The position numbers and the translations under genes were made by a program. Shown piece after piece: positions 1-64,000 of a DNA stretch of 64,000 nt (positions are counted from its first letter, which is position 1; each line of letters opens with the position of its first letter). The stretch covers positions 34,519-98,518 of the forward strand of contig NZ_JAAKGP010000011.1 of assembly GCF_011043545.1 (NCBI RefSeq). Direction: 5' to 3'. The notes under the pieces were generated by a model. The model saw only the letters and a program-made list of their open reading frames with translations. It was not told where the DNA came from and did no database searches. The DNA is from Rhodobacter sp. SGA-6-6 (GTDB lineage Bacteria > Pseudomonadota > Alphaproteobacteria > Rhodobacterales > Rhodobacteraceae).

Positions 1-918
1 CCATTCGGCCCCGAGGTCCGGCTCCACCCCCGGCCCGTCCCAGGGTGCGGGATGGCCGGTGCGGCGGTCGATGACGAAGGGCTGGCGCTCGGCGTTCTTG
101 ACCAGCATCCCCTTCTCGGGACCCTCCTCGCCGTTGACCAGCATCGGCGCGTTGGTCCACTGCGCCAGGTAGTCCAGGTCGATCCTGCCCGCCTGCATCA
201 GGCAATGGATCAGCGACAGGATGAACAGCCCGTCCGTCCCCGGCGTGATGCCATACCAGTCGTCGGCCACCGCGGAATAGCCGGTGCGCACCGGGTTGAC
301 GCTGATAACCCGCGCGCCGCGCGCCTTCAGCTTGCCGATGCCGATCTTGATCGGGTTGCTGTCGTGATCCTCGGCTACGCCGAACATCACGAAGACCTCG
401 GTCCGCTCCCAATCCGGCTGGCCGAATTCCCAGAACGCGCCGCCGATGGTGTAGATGCCGCCCGCCGCCATGTTGACCGAGCAGAAGCCGCCATGGGCCG
501 CGTAGTTCGGGGTGCCGAAGGCCTGCGCCCACCAGCCGGTGAGGGACTGCGACTGGTCGCGGCCGGTGAAGAAGGCCAGCCTTTCCGGCGCGGTCTCGCG
601 CAAAGGCTTCATCCATTTCACCGCCAGATCGAGGGCCTCGTCCCAACTGATCTCCTCGAAGGCCCCCGATCCGCGCGGCCCCACCCGCCGCAACGGCGCC
701 TTCAGGCGCGAGGGCGCGGTGACCTGCATGATCCCGCTGGCCCCCTTGGCGCAGAGGACGCCCTTGTTGATCGGGTGGTCGCGGTTGCCCTCGATATAGG
801 TGACCCGCCCCTCCTTCAGGTGCACGTTGATGCCGCAGCGGCAGGCGCACATGTAGCAGGTGGTCTGCCGGATCTCGTCAGAGACGGCGGGCGAGGTGTC
901 GATCCGCGGGGCGGTCAT
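1..918 (-). CDS. soeA: Molybdopterin oxidoreductase, probable sulfite dehydrogenase subunit SoeA (3' end outside window)
   Basis: The first 306 residues of a large molybdopterin-guanine-dinucleotide oxidoreductase are present; the rest runs off the left edge. Cysteines 21, 24, 28 and 56 form the N-terminal C-x2-C-x3-C-xn-C [4Fe-4S] site. No Tat-type leader is visible, so a cytoplasmic-facing catalytic subunit is likely. The start at 918 has GGAGA about 9 nt upstream. The segment from 'AEDHDSNPIKIGIGKLKARG' through 'VNPVRTGY' matches my memory of the SoeABC-type sulfite dehydrogenases of roseobacters. Its position downstream of the sulfite-producing gene xsc fits sulfite oxidation. The molybdoenzyme class is certain; the sulfite substrate is inferred from memory and context. 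Confidence 0.7.
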   Translation of the reverse strand, partial: MTAPRIDTSPAVSDEIRQTTCYMCACRCGINVHLKEGRVTYIEGNRDHPINKGVLCAKGASGIMQVTAPSRLKAPLRRVGPRGSGAFEEISWDEALDLAVKWMKPLRETAPERLAFFTGRDQSQSLTGWWAQAFGTPNYAAHGGFCSVNMAAGGIYTIGGAFWEFGQPDWERTEVFVMFGVAEDHDSNPIKIGIGKLKARGARVISVNPVRTGYSAVADDWYGITPGTDGLFILSLIHCLMQAGRIDLDYLAQWTNAPMLVNGEEGPEKGMLVKNAERQPFVIDRRTGHPAPWDGPGVEPDLGAEW

Positions 919-1093
919 GCGCCGGTCTCCTGCAAGGCGCGGGGCGCCGCGATCCGGCGTTGCGTGTCGGCTGGGGTCACTGGCACCTGACTGTCCCTGG
1001 CTCTCCGGTCGGGCCTGCGGACCCGGTTGTCGTCCCCGCCAATACCGCCTGCGGCGGCGGTGGCGTCAAGCCCCCGCATCGGCGATCCCGCTG

Positions 1094-1837
1094 TCACAGC
1101 AGCGCCTTGCCCAGGCCGAGCGCGGCCAGCCCGGCCAAGAGCAGCAGGGCGAAGCGGCGGAATTCCCGCGGGTCGGTGCCGAAGAAATGCCGCCCGCCCA
1201 GCCAGTTGCCGAGGACCGTCAGCGGCAGCGCCCAGAGCGCGGCCAGCAGCGTGTCGCGGCCGATCATGCCATGCGCCCAGTAGAGCGGCGCGGAATAGAG
1301 GTCCAGCAGCGGGAAATAGGCGATCAGCGTCGCCCGGAACACCGGCGCCGGGATCGGCTGGGCGGCGAAGAACGCTGCCAGCGGCAGCCCGCCCATCCCC
1401 GGCGCATTTGCCAGGCCCGAGGCCAGCCCCGCCGCCAGGTTCGCGCCCGCCCCGCGCGCCTCGGCCGCCGTCCGCCAGCCCATCAGCAGCACCGCGCACA
1501 TCGCCAGCACATAGGCCGAGATCGCCGCCCGCGCGGTATCCTCGGAGACCGCCGTCAGCGCCCAGAGGCCGAGCGGCAGCCCGACCGCGGCCCCCAGCAT
1601 CAAGAGCAGCACCCGCCGCCAGTCGATGTCCGGCCCGGCGCCGCGCCAGGACTGCACCGACATGGCGAATTCCATCACCATCACCACGGCGACGAGGTTC
1701 AGCGGATTGGTGACCAGCGCCGATCCGGCGATGACGATGGCCGAATAGCCGAAGCCGGAATAGCCGCGCACGAAGGCGGCGACCAGCACCACCGCCGCAA
1801 GCCAGACCGAACCGCCGGCCGTCAGGTCGAAGGGCAT
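1094..1837 (-). CDS. TauE/SafE family sulfite exporter
   Basis: A 247-residue polytopic membrane protein with about 7-8 hydrophobic segments and the two-fold glycine/proline-rich layout of the TauE/SafE (formerly DUF81) family, for example 'VRGYSGFGYSAIVIAG' near the start and 'NAPGMGGLPLAAF' at the second repeat. Its ATG overlaps the xsc stop codon (TGATG), so translation is probably coupled to xsc. Family members export sulfite or sulfoacetate; directly after xsc the likely cargo is sulfite released in the cytoplasm. It may be equivalent to the 'tauZ' exporter of taurine clusters. Substrate is inferred from context. Confidence 0.85.
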   Translation of the reverse strand: MPFDLTAGGSVWLAAVVLVAAFVRGYSGFGYSAIVIAGSALVTNPLNLVAVVMVMEFAMSVQSWRGAGPDIDWRRVLLLMLGAAVGLPLGLWALTAVSEDTARAAISAYVLAMCAVLLMGWRTAAEARGAGANLAAGLASGLANAPGMGGLPLAAFFAAQPIPAPVFRATLIAYFPLLDLYSAPLYWAHGMIGRDTLLAALWALPLTVLGNWLGGRHFFGTDPREFRRFALLLLAGLAALGLGKALL

Positions 1838-3606
1838 CAGCCGGGGCGTGCCATGTCGGAGGGCTCGATCCCCGCCACCGCGACCGGCTTCTTCATCGCG
1901 TCGCGGCGGAAGGGCTCGCCCAGTTCCTGGTTGATCATCGCCTCGATCAGCGTGGTCCTGCCCGCCTTCTGGTCGGCCAGCGCCTTGGTCAACGCCTCGC
2001 GCAGTTCCTCCATGGTCCGCGCCTGCACGCCTTGCAGCCCGCAGGCCCTGGCGATCCCGGCGTAGGAGACCTTGGTGTCCAGTTCGGTGCCGACGAAGTT
2101 GTCGTCGAACCAGAGGGTGGAGTTGCGCTTCTCCGCGCCCCATTGGTAGTTGCGGAAGACGACCATGGTGACGGCGGGCCATTCCTCGCGACCGATGGCG
2201 GTCAGTTCGGTCACCGCGATGCCGAAGGCGCCGTCGCCCGAGAAGCCCACGACCGGAGTGTCCGGGCAGGCGATCTTGGCGCCGACCACCGCGGGCAGGC
2301 CATAGCCGCAGGGGCCGAACAGGCCCGGGGCAAGGTATTTCCGCCCGGCCTCGAAGGTGGGGTAGGCATTGCCGATGGCGCAATTGTTGCCGATGTCGGA
2401 GGAGATGATCGCCTCTTTCGGCAGCGCCGACTGGATCGCCCGCCAAGCCATGCGGGGCGACATCCAGTCCGGCTTGGCGGCGCGGGCGCGTTCGTTCCAG
2501 CTGGTGCCGGGATCGTCGGCCTCATGGTCCATCGAGGCCAGTTCCTGCGCCCAGCGGCTCTTGGTGGTCGAGATCAGCGCACGGCGGCTCTCCCTCCCCT
2601 CGTCGCCCGCGGTGCCCGAGAGCCGCGACAGGATGCCCTCGGCCACCTTCCTCGCATCGCCGACGATACCGACGGTGACCTTCTTGGTCAGGCCGATGCG
2701 GGCGGGGTTGATGTCGACCTGGATGATGGCGGCATCCTTCGGCCAGTAATCGATGCCATAGCCCGGCAGGGTGGAGAACGGGTTGAGCCGCGTGCCCAGC
2801 GCCAGCACCACATCGGCCTGCGCGATCAGTTCCATCGCCGCCTTGCTGCCGTTGTAGCCCAAGGGGCCGGCAAACAGCGGATGGCTGCCCGGGAAGGCAT
2901 CGTTGTGCTGGTAGCCGACGCAGACCGGCGCCTCCAGCCGTTCCGCCAAGGCCATCGAGGCCGGGATCGCCCCGCCGATCACCACCCCGGCGCCGTTCAG
3001 GATCACCGGGAACTTGGCCTGCGACAGCAGCTTCGCCGCCTCGTCCAGCGCCGCCTCGCCGCCCTGCGGCCGCTCGAACTCCACGATCCGCGGCAGGTCG
3101 ATGTCGATCACCTGGGTGAAGAAATCGCGGGGGAAGTTGATCTGCGCCGGGGCCGAGTGGCGCTTGGCGTTCAGGATCACCCGGTTCAGCACCTCGGCCA
3201 CGCGGGAGGGGTCGCGGACCTCCTCCTGATAGGCCACCATGTCCTTGAACAGCGCCATCTGCTCGACTTCCTGGAAGCCGCCCTGACCGATGGTCTTGTT
3301 CGCCGCCTGTGGCGTTACCAGCAGCAAGGGGGTATGATTCCAGTAGGCGGTCTTCACCGCGGTGACGAAATTGGTGATGCCCGGCCCGTTCTGGGCGATC
3401 ATCATGCTCATCCGCCCGCTGGCGCGGGTATAGCCGTCCGCCATCATCCCGCCCGAGCCCTCATGGGCGCAGTCCCAGAACCGGATGCCGGCGCGGGGGA
3501 ACAGGTCGGAAATCGGCATGAAGGCCGATCCGATGATGCCGAAGGCATCAGAGATGCCGTGCATCTGCAGCACTTTGACGAAGGCTTCCTCGGTGGTCAT
3601 CCTCAT
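1837..3606 (-). CDS. xsc: Sulfoacetaldehyde acetyltransferase Xsc
   Basis: Thiamine-diphosphate enzyme of 589 residues that converts sulfoacetaldehyde plus phosphate to acetyl phosphate plus sulfite. The N-terminal segment 'MTTEEAFVKVLQMHGISD' and 'FGIIGSAFMPISDLFP' are characteristic of Xsc. A GDG motif ('FSGDGAFGIAVTELTA') followed by 'FRNYQWGAEKRN' is the ThDP/Mg site. An upstream in-frame ATG at 3639 exists, but the ATG at 3606 is chosen because GAGGGA lies about 8 nt before it and it matches the family start. A TauR-like box lies at 3693-3703. No phosphotransacetylase gene, which usually consumes the acetyl phosphate, is inside the window. Confidence 0.97.
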   Translation of the reverse strand: MRMTTEEAFVKVLQMHGISDAFGIIGSAFMPISDLFPRAGIRFWDCAHEGSGGMMADGYTRASGRMSMMIAQNGPGITNFVTAVKTAYWNHTPLLLVTPQAANKTIGQGGFQEVEQMALFKDMVAYQEEVRDPSRVAEVLNRVILNAKRHSAPAQINFPRDFFTQVIDIDLPRIVEFERPQGGEAALDEAAKLLSQAKFPVILNGAGVVIGGAIPASMALAERLEAPVCVGYQHNDAFPGSHPLFAGPLGYNGSKAAMELIAQADVVLALGTRLNPFSTLPGYGIDYWPKDAAIIQVDINPARIGLTKKVTVGIVGDARKVAEGILSRLSGTAGDEGRESRRALISTTKSRWAQELASMDHEADDPGTSWNERARAAKPDWMSPRMAWRAIQSALPKEAIISSDIGNNCAIGNAYPTFEAGRKYLAPGLFGPCGYGLPAVVGAKIACPDTPVVGFSGDGAFGIAVTELTAIGREEWPAVTMVVFRNYQWGAEKRNSTLWFDDNFVGTELDTKVSYAGIARACGLQGVQARTMEELREALTKALADQKAGRTTLIEAMINQELGEPFRRDAMKKPVAVAGIEPSDMARPG

Positions 3607-3668
3607 GGCGCGGTCCCTCTGGCAATGCTTTGCGTCCACGCCCTGACGGCGCGGCCCTTGGGGTGGAC

Positions 3669-3703
3669 TTTACAGCCCCCGGCACCGCGGGCCTTAGGGC
3701 CAG
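3669..3703 (-). promoter_or_regulatory. Candidate TauR operator upstream of xsc
   Basis: Read on the minus strand, CTGGCCCTAAG (3703 to 3693) matches the CTGGnnCTAA core of the direct repeats upstream of tpa. A second, degenerate copy GGGGCTGTAAAG follows about 24 nt downstream (3679 to 3668), the spacing expected for a MocR-type dimer. The site is 87-97 nt upstream of the xsc ATG, downstream of the tauR stop. Recognition by TauR is inferred. Confidence 0.5.
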
Positions 3704-3728
3704 CCCCTGCCCCGAGATGCGGCCAGTT

Positions 3729-5183
3729 TCACCGGCCCAGCGCCCGGCCGATCCGGGCGATTCCCTCGGGAATCCGGTTCGGCGGGATCGAGGAATAGGC
3801 GAGGCGGTAGAAGTTCCGCGCCTCGCGCGCCGGATCGAAGAACCCCCGCCCCGGCTCGATCAGCACGCCCTCGGCGCGCAGACGGCGGCCGAGGTCCTCG
3901 GTGTCCACCCCTTCCGGCGCGGCCATCCAGAATGACGAGCCGCCGAAGCCGCCCTGCCCCGCCACCCGCAGCCCGGCCTCGGCGATGGCCTCCTCCATCA
4001 CCTGCCGCCGCCGCTTGAAGGCCGCGCGCATCCGGTTGATCAGCGCGTCGTAATGGCCCTCGGCCAGGAAATAGGCCACCGTGCGCTGGCTGTGGCCGGG
4101 CGGGTGCTTCAGCACCATCGACCGCAGGGCGCGGGCCTCGGCGATGAAGCTGGGCGGGCCGACCAGATAGCCGAGCCGCATTCCCGGGAAGATCGACTTC
4201 GAGAACGACCCGGCGTAGATCACCCGCCCGCCTTTATCCAGCGATTTCAAGGCCGGCGAGACCGGCTTCAGGAAGGACATCTCGAATTCGTAATCGTCCT
4301 CCACCACCACGAAATCCTCGCGGCTGGCGGCCTCCAAGAGCGCCAGCCGCCGCTCCAGCGGCATGGTGGCATTGGTCGGGCATTGATGGCTGGCGGTGGT
4401 GAAGACCACATCGGCCGGCGGCAGCCGCACCGGCAGGCCGCCTTCGTCCACGTCCACCGATGCCACTCCAGCCCCGCAGGTCTGCAGGATGCGCCGCAGC
4501 CCGGGGTAACAGGGGTTCTCGACCACCGCCCGCCGCCCCGGCGCCAGCAGCACCGTCGCCGCCAGCCAGAGCGCGTTCTGCGCCCCCATGGTCAGCAGCA
4601 CCTCCTCCGCCCCCGCGGCGATGCCCCGGCGCGGCAGGATCACCCGCAGGATCTGCTCGATCAGCAACGGGTCGTCGCGTTCGTAGTAATCCGAGGTCAG
4701 CGAGTCGAAATCCCGCCGCCCCAGCGCCCGCAGGGCACAGGCGCGCCAGTTCTGGTGGTCGAACAGCGTCGGATCGGCCTGGCCGTAGATGAAGGGATAG
4801 GGAAACCGCTCCCAATCCCCCGGCCGGTCCACCCCGGCCATCGCCCGAGTGAAGCGGGCCGAGGACAGCGCGGCATAATCCACCTCCTCCTGCGGCCGGG
4901 CGGCGGCGGGAAACTCCGGCGCGCGAGGGGCGTTGTCGGAGACGTAATAGCCCGACCGCCCCCGCGCGGTCAGGTAGTCCGAGGAGACCAGGTCGGCATA
5001 GGCCAGCGTCACCGTGATCCGGCTGACCCCCAGATGCTCCGCCAGCCCGCGCGACGACGGCATCCGCTGCCCCGGCCGGAACCGCCCGGCAAGGATACCC
5101 TCTGTCACCATCGCCCGGATGCGGCGCTGCAGCGTGCCGCCCGGCCCGGCAGTCAGGAAGAAGGCTTCGACGGGAATCGACAT
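3729..5183 (-). CDS. tauR: TauR, MocR-family taurine-responsive regulator
   Basis: A 484-residue GntR/MocR regulator: winged helix-turn-helix at about residues 12-75 ('RMPSSRGLAEHLGVSRITVT'), then a linker and a fold-type I aminotransferase-like domain with the PLP lysine in 'AGSFSKSIFPGMRLGY'. In Rhodobacter capsulatus TauR activates tpa and xsc in response to taurine; position between tpa and xsc on the same strand supports the same role. The ATG at 5183 (MSIPVEAFF) is preferred over the upstream in-frame ATG at 5219. The protein probably senses a taurine-PLP aldimine but is not expected to act as an enzyme. Confidence 0.9.
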   Translation of the reverse strand: MSIPVEAFFLTAGPGGTLQRRIRAMVTEGILAGRFRPGQRMPSSRGLAEHLGVSRITVTLAYADLVSSDYLTARGRSGYYVSDNAPRAPEFPAAARPQEEVDYAALSSARFTRAMAGVDRPGDWERFPYPFIYGQADPTLFDHQNWRACALRALGRRDFDSLTSDYYERDDPLLIEQILRVILPRRGIAAGAEEVLLTMGAQNALWLAATVLLAPGRRAVVENPCYPGLRRILQTCGAGVASVDVDEGGLPVRLPPADVVFTTASHQCPTNATMPLERRLALLEAASREDFVVVEDDYEFEMSFLKPVSPALKSLDKGGRVIYAGSFSKSIFPGMRLGYLVGPPSFIAEARALRSMVLKHPPGHSQRTVAYFLAEGHYDALINRMRAAFKRRRQVMEEAIAEAGLRVAGQGGFGGSSFWMAAPEGVDTEDLGRRLRAEGVLIEPGRGFFDPAREARNFYRLAYSSIPPNRIPEGIARIGRALGR

Positions 5184-5282
5184 TCTGGCCTCATCCGGGG
5201 CGGCAACTGGCCCCATCAAGGCTCCTGCGCGCGCGGAATGTCAACCGGAGTGCCTTGCAGCAACCGCGGATGCCTCCGGCGG

Positions 5283-5335
5283 GAGTATTTCTTGCCAAGA
5301 TGAAGGAGCATGTCTTCATCTTGGCAAAAATACTC
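5283..5335. terminator. Long hairpin in tpa-tauR spacer
   Basis: Arms 5283-5305 and 5314-5335 (GAGTATTT-c-TTGCCAAGATGAAG against its complement) pair over 22 bp with a single bulged C. It resembles a palindromic repeat I recall as common near gene ends in roseobacter and paracoccus genomes. Likely a bidirectional terminator or mRNA 3' end stabiliser for tpa. Confidence 0.6.
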
Positions 5336-5336
5336 T

Positions 5337-5359
5337 GGGGGTTTGGGGGTGAAACCCCC
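5337..5359. terminator. Second hairpin in tpa-tauR spacer
   Basis: GGGGGTTT at 5337-5344 pairs with AAACCCCC at 5352-5359 around a 7-nt loop, immediately adjacent to the longer hairpin at 5283-5335. Confidence 0.5.
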
Positions 5360-5362
5360 AAG

Positions 5363-5407
5363 GCTTCCGCCCGGAGCGCCTGCATGGCGAACGCTCCGGG
5401 CGGAGGC
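5363..5407 (-). terminator. Hairpin directly after tpa stop codon
   Basis: Arms 5363-5378 and 5392-5407 pair over 16 bp with one G-U pair, leaving a 13-nt loop. It begins only 8 nt beyond the tpa stop codon at 5415, so it is the first structure reached by RNA polymerase leaving tpa. The GC-rich stem lacks a clear U-run on the minus strand. Confidence 0.55.
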
Positions 5408-5414
5408 AAGGGGT

Positions 5415-6794
5415 TCAGCCGAAGACCTTGGTCAGCGCCTTGTCGATGGCGCCGGTGATCTCGTCGATGTCGTCGGGCGTGGCGATCAGCGCCGGCGACA
5501 GGCAGAGGGTGTTGTTCAACCCGGGCAGCGAACGGTTGGTCATGCCGATGATCACCCCCTGCGCATTGCAGTCGGCCACCACGGCGGCGACCTTCTTCTC
5601 GTCCATCGGCTCCTTGGTCTGGCGGTCGGCCACGAGTTCGGCGCCGAGGAACAGGCCCGCGCCGCGCACGTCGCCGATGACCTTGTGCTTCTCCATCAGC
5701 CCGCGCAGGTTGGAAAGGCAGCGCTCGCCCATCTTCTGCGTGTTCTCCAGCAGCCCCTCGTCCTCGATGATCCGCATGTTCTCCAGCGCCGCCGCCGGGC
5801 CGGAGGTGCAGCCGCCGAAGGTGGAGATGTCGCGGAAGTAGCTCAGCGGATCGGCGGCGTCATTCTTGAACATATCGAACACCGCCTCGGTGGTAACGGT
5901 GCAGGAGATCGCCGCATAGCCCGAGGCGACGCCCTTGGCCATGGTCACGAAATCCGGCTTGATGCCGTAGTTCTGGTAGCCGAACCACAGCCCGGTGCGG
6001 CCGACGCCGCAGACCACTTCGTCGATGTGCAGCAGGATATCGTATTTTTTGCAGATTTCCTGCACCCGCTCCCAATATCCCTTCGGCGGCACGATCACCC
6101 CGCCGCCCGCCGTCACCGGTTCCAGCACGATGGCGCCGACGGTATCCGGGCCCTCGCGCAGGATCACCTCCTCGATGGCATCCGCCGCCCGCTCGCCGTA
6201 GTTCTCGACATCCCATTGCTTGCGGTATTCCAGGCAATGCGGGACCATGACGAAGCCGTCCGGGAAGGGCCCGTATTGCATCGCCCGCTCCGCCTGGCCC
6301 GAGGTCGCCAGCGCGCCGATGGTGGTGCCGTGGTAGTCGCGCTCGCGGTAGAGGATCTTCCATTTCTTGCCGCCGTGGACCCGGTGCGACAGCTGGCGCA
6401 CCATCTTGTAGACCTTCTCGTTCGCCTCCGAGCCCGAGTTGGAATAGTAGACCCGGCTCATCCCCGGCATCTTCTCGATCAGCTTCTCGGCGAAGAGCGC
6501 CCCGGGAACCGAACCGCCGACGCCGGCGAAGTAGTTCATCTTGATCAGCTGGTCGCGCACCACATTGGCGATGCTTTCCCGGCCATAGCCCACGTTCACC
6601 GTCCAGACCGCGCCCGAGACCGCGTCGAGATATTCCCGGCCCGCGGCATCCCAGACCCGCATCCCCTTGCCCTCGACGATGACGCGGGGATCGACGGTCT
6701 CGAACTGCTTGTGGTTGACGAGGTGGTGCCAGACATGGGCGCGGTCGGCCTCGACCACGCGGCTCATGTCGTTCATTCCGCTGATGCCTTCCAT
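5415..6794 (-). CDS. tpa: Taurine--pyruvate aminotransferase Tpa
   Basis: A 459-residue class III PLP aminotransferase that transfers the amino group of taurine to pyruvate, giving sulfoacetaldehyde and alanine. Visible motifs: 'YYSNSGSEANEKVYKMVRQL', 'DEVVCGVGRTGLWFGYQ' (PLP-ring aspartate) and 'FVTMAKGVASGYAAIS' (Schiff-base lysine). The start 'MEGISGMNDMSRVVEADRAH' is typical of Tpa. The ATG at 6794 has AAGGA at a good distance. The gene heads the taurine cluster; two 12-nt direct repeats and a GATAAT -10 element precede it. The next gene in the same direction is its regulator tauR, after three stacked hairpins. Confidence 0.95.
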   Translation of the reverse strand: MEGISGMNDMSRVVEADRAHVWHHLVNHKQFETVDPRVIVEGKGMRVWDAAGREYLDAVSGAVWTVNVGYGRESIANVVRDQLIKMNYFAGVGGSVPGALFAEKLIEKMPGMSRVYYSNSGSEANEKVYKMVRQLSHRVHGGKKWKILYRERDYHGTTIGALATSGQAERAMQYGPFPDGFVMVPHCLEYRKQWDVENYGERAADAIEEVILREGPDTVGAIVLEPVTAGGGVIVPPKGYWERVQEICKKYDILLHIDEVVCGVGRTGLWFGYQNYGIKPDFVTMAKGVASGYAAISCTVTTEAVFDMFKNDAADPLSYFRDISTFGGCTSGPAAALENMRIIEDEGLLENTQKMGERCLSNLRGLMEKHKVIGDVRGAGLFLGAELVADRQTKEPMDEKKVAAVVADCNAQGVIIGMTNRSLPGLNNTLCLSPALIATPDDIDEITGAIDKALTKVFG

Positions 6795-6827
6795 GGCATG
6801 ATCCTTCCCGGGAGTTTCGCTGCCGCC

Positions 6828-6886
6828 ATTATCGGGGAAAAGCCCGCGCCGGATTAGGACCAGACCGCGGGCCCGATTAGCGCCAG
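6828..6886 (-). promoter_or_regulatory. tpa promoter with TauR direct-repeat operator
   Basis: On the minus strand two near-identical 12-mers, CTGGCGCTAATC (6886 to 6875) and CTGGTCCTAATC (6863 to 6852), lie 23 nt apart start to start, i.e. about two helical turns. The second overlaps a -35 position (TAATCC, 6856 to 6851) placed 17 nt before GATAAT (6833 to 6828). The geometry is that of a MocR activator binding tandem half-sites at the -35. The regulator assignment is inferred. Confidence 0.6.
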
Positions 6887-7044
6887 TTATGGCGGCGCCG
6901 GCTGCTGTGGAATCGCCGAAAATCCGCGGCAATCGCCTTCGCCCGGCAATGATTCCTTAAACAGCCGCCCGCTATCACTGCCGGGCGGTTCCCGCGCCGG
7001 GCGTGCCTCCCGGACGGGCGCCGGGGCAGAGAGGACAGCACCAG

Positions 7045-7329
7045 ATGACAGCACCGCCTGAATTCACCCTGCCGGAGCGGATTTCCGTGACGGGCGAGAA
7101 CGCGCTCCTCCCCTTCCTGCGCGCCCACCCGGATGCGGCGGTGCAGGTCTCGGCCGCCCGGCTGCGCCGGCTGGACACGCCGCTGGTCCAGGCCCTGCTC
7201 GCCGCAGCCGCCGACCGGCGCGCCCGCGGCATTCCCTTCCGGCTGACCGAGCTGGCGCCGGAGCAGGCGGCGCATTTGGCCGCGCTCGGCGTCACCGCGG
7301 CGATGCTGGACACCGGGGGGGCGGCATGA
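7045..7329 (+). CDS. STAS-domain protein at head of chemotaxis operon
   Basis: A 94-residue single STAS domain protein ('VQVSAARLRRLDTPLVQALLAAAADRRARG'). STAS domains of anti-sigma antagonists are phosphorylated on a Ser/Thr in the 'LD[ST]' loop; here the residue is Thr in 'RLDTPL'. The ATG at 7045 has GAGG upstream and replaces a longer frame opening at 7003. The stop overlaps the cheY start by 4 nt, so it is part of the same transcript. No kinase or phosphatase partner for it is visible in the operon. Its role in chemotaxis is unknown. Confidence 0.8.
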   Translation: MTAPPEFTLPERISVTGENALLPFLRAHPDAAVQVSAARLRRLDTPLVQALLAAAADRRARGIPFRLTELAPEQAAHLAALGVTAAMLDTGGAA

Positions 7330-7700
7330 CGATCCGGGTGCTTGCCATCGACGACAGCCGCACCATCCGCAACCTCGTCCGCAAGGCGATGGAGGAGGCG
7401 GGCTTCGCCTGCACCACCGCCGACGACGGCGTGCAGGGGGTGGAACGCTTCGCCGAGGTCGATCCCGATGTGGTGATCACCGACATCAACATGCCGCGGC
7501 TGGACGGTTTCGGCGTGATCGACGCCATCCGCGGCGGCGGCGGCAACCGGACCGTGCCGATCCTGGTCCTCACCACCGAATCGGCCGAGGAGCTGAAGGC
7601 CCGCGCCCGCCGCGCCGGGGCCACCGGCTGGATCGTGAAGCCGTTCGAGGACACGGCGATCGTCTCGGTCGTCCGCCGCGTCACCGGCGCAAGGGGGTAG
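7326..7700 (+). CDS. cheY: CheY-type response regulator (first copy)
   Basis: A 124-residue stand-alone receiver. The acidic pair Asp9/Asp10, phosphoacceptor Asp53 ('VVITDINMPRLDG'), 'VLTTESAEE' and the conserved Lys in 'WIVKPFED' are all present, so it should be phosphorylatable by CheA. It overlaps the STAS gene by 4 nt and is followed 2 nt later by cheA. With the second cheY at 11095 it gives the cheY-A-W-R-Y order that I recall for Rhodobacter sphaeroides CheOp1. Confidence 0.93.
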   Translation: MTIRVLAIDDSRTIRNLVRKAMEEAGFACTTADDGVQGVERFAEVDPDVVITDINMPRLDGFGVIDAIRGGGGNRTVPILVLTTESAEELKARARRAGATGWIVKPFEDTAIVSVVRRVTGARG

Positions 7701-7702
7701 CC

Positions 7703-9742
7703 ATGGCATCGATGAACGCGATCCGCGACAGTTTCTTCGAGGAATGCGAGGAACTGCTGGAGGCGCTGGCCGAGGGGCTGGCGCTGATGGCCAGGGGCGC
7801 CCACGACGCCGAGACGGTGAACGCCGTCTTCCGCGCGGTGCATTCGGTCAAGGGCGGCGCCGGAGCCTTCGCGCTGGAGGCGCTGGTGGCCTTCGCGCAT
7901 CGGTTGGAGACCGTGCTGGACGGGCTGCGCGCCGGCCGCATCGCGCTGACGGCCGAGGTGATGCATGTCCTTCTGCGCTCGGCCGACCATCTGGCCGACC
8001 AGGTGGAGGCGGCGCGCGACGGCACCGCGGTGGGGCCAGAGGCGACGGCGGGGTTCCTGTCCAACCTCGATGCCGTGCTCGGCGGCCCACCCACGCCGGT
8101 GGCGGAAGAGGACCCCTGCTTCGGCTTCGCCGCCCTGCCGCTGGACCTGGGCCTGCCGGCGGAGGAGGCGCCGCAGGTCTACCGGATCCGCTTCCATCCC
8201 CACCCGGCGCTTTTCGCCAACGGCCACGACCCGGCGCTGATCCTGGCCGCGCTGGCCGACCTCGGCGCGCTGGAGGTCACGCTGGACTGCTCCGGCCTGC
8301 CGCCCTGGCCGGCGTTCGATCCCGCCGCCAGCTACCTGTCCTGGACCCTCCACCTGACCACGGCGGAGCCGGAGACCGTGCTGCACGAGGTGTTCGAATT
8401 CGTCGAAGGTCTCTGCGATCTGGAGATCCTGCCCGAGGCTTCCGCGCCCGCGGAGGAAGCGCCCGAACCGGAACCCGCCCCCGCAGCCGCCCCGCCCGCC
8501 GACCCGCCCCCGAAGCGCGAGGCCCGGCCTGCCGAGGAGGACGGCGCCGAGGGCCGCGGCCCCAAGCCCACCCTGCGGGTGGACCTGGAACGGGTGGACC
8601 GGCTGATCAACGCCGTGGGTGAACTGATCATCAACCAGGCGATGATCGAGCAGAGCATCTCGGTCCTGTCGCTGCCCGCCGACGCCGAGGTGATCGCCCA
8701 TGTCGAGGATTACCGCCTCTTGGCCCGCGACATCCAGGAAGCGGTGATGGCGATCCGTGCCCAGCCGGTGAAGCCGCTGTTCCAGCGCATGTCCCGCATC
8801 CTGCGCGAGGCCGCCGAGGCCACCGGCAAGCAGGCCCGGCTGATCACCCTGGGCGAGGCGACCGAGGTCGACAAGACCGTGATCGAGCGGCTGGCCGACC
8901 CGCTGACCCACATGATCCGCAACGCGGTGGACCACGGGCTGGAGCCGCCCGACCGCCGCGCCGCCGCCGGCAAGGACCCCGAGGGCACCATCCGCCTGCA
9001 GGCCGCCCACCGTTCCGGCAGCGTGGTCATCACGCTGCGCGACGACGGCGCCGGGCTGGACCGCGCCCGCATCCTGGCCAGGGCGGTGGCCAAGGGCCTG
9101 GTCCCGGCCGAGGCCGAACTCGGCGAGGCCGAGATCGACAACCTTCTGTTCCTGCCCGGCTTTTCCACCGCCGAGCAGGTCTCCAGCCTCTCCGGCCGCG
9201 GCGTCGGGCTGGATGTGGTCAGGAACGCCGTCGCCGCGCTCGGCGGCCGGGTCGCCATCGCCTCCACCCCCGGCGAGGGCACCGAATTCACCATCTCGCT
9301 GCCGCTGACGCTGGCGGTGATGGACGGGATGGTGATCTCGGTCGCCGGCCAGACCATGGTGGTGCCGATCAATTCGGTGATCGAGACCATCCGCCCCGGC
9401 CCCGGCGACCTGCACCGGATCGGCACCGGCGAAAGCCTGCTGGCGATGCGCGGCCGCTTCATCCCGATGATCGACGTGGCGGCCGCCCTCGGCTTCCCGG
9501 ACCGCGATCCCGGCGAGCCGCCGCTGCTCTTGCTGGTGGAAACCGAAAGCCAGAGCCAATGCGCGCTGGTGGTCGATGCGGTGCAGGACCAGCGGCAGGT
9601 GGTGATCAAGGGGCTGGAGTCGAACTACGGCGCCATCCCGGGCATCTCGGCCGCCACCGTCCTCGGCGACGGCCAGATCGCGCTGATCCTCGACGCCGAT
9701 GCCCTGACCTCCACCCGTGCCGCCCGTCCCGCCGCCGCCTGA
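7703..9742 (+). CDS. cheA: Chemotaxis histidine kinase CheA
   Basis: A 679-residue CheA. The HPt (P1) domain carries phosphorylation site His47 in 'FRAVHSVKGGAGAF'. A P2-like region at about 150-245 is followed by an Ala/Pro/Glu-rich linker, the P3 dimerisation helices ('RVDRLINAVGELIINQAMIEQ'), the P4 ATPase with N box 'HMIRNAVDHGLE' and G boxes 'DDGAGLD' and 'GRGVGLD', and a C-terminal CheW-like P5 domain. All kinase motifs look intact. It phosphorylates the two CheY proteins; the CheB encoded downstream has no acceptor aspartate, so it cannot be its target in the usual way. Confidence 0.96.
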   Translation: MASMNAIRDSFFEECEELLEALAEGLALMARGAHDAETVNAVFRAVHSVKGGAGAFALEALVAFAHRLETVLDGLRAGRIALTAEVMHVLLRSADHLADQVEAARDGTAVGPEATAGFLSNLDAVLGGPPTPVAEEDPCFGFAALPLDLGLPAEEAPQVYRIRFHPHPALFANGHDPALILAALADLGALEVTLDCSGLPPWPAFDPAASYLSWTLHLTTAEPETVLHEVFEFVEGLCDLEILPEASAPAEEAPEPEPAPAAAPPADPPPKREARPAEEDGAEGRGPKPTLRVDLERVDRLINAVGELIINQAMIEQSISVLSLPADAEVIAHVEDYRLLARDIQEAVMAIRAQPVKPLFQRMSRILREAAEATGKQARLITLGEATEVDKTVIERLADPLTHMIRNAVDHGLEPPDRRAAAGKDPEGTIRLQAAHRSGSVVITLRDDGAGLDRARILARAVAKGLVPAEAELGEAEIDNLLFLPGFSTAEQVSSLSGRGVGLDVVRNAVAALGGRVAIASTPGEGTEFTISLPLTLAVMDGMVISVAGQTMVVPINSVIETIRPGPGDLHRIGTGESLLAMRGRFIPMIDVAAALGFPDRDPGEPPLLLLVETESQSQCALVVDAVQDQRQVVIKGLESNYGAIPGISAATVLGDGQIALILDADALTSTRAARPAAA

Positions 9743-9755
9743 ACAGGAGAGACCG

Positions 9756-10217
9756 ATGCACAGCCCCGACACCCGCCCCGCCGATGCGGAATTCGTCACC
9801 TTCCAGGCCGGCGGGCAGAGCTTCTCGCTCGACATCACCCAGGTCCGCGAGATCCGCCGCTGGACCGCGGTGACGCCGCTGCCCCACGCGCCGAAGGAGG
9901 TGCTGGGGGTGATGAACCTGCGCGGCTCGGTGATCCCGATCTACGACCTCTCGGCCCGTTTCGGCCTCGGCCCCACCCCGGAAAGCCCGCGCAACGTGGT
10001 GGTGGTGGCGATGATCGACGGCCAGACCGTCGGCCTCCTGGTCGAGGCGGTGTCGGAAATCCTCTCCGTCGCCCGCGACCGCATCCAGGACACCCCGGAC
10101 ATAAGGTCCGAGACCGCGCGGCAGAGCATCACCGGCGTCATCCCGGTGGACGAGGGCATGACCCGGGTGATCGACCTCGCCGCGGTGATCCAGGCCCGCG
10201 CCCGGCAGGCCGCCTGA
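9756..10217 (+). CDS. cheW: Chemotaxis adaptor CheW
   Basis: A 153-residue CheW scaffold that couples the receptor to CheA at the inner membrane. Conserved stretches are 'FVTFQAGGQSFSLDITQVREI', 'LGVMNLRGSVIPIYDLSARF' and 'VVVAMIDGQTVGLLVEAVSEI'. The ATG at 9756 (AGGAGA upstream) is chosen over an in-frame opening at 9717 that lies inside cheA. The stop codon overlaps the first base of cheR (TGATG). Confidence 0.95.
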   Translation: MHSPDTRPADAEFVTFQAGGQSFSLDITQVREIRRWTAVTPLPHAPKEVLGVMNLRGSVIPIYDLSARFGLGPTPESPRNVVVVAMIDGQTVGLLVEAVSEILSVARDRIQDTPDIRSETARQSITGVIPVDEGMTRVIDLAAVIQARARQAA

Positions 10218-11098
10218 TGGCCCTGCTGGCCCCTCCTCCGGCGGCACCGGGCGACCCTCCCTTCACCGCCCGCGATTTCGACCGCATCGCCGCCTTCGCC
10301 TATCGCGAATTCGGCCTTTCCTTGCAGGAGTCGAAGAAGGACCTGGTCTATTCCCGGCTGGTCCGGCGGCTGCGGGCGCTGCGCCTTTCCGGCTTCCAGC
10401 CCTATTGCGACCTGCTCGAAGGCCCCGAGGGCCGGGCCGAGCACGACGCGGTGGTCTCGGCCCTGACCACCAACGTCACCCATTTCTTCCGCGAGCCGCA
10501 CCACTTCGACCTTCTCGCCGCCCTGGCGGTGAAGCCGCGGCTTCAGGCGCTGCGGGCGGGGGAAAGGCTGCGGATCTGGTCGGCCGGCTGCTCGGCCGGG
10601 ATGGAGCCCTATTCCATCGCCATGACCCTGCTCGACGCCCTGCCCGAGGCCGCGCAGCTGAACATCCGCATCCTCGCCACCGATGTCGACCCGGCGATCC
10701 TGGCCCGCGCCCGCGAGGCCCGGTTCACCGACGAGGAGGTCCGGCCGATCCCCGCGCGGATGAAACCCTGGGCGCTGGTCCCGGCCGGCGAGGGCCGGCA
10801 CGGCATCGCCCCGAAACCCGCCCGGATGGTGCGCTTCGCCGGGCTGAACCTGATGCAGGACTGGCCCGTCCGCGGCCCCTTCGACGCCATCTTCTGCCGC
10901 AACGTGGCGATCTATTTCGACAAGCCGACGCAAGCCCGGCTCTGGCAGCGCTTCGCCGGGCTGCTGGCGCCCGGGGGCCTGCTGTTCATCGGCCATTCCG
11001 AACGGCTGGGCGGCCCGGCCGAGGCCGCCTTCGCCTCGGTCGGCATCACCGCCTACCGCAAGACCGGGACCTCCGCAGGAAGGAAGGAAACCGCATGA
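10217..11098 (+). CDS. cheR: Chemoreceptor methyltransferase CheR
   Basis: A 293-residue S-adenosylmethionine-dependent glutamate methyltransferase acting on MCPs. An N-terminal helical domain precedes the SAM-binding fold with 'WSAGCSAGMEPYSIAM' (the usual second Glu of GEEPYS is Met here), 'ATDVDPAILARAREARF' and 'FDAIFCRNVAIYFDKPTQ'. No C-terminal TPR or pentapeptide-binding extension is obvious. It overlaps cheW by 1 nt and the next cheY by 4 nt. Confidence 0.95.
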   Translation: MALLAPPPAAPGDPPFTARDFDRIAAFAYREFGLSLQESKKDLVYSRLVRRLRALRLSGFQPYCDLLEGPEGRAEHDAVVSALTTNVTHFFREPHHFDLLAALAVKPRLQALRAGERLRIWSAGCSAGMEPYSIAMTLLDALPEAAQLNIRILATDVDPAILARAREARFTDEEVRPIPARMKPWALVPAGEGRHGIAPKPARMVRFAGLNLMQDWPVRGPFDAIFCRNVAIYFDKPTQARLWQRFAGLLAPGGLLFIGHSERLGGPAEAAFASVGITAYRKTGTSAGRKETA

Positions 11099-11481
11099 GC
11101 CTGAGGGACTCGCTGCGCGTGATGGTGGTCGACGACATGTCGGTCAGCCGGGCGCTGATCTCGCAATCGCTGGAGGAGATCGGCATCCGCCATGTCGCGA
11201 CCGAAGCCGACAGCAGGGCCGCGCTCGGCAAGCTGGCGGCCAATCCGGTGCATCTGGTGATCTCGGACATGAACATGCCGGGCCTGTCGGGGCTGGACCT
11301 GCTGGGGGCGATCCGGCAGAACCGCAACACCCAGCGGATGGGATTCATCCTGATCACCGGCACGCCGACGCCGGAAATCCTGCAGAAGGGTCAGCAGCTT
11401 GGCCTGAACAACCTGATCCGCAAGCCCTTCACCACCGCCACCGTCAAGGCCAGCATCGAGCGCGTGGTCGGCCCGCTATGA
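11095..11481 (+). CDS. cheY: CheY-type response regulator (second copy)
   Basis: A 128-residue receiver with Asp13/Asp14, phosphoacceptor Asp58 ('LVISDMNMPGLSGLDLL') and the Lys in 'NLIRKPFTTATV'. It diverges from the first CheY of the operon, so the two may compete for CheA phosphate, one as motor-binding protein and the other as phosphate sink. It overlaps cheR (ATGA) and the following small gene (ATGA). Confidence 0.93.
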   Translation: MSLRDSLRVMVVDDMSVSRALISQSLEEIGIRHVATEADSRAALGKLAANPVHLVISDMNMPGLSGLDLLGAIRQNRNTQRMGFILITGTPTPEILQKGQQLGLNNLIRKPFTTATVKASIERVVGPL

Positions 11482-11810
11482 CCGGGCTGGCCGAGCTGCT
11501 GCGGCGCACGGCGGCGGAGATCCGGCGCTGCCGCGGGATGGTGATCCGGCTGGAGGATGCGGTCCACGGTCTGGTCGACGGCCCGTCCGGCGCGGCCTTG
11601 CAGGACCTGCAGGCGATCGACCTCCTGGACCAGCGGCTGCACGACCTCGCGCTCTGGACCGAGGCGCTGGCCGCCGCCGCCGGGACGGCCCGGGCGGACC
11701 GCAGCGGCGCCGACCTGGCCCGCGGGTTGCTGCTGGCCGAGATGCGCCGGGCGCTCGGCGGCGCCGAGGCGGGCGACACCCCCGCCGCAGGACATACCGA
11801 GTTCTTCTGA
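11478..11810 (+). CDS. Hypothetical helical protein of chemotaxis operon
   Basis: A 110-residue protein of unrecognised family. The sequence is predicted mostly alpha-helical and Leu/Ala-rich, with heptad-like spacing ('LLRRTAAEIRRCRGMVIRLE', then 'LQAIDLLDQRLHDLALWTEA'), no signal peptide and no membrane segment. It starts inside the second cheY (ATGA overlap), which makes it a translationally coupled operon member rather than a chance frame. A role as a CheY phosphatase or coupling protein is possible from position and size only; no catalytic motif such as the CheZ DxxxQ or CheX ExxN signature is clear. Confidence 0.7.
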   Translation: MTGLAELLRRTAAEIRRCRGMVIRLEDAVHGLVDGPSGAALQDLQAIDLLDQRLHDLALWTEALAAAAGTARADRSGADLARGLLLAEMRRALGGAEAGDTPAAGHTEFF

Positions 11811-11913
11811 CACCCCGGAAAACGCCTCGGATTTGATCCTTCGCCGCCGGCCTTAACCCTTCGGAAGCCTCTCCCGCCGCAAGCTGCCCCCGACCGCCCG
11901 CCAGGACCCCGCC

Positions 11914-14253
11914 ATGCTCCGCCCCGCCCTGCCCATCCGCCTCAAGGTTCCCGCCGCCGTGATCGGCCTCAGCCTGCTGGTCGCCGGGATCACCCTGGCG
12001 CTGGCCTGGCTGACCCTGCGCGACCTGGCCGTGCAGGAGGCCGAGGCCCGCGTCGCCCGCATCCTTCGGGCCGAGGAGGAGGCGGTCGCCCGCTGGCTCG
12101 CCGACACCGGCGCCGGGGCCGCGGCGCTGGCCGCCAGCCCGACGGTGGCGAAATCGCTCGGCCAGTTGCGCGCCTCGGTGCAGGACTTGGGCGAGACCGC
12201 CTTCGACCAGTTGCGCGCGGCCTATGTCACCGGCAACCCCCATCCGCCCGGCGAACGGGCCCGGCTGGCCAAGGCCGAGGGCAAGGGCGGCTATCATTTC
12301 CGGCACGAGGCGCTGCACCGCTATTTCGACACCGTGGTCGCCCGGGCGGGCTATGCCGATGTCCTGCTGATCGGCCCGGACGGCGACGTGCTCTACAGCC
12401 ACGCCAAGGCGGAGGATTTTGCCACCAACCTGAGGAGCGGCCCCTACAGGGACAGCGAACTGGCCCGGACCGTCGCCCGCGCCGCCGCGCTGGCCCCGGG
12501 CGAGGTGGCGGTCTCGGACTTCCTGCCCGATCCGGCGGCCGGCGCGGTGGCGATGGTCCTCGCCACCCCGGTCGACGACGGCTACGGCAATCCGGCCGGG
12601 GTGCTGGCGGTCCGGCTGCCGCCCGGCCTCTTGCAGCGCATCGTCGCCGATGCCGCCGGTGGAGGTGTCGGGATGGAGGTCTATGTCGCCGGCCCCGACG
12701 GGCTGGCCCGGGCCGCGGTGGGCGGGATCGCGCCGGGGACACCGCTGCTGCCCCTGCCGCATCTGGCGGAGCCGGGCGGGACAGCCGATGCACCGCTGCA
12801 ATCGGGGCGGACGGGTTTCGCCCGCTCGACGCCCGTGGCGCTGCCCGGCGGGGACCCCTGGCTCCTCGCGGTCGAGCTGGACCGGGAGGCGGCCATGGCG
12901 GGGCCCGAGGAATTCCTGCGCCGCAGCCTGAGCTTCGGCGCCGCAGCCCTGCTGGCCGTCGGCGCCGCGGGGCTGGTGCTGGCGCGCTCGATCACCGGCC
13001 CGGTGGCGCGGCTCTGCACGGCGATGGCCGCGGTCGGGGCGGGCGACCTGCAGGCCGCCATTCCCGGCACCGCCCGCCGCGACGAGGTGGGCGCCATGGC
13101 CCGCGCGCTGGAGGAGTTGCGCGCCCGTCTGGCCGACTCGCGCGCCCGGGACGCGGAGCGGCAGGCGGCGCGCGAGGCCGACGACCGGGCGGTGGACGCG
13201 CTGCGGCAGGCCCTGGGGGACCTGTCGGCGGGCGACCTGACGCTGCGGCTGGAGGCGGCCTTCCCCGCCGGGCTGGACCGGCTGCGGCAGGATTTCAACC
13301 GGGCCATCGGACGGGTGAACGAAGCCATGGCCGATGTGGTCGGGGCGGCCGGCGGCATCGGCCGGGCGGCCGGAGAGGTGGGCCGGTCCGCCGCCGACCT
13401 GTCGCGCCGGACCGAGACCCAGGCCGCCACGCTGGAGGAAACCGCCGCCGCGCTGGACCAGCTGACCGCCTCGGTCCGCGGCACCGCCGAGGGCGCGCGC
13501 CATGTCGAGCGGCTGACCCGCGACGCCCGGGCCGAGGCCGGACAGGGCGCCGAGGTGGTGCGATCCGCCGTCGCCGCGATGACCGGGATCGAGACCTCGG
13601 CCCGCCACATCGGCCAGATCATCGGGGCGATCGACGACATCGCCTTCCAGACCAGCCTGCTGGCGCTGAACGCCGGGGTGGAAGCCGCACGGGCGGGCGA
13701 GGCCGGCAAGGGCTTCGCCGTGGTGGCCTCGGAGGTGCGGGCGCTGGCGCAAAGGTCCTCGGCCGCGGCGAAAGAGATCGCGGCGCTGGTCGCCGCCTCC
13801 GGCCGGCAGGTCGAGGCCGGCGTTACCCGGGTGGCGGAGACCGGCGCGGCGCTGGACCGCATCCTCCGCCGGGTCGAGGAGATCGCCGCGCTGGTTTCCG
13901 GCATCGCCCGGGCCGCGGCGGACCAGTCCGGCGGGCTGTCCGAAGTGAATGCCGGGATGATCCAGCTGGACGGCGTGACCCAGCAGAACGCCGCCATGGC
14001 GGCGGAGGCCGAAGCCGCCGGCGCGGCCATGGCCCGCAGCGCGGCGCATCTGCAGGAGCTGGTGGCGCGCTTCCGCACCGCCCCGGCGGCGGAGCCGGAA
14101 ACGGCGCTTCCGCCGCCCGGCCCCCCGTCCGATGCCGGGGAGGCCGGTTTCCCCTCCCCGCCGGCCGAAAAACCCGCCTTCGTGGCAGACACCAGCGTCG
14201 GGATGCCTTCTGGCAGGCACAGCACCGCGCCGCGCCTGAGGGCCGCCTCCTGA
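11914..14253 (+). CDS. Methyl-accepting chemotaxis protein with periplasmic sensor domain
   Basis: A 779-residue transmembrane receptor. A first membrane helix at about residues 10-32 is followed by a ~300-residue periplasmic domain with Cache-like features ('[20 protein letters not shown]'), a second helix at about 341-363, HAMP at about 360-410 and the coiled-coil signalling domain. The cytoplasmic tip '[20 protein letters not shown]' at about 595-615 is highly conserved. The C-terminus carries no CheR-docking pentapeptide. The 103-nt gap before it is the largest in the operon, so it may also have its own promoter. Ligand unknown. Confidence 0.93.
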
Positions 14254-14272
14254 TGCCGCCCGCGGCGGCATC
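14252..14272 (+). terminator. Hairpin at mcp stop codon
   Basis: GATGCCGCC and GGCGGCATC (14252-14260 and 14264-14272) form a 9-bp stem with a CGC loop that includes part of the mcp stop codon. No U-run follows, so it is more likely an attenuator or mRNA processing/stability element between mcp and cheB than a full terminator. Confidence 0.4.
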
Positions 14273-14304
14273 CCGCCGCGCGTCCCTTCCCGGAAAGACC
14301 CGTC

Positions 14305-15303
14305 ATGAGTGCGATCCCCACCGTCATCGTCACCGCCAGCCCGCTGGCGCTCTCCCGGCTCGGCCGCGCGCTGGAGGGGCTGGAGGAGCTGCGGCTCTGC
14401 GGCCGGGCCAGCGACCTGTCCGGCGCCTATGTCCGGGTCGAGGAGGTCGAGCCGAAGCTGGTGATCCTCGGCCCCGAACTGATGCGGCACCCGGACTTCC
14501 CCGGCCTGCTGGCGATGTTCCGGGTGATGGGCATCGCCTGGATGCGCATCGCCTCCGGCCCGCCGCCGCCCGGGGCCGGCGGGCAGGCCCCGGCGCTGGA
14601 CCCGGCGCTGCCGCCGGCGGCGATGCTGGCGGCGATCCGGGCGGCGCTGGCCCGGCCCGCCGCCCCGCCCGCGCCGGTGCCGCCGAAAGTGCCGGCGGTC
14701 ACCGGCCGCAGCCGGGCCGACCGCTTCATCCTGATCGGCGCCTCCACCGGCGGGATCGACGCCTTGTCGCGGGTGCTGTCGGTCTTCCCGGCCGACTGCC
14801 CGCCCACCGCCATCGTCCAGCACACCGGCGCGGCCTTCTCGGGCAGCCTGATCCGCCTGCTCGACCGCGCCTGCGCCGCCCGGGTGCTGGCCGCGCAGCC
14901 GGGCGCGCCCTTCCTGCCCGGCATGGTGGTGGTCGGAGCCGGCTGCGGCGGCCACCTGCGGCTGCTGCCGGGACTGCCGCCGCGGGTCGAGGTCGCTTCG
15001 GGCAACCCGGTGTCCGGCCACCTGCCCTCGGTCGACGAACTCTTCCGCTCCGCGCTGCCCTTCGCGCCGCGGGTGACGGCGGCGCTGCTGACCGGCATGG
15101 GCCGCGACGGCGCCCAGGGGATGCTGGAGCTGCGCCGCGCCGGCGCCGCCACCCTGGCGCAGGACGAGGCGAGCTCGGTCGTCTACGGGATGCCGCGCGC
15201 CGCCTGGGAGACCGGCGCCGCCGCCGAGCGGCTGCCGCTGGACCGCATCGGCCCCGCCCTGCTGGCCCGCTGCGCCGAACCGCGGGCGGAGGGCGGCCGG
15301 TGA
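14305..15303 (+). CDS. cheB: CheB-type methylesterase with degenerate receiver domain
   Basis: A 332-residue protein whose C-terminal half is a CheB methylesterase with the full triad: Ser147 ('IGASTGGIDA'), His173 ('IVQHTG') and Asp268 ('TGMGRDGAQGM'). The N-terminal ~115 residues have receiver-like length and alternating hydrophobic strands, but the acidic pair is replaced ('IVTASPLA') and the phosphoacceptor position reads 'VILGPELM' with no Asp. The domain therefore cannot be activated by the usual CheA phosphotransfer. It should demethylate or deamidate receptors constitutively, or be controlled by protein contacts. It overlaps cheD by 1 nt. Confidence 0.88.
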   Translation: MSAIPTVIVTASPLALSRLGRALEGLEELRLCGRASDLSGAYVRVEEVEPKLVILGPELMRHPDFPGLLAMFRVMGIAWMRIASGPPPPGAGGQAPALDPALPPAAMLAAIRAALARPAAPPAPVPPKVPAVTGRSRADRFILIGASTGGIDALSRVLSVFPADCPPTAIVQHTGAAFSGSLIRLLDRACAARVLAAQPGAPFLPGMVVVGAGCGGHLRLLPGLPPRVEVASGNPVSGHLPSVDELFRSALPFAPRVTAALLTGMGRDGAQGMLELRRAGAATLAQDEASSVVYGMPRAAWETGAAAERLPLDRIGPALLARCAEPRAEGGR

Positions 15304-15833
15304 TGCATTTCGCCCCGCGGATGATGCAGGTGGTGCAGGGCGAATTCCGCGTCTCCGCCGATCCGGGCGAGGAATTGTCCACGATCCTCGGCTCCTGCAT
15401 CGCCGCCTGCATCTGGGATCCGGGCCGCGGTATCGGCGGCATGAACCATTTCCTGCTGGCGCAGTCGCTGGGCAATTCCTCCGCGCCGGACAACCGCTAC
15501 GGCGTCCATGCGATGGAGGTGCTGATCAACGGCCTTCTGCGCGCCGGGGCGCGGCGCGAGGCGTTGCAGGCCAAGCTGTTCGGCGGCGCGAAGATCGCCG
15601 CCAACCTGCGCGACATCGGCGCCTCCAATGCCGATTTCGCCCGCGGCTTCCTGCGGACGGAGGGGATCGCCTGCCGCGCCGAAAGCCTGGGCGGCACCCG
15701 GGCGCGGCGGGTCAGCTTCCACCCCGCCACGGGACGGGCACGGCAATTGCTGATCCCGAACGACCAGCTGGACGAGACCCCGCTGCGCAGCCCGCCGAGG
15801 CCGGCGGCGGGGACCAGCATCGAGCTGTTCTGA
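15303..15833 (+). CDS. cheD: Chemoreceptor glutamine deamidase CheD
   Basis: A 176-residue CheD that deamidates Gln residues of MCP methylation helices. The cysteine-protease-like catalytic residues are present: Thr27, Cys32 ('STILGSCIAACIWD') and His49 ('GGMNHFLLA'). It starts at the cheB stop codon (TGATG). It ends the chemotaxis operon; downstream, 15834-16040 contains only a weak CCGGCAG/CTGCCGG inverted repeat (15880-15909) and no gene I can support, followed by a dispersed repeat. Confidence 0.94.
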   Translation: MHFAPRMMQVVQGEFRVSADPGEELSTILGSCIAACIWDPGRGIGGMNHFLLAQSLGNSSAPDNRYGVHAMEVLINGLLRAGARREALQAKLFGGAKIAANLRDIGASNADFARGFLRTEGIACRAESLGGTRARRVSFHPATGRARQLLIPNDQLDETPLRSPPRPAAGTSIELF

Positions 15834-16040
15834 AAGGCGCGATGCCGGCAGGCGGAGGAAAGCGCCGCAGCGGGTCCGGCCGGCAGAGCGTCCATCCGCG
15901 GACTGCCGGACTTGCAGAACGCTCCGCAGGAGGCTCCTTCGCCGCGCCAAGGAAAGGCGTCCTCGGCTGCAAGAAAACTCCGCATCGCGCAGCCGGCAAG
16001 GGGCCGGGCCGGCATCCGGCGCCGGAAGGGCCGCGGCAGG

Positions 16041-16256
16041 GCCGGGCGGGATGAGGCGAGGCACTGCCTCGCCCCCCGCCCCTGCGGGACATGTCACCCG
16101 GAGACGGCAGTGGCACAAGACCCCGAGAGGCCAGCGCCCGACCGGGCGGGCGAGAAGCGCCCGCCGAGGGCGGGCGGGCGCTGGCCGGGCCTTTGGGGCC
16201 CGGCCGGGACAAGGGGAAGCGTTGTGCTGTGGCGAAGGCACACGCCTTCGCCAAGG
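16041..16256 (+). repeat. Dispersed ~210-nt structured repeat, copy 1
   Basis: Copy 1 of five. It contains hairpin I (16055-16073, GGCGAGGC/GCCTCGCC), a two-level stem II (outer arms 16129-16140 and 16175-16186, inner arms 16145-16152 and 16158-16165), hairpin III (16183-16205, GGCCGGGCC/GGCCCGGCC, overlapping 4 nt of stem II) and hairpin IV (16231-16252, GGCGAAGGC/GCCTTCGCC with a 4-nt loop). It lies between the convergent genes cheD and the serine hydrolase gene and contains no credible reading frame. Confidence 0.9.
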
Positions 16257-16288
16257 GGATCGTCCAGGCAAAGCGGCAGCCCGTTCCC

Positions 16289-17449
16289 TTACCCCAGATG
16301 CCGGAACAGCGCCTCGAACAAGGCGATGTTGCGCTGGTCGATGTCGTCGTCCACCGGCTCGGCCTGCGAGGAGAGCTTGACGACGACCACCTCGCTGGCG
16401 GGGTCCACCGCCAGCCATTGGCCGTGGATGCCGATGGCGCAGAACCAGTCGCCGCCGGAGCGATACCACTGGTTGCGATAGGCCCCGCCCGGCAGCAGCT
16501 CGGGGAAGTCGCCGCGGGCCCATTGGCCGCGGTCGCCGCCCTCCACCGTGTCGCGGACCCAAGGCCCGGGCACCACCCGGCCGCCGGGGCCGATGCCGCC
16601 CTGCCGCATCATCTCGCCCACCCGGGCGAGGTCGCGCGCCGTCATCGACACCCCGCCGGCGGCGCGTCCCAGCCCCACGGCATCGACGGTCAGCGCCACG
16701 GGCCCGCGGCAGCCGATCCGGGTCCAGACCCTTTCCTGGAACAGGTCGGCCAGCCGCGCACCGCCCGCGCGCTCCACCATCGCGCCCAGCATGTCGGAAT
16801 TGGGCGAGCGGTAACGGAAGGCGTCGCCATAACCCCCGGGCAGCGGCGGGATGGTGCAGAGGAATTCGAGCAGCGTCAGGCCGTCCGTCCCCGGGTTCCA
16901 CAGCATCGCCCGGCGGTAGCGGGCGAAGGGGCTGTCCGGGGTCAGATAGGCCTCGTCGAAATCCAGCCTTGTGGTCATGTCGAGAAGGTGCCGCAGGCTG
17001 GCCTCGCCGAAGGCGGAGCCCGCGGCCTCGGGCACGAAGCGGGTCACCGGGTCCCCGGGCGAGAGCCTGCCCTCGGCCTCCAGCGCCCCCGCCAGCAGCG
17101 CGGTCAGGGACTTGGAGATCGAGAACACCAGATGCGGCAGCGCCGGGTCGGCATGGGGCGCGGCCCAGTCGGCCAGCACCCGGCCGGATTTCATCACGCA
17201 GAAGAGGTCGGTGTCATGCGCGGCCAGATGCTCCGCCACCGTCGTCCCGCCCGCGCCGAGCGGCGCCTGCAACAGGGCGGGGTCCTCGGCCGGCGCCTCC
17301 GGGCGCGGATCGGCGGGAAGGCGGATCGCGCTCGGCACCAGTTCGGCAACGTTCTGGAAGGCCCAGCGGCTGAAGGGCGCCGTGCGCCAGTTCGCCAGCG
17401 TCACCTCTGCGCGCCGGAACCCGTAGCGCGCCGCGAAATCCGTTGCCAT
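16289..17449 (-). CDS. Beta-lactamase-fold serine hydrolase (6-aminohexanoate-dimer hydrolase-like)
   Basis: A 386-residue protein of the class C beta-lactamase/esterase superfamily. The nucleophile motif SxxK is Ser110-Ile-Ser-Lys113 ('HLVFSISKSLTALL'); a Tyr-containing second motif is 'YRSPNSDMLG' (Tyr213), and a late 'GIHGQWLAV' corresponds to the third motif of NylB-like hydrolases. No signal peptide is seen, so it is probably cytoplasmic and not a resistance enzyme. The ATG at 17449 is used because the longer frame runs back through the glpR gene end. Substrate unknown; it is monocistronic between two palindromes. Confidence 0.85.
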   Translation of the reverse strand: MATDFAARYGFRRAEVTLANWRTAPFSRWAFQNVAELVPSAIRLPADPRPEAPAEDPALLQAPLGAGGTTVAEHLAAHDTDLFCVMKSGRVLADWAAPHADPALPHLVFSISKSLTALLAGALEAEGRLSPGDPVTRFVPEAAGSAFGEASLRHLLDMTTRLDFDEAYLTPDSPFARYRRAMLWNPGTDGLTLLEFLCTIPPLPGGYGDAFRYRSPNSDMLGAMVERAGGARLADLFQERVWTRIGCRGPVALTVDAVGLGRAAGGVSMTARDLARVGEMMRQGGIGPGGRVVPGPWVRDTVEGGDRGQWARGDFPELLPGGAYRNQWYRSGGDWFCAIGIHGQWLAVDPASEVVVVKLSSQAEPVDDDIDQRNIALFEALFRHLG

Positions 17450-17508
17450 GCCTGCCTCCCTGTCCGTCCCGACAGGGGTAGCGCCCGGCCCGGCCCGCCG
17501 CAAGCCCC

Positions 17509-17533
17509 GCGGATTTTCGGCGAAAATCCGGGG
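17509..17533. repeat. Short palindrome GGATTTTCG-n-CGAAAATCC after glpR
   Basis: A near-perfect 19-nt palindrome begins 2 nt beyond the glpR stop on the minus strand. The surrounding 25 nt recur with one mismatch at 27949-27973 inside the alcohol dehydrogenase gene, and 15 nt of it recur at 6915-6929 upstream of tpa. It may terminate glpR transcription, but recurrence in coding DNA shows it is a mobile or recurrent palindrome. Confidence 0.65.
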
Positions 17534-17534
17534 T

Positions 17535-18293
17535 TCAGGCCAGCACCACCCGCGTGCCCCAGTCGCGGCAGGCCGTTGCCAAGGGCTCGGGCAGGGCCAC
17601 ATCGGTGAACACGGTGTCGATCTCGGACAGCGAGGCGATCCGCGCCGGGGCGGAGCGACCCAGCTTGGAGCGGTCCGTCACCAGGAAGCGGCTACGCGCC
17701 CGGCCAAGGATCGCCCGGCTGACCCGCACCTCGGCCAGGTCGAAGTCCAGCATGTCGCCGTCGAGGTCCAGCGCCGAAGTGCCGACCACGGCGAAATCGA
17801 CCTTGAACTGCTCGAAGAACTGGGTGGTCAGTTCGCCCACCAGCCCGCCGTCCGACCGCCGCAGCGCGCCGCCCGCCACCATGATCTCGCAGCCCGGGTT
17901 GGCCAGCAGGATATTGGCCACGTTCATGTTGTTGGTCACCACGGTGATGTTCTTGTGGTGCAAGAGCTCGCGCGCCACCGCCTCGGTGGTGGTGCCGAGG
18001 TTCAGGATCAGGCTGGAATTGTCGGGGATCTCCGCCGCGCAGGCGCGGGCGATGGCGGCCTTGGCATCCTCGTTCATCCGCCGGCGCTGCTCGTAGCCGA
18101 TGTTGACGACGCCGGTGCGCGCCACCGCGCCGCCATGCACCCGGTCGAGGAACCCCGCCTCGGCCAGTTCCGACAGGTCGCGGCGGATGGTCTGCAGCGT
18201 CACCTCGAAGCGCTGCGCCAGGTCCTCGACCCCCACCCTGCCCTCGGCCCGGGCGATGTCGAGAATCTCGCTCTGCCGGATGTTCATCGCCAT
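17535..18293 (-). CDS. glpR: DeoR-family glycerol-3-phosphate regulon repressor GlpR
   Basis: A 252-residue DeoR-family repressor. The N-terminal winged helix is 'RQSEILDIARAEGRVGVEDL' followed by 'FEVTLQTIRRDLSELAEAGFLDRVHGGAV'. The C-terminal sugar-phosphate-isomerase-like sensor includes 'SSLILNLGTTTEAVARELL' and 'FLVTDRSKLGRSAPARIASL'. Glycerol 3-phosphate is the usual inducer. It is divergent from the glpD operon, and two inverted repeats in the shared spacer are candidate operators, so autoregulation is likely. The start at 18293 has GGAAAGG upstream; a second in-frame ATG lies at 18287. Confidence 0.92.
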   Translation of the reverse strand: MAMNIRQSEILDIARAEGRVGVEDLAQRFEVTLQTIRRDLSELAEAGFLDRVHGGAVARTGVVNIGYEQRRRMNEDAKAAIARACAAEIPDNSSLILNLGTTTEAVARELLHHKNITVVTNNMNVANILLANPGCEIMVAGGALRRSDGGLVGELTTQFFEQFKVDFAVVGTSALDLDGDMLDFDLAEVRVSRAILGRARSRFLVTDRSKLGRSAPARIASLSEIDTVFTDVALPEPLATACRDWGTRVVLA

Positions 18294-18333
18294 GGAACGC
18301 CTTTCCCCATCGCGGCCGGTTACTTGCTGCGGT

Positions 18334-18357
18334 TGCATTCGTTATTGCGCGAATGCA
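18334..18357. promoter_or_regulatory. Candidate GlpR operator 1
   Basis: TGCATTCG (18334-18341) and CGAATGCA (18350-18357) form a perfect inverted repeat with an 8-nt spacer, 41 nt upstream of the glpR start. DeoR-type repressors bind such TTCG-containing palindromes (E. coli GlpR sites contain TTCG/CGAA). Assignment is by position and sequence character. Confidence 0.5.
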
Positions 18358-18409
18358 GAAAATCCGGCCCTGCGGGCAGAGTATGATGCCGCCCTGGCAT
18401 TTTCAAATG

Positions 18410-18440
18410 TTCGTTTTTCCGGCAATCGCGCAAAAACGAA
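18410..18440. promoter_or_regulatory. Candidate GlpR operator 2
   Basis: TTCGTTTTT (18410-18418) and AAAAACGAA (18432-18440) form a perfect 9-nt inverted repeat with a 13-nt spacer, about 80 nt upstream of the glpD start. The local AT-richness suggests it overlaps the glpD promoter. Confidence 0.5.
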
Positions 18441-18521
18441 AATTCCCGATTGACGACGGCCGCGCCCCCGGTGCAGGCTTTGCCCGCGGAAGGCGAAGCC
18501 CTTCCCGGGGGAGGATCCACA

Positions 18522-20108
18522 TTGACCGAAGCGGCCCGGCCCGGCAGGACCGATCTCTTCATCATCGGCGGCGGCATCAACGGCTGCGGCATCGCCCGCG
18601 ACGCCGCCGGCCGCGGGCTGACGGTCACCCTGGCCGAACAGGGGGATCTGGCGCAGGCCACCTCCTCGGCCTCGACCAAGCTGTTCCACGGCGGCTTGCG
18701 CTACCTGGAATATTTCGAGTTCCGGCTTGTGCGCGAGGCGCTGGAGGAACGCGAGACGCTTCTGGTCGCCATGCCCCACATCAGCTGGCCGATGCGCTTC
18801 GTGCTGCCGATCCACGCCGGGATGCGCTTCGACAGCGACACCCCGACCAGCCGGCTCTTGTCGGTGGTCATGCCCTGGATGCGCGGCCGCCGCCCGGCCT
18901 GGCTGATCCGGCTGGGGCTGTTCCTTTACGACACCATGGGCGGGCGGAAGATCCTGCCCGCCACCCGGGCGCTGGACCTGACCCAGGACCCGGCCGGAAA
19001 GCCGCTGAAGCCGAAGTTCCGCCGCGCCTACGAATATTCCGACTGCTGGGTGGAGGATTCGCGGCTGGTGGTGCTGAACGCCCGCGACGCCGCCGCCCGG
19101 GGGGCCACCATCCTGACCCGCACCCGCGTCACCCACGCCACCCGGCAGGGCGACGGCTGGGAGATCGCCACCGAAACCCCGGATGGCCCGCGCATCCACC
19201 ATGCCAAGGTGCTGGTCAACGCCGGCGGGCCCTGGGTCGAGGATGTGATCCGCAACGTCGCCCATATCGCCACGCCCGAGGGCGTGCGGCTGGTGCGCGG
19301 CAGCCATATCGTCACCCGCCGGCTTTACGACCACGACCGCTGCTATTTCTTCCAAGGGGCGGACGGGCGGATCATCTTCGCCATCCCCTTCGAGCAGGAC
19401 TTCACCCTTATCGGCACCACCGACATGGACCACGAGGGCGCGCCCTCGGAGGCCCGCTGCACCGAGGCGGAGCGCGACTATCTGCTGGCCTTCGCTTCGG
19501 AATATTTCGTCAGACCGCTGGCGGCGGAGGATGTGGTCTGGACCTATTCCGGCGTCCGCCCGCTCTACAACGACGGGGCGAAGTCGGCCACCGCGGCGAC
19601 GCGCGACTACGTGCTGTCGCTGGACAGGGACGGCCCGCCCTTGCTGAACGTCTTCGGCGGCAAGATCACCACCTCGCGCCGGCTGGCCGAAAGCGCGATG
19701 GCCAAGCTGGCGCCGTTCTTCCCGGGACTGAAGGGCAACTGGACCGCCCGCGTGCCCCTGCCCGGCGGCGATTTCCCGCATGACGGCAAGGCGGCGCTGA
19801 CCGCAAAGCTGCGGGCCGAATACCCGTTCCTGACCGACTACCACGCCGCAAGGCTGATCCGCGCCTATGGCACCGAGGCCTTCGCGCTGCTCGGCCCGGC
19901 GAAGGCCATGGAAGACCTCGGCCGCGATTTCGGCGCCACCCTGACCGAGGCCGAGATCCGCTGGCTGACGGCCCGCGAATGGGCGCGGACGGCCGAGGAC
20001 GTGGTCTGGCGGCGCAGCAAGCTGGGCCTGCGGCTGAGCGCGGAGCAGATTGCCGCGATCGGGCAACACATGACGGAAGGCCGGGCGATCACCCCGGCCG
20101 CGGAATAG
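18522..20108 (+). CDS. glpD: Aerobic glycerol-3-phosphate dehydrogenase GlpD
   Basis: FAD-dependent, membrane-associated dehydrogenase oxidising sn-glycerol 3-phosphate to dihydroxyacetone phosphate and feeding the quinone pool; 528 residues. The FAD dinucleotide fold is 'FIIGGGINGCGIARDAAGRG', followed by the family motif 'SSASTKLFHGGLRYLE'. I place the start at TTG 18522 because a strong GGGGGAGGA lies 8 nt upstream; an earlier in-frame TTG at 18450 has no comparable ribosome site. First gene of the glycerol operon; glpS follows after 9 nt. Confidence 0.95.
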   Translation: MTEAARPGRTDLFIIGGGINGCGIARDAAGRGLTVTLAEQGDLAQATSSASTKLFHGGLRYLEYFEFRLVREALEERETLLVAMPHISWPMRFVLPIHAGMRFDSDTPTSRLLSVVMPWMRGRRPAWLIRLGLFLYDTMGGRKILPATRALDLTQDPAGKPLKPKFRRAYEYSDCWVEDSRLVVLNARDAAARGATILTRTRVTHATRQGDGWEIATETPDGPRIHHAKVLVNAGGPWVEDVIRNVAHIATPEGVRLVRGSHIVTRRLYDHDRCYFFQGADGRIIFAIPFEQDFTLIGTTDMDHEGAPSEARCTEAERDYLLAFASEYFVRPLAAEDVVWTYSGVRPLYNDGAKSATAATRDYVLSLDRDGPPLLNVFGGKITTSRRLAESAMAKLAPFFPGLKGNWTARVPLPGGDFPHDGKAALTAKLRAEYPFLTDYHAARLIRAYGTEAFALLGPAKAMEDLGRDFGATLTEAEIRWLTAREWARTAEDVVWRRSKLGLRLSAEQIAAIGQHMTEGRAITPAAE

Positions 20109-20117
20109 GGAAACGGC

Positions 20118-21215
20118 ATGACGCTGGAGCTTCAGGGCGTATCGCGGGCGGCCGGCGGGCGGGTGCACATCCACCCGACCAGCCTGACGCTGGCGAAGGG
20201 CACGATGAACGTGCTGCTGGGGCCGACGCTGGCCGGCAAGACCAGCCTGATGCGGCTGATGGCCGGGCTGGACGCGCCGACGCAGGGCCGCATCCTGTGG
20301 GACGGCACGGACGTCACCGGCGTGCGGGTGCAGGACCGCGGCGTCGCCATGGTCTACCAGCAATTCATCAACTACCCCGGGCTGACGGTCTACGAGAACA
20401 TCGCCTCGCCGCTGCGCATCCTCGGCCGCGACCGGGCGGAGATCGACCGCGCGGTGCGCGAGACCGCCGAGATGCTGCGGCTGACGCCGATGCTGGACCG
20501 GCGCCCGCTGGAGCTGTCGGGCGGCCAGCAGCAGCGCTGCGCGCTGGCGCGGGCGCTGGTCAAGGGCGCGGGGCTGGTGCTGCTGGACGAGCCGCTGGCC
20601 AATCTGGACTACAAGCTGCGCGAAGAGCTGCGCGTCGAAATCCCAAGGATATTCGAGGCTTCCGGCGCGATCTTCGTCTACGCCACCACCGAGCCGGAGG
20701 AGGCGCTGCTGCTCGGCGGCAACACCGCAACGCTGTGGGAGGGCCGGATCACCCAGTTCGGCCCGACGCCGCAGGTCTACCGCCAGCCCGCCGACATGGT
20801 GACGGCGCGGGTGTTCAGCGATCCGCCGATGAACTTCGTCCCGGCGGTCAAGGCCAGCGGCAGCCTGACCTTCGGCGGCACCGCCCGGCTGCCGGCGGCG
20901 GGCGCGCTGGCGGCGCTGCCGGACGGGGAATATACTGCAAGTTTCCGCGCCAACCATCTGGACTTGCTGAAACATTCTCCGCAGGCGCTGGAATTTTCCT
21001 GCAGCCTGATCGTGACCGAGATCACCGGGTCCGAGACCTTTCTGCACCTGACCCATGGCGCCGACCGCTGGGTCGGGCTGGTCCATGGCGTGCAGAACCT
21101 TTCCCCCGGGGCCGAGGTGCGGGTCTGGCTGGACCCGGCGCACCTTTACCTCTTCGACGGCGCGGGCCGCCTTGCCGCCCCTGCCGCCTATGCCGACCTG
21201 AAGGGGGCTGCCTGA
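20118..21215 (+). CDS. glpS: Glycerol ABC transporter ATPase GlpS
   Basis: A 365-residue importer ATPase with a C-terminal TOBE-like extension. Walker A (Gly35-PTLAGK41-T), an intact LSGGQ signature (133-137) and Walker B (Asp157-Glu158) are present. The switch histidine of the H-loop is replaced by Thr191 ('VYATTEPEEAL', normally '..THD..EA'). It pairs with GlpT, whose defects are complementary. The order glpS-T-P-Q-U-V matches the glycerol importer described in Rhizobium leguminosarum. Confidence 0.9.
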   Translation: MTLELQGVSRAAGGRVHIHPTSLTLAKGTMNVLLGPTLAGKTSLMRLMAGLDAPTQGRILWDGTDVTGVRVQDRGVAMVYQQFINYPGLTVYENIASPLRILGRDRAEIDRAVRETAEMLRLTPMLDRRPLELSGGQQQRCALARALVKGAGLVLLDEPLANLDYKLREELRVEIPRIFEASGAIFVYATTEPEEALLLGGNTATLWEGRITQFGPTPQVYRQPADMVTARVFSDPPMNFVPAVKASGSLTFGGTARLPAAGALAALPDGEYTASFRANHLDLLKHSPQALEFSCSLIVTEITGSETFLHLTHGADRWVGLVHGVQNLSPGAEVRVWLDPAHLYLFDGAGRLAAPAAYADLKGAA

Positions 21216-21216
21216 C

Positions 21217-23958
<2,742 letters not shown>

Positions 23959-23959
<1 letters not shown>

Positions 23960-24384
23960 TGACCGACGCCGCAACCGCAGCCCCCCGCCGCCCGAACTGG
24001 ACGCTGATCGCGCTGGCCGCCGCCGCCGTCATGGCCGCCGCGCTGATCGCCCTCCTCCTCGTGGCCCCGAAGAAGGACGGCGCCATCGACTGGTTCGCGC
24101 CGATGATCCGCGGCGGCTGGATGGCCTGGACGCTGCCCATCGCCCTGTTCTTCTGGACCATCGCCTGCCTTCTGGTCGCCATGACCCTGCTGGCGATCCG
24201 CTTCCCCGAAACCCCGCGCATCGGCCTTCTTCGGATCGAGACCACGCGCGGCGACCGGCTGTTCATCAGCCTCTTGGGCTCGGCCTTCATCCATCTGGCC
24301 TGGCTGTTCTTCGCGGGACCGCCCCTCTGGGGCGCCACCGCGCTCTGCCTCGTCTATGCCGCGGCGGTGTTCCGCTGGGTCTAG
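23959..24384 (+). CDS. glpU: DUF2160 membrane protein, GlpU
   Basis: A 141-residue small integral membrane protein with three to four hydrophobic segments (about residues 14-37, 50-75, 95-120 and the C-terminus). Predicted small membrane proteins of this family (DUF2160) sit in the same place in other glpSTPQ operons, as an accessory of the glycerol importer; their biochemical role is not known to me. TGATG overlap with glpQ places it firmly in the operon. Confidence 0.82.
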
Positions 24385-24399
24385 GACAGGAAACGAAGC

Positions 24400-24446
24400 G
24401 CCCCGGGGCCTGCGCACGGATGCGACCCCAGCACCGGCCCCGGGGC
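24400..24446 (+). terminator. GC-rich hairpin between glpU and glpV
   Basis: GCCCCGGGGCC (24400-24410) pairs with GGCCCCGGGGC (24436-24446) across a 25-nt loop, without a U-run. Placed just before the gene for the abundant binding protein, it is more likely to protect or process the mRNA (giving higher GlpV levels) than to stop transcription completely. Confidence 0.45.
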
Positions 24447-24488
24447 ACGAATGCGAAACCGAAGTGTCACATTCCACGGGAGGACTAG

Positions 24489-26210
24489 ATGAGACACCGC
24501 CAGACCACAACCGCCATGGCGCTTGCGCTGATGGTTTCCGGCCTGCCCGCCTGGGCCGACATGGAGGCCGCCAAGGCCTTCCTCGATGCCGAGATCGGCG
24601 ACATGTCCAGCCTCGACCGCGCCGGGCAGGAGGCCGAGATGCAATGGTTCGTCGACGCCGCCGCCCCCTATGCCGGGATGGAGATCAAGGTCGTCTCCGA
24701 GACCATCACCACCCATGAATACGAATCCAAGGTGCTGGCCCCGGCCTTCACCGCCATCACCGGGATCAAGATCACCCACGACCTGATCGGCGAGGGCGAC
24801 GTGGTCGAGAAGCTGCAGACCCAGATGCAGACCGGCGAGAACGTCTACGACGCCTATATCAACGACAGCGACCTGATCGGCACCCACTGGCGCTATCAGC
24901 AGGCCCGCAGCCTGACCGACTGGATGGCCGGCGAAGGCGCGGCCGTCACCAACCCGGGGCTGGACCTGAACGACTTCATCGGCATCAAGTTCACCACCGC
25001 GCCGGACGGCCAGCTGTATCAGCTGCCCGACCAGCAGTTCGCCAACCTCTACTGGTTCCGCTACGACTGGTTCACCGATCCGAAGACCATGGAGGATTTC
25101 AAGGCCAAGTATGGCTACGACCTCGGCGTGCCGGTCAACTGGTCGGCCTATGAGGACATCGCCGAATTCTTCACCGGCCGCGACATGAGCTACATGGGCG
25201 GCCCGGCCAGCGGCGTCTTCGGCAGCATGGACTACGGCAAGAAGGACCCCAGCCTCGGCTGGCGCTACACCGATGCCTGGATGTCGATGGCCGGTATGGG
25301 CGACAAGGGGGAGCCGAACGGCCTGCCGGTGGACGAATGGGGCATCCGGGTGGACGAGAACAGCCGCCCCGTCGGCTCCTGCGTCGCACGCGGCGGGGCG
25401 ACCAACGATGCGGCCGCGGTCTATGCCGTCACCAAGGCCATCGAATGGCTGCAGAAATACACCCCGCCCGAGGCGCAGGGCATGACCTTCGGCGAGGCGG
25501 GCCCGGTTCCGGCGCAGGGCAACATCGCCCAGCAGATGTTCTGGTATACCGCCTTCACCGCCGACATGGTGAAGCCCGGCCTGCCGGTGATGAACGAGGA
25601 CGGCACGCCGAAATGGCGCATGGCCCCCTCGCCCCACGGCGCCTACTGGTCCGAGGGGACGAAGATCGGCTATCAGGACGTGGGCTCCTGGACCATCCTG
25701 AAGTCGACCCCGGTCGACCGCGCGCAGGCGGCCTGGCTCTACGCCCAGTTCGTCAGCTCGAAGACGGTGGACGTGAAGAAATCCCACGTCGGCCTGACCT
25801 TCGTGCGCGAATCCACCATCCAGCACGACAGCTTCACCAAACGCGCGCCCGAGCTTGGCGGCCTGGTCGAGTTCTACCGCTCGCCCGCCCGCGTGGCCTG
25901 GTCGCCGACCGGCACCAACATCCCGGACTATCCGAAGCTGGCGCAGCTGTGGTGGCAGAACATCGGCGACGCCATGTCGGGGGCGAAGACCCCGCAGGAG
26001 GCGCTGGACGCGCTGTGCGCCGAGCAGGAGAAGGTGCTGGAGCGGCTGGAACGCGCCGGCGTGCAGGGCGACATCGGCCCGAAGCTGAACGAGGAGAAGG
26101 ACCCGCAGGAATGGCTGGACGCGCCGGGCTCGCCGGTGGCCAAGCTGGAGAACGAGGATCCCGCCCCGGAAACCGTCAGCTATGACGAACTGATCAAGTC
26201 CTGGCAGTAA
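24489..26210 (+). CDS. glpV: Glycerol ABC transporter substrate-binding protein GlpV
   Basis: A 573-residue periplasmic binding protein, long for the family. It begins with a Sec signal peptide, 'RHRQTTTAMALALMVSGLPAWA', with cleavage expected after the AWA. The mature protein is a two-lobed extracellular solute-binding protein (family 1) with many Trp/Tyr residues and two cysteines (one near 'SCVARGG', another near the C-terminus). It delivers glycerol to GlpPQ. A 104-nt spacer with a hairpin separates it from glpU; three hairpins separate it from glpK. Confidence 0.9.
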   Translation: MRHRQTTTAMALALMVSGLPAWADMEAAKAFLDAEIGDMSSLDRAGQEAEMQWFVDAAAPYAGMEIKVVSETITTHEYESKVLAPAFTAITGIKITHDLIGEGDVVEKLQTQMQTGENVYDAYINDSDLIGTHWRYQQARSLTDWMAGEGAAVTNPGLDLNDFIGIKFTTAPDGQLYQLPDQQFANLYWFRYDWFTDPKTMEDFKAKYGYDLGVPVNWSAYEDIAEFFTGRDMSYMGGPASGVFGSMDYGKKDPSLGWRYTDAWMSMAGMGDKGEPNGLPVDEWGIRVDENSRPVGSCVARGGATNDAAAVYAVTKAIEWLQKYTPPEAQGMTFGEAGPVPAQGNIAQQMFWYTAFTADMVKPGLPVMNEDGTPKWRMAPSPHGAYWSEGTKIGYQDVGSWTILKSTPVDRAQAAWLYAQFVSSKTVDVKKSHVGLTFVRESTIQHDSFTKRAPELGGLVEFYRSPARVAWSPTGTNIPDYPKLAQLWWQNIGDAMSGAKTPQEALDALCAEQEKVLERLERAGVQGDIGPKLNEEKDPQEWLDAPGSPVAKLENEDPAPETVSYDELIKSWQ

Positions 26211-26218
26211 GCCCAAGG

Positions 26219-26252
26219 TTTGCGGGCGGTTCCTCCCGGGACCGCCCGCAAA
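26219..26252 (+). terminator. Hairpin after glpV (first of three)
   Basis: TTTGCGGGCGGT (26219-26230) and ACCGCCCGCAAA (26241-26252) form a 12-bp stem closed by a 10-nt loop, 8 nt after the glpV stop. Probable partial terminator or mRNA 3' end. Confidence 0.6.
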
Positions 26253-26295
26253 TTTCTTCCAAGAAATTTGCCAAGAATTCTCCAGAATTCTTGGC
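26250..26295. repeat. Two perfect small palindromes between glpV and glpK
   Basis: AAATTTCTT-CC-AAGAAATTT (26250-26269) and GCCAAGAATTCT-CC-AGAATTCTTGGC (26270-26295) directly abut each other and the preceding hairpin. Both have 2-nt loops, so they act as near-continuous palindromes in DNA. The GlpK start codon is 26 nt downstream. Confidence 0.6.
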
Positions 26296-26321
26296 GCTCA
26301 CCGCCGGGGCTGCCGCTCGCC

Positions 26322-27806
26322 ATGACCCATATCCTCGCCATCGACCAGGGCACCACCTCATCGCGCGCGATCCTGTTCGATGCGGCCCTGCGCCCCGTCG
26401 CCCAGGCCCAGGCCGAGTTTTCCCAGCATTTCCCGCAGCCCGGCTGGGTGGAGCATGATCCGGCGGACCTCTGGTCCACCGTCGCCTCCACCGCCCGCGC
26501 CGCCATCGAGAAGGCCGGCATCGGCAGCGATCGGATCGCCGCCATCGGCATCACCAACCAACGCGAGACCACGATCCTGTGGGACCGCACCACCGGCCAA
26601 CCCCTGCACAAGGCCATCGTCTGGCAGGACCGCCGCACCGCCGACACCTGCGAGGCCCTGCGCGCCGCCGGTCACGAGCCGATGATCACCGCCCGCACCG
26701 GCCTGCTGCTCGACCCCTATTTCTCCGGCACCAAGGTGAAATGGCTGCTGGACCACATCCCCGGCGCCCGCGACAGGGCGGCGCAGGGGGAACTCGCCTT
26801 CGGCACCGTCGATTCCTGGCTGATCTGGAACCTGACCGGCGGGCGGGTCCATGCCACCGACGCCACCAACGCCGCGCGGACGCTGCTCTACAACATCGCC
26901 AGCAACGAATGGGACGCCGAGATCTGCGGCCTGCTCGACATTCCGATGCAGATCCTGCCCGAGGTGCGCGACTGCGCCGCCGCCTTCGGCGCCACCCGCC
27001 CCGACCTGTTCGGCCGCGAGATCCCGATCCTCGGCGTGGCGGGCGACCAGCAGGCCGCCACCGTCGGACAGGCCTGCTTCCGGCCGGGGATGATGAAATC
27101 CACCTATGGCACCGGCTGCTTCGCGCTGCTGAACACCGGGGCGGACCGGGTGCCGTCGAAGAACCGGCTCCTGACCACCATCGCCTACCGGCTGGACGGG
27201 CGGACGACCTATGCGCTGGAAGGCTCGATCTTCATCGCCGGCGCGGTGGTGCAATGGCTGCGCGACGGGCTGAAGATCATCCGCGAGGCGCGGGAAACCC
27301 AACCGCTGGCCGAGGCGGCCGAGGCCGCGCAGGAGGTGGTGCTGGTCCCCGCCTTCACCGGCCTCGGCGCGCCCTACTGGCGGCCCGACTGCCGCGGCGC
27401 GGTCTATGGCCTGACCCGCAACTCCGGCCCGGCCGAATTCGCCCGGGCGGCACTGGAAAGCGTCGGCTACCAGACCCGCGACCTGCTGGAGGCGATGCGG
27501 GCCGACTGGGGGGCCGCGGCCGAGGGCGTCTTGCGGGTGGACGGCGGCATGGTGGCCAGCGACTGGACCATGCAGTTCCTGGCCGACATCCTGGGCGCGC
27601 CGGTGGACCGGCCGGTGGTGACCGAGACCACCGCCCTCGGCGCCGCCTATCTGGCCGGGCTGCAGGCCGGGCTCTGCCCGCCGCCGGAGGACTTCGCCAG
27701 GGCCTGGGCGCTGGAGCGCCGCTTCGCCCCCGCCATGGCGGCGGAGGAGCGCGACCGCCGCTATGCCCGCTGGCAGCGGGCGGTGCAGGCGACGATGTCG
27801 GTATGA
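26322..27806 (+). CDS. glpK: Glycerol kinase GlpK
   Basis: A 494-residue FGGY-family kinase phosphorylating glycerol to glycerol 3-phosphate, the GlpD substrate and GlpR inducer. Motifs: N-terminal phosphate-binding '[17 protein letters not shown]', '[14 protein letters not shown]', and the C-terminal '[20 protein letters not shown]'. The start is set at 26322, matching the universal family N-terminus; the frame upstream is through the palindromes. The stop overlaps the next gene by 4 nt. Confidence 0.96.
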
Positions 27807-28945
27807 GCTTCGCGATCCTCCAGCCGCCGCGCATCCTGTTCGGCCGGGGGACTTCGGCGCAGGCGCTGCCGCTGGCGCAGGGCTTCGGCCCGCGCGGTCT
27901 GGTGGTGCATGGCGCTTCCCCGGAGCGGGCCGTTGCCGTCCTGGGCGGGCGGATTTTCGACGAAAATCCGGGGCTTCTGGCGATCTCCGTCGCGCAGGAA
28001 CCCACCCTGGCCTTGCTGGAGGCCGCCCTCGCCCGGGCCCGCGGCCATGCGCCGGACTGGGTGCTGGCCATCGGCGGCGGCTCGGTCCTCGACATGGGCA
28101 AGGCGCTGGCGGCGCTGGTGCCGGCCCCGGGCGGGCCGATGGATCATCTGGAAGTGGCCGGGCCCGGCTTGCCGCTGCCTGCCCCGCCGCTGCCCTTCGT
28201 CGCGGTGCCGACCACAGCGGGGACCGGCTCGGAGGTGACGAAGAATGCGGTGATCGGCCTGCCCGGTCACGGCCGCCCCGATCACGGCCGCAAGGTCAGC
28301 CTCCGCGACGACCGGATGATGGCGCGGATCGCCATCGTCGACCCGGCGCTGACCGACCAGTGCGCGCGGGCGGTGACGCTGGCCTCCGGCCTCGACGCGG
28401 TGACGCAGGTGATCGAGCCCTATGTCAGTTGCAAGGCCACGCCCTGGACCGATGCCATCACCCGGCCGGTCCTCGCCCGGGGGCTGGCGGCTTTGGTGCG
28501 GCTGATGCAGGGCGAGGAAGCGGGCGCAAGGGATGCGCTGGCCTGGACCTCGCTCTGCGGCGGGCTGGCGCTGGCGAATGCCGGGCTCGGCGCGGTGCAC
28601 GGACTGGCGGGGGTGATCGGCGGACGGACCGGCGCGGCGCATGGTGCGATCTGCGGCGCGCTTCTCGGGCCGGTGCTGGCGATGAACCGGCGGCTGGCCC
28701 CGGGACCGCGGGTGGAGGAGGTCTGCGGCCTGATCGCCGGCGTGCTCGGCGGCCCGGCGGCAGAGGCCCCGGCCCGGCTGGCGGCCTGGGCCCGGGCGGA
28801 AGGCTTGCCGGGGCTAGCGAACCAGGGGCTGCGGGCGGCGGATCACCGGGAGGTGGCGGAGGCGGCGCTGGAGTCCAGTTCGATGAAGGGCAATCCGGTG
28901 CAGCCCGCGGTGGAGGACCTGATCGCGGTGCTGGAGGCCGCGTGA
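27803..28945 (+). CDS. Iron-type alcohol dehydrogenase of glycerol operon
   Basis: A 380-residue group III (iron-type) NAD(P)-dependent dehydrogenase. Nucleotide-binding '[14 protein letters not shown]' and '[14 protein letters not shown]' are present. Expected metal ligands are Asp198, His266 and His280; the fourth ligand position, usually His, is Gln202 ('[14 protein letters not shown]'). ATGA overlap with glpK puts it in the glycerol regulon, so an oxidoreductase for glycerol, 1,3-propanediol or a related alcohol is plausible. Residues 50-57 (RIFDENPG) are encoded by a palindrome that also occurs outside genes. Confidence 0.85.
27949..27973. repeat. Palindrome copy inside coding sequence
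   Basis: GCGGATTTTCGACGAAAATCC plus flanking bases match the intergenic palindrome at 17509-17533 in 24 of 25 positions and lie in frame inside the alcohol dehydrogenase gene, encoding RIFDENPG. The insertion does not disrupt the reading frame. Confidence 0.65.
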
Positions 28946-28946
28946 G

Positions 28947-29159
28947 GCGGGCGGGAGAAGGCGAGGCACTGCCTCGCCCCCGCCCGTGCGGATGGGTTCA
29001 CCCGGAGGCGGCGGTCACAAAAAACCCGAGAGGCCAGCGCCCGACCCGGCGGGCGAGAAGCGCCCGCCGAGGGCGGGGCGGGCGCTGGCCGGACCTTTGA
29101 GGCCCGGCCGGGATGGTTGATATGGTGCGCGGTGGCGAAGGCAATGGCCTTCGCCAAGG
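28947..29159 (+). repeat. Dispersed ~210-nt structured repeat, copy 2
   Basis: Copy 2, starting next to the alcohol dehydrogenase stop codon and ending 15 nt before the convergent DUF1345 gene. Hairpin I (GGCGAGGC/GCCTCGCC), the nested stem II and hairpin IV (GGCGAAGGC/GCCTTCGCC) are retained. Hairpin III carries substitutions, and the segment before hairpin IV (GGATGGTTGA) resembles copy 5 rather than copies 1, 3 and 4. Confidence 0.9.
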
Positions 29160-29174
29160 AGAGGAAATCCGCCC

Positions 29175-29807
29175 CTACAGCACCCCCGCCAGCACGTTCA
29201 CCGCAAAGGCCAGAACGCCGAGGTTGAAGAAGAAGGCGAACAACCCGTGCAGGGTGACGGCGCGGCGGATGGCGCGGGAGGAGATCGCCAGGTCCGCGGT
29301 CTGGCAGGTCATGCCGATGGTGAAGGCGAAATAGACGAAATCGGCGAAGACCGGCTCGCCGCCCCCCTCACCGCCTTCGGGAAAGACGATGCCGCCGGCA
29401 TCCTTCTCCCCCACCCGGTCGTAGAACAGGTGGCCGTAGTGGAAGGCAAAGACCAGGTTGGCGAAAAGCCAGGCCAGCACCAAGGTCGCCCAGACCAGCG
29501 CCGCCTGACCGCCGCCGCCCGTCTCGCCGGCCAGCCGGGCCATCGCCAGCAGGATCGCCACCAGCACCGCCGCCGCGGTCAGGAGCAGGAAGGCCCGCCC
29601 GCCGTCGTCGCGGGCGGCGCGGGCGCGGGCGGCCTTCGCCCCGTCGGCCCGCCACAGCGGCAGCGCCGAGAGCAGGAACACCGCGGCGCCGAGGTCGAAG
29701 CCGAGGATCAGCGCGCTTTCCAGCGGCAGGCGCAGCGCCAGCGCCAGCGTGGCGGCGGCGAAGACCGCCAGGAAGATCAGGAAGCGCAGGTGGGGGATGG
29801 GGGACAT
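29175..29807 (-). CDS. DUF1345 membrane protein
   Basis: A 210-residue inner-membrane protein with about five hydrophobic segments. The C-terminal signature 'FADFVYFAFTIGMTCQTADL' followed by 'SSRAIRRAVTLHGLFAFFFNLGVL' identifies DUF1345. Function unknown; the family is sometimes annotated as a potassium-channel-like or general membrane protein without experimental support that I can cite. The ATG at 29807 is selected by the family N-terminus. Divergent from the molybdate genes with 118 nt between starts. Confidence 0.85.
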   Translation of the reverse strand: MSPIPHLRFLIFLAVFAAATLALALRLPLESALILGFDLGAAVFLLSALPLWRADGAKAARARAARDDGGRAFLLLTAAAVLVAILLAMARLAGETGGGGQAALVWATLVLAWLFANLVFAFHYGHLFYDRVGEKDAGGIVFPEGGEGGGEPVFADFVYFAFTIGMTCQTADLAISSRAIRRAVTLHGLFAFFFNLGVLAFAVNVLAGVL

Positions 29808-29925
29808 CGCGGCCTCGGGATGCAAGGGCCGCAGGATGCCGCGGGATGGCCCGCCGATCAACCGCCGGGCCTTGCGGCGCGGCCCGGCTTTGCCGAACAT
29901 GGGGCGCACAGGCAAGGAGAGGCCG

Positions 29926-30282
29926 ATGACCGGACTGAAGCTGCGTATCCTGTTCCCCGAGGTGATCCTGGGGCCGGGCAAGGCGGAACTGCTGGAAGGC
30001 ATCCGCGACACCGGCTCCATCGCCGCGGCCGGGCGGCGGATGGGGATGAGCTACAAGCGCGCCTGGATGCTGGTGGAAGAGATGAACGCGGCCTGGCAGC
30101 CGCCTCTGGTCTCCAGCGCGCGCGGCGGCCCCGGCGGCGGCGGCGCGCAGCTGACCGAGGCCGGGGCCGAGGTGCTGCGGCTCTACCGCGAGGTGATGGC
30201 GCGGGCCGAGGCGGCGGTGGCCGAGCCGGTGGCGGCGCTGGAGCGGATGCTGAAGGTCAGGGATATGTCCAAGGGAAAATAG
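29926..30282 (+). CDS. modE: ModE-like molybdenum regulator, DNA-binding domain only
   Basis: A 118-residue winged-helix protein homologous to the N-terminal half of ModE ('LLEGIRDTGSIAAAGRRMGMSYKRAWMLVEEMN'). The two C-terminal Mop/TOBE molybdate-binding domains of classical ModE are absent, so it must sense molybdate by another route or act with a separate molbindin. Start 29926 has AAGGAGA upstream. It lies 64 nt ahead of modA, with a ModE-type palindrome in the gap. Confidence 0.82.
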   Translation: MTGLKLRILFPEVILGPGKAELLEGIRDTGSIAAAGRRMGMSYKRAWMLVEEMNAAWQPPLVSSARGGPGGGGAQLTEAGAEVLRLYREVMARAEAAVAEPVAALERMLKVRDMSKGK

Positions 30283-30308
30283 CGCTTGCGCCGGGCGGGG
30301 CGCAGGCT

Positions 30309-30331
30309 GTTATGTTTCCCCCGACATATCG
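30309..30331 (+). promoter_or_regulatory. ModE box upstream of modA
   Basis: GTTATGT-N7-GACATATCG: the half-sites TATGT (30311-30315) and ACATA (30324-30328) are inverted repeats with the same centre-to-centre spacing as the E. coli modA operator as I remember it (GTTATAT-N7-TACATAAC). It lies 16 nt before the modA start codon, so bound repressor would cover the leader or start of transcription. Confidence 0.7.
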
Positions 30332-30346
30332 AACGGAGGAATCATC

Positions 30347-31099
30347 ATGTCCCGCCGCATCCTTGCCGCCGTCCTGGCGCTCGGCCTTGCCACCCCCGCC
30401 GCCGCCGAGGAGGTGGTGGTCTTCGCCGCCGCCTCGATGAAGACCGCGCTGGACAAGATGGCCGCCGACTTCCAGGCCGCCACCGGCAATACCGTGACCA
30501 TCAGCTATGCCGGGTCGAACGCGCTGGCCAAGCAGATCATCGAGGGTGCGCCGGCCGACATCTTCGTCTCGGCGGCGGTGAACTGGATGGACGAGGTGGA
30601 GAAGGCCGGGCTGGTGGCCGCGGACACGCGCCGCGACATGTTCTCCAACGCGCTGGTGCTGGTGGCCGCCGGCGACGCCGCGCCGGTCGAGATCGGGCCG
30701 GGCTTCGACCTGGCGGGCCTGTTGGGCGACGGCAAGCTGGCGATGGCGATGGTGGATTCGGTGCCGGCCGGGCAATACGGCAAGGCATCGCTGGAATCGC
30801 TGGGCATCTGGAGCGCGGTGGAGCCTTCGGTGGCGCAGGCCGACAACGTGCGGGCGGCGCTGGCCTTGGTGGCGGCGGGCGAGGCGCCCTACGGCATCGT
30901 CTATGCCACCGATGCGGCGGCCGAACCGGGGGTGACGGTGGTCGGCACCTTCCCCGCCGACAGCCACCCGCCGATCACCTATCCCGGCGCGCTGCTGACC
31001 GGGGCGGCGGACCAGGCCGACCGCGACTTCTACGCGGCGATCACCTCGGACGCCGGCGATGCGATCTTCGCCGAAGAGGGCTTCGTGATCCTCGACTGA
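30347..31099 (+). CDS. modA: Molybdate-binding periplasmic protein ModA
   Basis: A 250-residue periplasmic molybdate/tungstate-binding protein. The signal peptide 'RRILAAVLALGLATPAAA' is followed by the classical ModA opening 'EEVVVFAAASMKTALDKMAA'; anion-binding serines/threonines are expected at 'AAASM' and 'YAGSNAL'. The ATG is preceded by GGAGGA. First gene of modABC; supplies molybdenum, for instance to the SoeA-type enzyme at the left end of the window. Confidence 0.95.
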   Translation: MSRRILAAVLALGLATPAAAEEVVVFAAASMKTALDKMAADFQAATGNTVTISYAGSNALAKQIIEGAPADIFVSAAVNWMDEVEKAGLVAADTRRDMFSNALVLVAAGDAAPVEIGPGFDLAGLLGDGKLAMAMVDSVPAGQYGKASLESLGIWSAVEPSVAQADNVRAALALVAAGEAPYGIVYATDAAAEPGVTVVGTFPADSHPPITYPGALLTGAADQADRDFYAAITSDAGDAIFAEEGFVILD

Positions 31100-31116
31100 G
31101 CGTGTAGACCCGGCCC

Positions 31117-31815
31117 ATGACGGAGTGGCTGTCCCCCGACGAATGGCGCGCGGTCGCGCTTTCCCTGCGCGTCTCGGCGGTGGCGACGGCGGCCAGCCTG
31201 CCCTTCGGCGTGCTGGTCGCGCTGGCGCTGGCGCGGGGGCGGTTCCCGGGGCGGCAGCTGCTGAACGGGCTGGTGCACCTGCCCTTGATCCTGCCGCCGG
31301 TGGTGACGGGCTACCTGCTGCTGCTAACTTTCGGGCGCAAGGGCTGGGTCGGGCAATTTCTGGACCAGTGGTTCGGGATCGTCTTCGCCTTCCGCTGGAC
31401 CGGCGCCGCGCTGGCCGCCGCCGTCATGGCCTTCCCGCTGATGGTCCGCGCCATCCGGCTGGCGATCGAGGCGGTGGACCCGAAGCTGGAGCAGGCGGCC
31501 GCCACCCTCGGCGCCTCGCGGCCGCTGGTGTTCCTGACGGTGACGCTGCCGCTGATCCTGCCGGGGATCGTGGCGGGGGCCATCCTCGCCTTCGCCAAGG
31601 CGATGGGGGAATTCGGCGCCACCATCACCTTCGTCTCCAACATCCCCGGCCAGACCCAGACCCTGCCCTCGGCGATCTACGCCTTCCTGCAGGTGCCGGG
31701 CGGCGACGCGCAGGCGGCGCGGCTGGCGCTGGTGGCCATCGTCATCGCCATGGCGGCGCTGCTGCTATCGGAATGGGTCAGCCGGGCGGTGGCGCGCAGG
31801 ATCGCCGGAACATGA
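31117..31815 (+). CDS. modB: Molybdate ABC transporter permease ModB
   Basis: A 232-residue inner-membrane permease with about five helices and the EAA coupling loop 'EQAAATLGASRPLVFLTVTLPLILPG'-type sequence centred near residue 130. 'GEFGATITFVSNIPGQTQTL' is a ModB hallmark. It begins 17 nt after modA and overlaps modC by 4 nt. Confidence 0.95.
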   Translation: MTEWLSPDEWRAVALSLRVSAVATAASLPFGVLVALALARGRFPGRQLLNGLVHLPLILPPVVTGYLLLLTFGRKGWVGQFLDQWFGIVFAFRWTGAALAAAVMAFPLMVRAIRLAIEAVDPKLEQAAATLGASRPLVFLTVTLPLILPGIVAGAILAFAKAMGEFGATITFVSNIPGQTQTLPSAIYAFLQVPGGDAQAARLALVAIVIAMAALLLSEWVSRAVARRIAGT

Positions 31816-32894
31816 CGCTTTCCGTATCCCTCTCGCACAGCTTCGGGGGCTTCCGGCTGGAGGCCGCCTTCGAGGCGCCGCCGGGGGTGACGGCGCTGTT
31901 CGGCCGTTCGGGCTCGGGCAAGACCACGGTGGTGAACGCGGTGGCAGGCCTCCTGCGCCCCCACCGCGGCCGGGTGGCGGTGCAGGGCGAGGTGCTGGCG
32001 GATACCGAAGCGGGCGTCTGGCTGCCGCCGCACCGCCGCCGGATCGGCTATGTCTTCCAGGACGCAAGGCTTTTCCCGCACCTGACCGTGCGGCAGAACC
32101 TGACCTACGGCCGCTGGCTGGCCGGGCTGCGCGACGGGGCCGAGATCGGCCGGATCGTCGAGATGCTGGGGATCGGCCCCCTGCTCTCGCGCCGCCCCGG
32201 CGCGCTGTCGGGGGGCGAGCGGCAGCGGGTGGCGCTCGGCCGTGCCATCCTGTCCGGGCCGCGGATGCTGCTGATGGACGAGCCGCTTGCGGCGCTGGAC
32301 GATGCCCGCAAGGCCGAGATCCTGCCCTATCTGGAGCGGCTGCGCGACGAGGTCGGGCTGCCGATCCTTTACGTCAGCCATGCGCTGGCCGAGGTGGCGC
32401 GGCTGGCGACCACGGTGGTGCTGCTGGAGGCGGGCCGCGTGACCGCTGCCGGCCCGGTGGCCGAGGTGCTGTCCGACCCGGGCGCGGCGCAGGGCCTGGC
32501 CCCGCGCGAGGCCGGGGCGGTGCTTCTGGCGCGGATCGAGGCGCAGGAGGAGGACGGGCTGACCAGGCTCGCCACCGGCGCGGGTCCGGTCTGGCTGCCG
32601 CGGGTCGCCGGCGCGCCGGGCCGCGCCCTGCGGCTGCGCATCCTGGCGCAGGACGTGATGCTGGCGCTGGAGGTGCCGCAGGGCATCTCGGCGCTGAACC
32701 ACCTGCCCGCGGTGGTGGAGGAGTTGCGGGAAGACGACGGCCCCTCGGCGCTGGTGCGGCTGCGGGCGGGGGAGGAGGCGCTGCTGGCCCGGATCACCCG
32801 CCGCTCGGCCCGGGCGATGGAGCTGCGGCCGGGGCTGCGGCTGCACGCCGTGCTGAAGGCGGTGTCGGTGGCGCAGGAGAATGCCGGGGGGTAG
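31812..32894 (+). CDS. modC: Molybdate ABC transporter ATPase ModC
   Basis: A 360-residue ATPase: Walker A 'GRSGSGKTT', signature 'LSGGERQRVALGRA', Walker B 'LLMDEPLAALDD', H-loop 'VSHALAEVARL'. The C-terminal ~70 residues, starting near 'QGISALNHLPAVVEELRE', form the Mop/TOBE molybdate-sensing domain, so transport may be feedback-inhibited by oxyanion even though ModE lacks such a domain. ATGA overlap with modB. The operon ends in a dispersed repeat and a long palindrome. Confidence 0.95.
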   Translation: MTLSVSLSHSFGGFRLEAAFEAPPGVTALFGRSGSGKTTVVNAVAGLLRPHRGRVAVQGEVLADTEAGVWLPPHRRRIGYVFQDARLFPHLTVRQNLTYGRWLAGLRDGAEIGRIVEMLGIGPLLSRRPGALSGGERQRVALGRAILSGPRMLLMDEPLAALDDARKAEILPYLERLRDEVGLPILYVSHALAEVARLATTVVLLEAGRVTAAGPVAEVLSDPGAAQGLAPREAGAVLLARIEAQEEDGLTRLATGAGPVWLPRVAGAPGRALRLRILAQDVMLALEVPQGISALNHLPAVVEELREDDGPSALVRLRAGEEALLARITRRSARAMELRPGLRLHAVLKAVSVAQENAGG

Positions 32895-32910
32895 CCAGTC
32901 CGTCGCCTGG

Positions 32911-33123
32911 CCGGGCGGGATAAGGCGAGGCGCTGCCTCGCCCCCGCCCGTGCGCAGCGGATCAACCGGAGACGGCGCGGCACATAATCCCGGGAGGCCA
33001 GCGCCCGACCCGGCGGGCGAGAAGCGCCCGCCGAGGGCGGGGCGGGCGCTGGCCGGGCCTTTGGGGCCCTGCCGGACAAGGGGAAGCGTTGCGCTGTGGC
33101 GAAGGCGACGGCCTTCGCCAAGG
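32911..33123 (+). repeat. Dispersed ~210-nt structured repeat, copy 3
   Basis: Copy 3, between the convergent modC and the receiver gene at 33220-33600. All four stems are kept: hairpin I has the loop GCT, hairpin III carries one arm substitution (GGCCCTGCC), hairpin IV has loop variation (GAC). The 325-nt gap 32895-33219 is filled by this repeat and the palindrome at 33144-33212; no gene is seen in it. Confidence 0.9.
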
Positions 33124-33143
33124 GAGCGGGGACCGGGCAGAGC

Positions 33144-33212
33144 GGCGGGGTGAACCCCGCCCTACCCGGCAAGAGCGAATGCGGAGCGCCGTAGGGCGGG
33201 GTTCACCCCGCC
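33144..33212. terminator. Perfect 22-bp inverted repeat, bidirectional terminator
   Basis: Arms 33144-33165 and 33191-33212 are exact complements (core GGCGGGGTGAACCCCGCCC) around a 25-nt loop. Each arm is itself partly palindromic (GGGGTgAACCCC). It serves the convergent ends of modC and the receiver gene, whose stop is 8 nt away. I recall this type of motif from other Rhodobacterales genomes. Confidence 0.65.
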
Positions 33213-33219
33213 ACGCCCC

Positions 33220-33600
33220 CTACCCCTCCGCCAGCAGCCGCCGCACTTCCTGCCGCAGTTCCTTCAGCTCGAAGGGCTTGGTGATGAAGCCGTCGGCGCC
33301 GATCTCCACCCCGCGGCGGCGCTCTACCGAGGATCCGCGGGCGGTCATCATCAGGATCTTCACCCCGCGCAGCGCCGGGTCGCCGCGCACCTCGCGGCAG
33401 ATGTCGTAGCCCGAGACGCCAGGCAGCATCACGTCCAGCACCACCAGGTCGGGCCGCATCGCCCGGATCTTCGGCAGCGCGGCATCGCCGTCGGCCACCC
33501 GGTCGTGGTCGTAGCCCTCGCGCGTCATCAGGAAATCCAGCGCCAGCGCGATGTTGTCCTCGTCCTCGACCACCAGGACCCGGCGGGGGCGGTCCGGCAT
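33220..33600 (-). CDS. Orphan single-domain response regulator
   Basis: A 126-residue receiver without output domain: acidic Glu/Asp cluster 'VVEDEDNIALAL', phosphoacceptor Asp56 ('DLVVLDVMLPGVSGYDIC'), 'MMTARGSS' and Lys in 'GFITKPFELKEL'. Two tandem ATGs occur (33603 and 33600); the second is 7 nt from GGAGGG and is preferred. No kinase is adjacent; the nearest is the Cache sensor kinase at 39966. Divergent from the small membrane protein gene at 33685. Confidence 0.88.
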   Translation of the reverse strand: MPDRPRRVLVVEDEDNIALALDFLMTREGYDHDRVADGDAALPKIRAMRPDLVVLDVMLPGVSGYDICREVRGDPALRGVKILMMTARGSSVERRRGVEIGADGFITKPFELKELRQEVRRLLAEG

Positions 33601-33684
33601 CATCCTGCCCTCCGGCCCGCATCGGGCGGTAGACCGGAGCGCGCGGATCGCATATCGCTGGGGCAAAATCGCAAAGGGGAAATC

Positions 33685-33969
33685 ATGTCGCTGTCACAGC
33701 TTGTCCTGGCCCAGCTGGAAGACCCGTTCCGCATCGCGCTGATCATCGGGCTTGTCGTCACCATGGTCCGCACGCGGGCGCAGACCGGAACCGTGGTTCC
33801 GCTGGCGGCGGGGGTGCTGTTCGTGGCGGTGATCATCCCGTCGACCCTCGGCACCCAGCGGGCCGAGCCGTTCTGGCTGCAGTTCGGCGCGGGGCTGATC
33901 TCGAATCTGGTCATTCTCGGCGTGGTGCTGGCGGCCTGGGAGGCGTTCCGCCGCCTTACCCGCCGCTAG
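33685..33969 (+). CDS. Small membrane protein, unrecognised
   Basis: A 94-residue protein with two to three hydrophobic segments (about residues 15-30, 37-55 and 67-85) and a short basic C-terminus ('FRRLTRR'). I do not recognise the family. AAGGGGAAATC precedes the ATG. It lies between an orphan receiver gene (divergent) and an MHS transporter gene (convergent), with a hairpin at its 3' end. Codon use matches the neighbours, supporting a real gene. Confidence 0.7.
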   Translation: MSLSQLVLAQLEDPFRIALIIGLVVTMVRTRAQTGTVVPLAAGVLFVAVIIPSTLGTQRAEPFWLQFGAGLISNLVILGVVLAAWEAFRRLTRR

Positions 33970-33976
33970 GGGCGCG

Positions 33977-34002
33977 CGTGCCGGAGGTCTCCCCCCGGCA
34001 CG
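33977..34002. terminator. Hairpin between convergent genes
   Basis: CGTGCCGG (33977-33984) pairs with CCGGCACG (33995-34002), 10-nt loop, in the 52-nt gap between the 33685-33969 gene and the convergent MHS transporter gene. Confidence 0.5.
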
Positions 34003-34021
34003 GCATCGTCATGGACCGCCG

Positions 34022-35800
34022 TCACTGGTCGGCGAAGATGTCCTTCTTGTGGGTCCCGTTCGGCACGAACAGCGTGCCGATCACCACCGTCATCACCGCG
34101 ACGACGATCGCATACCACAGGCCGGCGTAGATGTTGCCGGACTGGGCCGAGATCGCGAAGGCGGTCGCGGGCAGCAGGCCGCCGAACCAGCCGTTGCCGA
34201 TGTGATAGGGCAGCGACAGGCCGGAGTAGCGGATGCGGGTCGGGTAGAGTTCGACCAGCATGGCCGCGATCGGGCCGTAGACCATCGTCACCAGGATGAT
34301 CAGATAGGTCAGGATCAGCACGATGGTGATCTTCTGCGCGGAAAAGATGTCGAGGAAGTGGTTCGCCTTGGCGATGGTGGTGTTGTCCGCCGCGTTGATC
34401 GGATAGCCGGCCTCGGTCAGCGCCGCGTTCAGTTCGGCGTCGAAACGCTTCTTCTCGTCCGCGGCGTTCTCGGCCTTGCCGTCGTAGCCCTGGATCACCG
34501 TGTCGCCGACCTGCACCGTGGCGAGGGTGCCAGCAGCGGCGTCCACCGTATCGGAATTGGCCGAACGGCCGGTCAGCGCCGATTTCACGATGTCGCAGGA
34601 GGTGGTGAACTTCGCGGTGCCCACCGGGTTGAACTGGAACGAGCAGTCGGCCGGATCGGCGGTCACCGTGATCGCGGTCTCATGCGCATGGGCCAGCATC
34701 GGGTTGGCGGTCTTGGTCAGGAGGCCGAACACCGGGAAGTAGGTGATCGCCGCCAGCAGGCAGCCGCCGAGGATGATCGGCTTGCGGCCGATCTTGTCGG
34801 AGAGGCGGCCGAAGAAGATGAAGCCGTAGGTGCCCAGGATCAGCGACCAGGCCACGAAGACGTTGGCCGAGAAGCTGTCGATCTTGATCACGTTCTGCAC
34901 GAAGAACAGCGCGTAGAACTGGCCGGAATACCACACCACGGCCTGACCGGCGGTGAGGCCGAGCAGCGCGATCAGGGCGATCTTGCCGTTGCGCCAGTTG
35001 CCGAAGGCCTCGCGCAGCGGCGCCTTGGACTGGGCGCCCTCTTCCTTCATCTTCTTGAAGGCGGGGGATTCGTTCATCTGCAGCCGGATATACAGCGAGA
35101 CCAGCAGCAGCAGGATCGAGCCCAGGAACGGGATCCGCCAGCCCCAGGCCTGGAACGGCGTCCACATCTCGGGGGTGCCATCGGCCAGCATCTTCGGCAG
35201 GCCCTCGGCGTCCAGCGCCGGGGTCGGGTCGTAGGCGCCGTTGACGTAGCCCTGCACCACCAGGATCACGATCAGCGACAGCAGCAGGCCCAGCGTGGCG
35301 GTGGTCTGGATGAACGAGGTGAAATAGCCGCGCTGGTTCTGCGGCGCGTGCTCGGCCACATAGACCGCGGCGCCGCCGTATTCCCCGCCGAGCGCGAGGC
35401 CCTGCAGCATCCGCAGCGCGATCAGGATGATCGGCGCGGCCATGCCCCAGGAATAGTAGCTGGGCAGCATCCCGACGATGAAGGTCGACAGGCCCATGAT
35501 CAGGATCGTCATCAGGAAGGTGTATTTCCGGCCGATCAGGTCGCCCAGCATCCCGAAGACCAGCGCGCCGAACGGGCGCACGATGAAGCCCGCCGCGAAG
35601 GCCAGAAGCGCGAAGACGCCGCGGGTGGCTTCGGGGTATGGCGTGAAGAAGTGCAGGCCGATGGTCGCGGCCAGCGAGCCGTAGAGGTAGAAGTCATACC
35701 ATTCGAAGATCGTGCCCGCGGAAGAAGCAAGGATGACCTTCTTCTCCTCCCGGGTCATGGGACGCGAGCGGTCGCGCACGTCCGGCGTTGCATAGGCCAT
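34022..35800 (-). CDS. MHS-family major facilitator transporter with extracytoplasmic insert
   Basis: A 592-residue metabolite:H+ symporter family protein. Typical MHS features: 'SSAGTIFEWYDFYLYGSLAA', 'RPFGALVFGMLGDLIGRKYTF' (loop 2-3 motif), 'GLALGGEYGGAAVYVAEHAP' and 'FFGRLSDKIGRKPIILGG'. An insert of about 115 residues at roughly 372-488, between two C-terminal-half helices, is hydrophilic and has two cysteines ('ADCSFQFNP', 'TTSCDIV') that could form a disulfide. AAGGAGG precedes the ATG. Downstream of acs-adk on the same strand, so a small organic acid is a reasonable guess for the substrate; not proven. Confidence 0.85.
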   Translation of the reverse strand: MAYATPDVRDRSRPMTREEKKVILASSAGTIFEWYDFYLYGSLAATIGLHFFTPYPEATRGVFALLAFAAGFIVRPFGALVFGMLGDLIGRKYTFLMTILIMGLSTFIVGMLPSYYSWGMAAPIILIALRMLQGLALGGEYGGAAVYVAEHAPQNQRGYFTSFIQTTATLGLLLSLIVILVVQGYVNGAYDPTPALDAEGLPKMLADGTPEMWTPFQAWGWRIPFLGSILLLLVSLYIRLQMNESPAFKKMKEEGAQSKAPLREAFGNWRNGKIALIALLGLTAGQAVVWYSGQFYALFFVQNVIKIDSFSANVFVAWSLILGTYGFIFFGRLSDKIGRKPIILGGCLLAAITYFPVFGLLTKTANPMLAHAHETAITVTADPADCSFQFNPVGTAKFTTSCDIVKSALTGRSANSDTVDAAAGTLATVQVGDTVIQGYDGKAENAADEKKRFDAELNAALTEAGYPINAADNTTIAKANHFLDIFSAQKITIVLILTYLIILVTMVYGPIAAMLVELYPTRIRYSGLSLPYHIGNGWFGGLLPATAFAISAQSGNIYAGLWYAIVVAVMTVVIGTLFVPNGTHKKDIFADQ

Positions 35801-35894
35801 GGGTTTCCTCCTTGTTCGGCCCGCCCTTGCGGCGGCGCCTTCCCTATCGTTCCCGGCCCCGCCCGCCCCATCGGGCAGGCAAGACTCGATTGTC

Positions 35895-35917
35895 CCGGCG
35901 CAAGGCCCTTGCGCCGG
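35895..35917 (-). terminator. Hairpin between adk and MHS transporter
   Basis: CCGGCGCAAG (35895-35904) and CTTGCGCCGG (35908-35917) form a perfect 10-bp stem with a 3-nt loop, about 95 nt beyond the adk stop codon on the minus strand. No U-run follows on either strand. Confidence 0.5.
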
Positions 35918-36011
35918 TCGTCCCGTGGGTCTGCGCTTGCGCGCCCCCTTCCCTCCGGTCTTCCTGCCGCGCGCCCGGGGGGTTTCCTCCCTGCCCCGGA
36001 TGCGGGCCTTC

Positions 36012-36683
36012 TCAGGCCGCCACCCGCCCCACGATCCCGGCCAGCGCGTCCTGCACCTCGGCGATGGGTCCCATCGCGTCGATGCGGGTCAAGACGCCCT
36101 TGCCGTCGTAATAGGCGATCAGCGGCGCCGTCTGGGCGTGATAGGCCTTCAGCCTTTCGCGCACCGTCTCGGCAGTGTCGTCGGCCCGGCGCTTCATCGC
36201 CGTGCCGCCGCATTTGTCGCAAGTGCCCGCCTGCGCGGGCTGCTTGAACTGGTCGTGGTAGCCTTCGCCGCAGGTGCCGCAGCTGTAGCGGCCCGAGACG
36301 CGGCCGACCATCGCCTCGTCGTCGACCTCAAGGCTGACGGCGGCGGTGATCCTCTGCCCGGCCGAGGCCAGCAGCGCGTCCAGCGCCGCGGCCTGGCCGT
36401 CGGTGCGGGGAAAGCCGTCGAGGATGACGCCGCGGGCGACATCCGGCTGCACCATCCGGTCCTTCAGGATCGCCAGCACGATCTCGTCGCTGACCAGTTG
36501 GCCGGCCTCCATCACCGCGCGGGCGGCGCGGCCGGCCTCGGTCCCGGCGGCGACGGCGGCGCGCAACAGGTCGCCGGTGGACAGCTGCACCAGGCCGAAG
36601 GCTTCCTCCAGCATCCGGGCCTGGGTGCCCTTGCCGGCCCCGGGGGGGCCGAGCAGGATCAGCACGGGGGCTTGCGACGCCAT
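36012..36683 (-). CDS. adk: Adenylate kinase
   Basis: A 223-residue long-form adenylate kinase (ATP + AMP to 2 ADP). P-loop 'LLGPPGAGKGTQA', AMP-site 'QLSTGDLLRAAVAAGTEAG', 'ILDGFPRT', and a zinc-type LID with four cysteines ('YSCGTCGEGYH' and 'GTCDKCGG'). It starts 4 nt after the acs stop, so the pair is co-transcribed: acetyl-CoA synthetase releases AMP and this enzyme would recycle it. As Rhodobacterales normally also carry adk next to secY, this may be a second copy; that copy is outside the window. Confidence 0.93.
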   Translation of the reverse strand: MASQAPVLILLGPPGAGKGTQARMLEEAFGLVQLSTGDLLRAAVAAGTEAGRAARAVMEAGQLVSDEIVLAILKDRMVQPDVARGVILDGFPRTDGQAAALDALLASAGQRITAAVSLEVDDEAMVGRVSGRYSCGTCGEGYHDQFKQPAQAGTCDKCGGTAMKRRADDTAETVRERLKAYHAQTAPLIAYYDGKGVLTRIDAMGPIAEVQDALAGIVGRVAA

Positions 36684-36687
36684 CCGC

Positions 36688-38652
<1,965 letters not shown>

Positions 38653-38793
38653 CGCTCTCTCCCTCTTTGACCACGGGCCGGCAGGCCCGCCCCAGGCGCC
38701 CCGACACCAGGGGGCACATCCCTCGCGCAGCACTTTAACGCGGCGTCAATTTTTTGATAACCCCTTTTATCGCAAACATAATTCTGTAAATTT

Positions 38794-38822
38794 ATTTTCG
38801 GGACCGGCCGAAATCATGTCAA
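38794..38822 (-). promoter_or_regulatory. Candidate acs promoter
   Basis: On the minus strand TTGACA (38822 to 38817) is followed after 17 nt by GAAAAT (38799 to 38794), in the only clearly AT-rich stretch of the region. The predicted start of transcription is about 135 nt before acs. The whole 343-nt gap 38653-38995 holds no gene; it also contains a hairpin at 38863-38881 (GCCTGCCG/CGGCAGGC) that could end the regulator transcript. Confidence 0.4.
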
Positions 38823-38995
38823 TCCAATTTACAGCGTTCACATTTTCGTTGGAATTCCAAGCGCCTGCCGGACCGGCAGGCCGCGCCCGCCTCCGGCGCG
38901 GAAAAAGGCAGGCGGCAAACCGTTCCGCCGCCCTTCCGCGCGACGTCCGCCCGCGGGGACTCGCGCCGGACGGGCGCGAATCGCCGGCGGGGCCG

Positions 38996-39607
38996 TCAGC
39001 CCTTGGCGACGGCGATCAGTTCGACGATGGATTTCAGCCCCAGCTTCTCCAGGATGCGGGCGCGGTGATGGTCCACCGTGCGCGGACTGATCCCCAGGTA
39101 GAGCGCGATCTCCTTGCTTGAGGTCTCGGCCGGCCGTTCGACGATGCGTTCGACGATCTCCATCTCGCGGGCGGTCAGCCGGTCGAACAGCGCGCGGCGG
39201 CGCTGGCCGTCCTGCCGGGCTGTCTCCTGCCCGCGGGCGAGGTCCAGCGCCGCCTCGATGCGCTGGATCAGCGCCGCCTGGCGGAAGGGCTTTTCCAGGA
39301 AGTCCAGCGCCCCGCCCTTGATCGCCTGCACCGATTCCGGCACCCCGCCGTGGCCGGTGATGAAGATCACCGGCAGGGTCGCGCCCATGGCATTCAGCCG
39401 GGCCTGCAACTCCAGCCCGTTCATCCCGGGCATCCCGTAGTCCAGCACCAAGCAGCCGCGGCGCTCCTCGCTCCAGGCCGCAAGGAAGGAGGCGGCCGAG
39501 GCGTGGGCCTCCACCCGGTATCCGCGCTTGGCGAGGGCCCGCGACAGGGAAAGCCGGATCGCCTCGTCGTCGTCGACCAGAAACACCGTCAGCTGGTTCT
39601 GGGTCAT
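38996..39607 (-). CDS. FixJ/LuxR-type two-component response regulator
   Basis: A 203-residue regulator: receiver with 'VFLVDDDEAIRLSLSRALAK', phosphoacceptor Asp56 ('GCLVLDYGMPGMNGLELQ') and Lys in 'DFLEKPFRQAAL', then a LuxR-type helix-turn-helix ('LTAREMEIVERIVERPAETS' continuing 'KEIALYLGISPRTVDHHRARI'). Start 39607 is used; an upstream ATG at 39631 has no ribosome site. Located between the Cache sensor kinase and acs on one strand, it is the probable partner of that kinase and a candidate regulator of acs. Confidence 0.9.
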   Translation of the reverse strand: MTQNQLTVFLVDDDEAIRLSLSRALAKRGYRVEAHASAASFLAAWSEERRGCLVLDYGMPGMNGLELQARLNAMGATLPVIFITGHGGVPESVQAIKGGALDFLEKPFRQAALIQRIEAALDLARGQETARQDGQRRRALFDRLTAREMEIVERIVERPAETSSKEIALYLGISPRTVDHHRARILEKLGLKSIVELIAVAKG

Positions 39608-39712
39608 CACCCCCCCGCACCCATACTCCACCCGGCCAGTCTAGGCGCTCCGCGCGCAGCCGCAATGGGGGCCGGCGGGGGGATTGGGGCGAGGAGGGTC
39701 CAAGACCTTGGA

Positions 39713-39930
39713 CCGGGCGGGAAAAGGCGAGGCCCTGCCTTGCCCCCGCCCGTGCGCGACGGTTGCACCCGGAGACGGTGGGGGCACCAGACCCCGAGGG
39801 GCCAGCGCCCGACCCGGCGGGCGAGAAGAGCCTGGCCCAAGGGCGGGGCGGGCGCTGGCCGGGCCTTGGGGGCCCGGCCGGGACAAGGGGAAGCGTTGCG
39901 CTGTGGCGAAGGCGATGGCCTTCGCCAAGG
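39713..39930 (+). repeat. Dispersed ~210-nt structured repeat, copy 4
   Basis: Copy 4, in the 358-nt gap between the FixJ-type regulator and the sensor kinase, both on the minus strand. Hairpin I changes G-C to a G-U pair (GCCTTGCC), which keeps the stem. The inner arm of stem II is altered (GAGCCTGGCCCAAG). Hairpins III and IV are intact. Rest of the gap: no gene seen. Confidence 0.9.
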
Positions 39931-39965
39931 AGGCCGGGAAGGTCGCGTCGGAAGCCGGGCCCTCC

Positions 39966-42284
39966 TCAACCCATCCGCGCCAGCGGCACGGTGAAGCTGA
40001 AACAGGCGCCGCGGCCGCGGGCGCCGTCGTGGCGGATGCTGCCGCCGTTGGCCTCGATCATCGACTTGCAGATCGACAGGCCAAGCCCCATGCCGCCGCG
40101 CTTGGTCGTTTCGAACGGCATGAAGGCGGCGATCTCCGGGTCGAGGCCCGGGCCGGTATCCTCGACCGAGACGGTGACGCAGCCTTCGCCCGCCTCTGCC
40201 CGCAGCCGCGCCCGGCGCTCGTTGTCGCGGTCGGCGGCCATCGCCTCGATGGCGTTGCGCAGCAGGTTGACCACCACCTGCGCCACCTGCACCCGGTTGG
40301 CCAGCACCAGCGGCAGGTCCGGCTCCAGCCGCTGCTCGATGGTCACCCCGGCCTCGGCCGCCTCGGCATGGACGAGGTGCAGCGTCTCGTCCAGCAGCTC
40401 GCCGATGTCGAAGGCCACCTTCGCCCCCTCGTCCTTGCGGATGAAGCTGCGCAGCGCGTGGATGATCTCGCCCGCCCGCAGCGACTGGCGCTCGATCTCC
40501 TGCAAGATCTCGCGCAGCTCGGCGTCCGGCGCGGGCTGCTGGTCCAGCACCAGCAGCGCGGTGTCGGCGTTCTGGGCGATGGCGGTCAGCGGCTGGTTCA
40601 GCTCGTGCGCCAGGCCCGAGGCCATCTGGCCCATGGTGTTGCCGCGCGCCAGATGCGACAGGTCGCGGTTCAGCTGGTCGATGCGGCTTTCCTTCTCCTT
40701 GCTGGCGGTGATGTCGTCGATGGTGACCATCACATGCAGCGCCCGGCCGGCGCTGTCGCTGATCAGGTTGCCGCTGACCGAGACCCAGATCAGCCCCCCG
40801 TCCTTGCGCAAGAGCCGCACCTCGCGGTTGACCGCGAAGTCGCGCCTGCCGTCCGCCTCCACCGGCCAGGCGACCGGGTGGTCGGGGCTGGCGAGGTCGG
40901 CCATGGCCATGCCCGCCAGATCCTCGGCGCTGTAGCCGGTGATCTGGCAGAAGCGCGGGTTGACCCGCAGGAATGCCCCGCAATGCGAGGCCAGCTGCGC
41001 CATGCCCAGCGAGGACAGCTCGAAGGTGCGGCCGTATTCGTGCTCGGCCTCGCGCCGCGCCGCGATCTGCTGCATCAGCGCATCGTTGGCGCGCTCCAGC
41101 TCGCGGTAGGTGCGGGGCGTGGGCTCCGCCGGGTCGATCTCGCCCTGCGAGATCAGCGCCGAGCGGACGGCGAAGGCGCGCACCGGCTTGTGGATCCAGT
41201 TCGCCAGAACCAGGCCGGCGACGCCCGTCAGCGCCGCCACCAGCGCGGCGATCCAGATGTTCTCGGCGCGGTTGCGCTTGATCACGCCGGTGAAGTCGTC
41301 CTCGGGGGCGTAGACGGCGATGGTCCAGGGCAGTTTCTCGCTGCCCATCGGCATCACCGTCGCCACATAGCGGGCGCCGCGGTAGGTGAACTGGGTCGGC
41401 GTCTCCTCGGCCACCCGCACCTCGCCGTCCTTCATCAGGCCGCCGAAGGCGTCGCGGGCGATCGGGTCGTCGAATTCGCGGATATCGGCGAAGCGCAGGG
41501 TGCCGTCGTCGTTGCTGGCCTTCAGCAGCTCCAGCTGCGGGTGGGCGATCACGTCGCCGTTGCGGTGGATGATCAGCGCCCGGCCGGTCTCGCCGATGTT
41601 CAGCCGGGCGAGGAAGTCGGAGATGCGGCTGATCTCGATGTCCACCCCGATCACCCCGCGGATGCCGGCGCCGTCGGAATCCAGCACCGGCGCGGCGAGG
41701 GTGATGCCGGGCTGCTGCGAGGTGAAGAAGATGTAGGGATCGGTCCAGATCGTCGCCCGCCCTTCGCTGGCCCTGGCATACCAGGGGCGGGTGCGGGGGT
41801 CGTAGCTGTCCTCGGGCGTCTCTTCCCGCTTCACCGCCCGGAAGTCGGCGGTGCGCCAGAACAGCTCCACCTTCCGGGCGCCGTCCGCGTGGGTGATGAT
41901 CTTCGACCGGAAGGGGGCGGGGCCGTCGGGCATCCGCATCACCATGACGAAATCGCCGCCGGCGCTGCCGTAATAGACCCCGGCGAATTGCGGCGAGATC
42001 AGCAGCTGCTGGAACAGAAGCTGTTCCAGCAGCCGCGGGTCGTCGCTGGCGATGACCCGGTTCTGCGCCAGCCGCGCGGCCAGTTCCGCCGCACCCTCGG
42101 CCGGGCGGAGGAAGCCGCGGGCATGTTCGATGGTGTTGGTGCCGACATCGCTGAGCAGGTCGCGCGCATGGCGGATCAGCGCCTGTTCCGAGGTGACGTA
42201 GGAGGAGAAGACCACCACCAGCACGGCCAGGAACTGCAGCCCGGCCAGGCAGACCGCCAGAAGGAGGCCAAGCGATTTCTTCAC
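39966..42284 (-). CDS. Cache-domain sensor histidine kinase
   Basis: A 772-residue membrane kinase. Membrane helix at about 3-28, double-Cache periplasmic sensor to about 325 ('YDPRTRPWYARASEGRATIW', 'GVIGVDIEISRISDFL'), second helix ('IWIAALVAALTGVAGLVLAN'), a PAS domain with PAC, then HisKA ('GLAHELNQPLTAIAQNADTA') and HATPase ('NLLRNAIEAM', 'DTGPGLDPE', 'GMGLGLSICKSM'). There is no suitable ATG; GTG at 42284 follows GGAG by 6 nt and gives a natural N-terminus. Double-Cache domains usually bind small organic acids or amino acids. Bracketed by repeat copies 4 and 5. Confidence 0.88.
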   Translation of the reverse strand: MKKSLGLLLAVCLAGLQFLAVLVVVFSSYVTSEQALIRHARDLLSDVGTNTIEHARGFLRPAEGAAELAARLAQNRVIASDDPRLLEQLLFQQLLISPQFAGVYYGSAGGDFVMVMRMPDGPAPFRSKIITHADGARKVELFWRTADFRAVKREETPEDSYDPRTRPWYARASEGRATIWTDPYIFFTSQQPGITLAAPVLDSDGAGIRGVIGVDIEISRISDFLARLNIGETGRALIIHRNGDVIAHPQLELLKASNDDGTLRFADIREFDDPIARDAFGGLMKDGEVRVAEETPTQFTYRGARYVATVMPMGSEKLPWTIAVYAPEDDFTGVIKRNRAENIWIAALVAALTGVAGLVLANWIHKPVRAFAVRSALISQGEIDPAEPTPRTYRELERANDALMQQIAARREAEHEYGRTFELSSLGMAQLASHCGAFLRVNPRFCQITGYSAEDLAGMAMADLASPDHPVAWPVEADGRRDFAVNREVRLLRKDGGLIWVSVSGNLISDSAGRALHVMVTIDDITASKEKESRIDQLNRDLSHLARGNTMGQMASGLAHELNQPLTAIAQNADTALLVLDQQPAPDAELREILQEIERQSLRAGEIIHALRSFIRKDEGAKVAFDIGELLDETLHLVHAEAAEAGVTIEQRLEPDLPLVLANRVQVAQVVVNLLRNAIEAMAADRDNERRARLRAEAGEGCVTVSVEDTGPGLDPEIAAFMPFETTKRGGMGLGLSICKSMIEANGGSIRHDGARGRGACFSFTVPLARMG

Positions 42285-42367
42285 CAGCGGCTCCACATCC
42301 CCTTCGTCCGCCTGCCGCGGACGCCGTCGATCTCTAGGCCGGATCGGCGGTTGCCGCAACTCGTCCT

Positions 42368-42574
42368 CGGGCGGGGGCGAGGCACTGCCTCGCCCCCGCC
42401 CGTGCGCAGCGGTTGCACCCGGAGACGCTGGCAGCCCTGAACCCGGAGAGACCAGCGTCCGCCCGGGCGGGCGTGAAGCGCCCGCCGAGGGGCGGGCGGG
42501 CGCTGGCCGGGCCTTTGGGGCCCGGCCGGGATGGTTGAACCGTTGCGCCGTGGCGAAGGCACACGCCTTCGCCA
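42368..42574 (+). repeat. Dispersed ~210-nt structured repeat, copy 5
   Basis: Copy 5, upstream of the sensor kinase and divergent from the DUF805 gene. All four stem elements are present; stem II has substitutions compatible with G-U pairing (CCAGCGTCCGCCC). It ends in GCCATTTTGG rather than GCCAAGG. It lies 84 nt from the kinase start, so it could influence the 5' region of that transcript. Confidence 0.9.
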
Positions 42575-43016
42575 TTTTGGCCGGGGAACGGCAAGGGCGA
42601 ACCCATCCCCCGACATAGGCAGATTTGCCTAGGCAGAGACGCGGATTTACCGCGATTGACTGTCGTGTCAGACAATATCCCGTGTATTACGGGGTGTGCC
42701 CCGGGCGTCTTCCGGTCCCCCAGAGCCGGATCGCGTCCGGGTCGAGTGTGTTCGGTAACGAGTGATGCGCGCCTCGCGCGCCCGACTGGCCCGGGGCCCC
42801 AGTCCCGGCCAGTCGGCGGATTTCCGGGGCGGGAGGCACCGTCCCCAGCCCCCGCCGCCGGAAAACGCCGCCTCTTCCCGCCTTTCCCCAAGGTAAGGCA
42901 TTCCACCCCGGGATGCAGGGAGAAGCTGTTCAAGCCCCCTTCTTTGTGGCAGATTGTCGCCAGCCAAGAAGCCAGACCAAAAGGCGCAACAGGACAGTGC
43001 AAAGGAGCATGGGAAA
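42575..43016 (+). other. Non-coding leader region before DUF805 gene
   Basis: About 440 nt with no frame that looks coding on either strand. It holds a TAGGCA-gat-TTGCCTA inverted repeat near 42616-42632, a strong hairpin at 42782-42816 (CCGACTGGCC and GGCCAGTCGG, 15-nt loop), and the ribosome site AAAGGAG for the next gene. It may be a long 5' leader or hide a small RNA; nothing more specific is recognised. Confidence 0.4.
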
Positions 43017-43457
43017 ATGGGTTTCAAGGAAGCGATAGACAGCGTTCTCAAGAAGAATTACGCCAATTTCCAGGGCCGCGCGGCGCGGTCCGAATACTGG
43101 TTCTTCGCCCTCTTCGTCTTCATCGTCGCCGGCATCCTTTCGGCGCTGATGTTCGCCACGGTGGATTTCAACACCGGGCAGATTTCGGGCCTCGGCTATG
43201 TCATCATCGCCATTCTGGCGGTCTTCTATCTGGCGATCCTGATCCCCTCGATCGCTGTCGCGGTGCGCCGCCTGCACGACCGCAACATGTCGGGCTGGTG
43301 GTATCTGGGCTTCATCGTGCTCAGCGCGATCCCCTTCGTCGGCATCGTCGCCTCCATCGCCATGCTGGTGATCTTTTGCCTGAAGGGCACCGACGGCGAC
43401 AACCGCTTCGGACCGGACCCGCTGCGCCCCTCGGCGCGGGCCGACATCTTCGCCTGA
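43017..43457 (+). CDS. DUF805 inner-membrane protein
   Basis: A 146-residue protein with three to four membrane helices. The DUF805 signature is clear: 'YANFQGRAARSEYWFFALFV' near the N-terminus and 'VRRLHDRNMSGWWYLGFIVL' plus 'CLKGTDGDNRFGPDPL' in the C-terminal part. Function of the family is unknown. The ATG at 43017 is chosen by AAAGGAG about 9 nt upstream. Monocistronic: a good hairpin follows at 43480-43508. Confidence 0.88.
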   Translation: MGFKEAIDSVLKKNYANFQGRAARSEYWFFALFVFIVAGILSALMFATVDFNTGQISGLGYVIIAILAVFYLAILIPSIAVAVRRLHDRNMSGWWYLGFIVLSAIPFVGIVASIAMLVIFCLKGTDGDNRFGPDPLRPSARADIFA

Positions 43458-43479
43458 CCCGCAGGCGGCAGCAGACGAG

Positions 43480-43508
43480 GCAAGGCCCGGCCCCGCGCCG
43501 GGCCTTGC
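43480..43508 (+). terminator. Terminator after DUF805 gene
   Basis: GCAAGGCCCGG (43480-43490) and CCGGGCCTTGC (43498-43508) form an 11-bp stem with a 7-nt loop followed by ATTT, 22 nt beyond the stop codon. Confidence 0.7.
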
Positions 43509-43591
43509 ATTTCCGGCAGGGTTTGCCCGACTTGCAACCGCTTGCGGGGCGCGGCTACAACCTTCCGGTGTTCCGCGGACAGGGTGGCAGG

Positions 43592-44356
43592 GTGCAGCAG
43601 GATTTCCGGTTCAGCGCAGGGCGGCGCCCTGTCCGGGCGGCGCGCCTTGCCGCCGCGCTGGCCCTGCTGACCGGCCCGCTGTCCGCCCAGACCGCGGTGA
43701 TCGAGGAGACCGCCCCCCCGCCCCGCGGCGCCCGCTCCGAAGAGGTGGCCCGCGCGCTGGCGCTGGACGGCACCGAGACCGGCATGACCTACATCACCCG
43801 GATGACCGGCGACCTGGCCGAGGGCCGGACCGAGGTGATGCAGCCCGAGAAAAGGCCCGAGGACCGCGCGCCGCTGCCGCGGAACGGCTCGGTCTCCACC
43901 GTGATGGTGGTGCTGCTGCTGGTCGGCGGGCTGCTCTTGTGGCTGCGCTTCGGCGGGGCCGGGATGCTGATGTCGCGCGCGCCGCAGGCGCAGCGCAAGC
44001 CGGTCGCCGCGCCCGAGGCCTGGAACATCTCGGCCGCCGACCAGACCGACGACCCGCGCCGCCTGCTGGAGCAGATCGCCGCCATGCCCGACCGGGCCGC
44101 GGCGCTGGTGCGGCTTCTGCGCCATTGCCTGCTGGCGGCGGCGGGCGAGACCGACACCCGCCTCGCCCGCGCCGATACCGAGCGCACCGCCTTCCGCCGC
44201 CTGCCGCAGGGCTGGCGGGCGCTGGACCCGCTGCGCGACATCCTGACCCGGGCGGAACTGGCGCATTACGGCGGCCGCCCGGTGGCCGAGGCCGAGTTCG
44301 CCGCCACGCTGGAGCTTGGCCGCGGCATCCTGCTGAAAGGGCCGCGCCATGCGTAA
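43592..44356 (+). CDS. DUF4129 domain protein of MoxR operon
   Basis: A 254-residue protein. The N-terminus ('RRPVRAARLAAALALLTGPLSA') is a probable Sec signal, followed by a short periplasmic stretch, one membrane helix at about 110-130 ('VSTVMVVLLLVGGLLLWLRF') and a cytoplasmic DUF4129-type tail containing 'RTAFRRLPQGWRALDPLRDILTRAELAHYGGRP'-like sequence. No ATG fits; GTG at 43592 after AGGGTGGCAG is my best start, with 43568 as alternative. It overlaps the next gene by 8 nt. First gene of the MoxR operon. Confidence 0.75.
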   Translation: MQQDFRFSAGRRPVRAARLAAALALLTGPLSAQTAVIEETAPPPRGARSEEVARALALDGTETGMTYITRMTGDLAEGRTEVMQPEKRPEDRAPLPRNGSVSTVMVVLLLVGGLLLWLRFGGAGMLMSRAPQAQRKPVAAPEAWNISAADQTDDPRRLLEQIAAMPDRAAALVRLLRHCLLAAAGETDTRLARADTERTAFRRLPQGWRALDPLRDILTRAELAHYGGRPVAEAEFAATLELGRGILLKGPRHA

Positions 44357-45665
44357 TGCCCTGCCGATGATCCTGGTCGGCGTGCTGGTGCTGGCCGGCC
44401 TTGCCGGTCTCCTTTTCCTCGGCGGCGGGCGCGAGGACCGGCGGCTGGACGCCTCGGTCATCGGCATCGACGGGCTGGCGACCTGGCTGAAGGCCGAGGG
44501 GCTGGCGGTCGAACGCTCCAACCCGCGCTTCCGGCCGGCCTGGTCGCAGCTGGCCTTCCGGGTGCTGCCGCTCTACGACACCGACCTCTACGCCGATCCG
44601 CCCGAGGCGAAGACCCCGCGCGACGCCTATTACGCCACCACCCTGCGCAACATCGAGGCATGGAACCTGCAGGGGCGGCTCTACGACATGCCGGCGCTGG
44701 TGATCCTGCCGAAATGGGTGGCGGGCACGGTGACCTCGGCCATGGCGCATGACAGCGCGCTGATCCCGCTGGAGGAGGCCGGACGCCTGCCCGGGCAGAT
44801 CGGCAACTGGTCGCTGCTGCTGATCCGGCCCGAGCAGGGCTTCGTCACCGAGGAGGTGGGACAGGACCGGGTGGCGCTGTTCCACCCGCAGCTGTTCGAC
44901 CCGGCCGCGCTGCCCGGGCAATGCAGCGCGGTGGTGGGGCTGGAGCGGGGCATCCTGGTCGCCAGCTGCGCCTTCGACGAGGACGACCGCTATCCGCTCT
45001 ACCTGCTGTCCGACCCCGACCTGATGAACAACCACGGGCTGGCGCTGGCCGACAATGCCGCCGTCGCCGCCTGGCTGTTCCGGGCGCTGGCGCCCGCCGC
45101 CGCCACCGGGGCCGAGGAGGCGCCGCGGATCTACATCGACACCGAAGCCGAGAACATGGTCGACTACTACAACTACGACGAGCAGCGGCAGGACTACGAC
45201 CGCTCGGCCACGGATTTCGCCCGTTTCTTCGCCCCGCCGCTGACCGGCCTCTGGGCGGTGCTGGCGATCCTCTTGGGCCTTGCGCTCTGGCGCGGGGCGC
45301 GGCGGTTCGGGCCGGCGCAGGCGGATGCCGCCGACACGCCGGAGCAGTCGAAGCTGGCCGCCATCGCCACCAATGCCCGGCTCCTGCGCATCGCCGGCCA
45401 CGACGCGCGGATGGCGGCCGATCTGGTGCAGGCCAACCTCTCCGATCTGGCGCAGACCACCTTCGGCCGCGCCGTGGGGGCCGGGCCGCAGGGCATCGCC
45501 CGGCTGTTCGCCCACCTGTCCCGCCGCGATCCCGCCCGCACCGCCGAGCTGCAGGCGGTGGCGCAGCGCCTGACCGATACGACCCACCCGCTTTCCCCGG
45601 CCGAGCTGCACCGCCAGCTCGACGCCTTCCGCCGTCTTCTGGAGACCCTGACCCATGGCAAATGA
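44349..45665 (+). CDS. DUF4350 domain membrane protein
   Basis: A 438-residue protein anchored by an N-terminal helix ('[20 protein letters not shown]'), with a long extracytoplasmic DUF4350 domain resembling a GATase-like fold, and a second helix at about 298-315 ('[21 protein letters not shown]') leading to a cytoplasmic tail. DUF4350 proteins are regular partners of MoxR ATPases and DUF58 proteins; exact role unknown. Overlaps both neighbours (8 nt upstream, 11 nt downstream). Confidence 0.82.
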
Positions 45666-46644
45666 CGCCCCCTCCCCCGCCGACGCGCCGCAGATGACGC
45701 TTTCCGCCTTCCGCGCGCTGGCCGAGGCGCTGCGGGCCGAGGTGCGCAAGGTCATCCAGGGCCAGGATGCCCTGATCGAGATGCTGCTGGTCTCGGTCTT
45801 CGCCCGCGGCCATTGCCTGCTGGAAGGCCCGCCCGGCACCGCGAAGACCCTGCTGGCGCAGACGCTGTCGCAGGTGACCTCGCTGCATTTCGGCCGGGTG
45901 CAGTTCACCCCCGACCTGATGCCCGGCGATGTGCTGGGGGTGAACCTGTTCAACTTCCAGACCGGCGAATTCCGCCTGACCCGCGGTCCGGTCTTCACCG
46001 ACATCCTGCTGGCGGACGAGATCAACCGCGCGCCGCCGAAGACGCAATCGGCCCTCCTCCAGGCGATGAACGAGCGCGAGGTCACCATCGACGGCGTGAC
46101 CCACCCGCTGGGCGAGGAGTTCTTCGTCATCGCCACCCAGAACCCGATCGAGCAGCACGGCACCTATCCGCTGCCCGAGGCGCAGCTGGACCGCTTCCTG
46201 TTCAAGCTGCTGGTCGATTTCCCCGACCGGGATGCCGAGATTTCCATCCTCGCCAAGGGCACCCGCGGCCCGGCCGGGGTGATGAAGGCGGGCCTGCAGC
46301 CGGTGATGGACCGCCACGCCTTACGCGACGGCCATGCGCTGGTCGATGCGATCCGGCTGGAGGACAGCATCCTGCGCTACATCGTCGATCTGGTCCGCGC
46401 CACGCGGACGGACGGCGAGGTGCTGCACGGCGCCTCCACCCGCGCCGCCGCGGCGCTGGCGGGCGCGGTGCGGGCCAGGGCGGCGCTGGACGGGCGCGAC
46501 TACGCCCTGCCCGACGATGTGCAGAGCCTGTTCGTCCCCGCCATGCGCCACCGCATCGTCCTCGGCCCCACCGCCGAGATCGAGGGGCGGACGGCGGACG
46601 AGGTGCTGACCGCCATCCTCAACCGGCAGGACGCGCCGCGCTGA
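45655..46644 (+). CDS. MoxR-type AAA+ ATPase
   Basis: A 329-residue MoxR ATPase. Walker A '[14 protein letters not shown]', Walker B '[20 protein letters not shown]', '[16 protein letters not shown]' and sensor-1 '[20 protein letters not shown]' are all typical. MoxR proteins act as chaperones that mature metalloenzymes or cell-envelope complexes together with DUF58 and VWA proteins. No VWA (BatA/BatB) gene is in this operon, so the client is not indicated. It overlaps DUF58 by 1 nt (TGATG). Confidence 0.93.
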
Positions 46645-47951
46645 TGCGTCCCTCGCGGCTCATGCTGGCGGCGCTCGGGGCGCTTGCGGCGCTGTCGGTG
46701 GCGCTGGTGGTCTGGCGGCCCGAGGACCCCGGCCTGCTGGCCTGGCCCTGGGCGGCGCTGCTCTTGGCCGCCGTCGTCGACCTGGCGCTGACCGTCCCCG
46801 CCCGCGGCATCGCGCCCGAGGCCGACCTGCCGCCGCGCGGCTTCGCCGGGCATCGGGCCATGCTGGACCTGACGCTGCGCGGCCGCCGCCTGCCGCCGAA
46901 GCTGTGGGTCCGGCTGACCCACGATCCGGGGCTGGAACCGGCCGAGACCGCCGCGACCGAGCTGCCGAAAGGCGCGACCGAGGCCGCCCTGCGCCTGCCG
47001 CTGGCACTACGCGACCGCGGGATGCAGGCGGTGACGCGGCTCCGGCTGATGTATCCCTCGCGCCTCGGCCTGTTCGACATCCTGCCGGGCTGGCCGCTGG
47101 ACCTGAAGATCCAGGTCCTGCCCGACATCTCGCCGGTGCTGTCCGGCGCGATCCAGGCGCAGATGCTGCCGCTTCTGGAAGGCGCGCGGGTGATGAACCT
47201 GAAGGGCGAGGGGTCCGAGTTCCACCAGCTGCGCGACTTCGCCCCCGGCATGGACCCGCGGTCCATCGACTGGAAACGCTCGGCCCGGGTCAACGACCTG
47301 GTGGCGCGCGAGACGCGGGTGGAACGGAACCACCAGATCATCCTCTGCCTCGACACCGGCCACCTGATGGCCGAGCGGCTGGCCGGGCTGACCCGGCTGG
47401 ACCACGCCATCCATGCCGCCCTTGCGCTCTGCTGGGCCAGCGGGCTGGCCGGCGACAACGTCGGTTTCTACAGCTTCGGCGCCCGGCCCCGGCCGCTGAT
47501 CCCGCCCCGCCCCGGCCGCGCCGCCTTCGGCCCGATCCAGTCCGCCTGCGCCGAACTGATGCCGGACGAGGCCGAGACCAACCATACCCTCGGCCTGTCG
47601 GTCCTGAACGGCAAGCTGAAGCGGCGGTCGCTGGTGGTGGTGTTCTCGGATTTCGTCGACAGCACCTCGGCGGAACTGCTGGTGGAGAACCTCGCGGTGA
47701 TGCAGCGCCAGCATGTCGTGCTTTACGTCGCCCTGCGCGATCCGGACCTGCAGGGGCTGATCCGCCCCGCCACCTCGGGCATGGACGACGTGGCGCAGGC
47801 CATCGCCGCCGCCCGCATCCTGCAGGAGCGGCAGGCGGTGCTGGACCGGCTGGCGCGCTTGGGCATCCTCTGCCTCGACGCCGCGCCGGGACAGCTGACC
47901 GCGGCCCTCATCTCGCGCTATATCGAGATCAAGGCGAAGGAGATGATATGA
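46644..47951 (+). CDS. DUF58 protein
   Basis: A 435-residue protein with two N-terminal membrane helices (about 8-24 and 31-50) and a C-terminal DUF58 domain: 'EGSEFHQLRDFAPGMDPRSI' followed by 'DWKRSARVNDLVARE' is the family signature, and the following region has a VWA-like fold ('IILCLDTGHLMAERLAGLTR') with a partial MIDAS. DUF58 proteins are obligate neighbours of MoxR. ATGA overlap with the next gene. Confidence 0.9.
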   Translation: MRPSRLMLAALGALAALSVALVVWRPEDPGLLAWPWAALLLAAVVDLALTVPARGIAPEADLPPRGFAGHRAMLDLTLRGRRLPPKLWVRLTHDPGLEPAETAATELPKGATEAALRLPLALRDRGMQAVTRLRLMYPSRLGLFDILPGWPLDLKIQVLPDISPVLSGAIQAQMLPLLEGARVMNLKGEGSEFHQLRDFAPGMDPRSIDWKRSARVNDLVARETRVERNHQIILCLDTGHLMAERLAGLTRLDHAIHAALALCWASGLAGDNVGFYSFGARPRPLIPPRPGRAAFGPIQSACAELMPDEAETNHTLGLSVLNGKLKRRSLVVVFSDFVDSTSAELLVENLAVMQRQHVVLYVALRDPDLQGLIRPATSGMDDVAQAIAAARILQERQAVLDRLARLGILCLDAAPGQLTAALISRYIEIKAKEMI

Positions 47952-48976
47952 ACGCCCCTGCTGCCCCCGCCGAACGGATCCGCTCCGCCCGCTTCCGCGC
48001 CGAGCGCGAGGCCGGCTGGAAGCGGCTGGACGATCTGGTCCGCCGGGCCGAGAAGCGGGGCGCGAAGTCGCTGGGCTACGAGGAGGCGCTGGAACTGGCC
48101 GGCCTTTACCGGCAGGCGATGAACGCGCTGTCGGTGGCGCGGGCGATCTCGATGGACAAGGCGCTGCTGACCTATCTCGACGCGCTTTGCGCCCGGGCCT
48201 ATCTGGTGGTCTACGCCCCGCAGGAAAGCCTCGGCGGCCTCTTCACCCGGCTGATGACGCGGGGCATCCCGCAGGCGGTGCGGCGGTCTGGCTGGCCCTT
48301 GCTGATCGGCTTCCTCGCCATGGCGCTCGGCGGGTTGCTCGGCGCGGTGCTCTACGACCTCGACCGCAGCTGGTTCTACACCTTCGTCCCCGGCAGCCTG
48401 GCCGACGGCCGCACGCCGGAGGCCAGCGCGGAATACCTGCGCTCCACCCTCTTCGACGGCGGCGGCGGGCATGACGAGCTGTCCACCTTCGCCACCTTCC
48501 TGTTCTCGCACAACACCCAGGTGGCGATCCTGACCTTCTCGCTGGGCGTGTTCTTCACCCTGCCCAGCTTCCTTTTGACCTTCTACAACGGCCTGCTGCT
48601 CGGCGCCTTCTGGCGGATGTTCGACGAGAAGGGCCTCGGCTACGACCTGACCGGCTGGCTGTCGATCCATGGCGTCACCGAACTGGCGGCGATCTGCATC
48701 GCCTGCGCCGGCGGCGCGCAGCTCGGCCTCGCCATGCTCTTGCCCGGCGACCTGACCCGGCGCGAGGCGCTGCGCCGGCGCGGCCGCGACGCGGTGAAGC
48801 TGATGCTGCTGGCGGCGCTGATGCTGGTCGCCGCGGCGGTGCTGGAGGGCTTCTTCCGCCAGACCGTGACCTCGACCGAGACGCGGCTGGCGATCGGCTG
48901 GGGCATCGGCGCCCTCTGGGCCGCCTGGCTGCTGCTGGCGGGCCGCGACCGCGCCCCGCAGGGGGCGCCGGCATGA
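47948..48976 (+). CDS. Stage II sporulation protein M-like (SpoIIM/DUF95) membrane protein
   Basis: A 342-residue membrane protein with a ~110-residue cytoplasmic N-terminal helical region and about five membrane helices. 'ATFLFSHNTQVAILTFSLGV' and 'LLLGAFWRMFDEKGLG' are typical of the SpoIIM/DUF95 family, which in non-sporulating bacteria occurs with MoxR/RDD genes. The sporulation name reflects homology only. Overlaps both neighbours by 4 nt. Confidence 0.88.
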   Translation: MNAPAAPAERIRSARFRAEREAGWKRLDDLVRRAEKRGAKSLGYEEALELAGLYRQAMNALSVARAISMDKALLTYLDALCARAYLVVYAPQESLGGLFTRLMTRGIPQAVRRSGWPLLIGFLAMALGGLLGAVLYDLDRSWFYTFVPGSLADGRTPEASAEYLRSTLFDGGGGHDELSTFATFLFSHNTQVAILTFSLGVFFTLPSFLLTFYNGLLLGAFWRMFDEKGLGYDLTGWLSIHGVTELAAICIACAGGAQLGLAMLLPGDLTRREALRRRGRDAVKLMLLAALMLVAAAVLEGFFRQTVTSTETRLAIGWGIGALWAAWLLLAGRDRAPQGAPA

Positions 48977-49872
48977 AGACCTATACCGCCACCGGCGTGC
49001 CGCTGTGGGAGGCGAAGAACCTGATCCGCCACACCCCGCCGGAAAGCGTGCCGATCACCTTCCGCCTGTCCTCCATCGGCGCCCGCTTCGGCGCGCAGCT
49101 GCTGGACCTGACCTTCACCTATGGCGGGGTGTTCCTGCTGATCATCCTCGTCGCCTGGGCCGGCATCTTCTCGTGGAACGGACTGATCACCTTCTACGCG
49201 CTGATCACCTTCTTCATGCGGGTGCCCTATTACATCCTGTCCGAGATGGTCTGGAACGGCCGCACCCTGGGCAAGCGCATCCTCGGCATCCGCGTCATCA
49301 GCCTGGACGGCCGCCGGCTGACCCCGCACCAGATCACCGCCCGCAACCTGATGAAGGAGGTGGAGGTCTTCCTGCCGATGGGCACCCTGATGGGCGGCGC
49401 CGGCCTGGGCTGGGTGCTGGGGCTGATCCTGGCGGCATGGATGCTGGCCACGGTGCTGGTGCCGGTCTTCAACCGCAAGAAGCAGCGCCTCGGCGACATG
49501 GTGGCGGGCACCATCGTGGTGGACAACCCCAAGCCCCAGCTGCTGCCCGACCTGTCGGTCCAGGCCGCCGCCATGGGCTACGAGTTCCGGACCGAACACC
49601 TGGCCATCTACGGCCGCTACGAGTTGCAGATGCTGGAATCGATCCTGCGCGCGCCGCCGAAGACGCCCGAGGCGCGCAAGCATGTCTCCGAGGTCGCCCA
49701 GACCATCCGCCGCCGCATCGGCTATGACGAGAAGCTGCCGGAACACCGCGAATGGGATTTCCTGATGGAATTCTACCGCCAGCAGCGCGAGTTCCTGGAA
49801 AGCCGCAACCTGTTCGGCGACACCCGCGAGGACAAGTTCCACACCGCAAAAGGGCCGGACAAGCGGCGCTGA
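48973..49872 (+). CDS. RDD family membrane protein
   Basis: A 299-residue RDD protein: 'SIGARFGAQLLDLTFTYGGV' contains the eponymous R/D positions, 'EMVWNGRTLGKRILGIRVIS' the second conserved block, and three to four helices lie in the N-terminal 190 residues. The C-terminal ~110 residues are hydrophilic and helical, longer than in minimal RDD proteins. Last gene of the MoxR operon. Some RDD proteins are Na+/H+ antiporters; here function is unknown. Confidence 0.87.
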   Translation: MKTYTATGVPLWEAKNLIRHTPPESVPITFRLSSIGARFGAQLLDLTFTYGGVFLLIILVAWAGIFSWNGLITFYALITFFMRVPYYILSEMVWNGRTLGKRILGIRVISLDGRRLTPHQITARNLMKEVEVFLPMGTLMGGAGLGWVLGLILAAWMLATVLVPVFNRKKQRLGDMVAGTIVVDNPKPQLLPDLSVQAAAMGYEFRTEHLAIYGRYELQMLESILRAPPKTPEARKHVSEVAQTIRRRIGYDEKLPEHREWDFLMEFYRQQREFLESRNLFGDTREDKFHTAKGPDKRR

Positions 49873-49891
49873 ACGGGCCCCTTGCATATCC

Positions 49892-49906
49892 TGATACAAA
49901 TAGTCA
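49892..49906. promoter_or_regulatory. Candidate iron-responsive operator (TGA-N9-TCA)
   Basis: TGATACAAATAGTCA at 49892-49906, extended to CTGA/TCAG, fits the TGA-N9-TCA pattern of the rhizobial RirA iron-responsive operator. It sits in an AT-rich patch about 90 nt upstream of the AraC-type regulator gene that heads the siderophore cluster. Identity of the regulator is inferred; the pattern alone is short. Confidence 0.45.
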
Positions 49907-49993
49907 GAATAAGACGGAGAAACGTCCGTCCCCCAACGCCCCCCGATCCATGTCAGGCGCGCCGGACCAGACCCCGAGGAAAGGTTGCCTGAC

Positions 49994-50914
49994 ATGCGGG
50001 CCAGCGCCGAATTCCGGCCGAGAATGCAATCGCGCACCCACGCGCTGCGGACGCTGGCGCCCTTGGCGTGGCGCCGGCTGGGCGGCGCCATCGCCGATGT
50101 CTGGCGCGTCCACGGCGAGGCGGGCGGCGGCGGCTTCTACATCGCCCCCGACCCGCGGATGGTGATCTTCCTTGACGAGGCCCCGCCGCCGATGGCGTTG
50201 CGGCTGGCCGAGACCGCGCCGGAACAGCGCGGCGTGCAGGCCCTGTTCATCCCCGCCGGCGTGCCGCTGTGGAGCCGGATGGTCGAGGGCCGCGACATGA
50301 CCCATCTGGATTTCCACCTCGACGCCACGGCGCTTCAGCGGCGGCTGGCGGCCGGCGGCGTCCGCGCCGACCTCGGCCGCCCCCGCCTCTTCGCCGCCAG
50401 CCCCGGCCTGCTGACGCTGGCCCGGCTGGCCGCGGCCGAGGTCGCCACCCCGCGGCGGGGCGAGATGATGCTGGACGGGCTGCTGGCGGCGATGCTGGGC
50501 GAGGTCTTCGCCGCCCCGCCGGACGAGACGCCGACGACCGGCGGCCTCGCCCCCTGGCAGATGGCGGCGGTCGAACGTCACCTGCGCGCCAACCTGACCC
50601 GCCATGTCTGCGTGGCGGAACTGGCGCAGGCGGCCGGCCTGTCGGAAAGCTGGTTCTCCCATTGCTTCCGGCAGGAGACCGGCGAGACCCCGCAGCGCTG
50701 GCAGGCCCGGCTGCGGCTGGAGGCGGCGCGGGCGATGATCGAAGACCCCGCCCTGCCGCTGGCCGAGATCGCCCATGCCACCGGCTTCGCCGACCAGGCC
50801 CACCTGTCGCGCGCCTTCCGGGCCGCCCACGGGATGCCGCCCTCGGCCTGGCGGCGGGCGGGAATCCCGGGGCCGGAGACAAATCCCCAGAGGCTGGTTC
50901 AAGACCTGCGCTGA
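49994..50914 (+). CDS. AraC-family regulator of siderophore uptake
   Basis: A 306-residue regulator with a ligand-sensing N-terminal half and a C-terminal AraC double helix-turn-helix: 'CVAELAQAAGLSESWFSHCF' and 'LAEIAHATGFADQAHLSRAF'. Position directly upstream of a TonB receptor gene is typical of AraC activators (PchR/RhrA class) that sense the incoming ferric siderophore. ATG 49994 is used; an in-frame TTG at 49985, nearer to GAGGAAAGG, is possible. The spacer to the receptor gene is 45 nt. Confidence 0.87.
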   Translation: MRASAEFRPRMQSRTHALRTLAPLAWRRLGGAIADVWRVHGEAGGGGFYIAPDPRMVIFLDEAPPPMALRLAETAPEQRGVQALFIPAGVPLWSRMVEGRDMTHLDFHLDATALQRRLAAGGVRADLGRPRLFAASPGLLTLARLAAAEVATPRRGEMMLDGLLAAMLGEVFAAPPDETPTTGGLAPWQMAAVERHLRANLTRHVCVAELAQAAGLSESWFSHCFRQETGETPQRWQARLRLEAARAMIEDPALPLAEIAHATGFADQAHLSRAFRAAHGMPPSAWRRAGIPGPETNPQRLVQDLR

Positions 50915-50959
50915 ATTCTTCAGTTAAACGCTCGGGAATTATTGTCCCGGGACCCGACC

Positions 50960-53068
50960 ATGCCGCACATGACCAGACCCCTTCTCCTCGGCGCCAGCCT
51001 GACCGCGCTTCTCGCCACCGGCGCGCTGGCGCAGGAGGGCGACAGCCGCACCACCTTCCTCGGCATCATCACGCTGGAAGGCACCGAGAACCCGACCGCG
51101 CCGCTGGAAGGCCCGGTCGCCGAGGCCGCCGCGACGACGAAGACCGGCACGCCCATCGTCGAGCCCCCGGCCTCGGTCTCGGTGGTGCCGCTGGCGCAGA
51201 TCGAGGCGCAGGGCTCCACCAACCTGGCCGAGGCACTGACCTATTCCGCCGGCATCATCGCCGAGAACTACGGCAACGACCCCCGCTTCGACAGCCTCTA
51301 CCTGCGCGGCTTCAACCTGGAGAACGACAAGTTCCTGGACGGGTTGCAGTTCATCCGCTCGACCCAGCCCCCGACCAGTTCGCCCGCCTTCGAGCTTTAC
51401 GGCATCGAACGGGTCGAGGTGCTGCGCGGCCCCGCTTCGGTGCTTTACGGCGCGGGCTCTCCCGCCGGTCTGGTGAACATGGTGCAGAAGCGCGCCCAGG
51501 CCGACGGCGATTTCACCGAACTGGGCTTCGGCTTCGACAGCAACGGATCGTGGTCGGTCTACGGCGACGCCAACCGCGCGGTCGACGACCGCTTCGCCTA
51601 TCGCATCGTCGGCAAGGTCGGGAACGCCAAGGGCGATGTCGACAGCATCGACAACGAACGCGCCTATCTCGGCCTCTCCGCCAGCTATGCGCTGAGCGAC
51701 AGCACCGAGCTTGTCTTCATCGCCAGCCGCCACGACGATGCGCCGATCTCGCCCACCGGGGTGCCGAACGGCTTCATCGGCGTCTACGACCTGGACGACC
51801 TGCGCGACTTCGACTTCGCCGACGAGGACTTCAACACCTCGGATCGCAGGATGACGACGCTGTCCTTCGGGCTGACGCATGAATTCGACAACGGCTGGAA
51901 GCTGAGCGGGACCTTCCTCTACACCGACTTCGTCTGGGACTACGAGAACATCTACATCAGCGGCAATACCGGGTCGGAGGTCCAGCGGGGCGTCATCACC
52001 CAGCATGACGACTTCGACAGCATCGCCTTCGACCTGCGCCTGGCGGGCGAGGCCACGACCGGCACCGTGGAGCACAAGCTGACCTTCGGGCTGGACGCCC
52101 GGAAGTTCTCGGAAACGGCCTCGACCGTGTTTTCGGATGTCGATCCCATCGACTATTCCGCCCCGGTCCACGGCGGCCTTGTCATCGGCGCCCAGACCTA
52201 TCGCGCGGACAAGAAGGTCGATGCGCAGCAATACGGCATCTACGCGCTGGACGAGATGAGCTGGGGCAACTGGCGCGCAGCGCTCGGCCTGCGCCACGAC
52301 TGGACCAAGCAGACCGGTGGCAACACCGTTGCGGGAACCGTGACCAGCTTCGACCGCAAGGATCAGGCCACCACCGGCCACGCCTCGCTGGGATACGACG
52401 TCGGCAACGGCATCCATGCCTATCTCGCCTATGCCACCTCGTTCCTGCCGCTGTCTGGTCCCGACGCTCTCGGCAATCCCTTCAAGCCCACCGAAGGCGA
52501 ACAGTGGGAACTGGGGGTGAAATACGAGCCGGCGGGCTTCGACGGCCTCTTCACCGCTGCCCTCTACGATCTGACCGAGACCAACCGCACCACTTGGGTC
52601 GGGCCGGCCTGGAACGACTATCTCCAGCTGGGCAAGGCCAACATCCGCGGGCTGGAGCTGGAAGGCGTGGCCGATCTGGGCAACGGCTGGACGGTGAAGG
52701 GGGCCTATACCTTCGCCGAAAGCAGGATCAGCGGCGACAACGACGGCAACGAACTGGCGAACACGCCGCGCCACGCCGCCAGCCTCTGGCTTGCCCATGA
52801 ATTCCAGGCCGGCGCGCTGCAGGGCTTGACGCTGTCGGGCGGCCTGCGCCACATCGGCAAGCGCTGGTCCTCGGATGCCAACACCCAGGAGCTGGAAGCG
52901 GTGACGCTGCTCGACCTCGGCGCGGCCTACGCATGGGACAACGGGATGGAACTGCGGGTGAACCTGAACAACGTCACCGACGAGGCCTATGTCTCCTCGA
53001 TCGGCTACTTGTCCAGCTACATCGGCGACGGCCGCAACCTCCAGGCGAACCTCTCTTACAAATGGTGA
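50960..53068 (+). CDS. TonB-dependent ferric siderophore receptor
   Basis: A 702-residue outer-membrane receptor. Signal peptide 'RPLLLGASLTALLATGALAQ'; plug domain from about residue 60 ('PASVSVVPLAQIEAQGSTNL', 'GIERVEVLRGPASVLYGAGS', 'PAGLVNMVQKRA'); then a 22-strand barrel ending in 'LQANLSYKW' with a terminal Trp in place of the more usual Phe. Plug layout is that of the FhuA/FoxA class, suggesting hydroxamate siderophores. ATG 50960 is chosen. The stop overlaps the next gene by 7 nt. Confidence 0.93.
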   Translation: MPHMTRPLLLGASLTALLATGALAQEGDSRTTFLGIITLEGTENPTAPLEGPVAEAAATTKTGTPIVEPPASVSVVPLAQIEAQGSTNLAEALTYSAGIIAENYGNDPRFDSLYLRGFNLENDKFLDGLQFIRSTQPPTSSPAFELYGIERVEVLRGPASVLYGAGSPAGLVNMVQKRAQADGDFTELGFGFDSNGSWSVYGDANRAVDDRFAYRIVGKVGNAKGDVDSIDNERAYLGLSASYALSDSTELVFIASRHDDAPISPTGVPNGFIGVYDLDDLRDFDFADEDFNTSDRRMTTLSFGLTHEFDNGWKLSGTFLYTDFVWDYENIYISGNTGSEVQRGVITQHDDFDSIAFDLRLAGEATTGTVEHKLTFGLDARKFSETASTVFSDVDPIDYSAPVHGGLVIGAQTYRADKKVDAQQYGIYALDEMSWGNWRAALGLRHDWTKQTGGNTVAGTVTSFDRKDQATTGHASLGYDVGNGIHAYLAYATSFLPLSGPDALGNPFKPTEGEQWELGVKYEPAGFDGLFTAALYDLTETNRTTWVGPAWNDYLQLGKANIRGLELEGVADLGNGWTVKGAYTFAESRISGDNDGNELANTPRHAASLWLAHEFQAGALQGLTLSGGLRHIGKRWSSDANTQELEAVTLLDLGAAYAWDNGMELRVNLNNVTDEAYVSSIGYLSSYIGDGRNLQANLSYKW

Positions 53069-53910
53069 CGCGGCGCGCCCTTCTTGCCGCCATGGCGGCG
53101 GGTTGGGCACGGCCCGTGCTCGGGGCCGGCGCGCCCCGGATCGCCGCCATCGACTGGGCCATGGCCGAAACCGCCATGGCCCTCGGCCATCCGCCGCAGG
53201 CGCTGGCCGAGCTGGTCGCCTTCCGCCGGGTCGCGCCGCTTCCGCCGCCCGGAAGCACCGCCGACCTCGGCCTGCGCGGGGCGCCGAACCTCGAGGCGCT
53301 CAGCCTCTCCGCCCCCGGGCTGATCCTCTCCTCCAGCTACTACGCCTTCGCCGAGCCGCAGCTTGCCCGCATCGCCCCGGTGTTCAGCCGCGCGCTCTAT
53401 GTCCCCGGCGAGCCGCCGCTGCCGAAGGTGACCGAGCTGCTGGCCGAGCTGGCGGCCGCGCTCGGCATTCCCGAGGCCGCCGCCCCGGTGCTGGCCTCCG
53501 CCGAGGCGGAGTTCGCCGCGCTGGCCGGCCGGGTGCAGGACCGCCGCCCCTGCCTGCTCTTGGAGATCGGCGACGCCCGCCATGTCCGCATCTTCGGCCA
53601 CGACAGCCTCTACGGCGGCGCGCTCGAAAAGCTGGGGCTGGAGAACCCCTGGGCCGAGGGCACCCGCTTCGCCTTCTACGCCCCCGTCCCCATCGAGCGG
53701 CTGGCCGCCTTCCCCGAGGCAAGGCTGATCCTGATCGGCGAAGTCCCCCCGCAGGCGCAGCGCGCGCTGGACCGCGGCGCGCTGTGGAACGGCCTGCTGC
53801 CGGTGCGCCGCGGCAACGTCCGCCGCCTGCCCGGGATCAACGCCTTCGGCGGCCTGCCCTCCGCCCTGCGCTTCGCGCGCGAACTGGTCGCGGCGCTGGA
53901 GACGACATGA
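53062..53910 (+). CDS. FhuD-like ferric siderophore-binding protein
   Basis: A 282-residue periplasmic binding protein of the FecB/FhuD class III type. A twin-arginine-type leader ('VTRRALLAAMAAGWARPVLGAG') suggests Tat export. 'RIAAIDWAMAETAMALGHPP' and 'GLPSALRFARELVAAL' mark the ends of the helical-backbone fold. The ATG at 53062 lies inside the last codons of the receptor gene, giving a 7-nt overlap and likely coupling. Confidence 0.87.
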   Translation: MVTRRALLAAMAAGWARPVLGAGAPRIAAIDWAMAETAMALGHPPQALAELVAFRRVAPLPPPGSTADLGLRGAPNLEALSLSAPGLILSSSYYAFAEPQLARIAPVFSRALYVPGEPPLPKVTELLAELAAALGIPEAAAPVLASAEAEFAALAGRVQDRRPCLLLEIGDARHVRIFGHDSLYGGALEKLGLENPWAEGTRFAFYAPVPIERLAAFPEARLILIGEVPPQAQRALDRGALWNGLLPVRRGNVRRLPGINAFGGLPSALRFARELVAALETT

Positions 53911-55871
53911 GACCGATCCTTGCCGCCGCCCTGCTGGCGCTTGCCCTCTGGGCCTTCGCCGCGCTGACCGCCCTGCCCTTCGCCGCCTGGCCGGCCCTGC
54001 CCTGGCGCGCCGAAGGGATGGAGACCGGGCAGATTCTGCTGGCCTTCGGGCTGATGCCGCGGGGGGCGGTGGCGCTGCTGGCGGGGGCCTGCCTCGGCCT
54101 CGCCGGGGCGCTGATGCAGGCGGTGCTGCGCAACCCGCTGGCCGACCCGACCACGCTGGGCACCGCCTCCGGCGCGCAGCTGGCGCTGGTGGCGGCCACC
54201 ATCTTCGCCCCCGGCTGGCTTGCGGGCGGGGCGCTGCCGGTGGCGCTGGCCGGGGCGGCGGCGGTCACCCTGCCGGTGCTGGCGCTCGGCGCGCGCAGGG
54301 GCTTCGCCCCGGTCACCGTCACCATCGCCGGGATGCTGGCCGGGATGCTGTGCTCCGCCGTCGCCACCGCGCTGACGCTGGCGCAGGGGCATTACCTCTT
54401 GTCGCTGGTGATCTGGAACGGCGGGTCCCTGACCCAACAGGACTGGAGCGGTGCCGCGCATCTGGCGCTGGCGCTGGCGGCGGGGCTGGCGCTGGCCGCC
54501 CTGCTGGCCCGGCCGCTGATGGTGCTGTCGCTGGGGACGGAGGGCGCGCGCGGCCTCGGTCTCGGCCTTGCGCCCTTGCGGATGGGGACGCTGCTGCTGG
54601 CGGTCTGCCTGTCGGCGCTGGTCTCGGCCGAGGTCGGGCTGGTCGGCTTCGTCGGCCTCGCCGCCCCCGCCATCGCCCGCAGCCTCGGCGCGCGGACGAT
54701 GCGGCAGCGGCTGCTGCTCGCCCCGCTGGCGGGGGCGCTGCTGCTGTCGCTGGCCGATGGCGCGCTGCTGGCCATTGCGGCGATGGAAGGCCCCTCGCTG
54801 CCCACCGGGGCGCTGACCGGGCTGATCGGCGGGCCGCTGCTCTTGTGGCTGCTGCCCCGGATGACCACCCATGTGCCGCAGCGGGCCGAGGCCGGCGACG
54901 GCCTGGCCCGCCGTGCCCGCCGCCCGGCGCGGGTTCTGGCGGTGCTGGCGGCGCTGGTGCTGGCCCTCTCCGCCCTCACCCTGTTCGGCGGGCGGGGGCC
55001 GGAGGGCTGGGGCTGGATCGCCCCCGAGCTGCGCGAGACCTTCCTGCCGCTGCGCGCCACCGCGATCCTCGCCGCCCTCTCTGCCGGCGCGCTGCTGGCC
55101 GGATCGGGCGCGCTGCTGCAACGGCTGACCGCCAACCCGATGGCCGCGCCCGAGGTCCTTGGCGTCACCGGCGGCGCGGCGCTCGGCTATGCCGCGGCGG
55201 TGTTCCTGTTCCCCGCCCCCGGCCCGCTGGAGCTGGCGCTCTGCACCGCCGCCGGAGGCGCTTTGGCGCTGGCGGCGCTGTCCGCCCATGCCCTGCGCGC
55301 CGACCTCGCCCCGGCGCGGCTGCTGCTGGCCGGCCTCGCCATCGGCGCGCTGGCCTCGGCCGTGCTCGGCGCGATCATGGCCTCAGACGACCGCCGGGCC
55401 TGGGTGATCCTCGGCTGGCTGGCGGGCAGCGCCACCAACGTCACCCCCGCCGGTGCCGCCGCGCTTGCCGCGCTGGCGCTGGCGCTGCTGGCCGCCCTGC
55501 TGGCCGCCGCGCGGTGGCTGGAGATCCTGCCGCTCGGCCCCGCCACCGCCCGCGCGCTCGGCCTGCCGATGGCGCAGGCGCGGCTGGCGCTGATCCTGCT
55601 CGCCGGTCTCGCCACCGGCGCGGCCACGCTGCTGGTCGGCCCGGTCAGCTTCGTCGGGCTGATGGCGCCGCAGATCGCCCGCAGCCTGGGCCTGACCCGC
55701 GCCCTGCCCTTCGTCGCCGGCACCTGGCTGATCGGCGCGCTCCTCATGGTGCTGGCCGCCTTCGGTGCCCGCACCGCGACCTTCCCCTACGACCTGCCGC
55801 TCGGCCTCGTCGCCACGCTGGTCGGCGCGCCCTGGCTGTTCCTGACCCTGATGAAGAGAACCGCAGCATGA
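53907..55871 (+). CDS. Fused FhuB-like ferric siderophore permease
   Basis: A 654-residue FecCD-family permease with two homologous halves fused, as in E. coli FhuB (about 660 residues), giving around 18-20 helices. Each half has the BtuC-type motif: 'GAVALLAGACLGLAGALMQAVLRNPLADP' in short form near residue 55-80 and 'LQRLTANPMAAPEVLGVTGG' near 405-425, plus 'GLVGFVGLAAPAIARSLG' and 'GPVSFVGLMAPQIARSLG' coupling regions. One polypeptide therefore forms the whole channel with two FhuC subunits. Overlaps neighbours by 4 nt on each side. Confidence 0.92.
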   Translation: MRPILAAALLALALWAFAALTALPFAAWPALPWRAEGMETGQILLAFGLMPRGAVALLAGACLGLAGALMQAVLRNPLADPTTLGTASGAQLALVAATIFAPGWLAGGALPVALAGAAAVTLPVLALGARRGFAPVTVTIAGMLAGMLCSAVATALTLAQGHYLLSLVIWNGGSLTQQDWSGAAHLALALAAGLALAALLARPLMVLSLGTEGARGLGLGLAPLRMGTLLLAVCLSALVSAEVGLVGFVGLAAPAIARSLGARTMRQRLLLAPLAGALLLSLADGALLAIAAMEGPSLPTGALTGLIGGPLLLWLLPRMTTHVPQRAEAGDGLARRARRPARVLAVLAALVLALSALTLFGGRGPEGWGWIAPELRETFLPLRATAILAALSAGALLAGSGALLQRLTANPMAAPEVLGVTGGAALGYAAAVFLFPAPGPLELALCTAAGGALALAALSAHALRADLAPARLLLAGLAIGALASAVLGAIMASDDRRAWVILGWLAGSATNVTPAGAAALAALALALLAALLAAARWLEILPLGPATARALGLPMAQARLALILLAGLATGAATLLVGPVSFVGLMAPQIARSLGLTRALPFVAGTWLIGALLMVLAAFGARTATFPYDLPLGLVATLVGAPWLFLTLMKRTAA

Positions 55872-56647
55872 CGCTTTTCACCCTGAACGGCGTGACCCTG
55901 ACCGTGCCGGGCCGCCGCCTGATCGACGGGCTGACGCTGGAGATCGCCGAGGGCGCGGTCACCGCGCTGGTCGGCCGCAACGGCTCCAGCAAGTCCACCC
56001 TGCTGAAGCTGATCGCCGGCCAGCTGCGCCCCGACAGCGGCAGCATCGCCCACGCCGGCCGGCCGCTGCAGGACTGGACGCCGCGCGAGCTTGCCCGCTC
56101 CATCGCCTATCTGCCGCAGGTCACCCCGCCGGCCGAGGGGATGCGGCTGGCCGAGCTGGTCGCGCTCGGCCGCTACCCCTGGCGCGGCGCGCTCGGCCGG
56201 TTCCGGCCCGAGGACCATGCCGCCGTCGAGATCGCGCTGGACCGCTGCGGGCTGCGCCCCTTCGCCGAAAGGCTGGTCGACACCCTCTCGGGCGGGGAAC
56301 GCCAGCGCGGATGGATCGCGATGATGCTGGCGCAGGGGGCGCGGACGCTGCTGCTGGACGAGCCCACATCGGCGCTGGACGTGGCGCATCAGGTCGAGGT
56401 GCTGGGGCTGGTGCAGCAGATGTGCCGCCAGACCGGCCTGTCCGCGGTGATCGTGCTGCATGACGTGAACATGGCCGCGCGCTTCTGCGACCGGGTGGTG
56501 GCGCTGGACAACGGCCGTCTGGTGCTGCAAGGCCCGATGGCCGCGCTGATGACGCCCGAGGCGCTGGCCCGTGTCTATGGCCTGCCGATGCAGGTTGCGG
56601 CACAAGGAGGCAAGGCGGGCACACGGCTTTACGCCCTGCCCGAATAG
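55868..56647 (+). CDS. FhuC-like ferric siderophore ABC ATPase with altered Walker A
   Basis: A 259-residue importer ATPase. Signature 'LSGGERQRGWIAMMLAQGA', Walker B 'LLLDEPTSALDVAHQ' and H-loop 'IVLHDVNMAARFCD' are canonical. The P-loop reads Gly36-Arg-Asn-Gly-Ser-Ser41-Lys42-Ser43: the invariant Gly before the lysine is Ser41 (codon AGC at 55988-55990, one base from GGC). Whether ATP hydrolysis survives is unclear. ATGA overlap with the permease gene. Confidence 0.9.
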   Translation: MTLFTLNGVTLTVPGRRLIDGLTLEIAEGAVTALVGRNGSSKSTLLKLIAGQLRPDSGSIAHAGRPLQDWTPRELARSIAYLPQVTPPAEGMRLAELVALGRYPWRGALGRFRPEDHAAVEIALDRCGLRPFAERLVDTLSGGERQRGWIAMMLAQGARTLLLDEPTSALDVAHQVEVLGLVQQMCRQTGLSAVIVLHDVNMAARFCDRVVALDNGRLVLQGPMAALMTPEALARVYGLPMQVAAQGGKAGTRLYALPE

Positions 56648-56678
56648 CCACGCCCAAGGAAGACCCAGAGGACGAGAG

Positions 56679-58379
56679 ATGCTGCGCCAGTTCTTCGCCT
56701 ATTACCGCCCGCACCTGCGCCTGTTCTGGCTGGATTTCGGCTGCGCCGTCGCCTCGGGCCTCTTGGAGCTGTCCTTCCCGCTGGCGATCACCGCCTTCAT
56801 CGACCACCTGCTGCCGCTCGGCGACTGGTCGCTGACCATCGCCGCCGCCTTCGGCCTGCTGGCGATCTACGCGCTGAACACCGGGCTGATGATCGTGGTG
56901 ATCTACTGGGGTCACATGCTGGGCATCAACATCGAGACCGAGATGCGCCGCCGCGCCTTCGCCCACCTGACCCGGCTCAGCTGGCGCTGGTTCGACCATG
57001 CCCGCACCGGCAAGCTGGTGGCGCGGGTGACCCGCGACCTGGAGGAGATCGGCGAGGTCGCCCACCACGGCCCCGAGGACCTGTTCATCGCGGTGATGAC
57101 CTTCGTCGGGGCCTTCCTGCTGATGCTCTGGCTGCATCCGCTGCTGGCGGTGACCACGGCGGTGATCGTGCCGGTCACGGTCTGGCTGGTGGTGGTCTAC
57201 GGCACCCGGATGACCCGGGCCTGGCAGGAGATCTATTCCCGCGTCGGCCATTTCAACGTCCGGCTGGAGGAAACCGTCGGCGGCATCCGCGTGGTGCAGG
57301 CCTTCGCCAACGAGGCGCATGAGGCGAAATTGTTCGAAAAGGACAATCGGGCCTATCGCGCGACGAAGCTGGACGCCTATCGGATCATGGCGAAATCCTC
57401 GGCCATCCACTACATGGGCCTGCGCTTCGTGCAGGTGGTGGTGATGGTCTTCGGCGCCGGCTTCGTGATGCAGGGCAGCCTGACCACCGGCGCCTTCGTC
57501 GGCTTCCTGCTGCTGGTGAACGTGTTCTTTCGCCCGCTCGACAAGATCGCCGCGGTGATCGAGACCTATCCCCGCGGCATCGCCGGCTTCCGCCGCTACC
57601 AGGAACTGCTGGCGACCGAGCCCGAGATCGCCGATGCCCCCGGCGCCCGGCCCGCGCCGGCGCTGAAGGGCCGGATCGCCTTCGAGGACGTGTCCTTCGC
57701 CTATGACGCCAGCCGCCCGGTGCTGCGCCATGTCTCGCTGCGGGTCGAACCCGGCGAGACGGTGGCCTTCGTCGGCCCCTCCGGCGCGGGCAAGTCCACC
57801 CTGCTGGCGCTGGTGCCGCGGTTCTACGACCCCGACGCCGGGCGGATCACCGTGGACGGGGTGCCTCTGGCGGACATGACATTGGAATCGCTGCGCAACC
57901 AGATCGGCATCGTCAGCCAGGACGTGTTCCTGTTCGGCACCTCGCTGCGCGAGAACATCGGTTACGGCCGGCTCGGCACCAGCGACGACGAGATCATGGC
58001 GGCGGCCGAGAAGGCGCAGCTCGGGCCGCTGATCCGCAGCCTGCCCGAGGGGCTGGACACGATGTGCGGCGAACGCGGGGTGATGCTGTCGGGCGGGCAG
58101 AAACAGCGCGTCGCCATCGCCCGGGCCTTCCTGAAGAACCCGCCGATCCTGATCCTGGACGAGGCCACCTCGGCGCTGGACTCAGAGACGGAACGCGAGA
58201 TCCAGGCGGCGCTGGAGGCCTTGTCCGAGGGCCGCACCACGCTGGTGATCGCCCATCGGCTGGGCACCATCCGCAACGCCGACCGCATCGTGGTCATGGA
58301 GGCCGGCGAGGTGCGCGAGACCGGCAGCCATGCGGCGCTGCTGTCGAAGGGCGGGCTCTACACCCGTCTGGCGGGCTGA
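56679..58379 (+). CDS. Exporter-fold ABC transporter of siderophore cluster
   Basis: A 566-residue half-transporter: six-helix membrane domain (about 1-310) fused to an ATPase with 'FVGPSGAGKSTLLAL', 'LSGGQKQRVAIARAF', 'ILILDEATSALDSETE' and 'VIAHRLGTIRNAD', so it probably works as a homodimer. By fold it belongs with MsbA-type exporters, but mycobacterial IrtAB shows that this fold can import ferric siderophores, and here the gene is followed after 3 nt by a siderophore reductase. Direction of transport and substrate are open. ATG 56679 follows AGAGGA. Confidence 0.85.
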   Translation: MLRQFFAYYRPHLRLFWLDFGCAVASGLLELSFPLAITAFIDHLLPLGDWSLTIAAAFGLLAIYALNTGLMIVVIYWGHMLGINIETEMRRRAFAHLTRLSWRWFDHARTGKLVARVTRDLEEIGEVAHHGPEDLFIAVMTFVGAFLLMLWLHPLLAVTTAVIVPVTVWLVVVYGTRMTRAWQEIYSRVGHFNVRLEETVGGIRVVQAFANEAHEAKLFEKDNRAYRATKLDAYRIMAKSSAIHYMGLRFVQVVVMVFGAGFVMQGSLTTGAFVGFLLLVNVFFRPLDKIAAVIETYPRGIAGFRRYQELLATEPEIADAPGARPAPALKGRIAFEDVSFAYDASRPVLRHVSLRVEPGETVAFVGPSGAGKSTLLALVPRFYDPDAGRITVDGVPLADMTLESLRNQIGIVSQDVFLFGTSLRENIGYGRLGTSDDEIMAAAEKAQLGPLIRSLPEGLDTMCGERGVMLSGGQKQRVAIARAFLKNPPILILDEATSALDSETEREIQAALEALSEGRTTLVIAHRLGTIRNADRIVVMEAGEVRETGSHAALLSKGGLYTRLAG

Positions 58380-58382
58380 GCG

Positions 58383-59408
58383 ATGGCGGCGGTGGCGCTT
58401 GGCCGGCTGGCGCCGGTGGACTGGCCGGCGCTGGAAGCCTTCGCGCGGCTGTTGTCCGATTTCTGCAAGGTGCATGTCACCCCCGACCGGGTGGTCACCA
58501 CGCGGATGGAGGCGGGCGCGATCGAGCTGCGCTTCAACGGCGGCGCGGCCGACCTGCGGCTGGAGGCGCGCAGCGAGGAAGCGTTGCAGAACCTGCGCGA
58601 CACGCTGGGGCATCTGCTGGACAGCGCGGTGGAGGGACTGGCCGCGGGGCTGAGCTGGCAGGCCGCGGGCGGGCTGGAGGGCCGGCTGCCGCCGAACTTC
58701 CGGCTGGCGCGGGTGGGCGAGGTCACCCGGCTTTCGCCGCGCTTCCTGCGGCTGCGGCTCTTGGCCGAGGACCTGGGCTTCATGGCCCGCACCGGGCTGC
58801 ACCTGCGGCTCCTGCAGCCCGCCGACCCGGCGAACCCGGACTGGCCGCGGCTCTCGGCCGCCGGCCGCACGGTCTGGCCGGCGCCGGGGCGGCTGCACAT
58901 GCCGGTCTACACCATCCGCGCCATCGACGCCGCGGCGGGCCGGCTGGACGTGGATGTCTACCTGCACGGCCGCGGCCCCACCTGTGCCTGGGCCGCGGCG
59001 GCGCGGCCCGGCGATCCGGTCGGCATCTCCGGCCCCGGCGGCGGCTGGCTGCCGGCGTCGCGCCGGCTCTGCCTCGGCGGCGACGAGACCGCCCTGCCCG
59101 TCATCGCCCGCATCCTGGAGACCGCCGCGGAGGACACCACCGGCGCCGCACTGATCGAGGTGGGCGATGCCGCCGAGATCCAGCCGATCCGCCATCCGCC
59201 GGGCGTCCGGCTGGACTGGCACCTGCGCGGCAAGGCCCCCGCGCTGCGCGCCGCCTTCACCGAAGCGGCGCAGGCGGTCATCGCCGCGGGACCCGGCGCC
59301 GAGGTGCTGTTCGGCGGCGAGAAGATCGAGGCGCAGGCGATCCGGCCGGTGCTGAAGGCCGGCCCCGGGGCCGGCGTGGCGATCTGCGCCTACTGGACCG
59401 CGGCCTGA
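58383..59408 (+). CDS. DUF2218-siderophore-interacting protein fusion (ferric siderophore reductase)
   Basis: A 341-residue two-domain protein. Residues ~1-95 match DUF2218 ('VHVTPDRVVTTRMEAGAIEL', 'ALQNLRDTLGHLLDSAVEGL'). Residues ~105-341 are a flavin-dependent siderophore-interacting (SIP) reductase with the FAD motif region 'MPVYTIRAID', 'GPTCAWAAAARPGDPVGISG' and the C-terminal NAD(P)H domain ('LCLGGDETALPVIARILE'). It would release iron in the cytoplasm by reduction. Three nt separate it from the ABC gene. Confidence 0.88.
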   Translation: MAAVALGRLAPVDWPALEAFARLLSDFCKVHVTPDRVVTTRMEAGAIELRFNGGAADLRLEARSEEALQNLRDTLGHLLDSAVEGLAAGLSWQAAGGLEGRLPPNFRLARVGEVTRLSPRFLRLRLLAEDLGFMARTGLHLRLLQPADPANPDWPRLSAAGRTVWPAPGRLHMPVYTIRAIDAAAGRLDVDVYLHGRGPTCAWAAAARPGDPVGISGPGGGWLPASRRLCLGGDETALPVIARILETAAEDTTGAALIEVGDAAEIQPIRHPPGVRLDWHLRGKAPALRAAFTEAAQAVIAAGPGAEVLFGGEKIEAQAIRPVLKAGPGAGVAICAYWTAA

Positions 59409-59594
59409 CCGAACCGCCCTCCGGCCGCCGTTTCGGGCTGACGCCACGTAAAGCTGCGTCTTCCGTGCATGAATCCGCAGCCTCTGCCCGTCTGCGCACC
59501 CTATCGGGTGTTGACGATCCCCTCCTCTTGCCGCAGGCAAGGTCATCCGGGGCCGAGCCGGCTCCTTCCCCTTTCCGTCCGACCGGAGCTGTCC

Positions 59595-60782
59595 ATGTTC
59601 AAGCGGCTTATCATCGCAATCATCCTTCTGGGCCTGATCGGCGGTGGCATCGTCTGGTTCAAGTATTTCCGCGACGATATGATCGCCCAGTATCTGGGCG
59701 GCATGGTGCCGCCGCCCACCCCCGTCACCACCGAGACGCTGGAAGCCGTGACCTGGGAGCCCGGGATCGAGGCCATCGGCACCGCGCTGTCGGCGCGGGG
59801 CGTGGACCTGGCCATCGAATCCGGCGGGCTGGTGCAGGCGATCACCTTCGCCGGCAACGACCAGATCGCCGAGGGCCAGCAACTGGTGCAGATCGACGAC
59901 GCCAGCGAGGTCGCCGCGCTGGAGGCCGCCAAGGCCGCGCTCTCGGTCGCGGTGGCCGAGGCGAACCGGGCCAAGACCCTGTCCGAACGCGGCGTTGGCG
60001 CGGCCAACACGGTGGAGACCGCCGAGGCGCAGGTGGAAAGCGCCCGGGCCCAGGTGGCGCAGCTGCAGACCGCGCTGGACCACAAGAAGCTGACCGCGCC
60101 CTTCGCCGGGGTGATCGGCATCCCGCAGATCGAGATCGGCCAATATGTCGTGGCCGGCACGATCTATGCCACCCTGCAGGACCTGTCGAACATGCGGGTC
60201 GACTTCTCGGTCCCCGAACAGCAGATCGAGGCGCTGGCGCTCGGCGGCCCGGTCACCGTGGCGACCGAGGTCGGCAGCTTCTCGGCCACCGGCCGCATCA
60301 TCGCCATCGAGCCGCGGGTGGACGCCAATTCGCGCATGGTCTCGGTCCGGGCCGAGGTGGAGAACCCCTCGGGCGTGCTTTACCCCGGCCAGTTCCTGCG
60401 CGTCCGCATCGCCCTGCCGATAGAGGAAGGCGTGATCGCGGTGCCGCAGACCGCCGTCAGCTCCACCCTCTACGGCGATTCGATCTATGTCGTGCGCCCC
60501 GGCGAGGCCGAGGACGAGCTGAAGGTGGAGCAGGTCTTCGTCACCGTCGGCCGCCGCTCGGGCGGGCGGATCGAGGTGGTGGAAGGGCTGGCCGCCGGCG
60601 ACCAGATCGTCACCTCGGGCCAGAACCGGCTGACGCCCGGCGCCCGGGTCCAGGTCGACAATTCGGTCGCCATCGGCGAGGTGCCCGACGACAACGCCAC
60701 GGCGCCGGAGGCGGCCGCCCCGGAAGCCCCCGCAGCGCCGGCCGAAGGCGCGCCGGCCCCCGGCGACGAGGCCAAGGAGTAG
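59595..60782 (+). CDS. RND efflux periplasmic adaptor (membrane fusion protein)
   Basis: A 395-residue HlyD/AcrA-type adaptor: N-terminal membrane anchor ('LIIAIILLGLIGGGIVWFKY'), lipoyl halves ('GLVQAITFAGNDQIAEGQQL' and 'HKKLTAPFAGVIGIPQIEIG'), a short coiled-coil hairpin at about 100-150, beta-barrel domain, and an Ala/Pro/Glu-rich C-terminal tail. No lipobox Cys is seen. ATG 59595 is the first good start. The 186-nt upstream gap contains no recognisable operator. It pairs with the RND pump 6 nt downstream; no outer-membrane channel gene is in the window. Confidence 0.93.
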   Translation: MFKRLIIAIILLGLIGGGIVWFKYFRDDMIAQYLGGMVPPPTPVTTETLEAVTWEPGIEAIGTALSARGVDLAIESGGLVQAITFAGNDQIAEGQQLVQIDDASEVAALEAAKAALSVAVAEANRAKTLSERGVGAANTVETAEAQVESARAQVAQLQTALDHKKLTAPFAGVIGIPQIEIGQYVVAGTIYATLQDLSNMRVDFSVPEQQIEALALGGPVTVATEVGSFSATGRIIAIEPRVDANSRMVSVRAEVENPSGVLYPGQFLRVRIALPIEEGVIAVPQTAVSSTLYGDSIYVVRPGEAEDELKVEQVFVTVGRRSGGRIEVVEGLAAGDQIVTSGQNRLTPGARVQVDNSVAIGEVPDDNATAPEAAAPEAPAAPAEGAPAPGDEAKE

Positions 60783-60788
60783 ACGCGG

Positions 60789-63700
60789 ATGAACATCTCG
60801 GAAATCTTCATCCGCCGGCCGGTCCTGTCGACCGTGCTTGCGGCGCTGATCCTGTTCCTCGGCCTCGCCTCGGTGGTGAACCTGCCGGTGCGGCAATACC
60901 CGGAAGTGGACGAGACCGTGGTGACCGTCACCACGATCTACCCCGGCGCCGCGCCCGAGCTGATCCAGGGCTTCGTCACCTCGCCCATCGCCGCCGCGGT
61001 CTCGACGACCGAGGACATCGAATACGTCACCTCCTCCTCCAGCCCCTCGGCCTCGGTGGTGACGGTGCAGATGAAGCTGGGCGCCGATCCCGACATCGCC
61101 CTGACCGAAGTGATGTCCAAGGTGCAGCAGGTGCGCGGGCAGCTGCCTGCGGATGCCGAGGACCCGGTGATCGTCAAGGGCACCGGCATGACCTTCGCGC
61201 TGATGTATCTGGCGGTGCAGAACCCCAACATGACGCCCGAGCAGCTGACCGAATACCTGGAACGGGTGGTCAGCCCGCGGGTGACCAACATCGGCGGCGT
61301 GGCGCAGATGCAGATCATGGGCGCCGCCGAATATGCCATGCGGGTCTGGCTGGACCCGCTGCAGATGGCGGCGCGCGGGGTGACCGCCTCGGACGTGCTG
61401 GCGGCGATCCGGTCGTCGAACTTCCTCTCGGCCCCCGGCAAGACCGAGAACGAATATTTCGTCTACTCGCTGACGCTCGATTCCACCGTGCAATCGGCCG
61501 AGGCCTTCGGCGCGCTGCCGCTGGTGCAGGGCGCGAACGGCACCGTGCGGCTGCGCGACGTGGCGCGGATCGAGCTGGCCTCCGGCTCGGCCGAGGCCAT
61601 CGTCACCTTCGCCGGCCAGCCCGGCACCTTCATCGGCATCATCCCCGCCCCCGGCGAGAACCAGCTGGACGTGGCCGAGAACGTGCTGAACGCCCTGCCC
61701 GCCCTGCGCGACACCCTGCCCGAGGGCATGACCATCACCCTGGTCTACGACTCGACCGAGACCATCGCCGCCTCGATCGAGGAGGTGTTCAAGACCATCG
61801 CCGAGGCCGTCGCCATCGTGGTGGTGGTGATCCTTCTGTTCCTGGGCTCCTTCCGGTCGGTGGTGATGCCGGTCGTCACCATCCCGCTGTCGCTGATCGG
61901 CGTCTGCGCGATCATGCTGGCCTTGGGCTATTCGATCAACCTGCTGACGCTCTTGGCGATGGTTCTGGCCATCGGCCTGGTGGTGGACGACGCCATCGTG
62001 GTGGTGGAGAACATCCACCGCCACATCGACCATGGCGAGAAGCCCGCCCGCGCCGCCATCGCCGGCATGAAGGAGATCACCGGCCCGGTCGTCGCCATGA
62101 CCATCACCCTGGCCGCGGTGCTGTCGCCCTTGGCCTTCACCGGCGGCCTGACCGGATCGCTGTTCACCGAATTCGCGCTGACGCTGGCGGGATCGGTGAT
62201 CATCTCCGGCATCGTGGCGCTGACCATCACCCCGACGATGTCGGCGCGCCTGCTGACCCACGACGCGCCCGGCCGGTTCCAGCGCACCGTCGACCGCGTG
62301 CTGACCGGCGTGTCGAACTGGTATGAGCGCCGGGTGTCGTCCTCGCTGGACTACCGGCCCGTCACCCTGCTGATGGTCGCCGTCCTTCTGGGCGTCACCG
62401 GCTTCATGTTCGTCAACACCTCGTCGGAACTGGCGCCGGAAGAGGACCAGGGCGCGCTTTTCGCCATCCTGAACGCGCCGCGCTACGCCTCGCTGGACTA
62501 TACCGACGCCTTCACGGCCGAGATCGGCAAGCGCACCGCCGACATCGCCGAGGTGCAGACCTCGTTCTCGGTGGCGGGCATGGGCGGCTCGGCAGCGACC
62601 GGCTTCTACATCTGGGCGCTGAAGGACTGGGCCGAGCGCGACCGCAGCCAGGCCGAGATCCAGGCCGAGGTGCAGGGCATCCTCGACGGCTCCCCCGGGT
62701 TGCAGGGCTATGTCTTCGCCCCGCCCTCGCTGCCGGGCGCCGGCGGCGGGCTGCCGATCTCGATGGTGCTGCAATCCATCCACTCGCCCGACCGGGTGTT
62801 CGAGGTGGCCGAGGAGATCCGGCTGAAGGCGATGCAGTCGGGCAAGTTCATCGTGGTGCAGAACGACCTGGCCTTCGACGCGCCGCAGGTCGCCATCACC
62901 ATCGACCGCGACCGCGCGGCCGAGCTGGGGGTGGCGGTGTCGGACATCGGCGCCACCCTGGGCATCCTGGTCGGCGGCGGCGCCGTCGCCCAGTTCGACC
63001 GCGATTCCAACAGCTACGACGTGATCACCCAGGTGCCGCAGGAGTGGCGCAACAATCCCGAGAAGCTGACCGAGTTCTTCGTCCGCTCGGCCACCGGCCA
63101 GATGGTGCCGCTGTCGTCGGTGGTCGCCATCGACCCGGGCGTCAACGCCGCCTCCATCGGCCAGTTCAACCAGCTGAACGCCGCCACCCTGTCGGGGATG
63201 CCGATGATCGGCCTGTCCACCGGCGAGGCCTTGGCCGAGCTGGAGCGGATCACCGCGGAAACCCTGCCCGACGGCTTCTTCATCGACTATTCCGGCCAGT
63301 CGCGGCTGGAGAAGACGGAAGGCAACACCATCCTGCTGGCCTTCGGCGCGGCGCTGGTGGTGATCTACCTGGTGCTGGCGGCGCAGTTCGAAAGCTTCCG
63401 CGACCCGTTCATCATCATGATGTCGGTGCCGCTGTCGATCTTCGGCGCGGTGCTGCCGCTGTTCTTCGGCATGTCGACGCTGAACATCTACACCCAGGTC
63501 GGGCTGATCACGCTGATCGGGCTGATCACCAAGCACGGCATCCTGATGGTGGAATTCGCCAACCAGCAGCGCGAGGAAAAGGGCCTGAACCGCCGCGCCG
63601 CCATCGTCGCGGCGGCGAAGACCCGGCTGCGGCCGATCCTGATGACCACCGCCGCCATGGCGCTGGCGGTGGTGCCGCTGATCCTGGCCGAGGGCGCCGG

Positions 63701-63866
63701 CGCCGCCGCGCGTCAGGCGATGGGTCTGGTGATCTTCACCGGCCTGCTGATCGGGACGGTCTTCACCCTCTTCGTGGTGCCGATGTTCTACACCCTGATC
63801 TCCCGCAGCGACGCCTCGCTGCTCCTGCACCGCAAGGCGGTGGAGAAGGAATTCGGCCCGGCGTGA
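60789..63866 (+). CDS. RND family multidrug efflux pump (HAE1 type)
   Basis: A 1025-residue inner-membrane proton-driven pump with 12 helices and two large periplasmic loops. Family marks: 'ISEIFIRRPVLSTVLAALIL' start, 'VDDAIVVVENIHRHID' in TM4 with the two proton-relay Asp residues, 'FRSVVMPVVTIPLSLIGVCA' and the second-half 'LITLIGLITKHGILMVEFAN'. Closest in character to MexI/MexW-type pumps. Substrates cannot be told from sequence. Ends in a strong intrinsic terminator. Confidence 0.95.
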   Translation: MNISEIFIRRPVLSTVLAALILFLGLASVVNLPVRQYPEVDETVVTVTTIYPGAAPELIQGFVTSPIAAAVSTTEDIEYVTSSSSPSASVVTVQMKLGADPDIALTEVMSKVQQVRGQLPADAEDPVIVKGTGMTFALMYLAVQNPNMTPEQLTEYLERVVSPRVTNIGGVAQMQIMGAAEYAMRVWLDPLQMAARGVTASDVLAAIRSSNFLSAPGKTENEYFVYSLTLDSTVQSAEAFGALPLVQGANGTVRLRDVARIELASGSAEAIVTFAGQPGTFIGIIPAPGENQLDVAENVLNALPALRDTLPEGMTITLVYDSTETIAASIEEVFKTIAEAVAIVVVVILLFLGSFRSVVMPVVTIPLSLIGVCAIMLALGYSINLLTLLAMVLAIGLVVDDAIVVVENIHRHIDHGEKPARAAIAGMKEITGPVVAMTITLAAVLSPLAFTGGLTGSLFTEFALTLAGSVIISGIVALTITPTMSARLLTHDAPGRFQRTVDRVLTGVSNWYERRVSSSLDYRPVTLLMVAVLLGVTGFMFVNTSSELAPEEDQGALFAILNAPRYASLDYTDAFTAEIGKRTADIAEVQTSFSVAGMGGSAATGFYIWALKDWAERDRSQAEIQAEVQGILDGSPGLQGYVFAPPSLPGAGGGLPISMVLQSIHSPDRVFEVAEEIRLKAMQSGKFIVVQNDLAFDAPQVAITIDRDRAAELGVAVSDIGATLGILVGGGAVAQFDRDSNSYDVITQVPQEWRNNPEKLTEFFVRSATGQMVPLSSVVAIDPGVNAASIGQFNQLNAATLSGMPMIGLSTGEALAELERITAETLPDGFFIDYSGQSRLEKTEGNTILLAFGAALVVIYLVLAAQFESFRDPFIIMMSVPLSIFGAVLPLFFGMSTLNIYTQVGLITLIGLITKHGILMVEFANQQREEKGLNRRAAIVAAAKTRLRPILMTTAAMALAVVPLILAEGAGAAARQAMGLVIFTGLLIGTVFTLFVVPMFYTLISRSDASLLLHRKAVEKEFGPA

Positions 63867-63886
63867 GGGTCTGGAAAGGGCGGCGG

Positions 63887-63915
63887 AAAAGGGGGCGGTT
63901 TCCGCCCCCTTTTCT
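63887..63915 (+). terminator. Rho-independent terminator after RND pump
   Basis: GAAAAGGGGGCGG (63887-63899) and CCGCCCCCTTTTC (63903-63915) form a 13-bp stem with a 3-nt loop, followed by TTTT. The best canonical intrinsic terminator in the window. Confidence 0.85.
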
Positions 63916-63928
63916 TTTGGCCGGGCGG

Positions 63929-64000
63929 TGGTGCTGCGCACCGGCCCGCATCTCCGCGAAAAGCTGAGGCTTGCGATGATCGTGGCGGGGTGGAAACTCG
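63929..64000 (+). CDS. Possible start of a gene truncated by window end
   Basis: From GTG 63929 an open frame reads VVLRTGPHLREKLRLAMIVAGWKL to the window edge; an ATG lies at 63976. The frame has plausible codon use but no clear ribosome site, and nothing is recognisable. It could equally be untranslated sequence. Confidence 0.2.

Follow-up and report, generated by a model that had tools for sequence, protein, structure and literature searches.

Among the papers covered, the nearest published system to the repeat described here is Br-REP1 of Bradyrhizobium, which, in the available portion of its description, consists of three palindromes, occupies about 200 central-stem sites in one genome, is found where the 3' UTRs of convergent genes overlap and differs very unevenly in abundance between related species (PMC5082802). 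The present repeat is likewise an alphaproteobacterial intergenic element at convergent 3' ends, with about 200 sites and an uneven distribution among relatives (PMC5082802). It differs in its four hairpins across ~210 nt, its GC-rich core and its covariation between genera, and the Br-REP1 central stem CCGGAATCTCGAGATTCCGG is absent, at up to 3 mismatches, from the window in which it was sought, i.e., the whole 64,000-nt stretch of Rhodobacter sp. SGA-6-6 DNA analyzed here. As far as the excerpted sources go, REP, BIME and REPIN elements are dispersed extragenic palindromes in up to hundreds of copies with species-specific stems, and REPs, which are 20–40 bp long, have been proposed to move as hairpins by a tyrosine transposase (PMC2817692, PMC3116915, PMC3733652). 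The dispersed extragenic palindromes, the many copies and the stems differing among species are all features of our repeat (PMC2817692, PMC3116915, PMC3733652), but it is several times longer, its genome lacks Y1_Tnp, and the element has no constant GTAG/CGTC head (GTAG in 8 and CGTC in 17 of 121 aligned copies from this genome); GTAG palindromes stand beside some copies only.

Bacterial MITEs are described, in the part of the source available, as short, non-coding, dispersed and intergenic, with 3'-UTR placement reported for QMITE2 (PMC10969869). The same four adjectives apply here (PMC10969869), but we observed neither a target-site duplication nor a simple terminal inverted repeat, and the two end hairpins differ. 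There is a loose mirror symmetry between the element ends in the form of sub-terminal GCGCA..CGNTT..CAACCGG blocks. The Rhizobium intergenic mosaic elements (RIME) are alphaproteobacterial intergenic elements of large palindromes, and our repeat can be likened to them by description, not by sequence, as alphaproteobacterial, intergenic and palindrome-built. The Caulobacter CIR, compared by description and GANTC content, is also a long, strictly intergenic alphaproteobacterial repeat; a CcrM-type repeat of this sort was rejected here, as the CcrM site GANTC occurs in 4/121 copies versus 0.42 per copy predicted from composition. With many dispersed, non-coding, intergenic copies and conserved palindromes, the family belongs to the general kind "interspersed structured repeat". 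No description of it was found in the open-licence literature that was searched.

An earlier note on this window, made from the sequence alone, had listed five ~210-nt copies with the same order of hairpins. All five are present (Table 1) and align over ~213 columns with a mean column identity of 86%. A covariance model run on the window recovered five full-length plus-strand matches (153–201 bits) and no further strong places; the remaining matches were weak minus-strand shadows at four of the five copy places (26–27 bits). The left hairpin pattern matched 10 times (5 places, both strands) versus 0.19 expected by chance, and the right hairpin pattern 5 times versus 0.00. The predicted fold of copy 2 has a z-score of -5.35, with none of 200 shuffles equally stable. 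Several details of the earlier description hold in the alignment, including the G-U pair through which copy 4 keeps hairpin I and the 4-nt GGCC overlap of stems II and III. Others need correction. The CCGGAGACGG block is not common to all copies, as copy 2 has CCGGAGGCGG and copy 5 has CCGGAGACGC; the outer stem GGGCGGG/CCCGCCC of hairpin I was missing from the list of elements; and hairpin IV loops do vary, but three of them had been given one base short (as AAT, GAC and GAT), the actual loops of copies 1–5 being ACAC, AATG, GACG, GATG and ACAC. The claim that the arms are constant and the loop variable is correct within the genome (121 copies) but not across genera, where the arms differ but still pair and GATG is the usual loop. 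Rfam returned 0 matches at gathering scores in the window and, at a laxer limit for seven loci, four matches with E of 1–4.8, all below gathering and at chance level. Copy 2 had no match in a phage collection either, and a phage origin was rejected.

Table 1. Repeat copies, parts of copy 2 and neighboring palindromes in the 64,000-nt window.
Feature	Positions	Strand	Context or composition
Repeat copy 1	16041..16256	+	Convergent gap between 15300-15833 (+, CheD domain) and 16289-17449 (-, beta-lactamase-fold protein)
Repeat copy 2	28947..29159	+	Immediately after the stop of iron-type alcohol dehydrogenase gene 27803-28945 (+); faces DUF1345 gene 29175-29900 (-)
Copy 2 hairpin I	28949..28985	+	Outer GGGCGGG/CCCGCCC, bulge AGAA, inner GGCGAGGC/GCCTCGCC, loop ACT; inner stem covaries across genera
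Copy 2 two-level stem II	29032..29090	+	Outer arms GGCCAGCGCCCG/CGGGCGCTGGCC, inner hairpin loop AGAAG; core present in many relatives
Copy 2 hairpin III	29087..29109	+	GGCC 29087-29090 common with stem II; outer 4 pairs of each mutually exclusive
Copy 2 hairpin IV	29133..29156	+	TGGCGAAGGC-AATG-GCCTTCGCCA; covaries across genera
Repeat copy 3	32911..33123	+	Convergent gap between 31812-32894 (+, ABC ATPase) and 33220-33603 (-)
GTAG-headed REP-like palindrome	33144..33165	-	20 nt past copy 3, oriented toward copy 3
Second GTAG-headed palindrome	33191..33212	+	Pattern match
Repeat copy 4	39713..39930	+	~36 nt past the 3' end of sensor kinase gene 39966-42296 (-); orientation against transcription
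Repeat copy 5	42368..42574	+	Divergent gap, 5' of sensor kinase gene 39966-42296 (-); hairpin I lacks the A-rich bulge and is one unbroken stem

The five copies are a small sample of a genome-wide family. In a BLAST search of the whole genome, the best 40 of 396 first-look candidates all matched, together with one short inverted piece. From 34 copies (the five of the window and 29 of the 30 best BLAST matches) we built model R1, which matched all of the best 150 of 10,701 first-look candidates, each across positions 1–213. We then have from nhmmer, in the fetched stretches plus the window (997,097 bases), 113 full-length matches (107 distinct) and 7 partial ones; 40 stretches had been picked for holding copies, and the 20 picked away from the 150 R1 matches contained 5 of the full-length matches, in 4 stretches. 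In all, at least 167 distinct full-length copies are placed in the 4.29-Mb genome. There are 195 exact matches to the hairpin IV pattern, and the left hairpin pattern is found 108 times forward and 82 times reverse; the true total is probably ~200. At ~213 nt each, 167–195 copies make up ~0.8–1% of the genome. Two half copies, a left half at L070:7968-8040 and a right half at L095:12087-12169, are possible remnants; the former lies upstream of a gene whose G256 counterpart has a core upstream.

Among relatives, the distribution is uneven. Across 12 congeners, R1 matched in two alone (G011 with 3 copies and G010 with 1), and the copies of G011, G010 and G024 share the architecture but have different stems. 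A second model, R2, found matches at E<=1e-5 in 65 of the 295 genomes searched from the same family, or in 58 of the 260 good-quality genomes. These counts, which include the present genome, come from a survey of one genome per genus and are a lower bound because 8 candidates per genome were scored under stricter filters. Ten of the 65 matches exceed 80 bits, and many of the remainder match chiefly across the core (stem II). Eight genera searched deeper, with 150 candidates scored in each, yielded at E<=1e-9 at least 150 copies in G310, 56 in G283, 46 in G241, 21 in G278, 11 in G062 and 4, 3 and 2 in the others; five other genera thus hold from 11 to at least 150 strong copies. The copies of G310 include head-to-tail arrays that repeat every ~240 nt and have an additional small hairpin in the spacer (contigs C26, C47, C57 and C108), and many of those listed for that genome sit at contig ends. 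The core is also found on plasmids of Leisingera, Phaeobacter and Tritonibacter. Named relatives of a window gene come from Gemmobacter, Tabrizicola, Cypionkella and similar genera; 16 such loci (L111–L126) gave no model match. Tabrizicola and Leisingera are both placed in Rhodobacterales by the NCBI taxonomy.

Hairpins I and IV change sequence between genera while their pairing is kept. With stem II, stem IV and the inner part of stem I assigned by hand in 32 sequences (10 genomes), 97.5% of cells are paired versus 38–50% when partners are slid, although cell counts of this kind are inflated by shared ancestry. Both sides have changed in 15 of 41 pairs, compared to 8.4 in shuffles and 3–8 when slid, and the clearest of these changes are three pairs in hairpin I and three in hairpin IV. 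Further pair types, one of five covariation measures, rise weakly above the shuffles (38 versus 33.8, 12/500). The count leaves out hairpin III, whose register differs among genera, and the outer stem of hairpin I. For the latter, an apparent covariation of 3 pairs (alignment A5) was rejected because the aligner had set the register wrongly: 29/32 sequences have GGGCGG/CCGCCC, and the stem is invariant under proper alignment. Of 27 sequences from other genomes, 22 have GATG and 3 have AATG as the loop of hairpin IV; in this genome GATG (44/121) and ACGC (37/121) are joined by others.

Within the genome, the 105 stem sites of the 121 aligned copies show few common alternative bases, and the 79 linker and loop sites average 19.5 differences from the consensus per copy. 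Some stem pairs have nonetheless changed on both sides: one stem II pair is C-G in 81 copies and G-C in 31, and one pair of hairpin III is C-G in 91, A-T in 16 and T-A in 3. Every copy has a sequence of its own, with 12 nt separating the closest pair and 36.6 the average pair. Singletons per site are nearly as frequent in stems (~0.2–0.8) as in linkers (0.5), so stems are apparently not strongly purged after insertion. Mutual information between variable columns falls near the permuted level past ~10 nt, which we take to reflect either a reshuffling of the copies through recombination or conversion, or an old divergence of star-like form, both being compatible with the data. The predicted fold contains a long-range stem closing two linkers in 113/121 copies, but the stem forms in 104–112/121 when halves are swapped between copies, and the duplex energy is no better within copies (-18.8) than between them (-19.1), so linker pairing is not copy-specific. 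Weak conservation extends past the modeled ends by ~9 nt on the upstream side and ~12 nt on the downstream side; the true ends of the element are therefore uncertain by ~10 nt.

Copies are found almost exclusively at gene ends. With genes called anew on the fetched stretches, 104 of the 107 distinct copies could be classified: 44 are convergent, 33 tandem-opposite, 21 tandem-same and 6 divergent, and none lies within a called gene, one overlapping a called gene by 26 nt. Of the 104 copies, 98 are flanked by a gene 3' end on one or both sides; the median distance is 29.5 nt, and 86 of the 98 are within 60 nt. Counted by gap, copies occupy 45/142 convergent, 55/670 tandem and 6/145 divergent gaps, where the choice of stretches inflates the absolute rates but not the contrast. 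Once 213 nt are subtracted, the median convergent gap with an element is 79 nt, versus 76 nt for gaps without one, in a comparison counted per gene end that omits element-free gaps below 40 nt; the lengths fit simple addition of the unit only roughly. In other genomes, the 27 loci comprise 11 convergent, 11 tandem, 2 divergent and 3 edge cases, with 0 overlapping a called gene, although several long gaps hint at uncalled genes. An intrinsic terminator (stem plus T-tract) was rejected, as TTTT occurs in 0/121 copies and in 3/121 of the 60-nt 3' flanks.

Orientation is independent of transcription, with 21 tandem copies oriented with it and 33 against. It is linked to the replicated strand in this genome. 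Neighboring copies share an orientation in 109 of 151 cases versus a shuffled mean of 76.5 (p 5e-5), and the strand of negative GC skew (C-rich), computed from the fetched part of each contig, carries 129 of 166 copies (contig sign-flip p 0.002). Contigs C6 (6/6 opposite) and C44 (split 7:7) are exceptions. Negative skew marks the lagging strand by established convention. Neighbors are not biased in G283 (14/32 same-oriented, from 42 of the 56 copies) or G241 (9/17, from 26 of the 46 copies), so replication coupling is not general. A KOPS-like use was rejected: GGGNAGGG is found in 0/121 copies, and orientation is unbiased in those two genera.

Comparisons with relatives reveal both shared and unshared sites. 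Relative G214 carries a full element between two genes whose counterparts here have a 4-nt overlap, and cores in opposite orientations part two ABC-transporter genes in G192 and G274 that overlap here. At the TRAP permease/TAXI junction, where 8 of 17 records with >=80% coverage were compared, the core is present in all four Leisingera aquaemixtae plasmids read, two of them intact and two (L239 and L240, from M602 and M597) with part of the core deleted between AGCGCCC direct repeats, likely by slippage across the hairpin. The same junction lacks a core in L. caerulea S141, L. thetidis, L. sp. NJS204 and L. methylohalidivorans; exact ends are unreadable because the rest of the spacer differs too, and neither this junction nor rfbB-rfbD yielded a clean empty site whose ends could be read. 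Cores at distinct loci of Leisingera plasmids are 92–95% identical across 73–82 nt. Turning to site sharing with this genome, 21 relative loci with a neighboring ortholog in the fetched stretches were judged by hand in two sets (3, after six others with weak 40–58% matches were dropped, plus 18). Seven have a copy here at the same gene end, six of them in the same orientation, and 14 of the 21 junctions have no copy here. One of the shared sites is a left-half remnant in this genome, and three are core-only in the relative. The chance expectation for a shared site is ~11% (106/957 junctions). Some members of the family therefore seem to have kept their positions since the genera split.

Based on these observations, we consider that the family, ~210-nt intergenic repeats of Rhodobacterales with four predicted hairpins and the full-length copies counted above, is probably non-autonomous mobile DNA. 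The best reading is an old, repeatedly amplified element of the same kind as REP and BIME repeats, though in a genome that has no REP transposase. Whole-unit presence and absence, differences in number and low-harm sites are together best accommodated by a non-autonomous mobile element, and the lack of a target-site duplication and of a Y1 transposase in 9/10 genomes is at odds with both a classical MITE and a REP moved by a RAYT. For the former, 7-mers are shared across 6 of 120 copies versus 6.3 in shuffles, with exact ends uncertain by the margin given above. For the latter, Y1_Tnp (PF01797) is absent from 9 of the 10 genomes tested, among them this one (G000), and the same search finds it in 5 of 14 control genomes; the sole match in the ten, G283:C28:59645-59878, is at cut-off (22.7 bits, or 23.1 with neighbors). 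Other observations count against mobility. The seven shared sites, six of them same-oriented, point to long residence and not recent jumping; the distinctness of all 121 copies, at least 12 nt apart in every pair, is unlike a fresh burst; and linkage near the permuted level requires recombination, conversion or long independent divergence. The earlier note had inferred selection or spread as a structured element, and both the compensatory changes across genera and the genome-wide spread agree with this. It had proposed a covariance-model search of the genome and relatives, which found many further copies and compensatory substitutions instead of five uncompensated copies alone. Its statements that these are not ordinary terminators, and not obviously of a REP, ERIC or CRISPR type, are likewise borne out by the missing T-tract and the lack of an Rfam match; no catalogued repeat family was matched in Rfam or the open-licence literature. 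Beyond the reach of the letters alone were the placement at gene ends, the link of orientation to replication, the differences in occupancy among relatives and the absence from the genome of the transposase class that moves REPs.

Alternatively, the repeats could be functional gene-end elements, either two-way transcription barriers or 3'-end protectors, that are selected and inherited with their genes. We regard this as the less likely account but one to be taken seriously: stems are almost invariant in 121 copies while linkers vary, copies adjoin gene 3' ends and convergent gaps here and in other genera, and six sites are shared in the same orientation across genera. Sites resembling intrinsic terminators are also scarcer before an element (6/137 gene ends) than at ends without one (50/404), a comparison confounded by the shortness of the stretch that precedes an element. 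However, stems carry private changes nearly as often as linkers do, which suggests weak selection on stems once a copy has inserted; in 33 of 54 tandem copies the element points against the gene, and its sense strand is therefore not transcribed from the neighbors; one G214 copy lies past a hairpin that, judged by eye, resembles a terminator, with an element-free counterpart in this genome; and 14 of the 21 comparable junctions are empty here. Compensatory changes and predicted stability, together with the GATG and AGAAG loops that most other genomes keep on one strand, would also be expected of a family of structured non-coding RNAs that act in trans or are processed from 3' UTRs. This we find improbable given ~200 dispersed copies whose orientation is indifferent to transcription, the lack of any sigma-70-like promoter pattern (the only pattern sought) at 28800-33300 around copies 2 and 3, and loops that would serve equally well as single-stranded DNA.

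A giant REP or REPIN, in which the repeat is an insert between inverted GTAG-REPs moved by a RAYT, draws some encouragement from the flanks. CCTAC occurs within 80 nt downstream of 48/120 copies versus 11 upstream, GTAGG upstream of 24/120 versus 13 downstream, and the palindromes point inward. Both tags accompany only 13/120 copies, though, a GTAG palindrome stands beside 0 of 27 elements in other genomes versus 12 upstream and 15 downstream of 120 here, and this genome has no Y1_Tnp, all of which makes the giant REPIN slightly more improbable still. Finally, a window of 70% GC could in principle generate chance similarity among GC-rich hairpins, or the copies could be an assembly artefact, but we give this almost no credence: 0–0.19 matches are expected by chance, 167 copies are placed with different flanks, and relatives exist in other genomes.

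Returning to non-autonomous mobile DNA, we can outline how such a family might persist. Loops that are mostly kept, arms that drift together and an orientation linked to the strand suggest that folded single strands exposed at the replication fork could be what a trans-acting enzyme recognizes. Insertion would be tolerated almost solely behind genes, above all between convergent genes, and old copies would be inherited, some keeping the same site across genera. More speculatively, and with considerable doubt, the repeat may be a single-stranded DNA element that spreads via the replication fork without a known class of transposase, its hairpins read by a putative enzyme, perhaps of host replication or recombination; each genus would have re-tuned the arms along with the enzyme, and the stems would have been homogenized among the ~200 copies as linkers were reshuffled. 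Identifying the mover would reveal a further route by which non-coding DNA colonizes bacterial chromosomes. A side effect on transcript ends, with hairpins working in both directions, is possible, and placement at gene ends makes such effects directly testable.

Two side observations concern other motifs. GTAG-headed REP palindromes GTAGGGCGGGGTTCACCCCGCC give 45 pattern matches in 1.04 Mb of this genome, which is without a Y1 transposase. Behind the same alcohol dehydrogenase gene that precedes copy 2, congeners have a different motif, TTTCATCTGTC..AAATATCCCGGGG with variants and a GC hairpin (L145, L146, L147 and L150), which is another candidate gene-end repeat.
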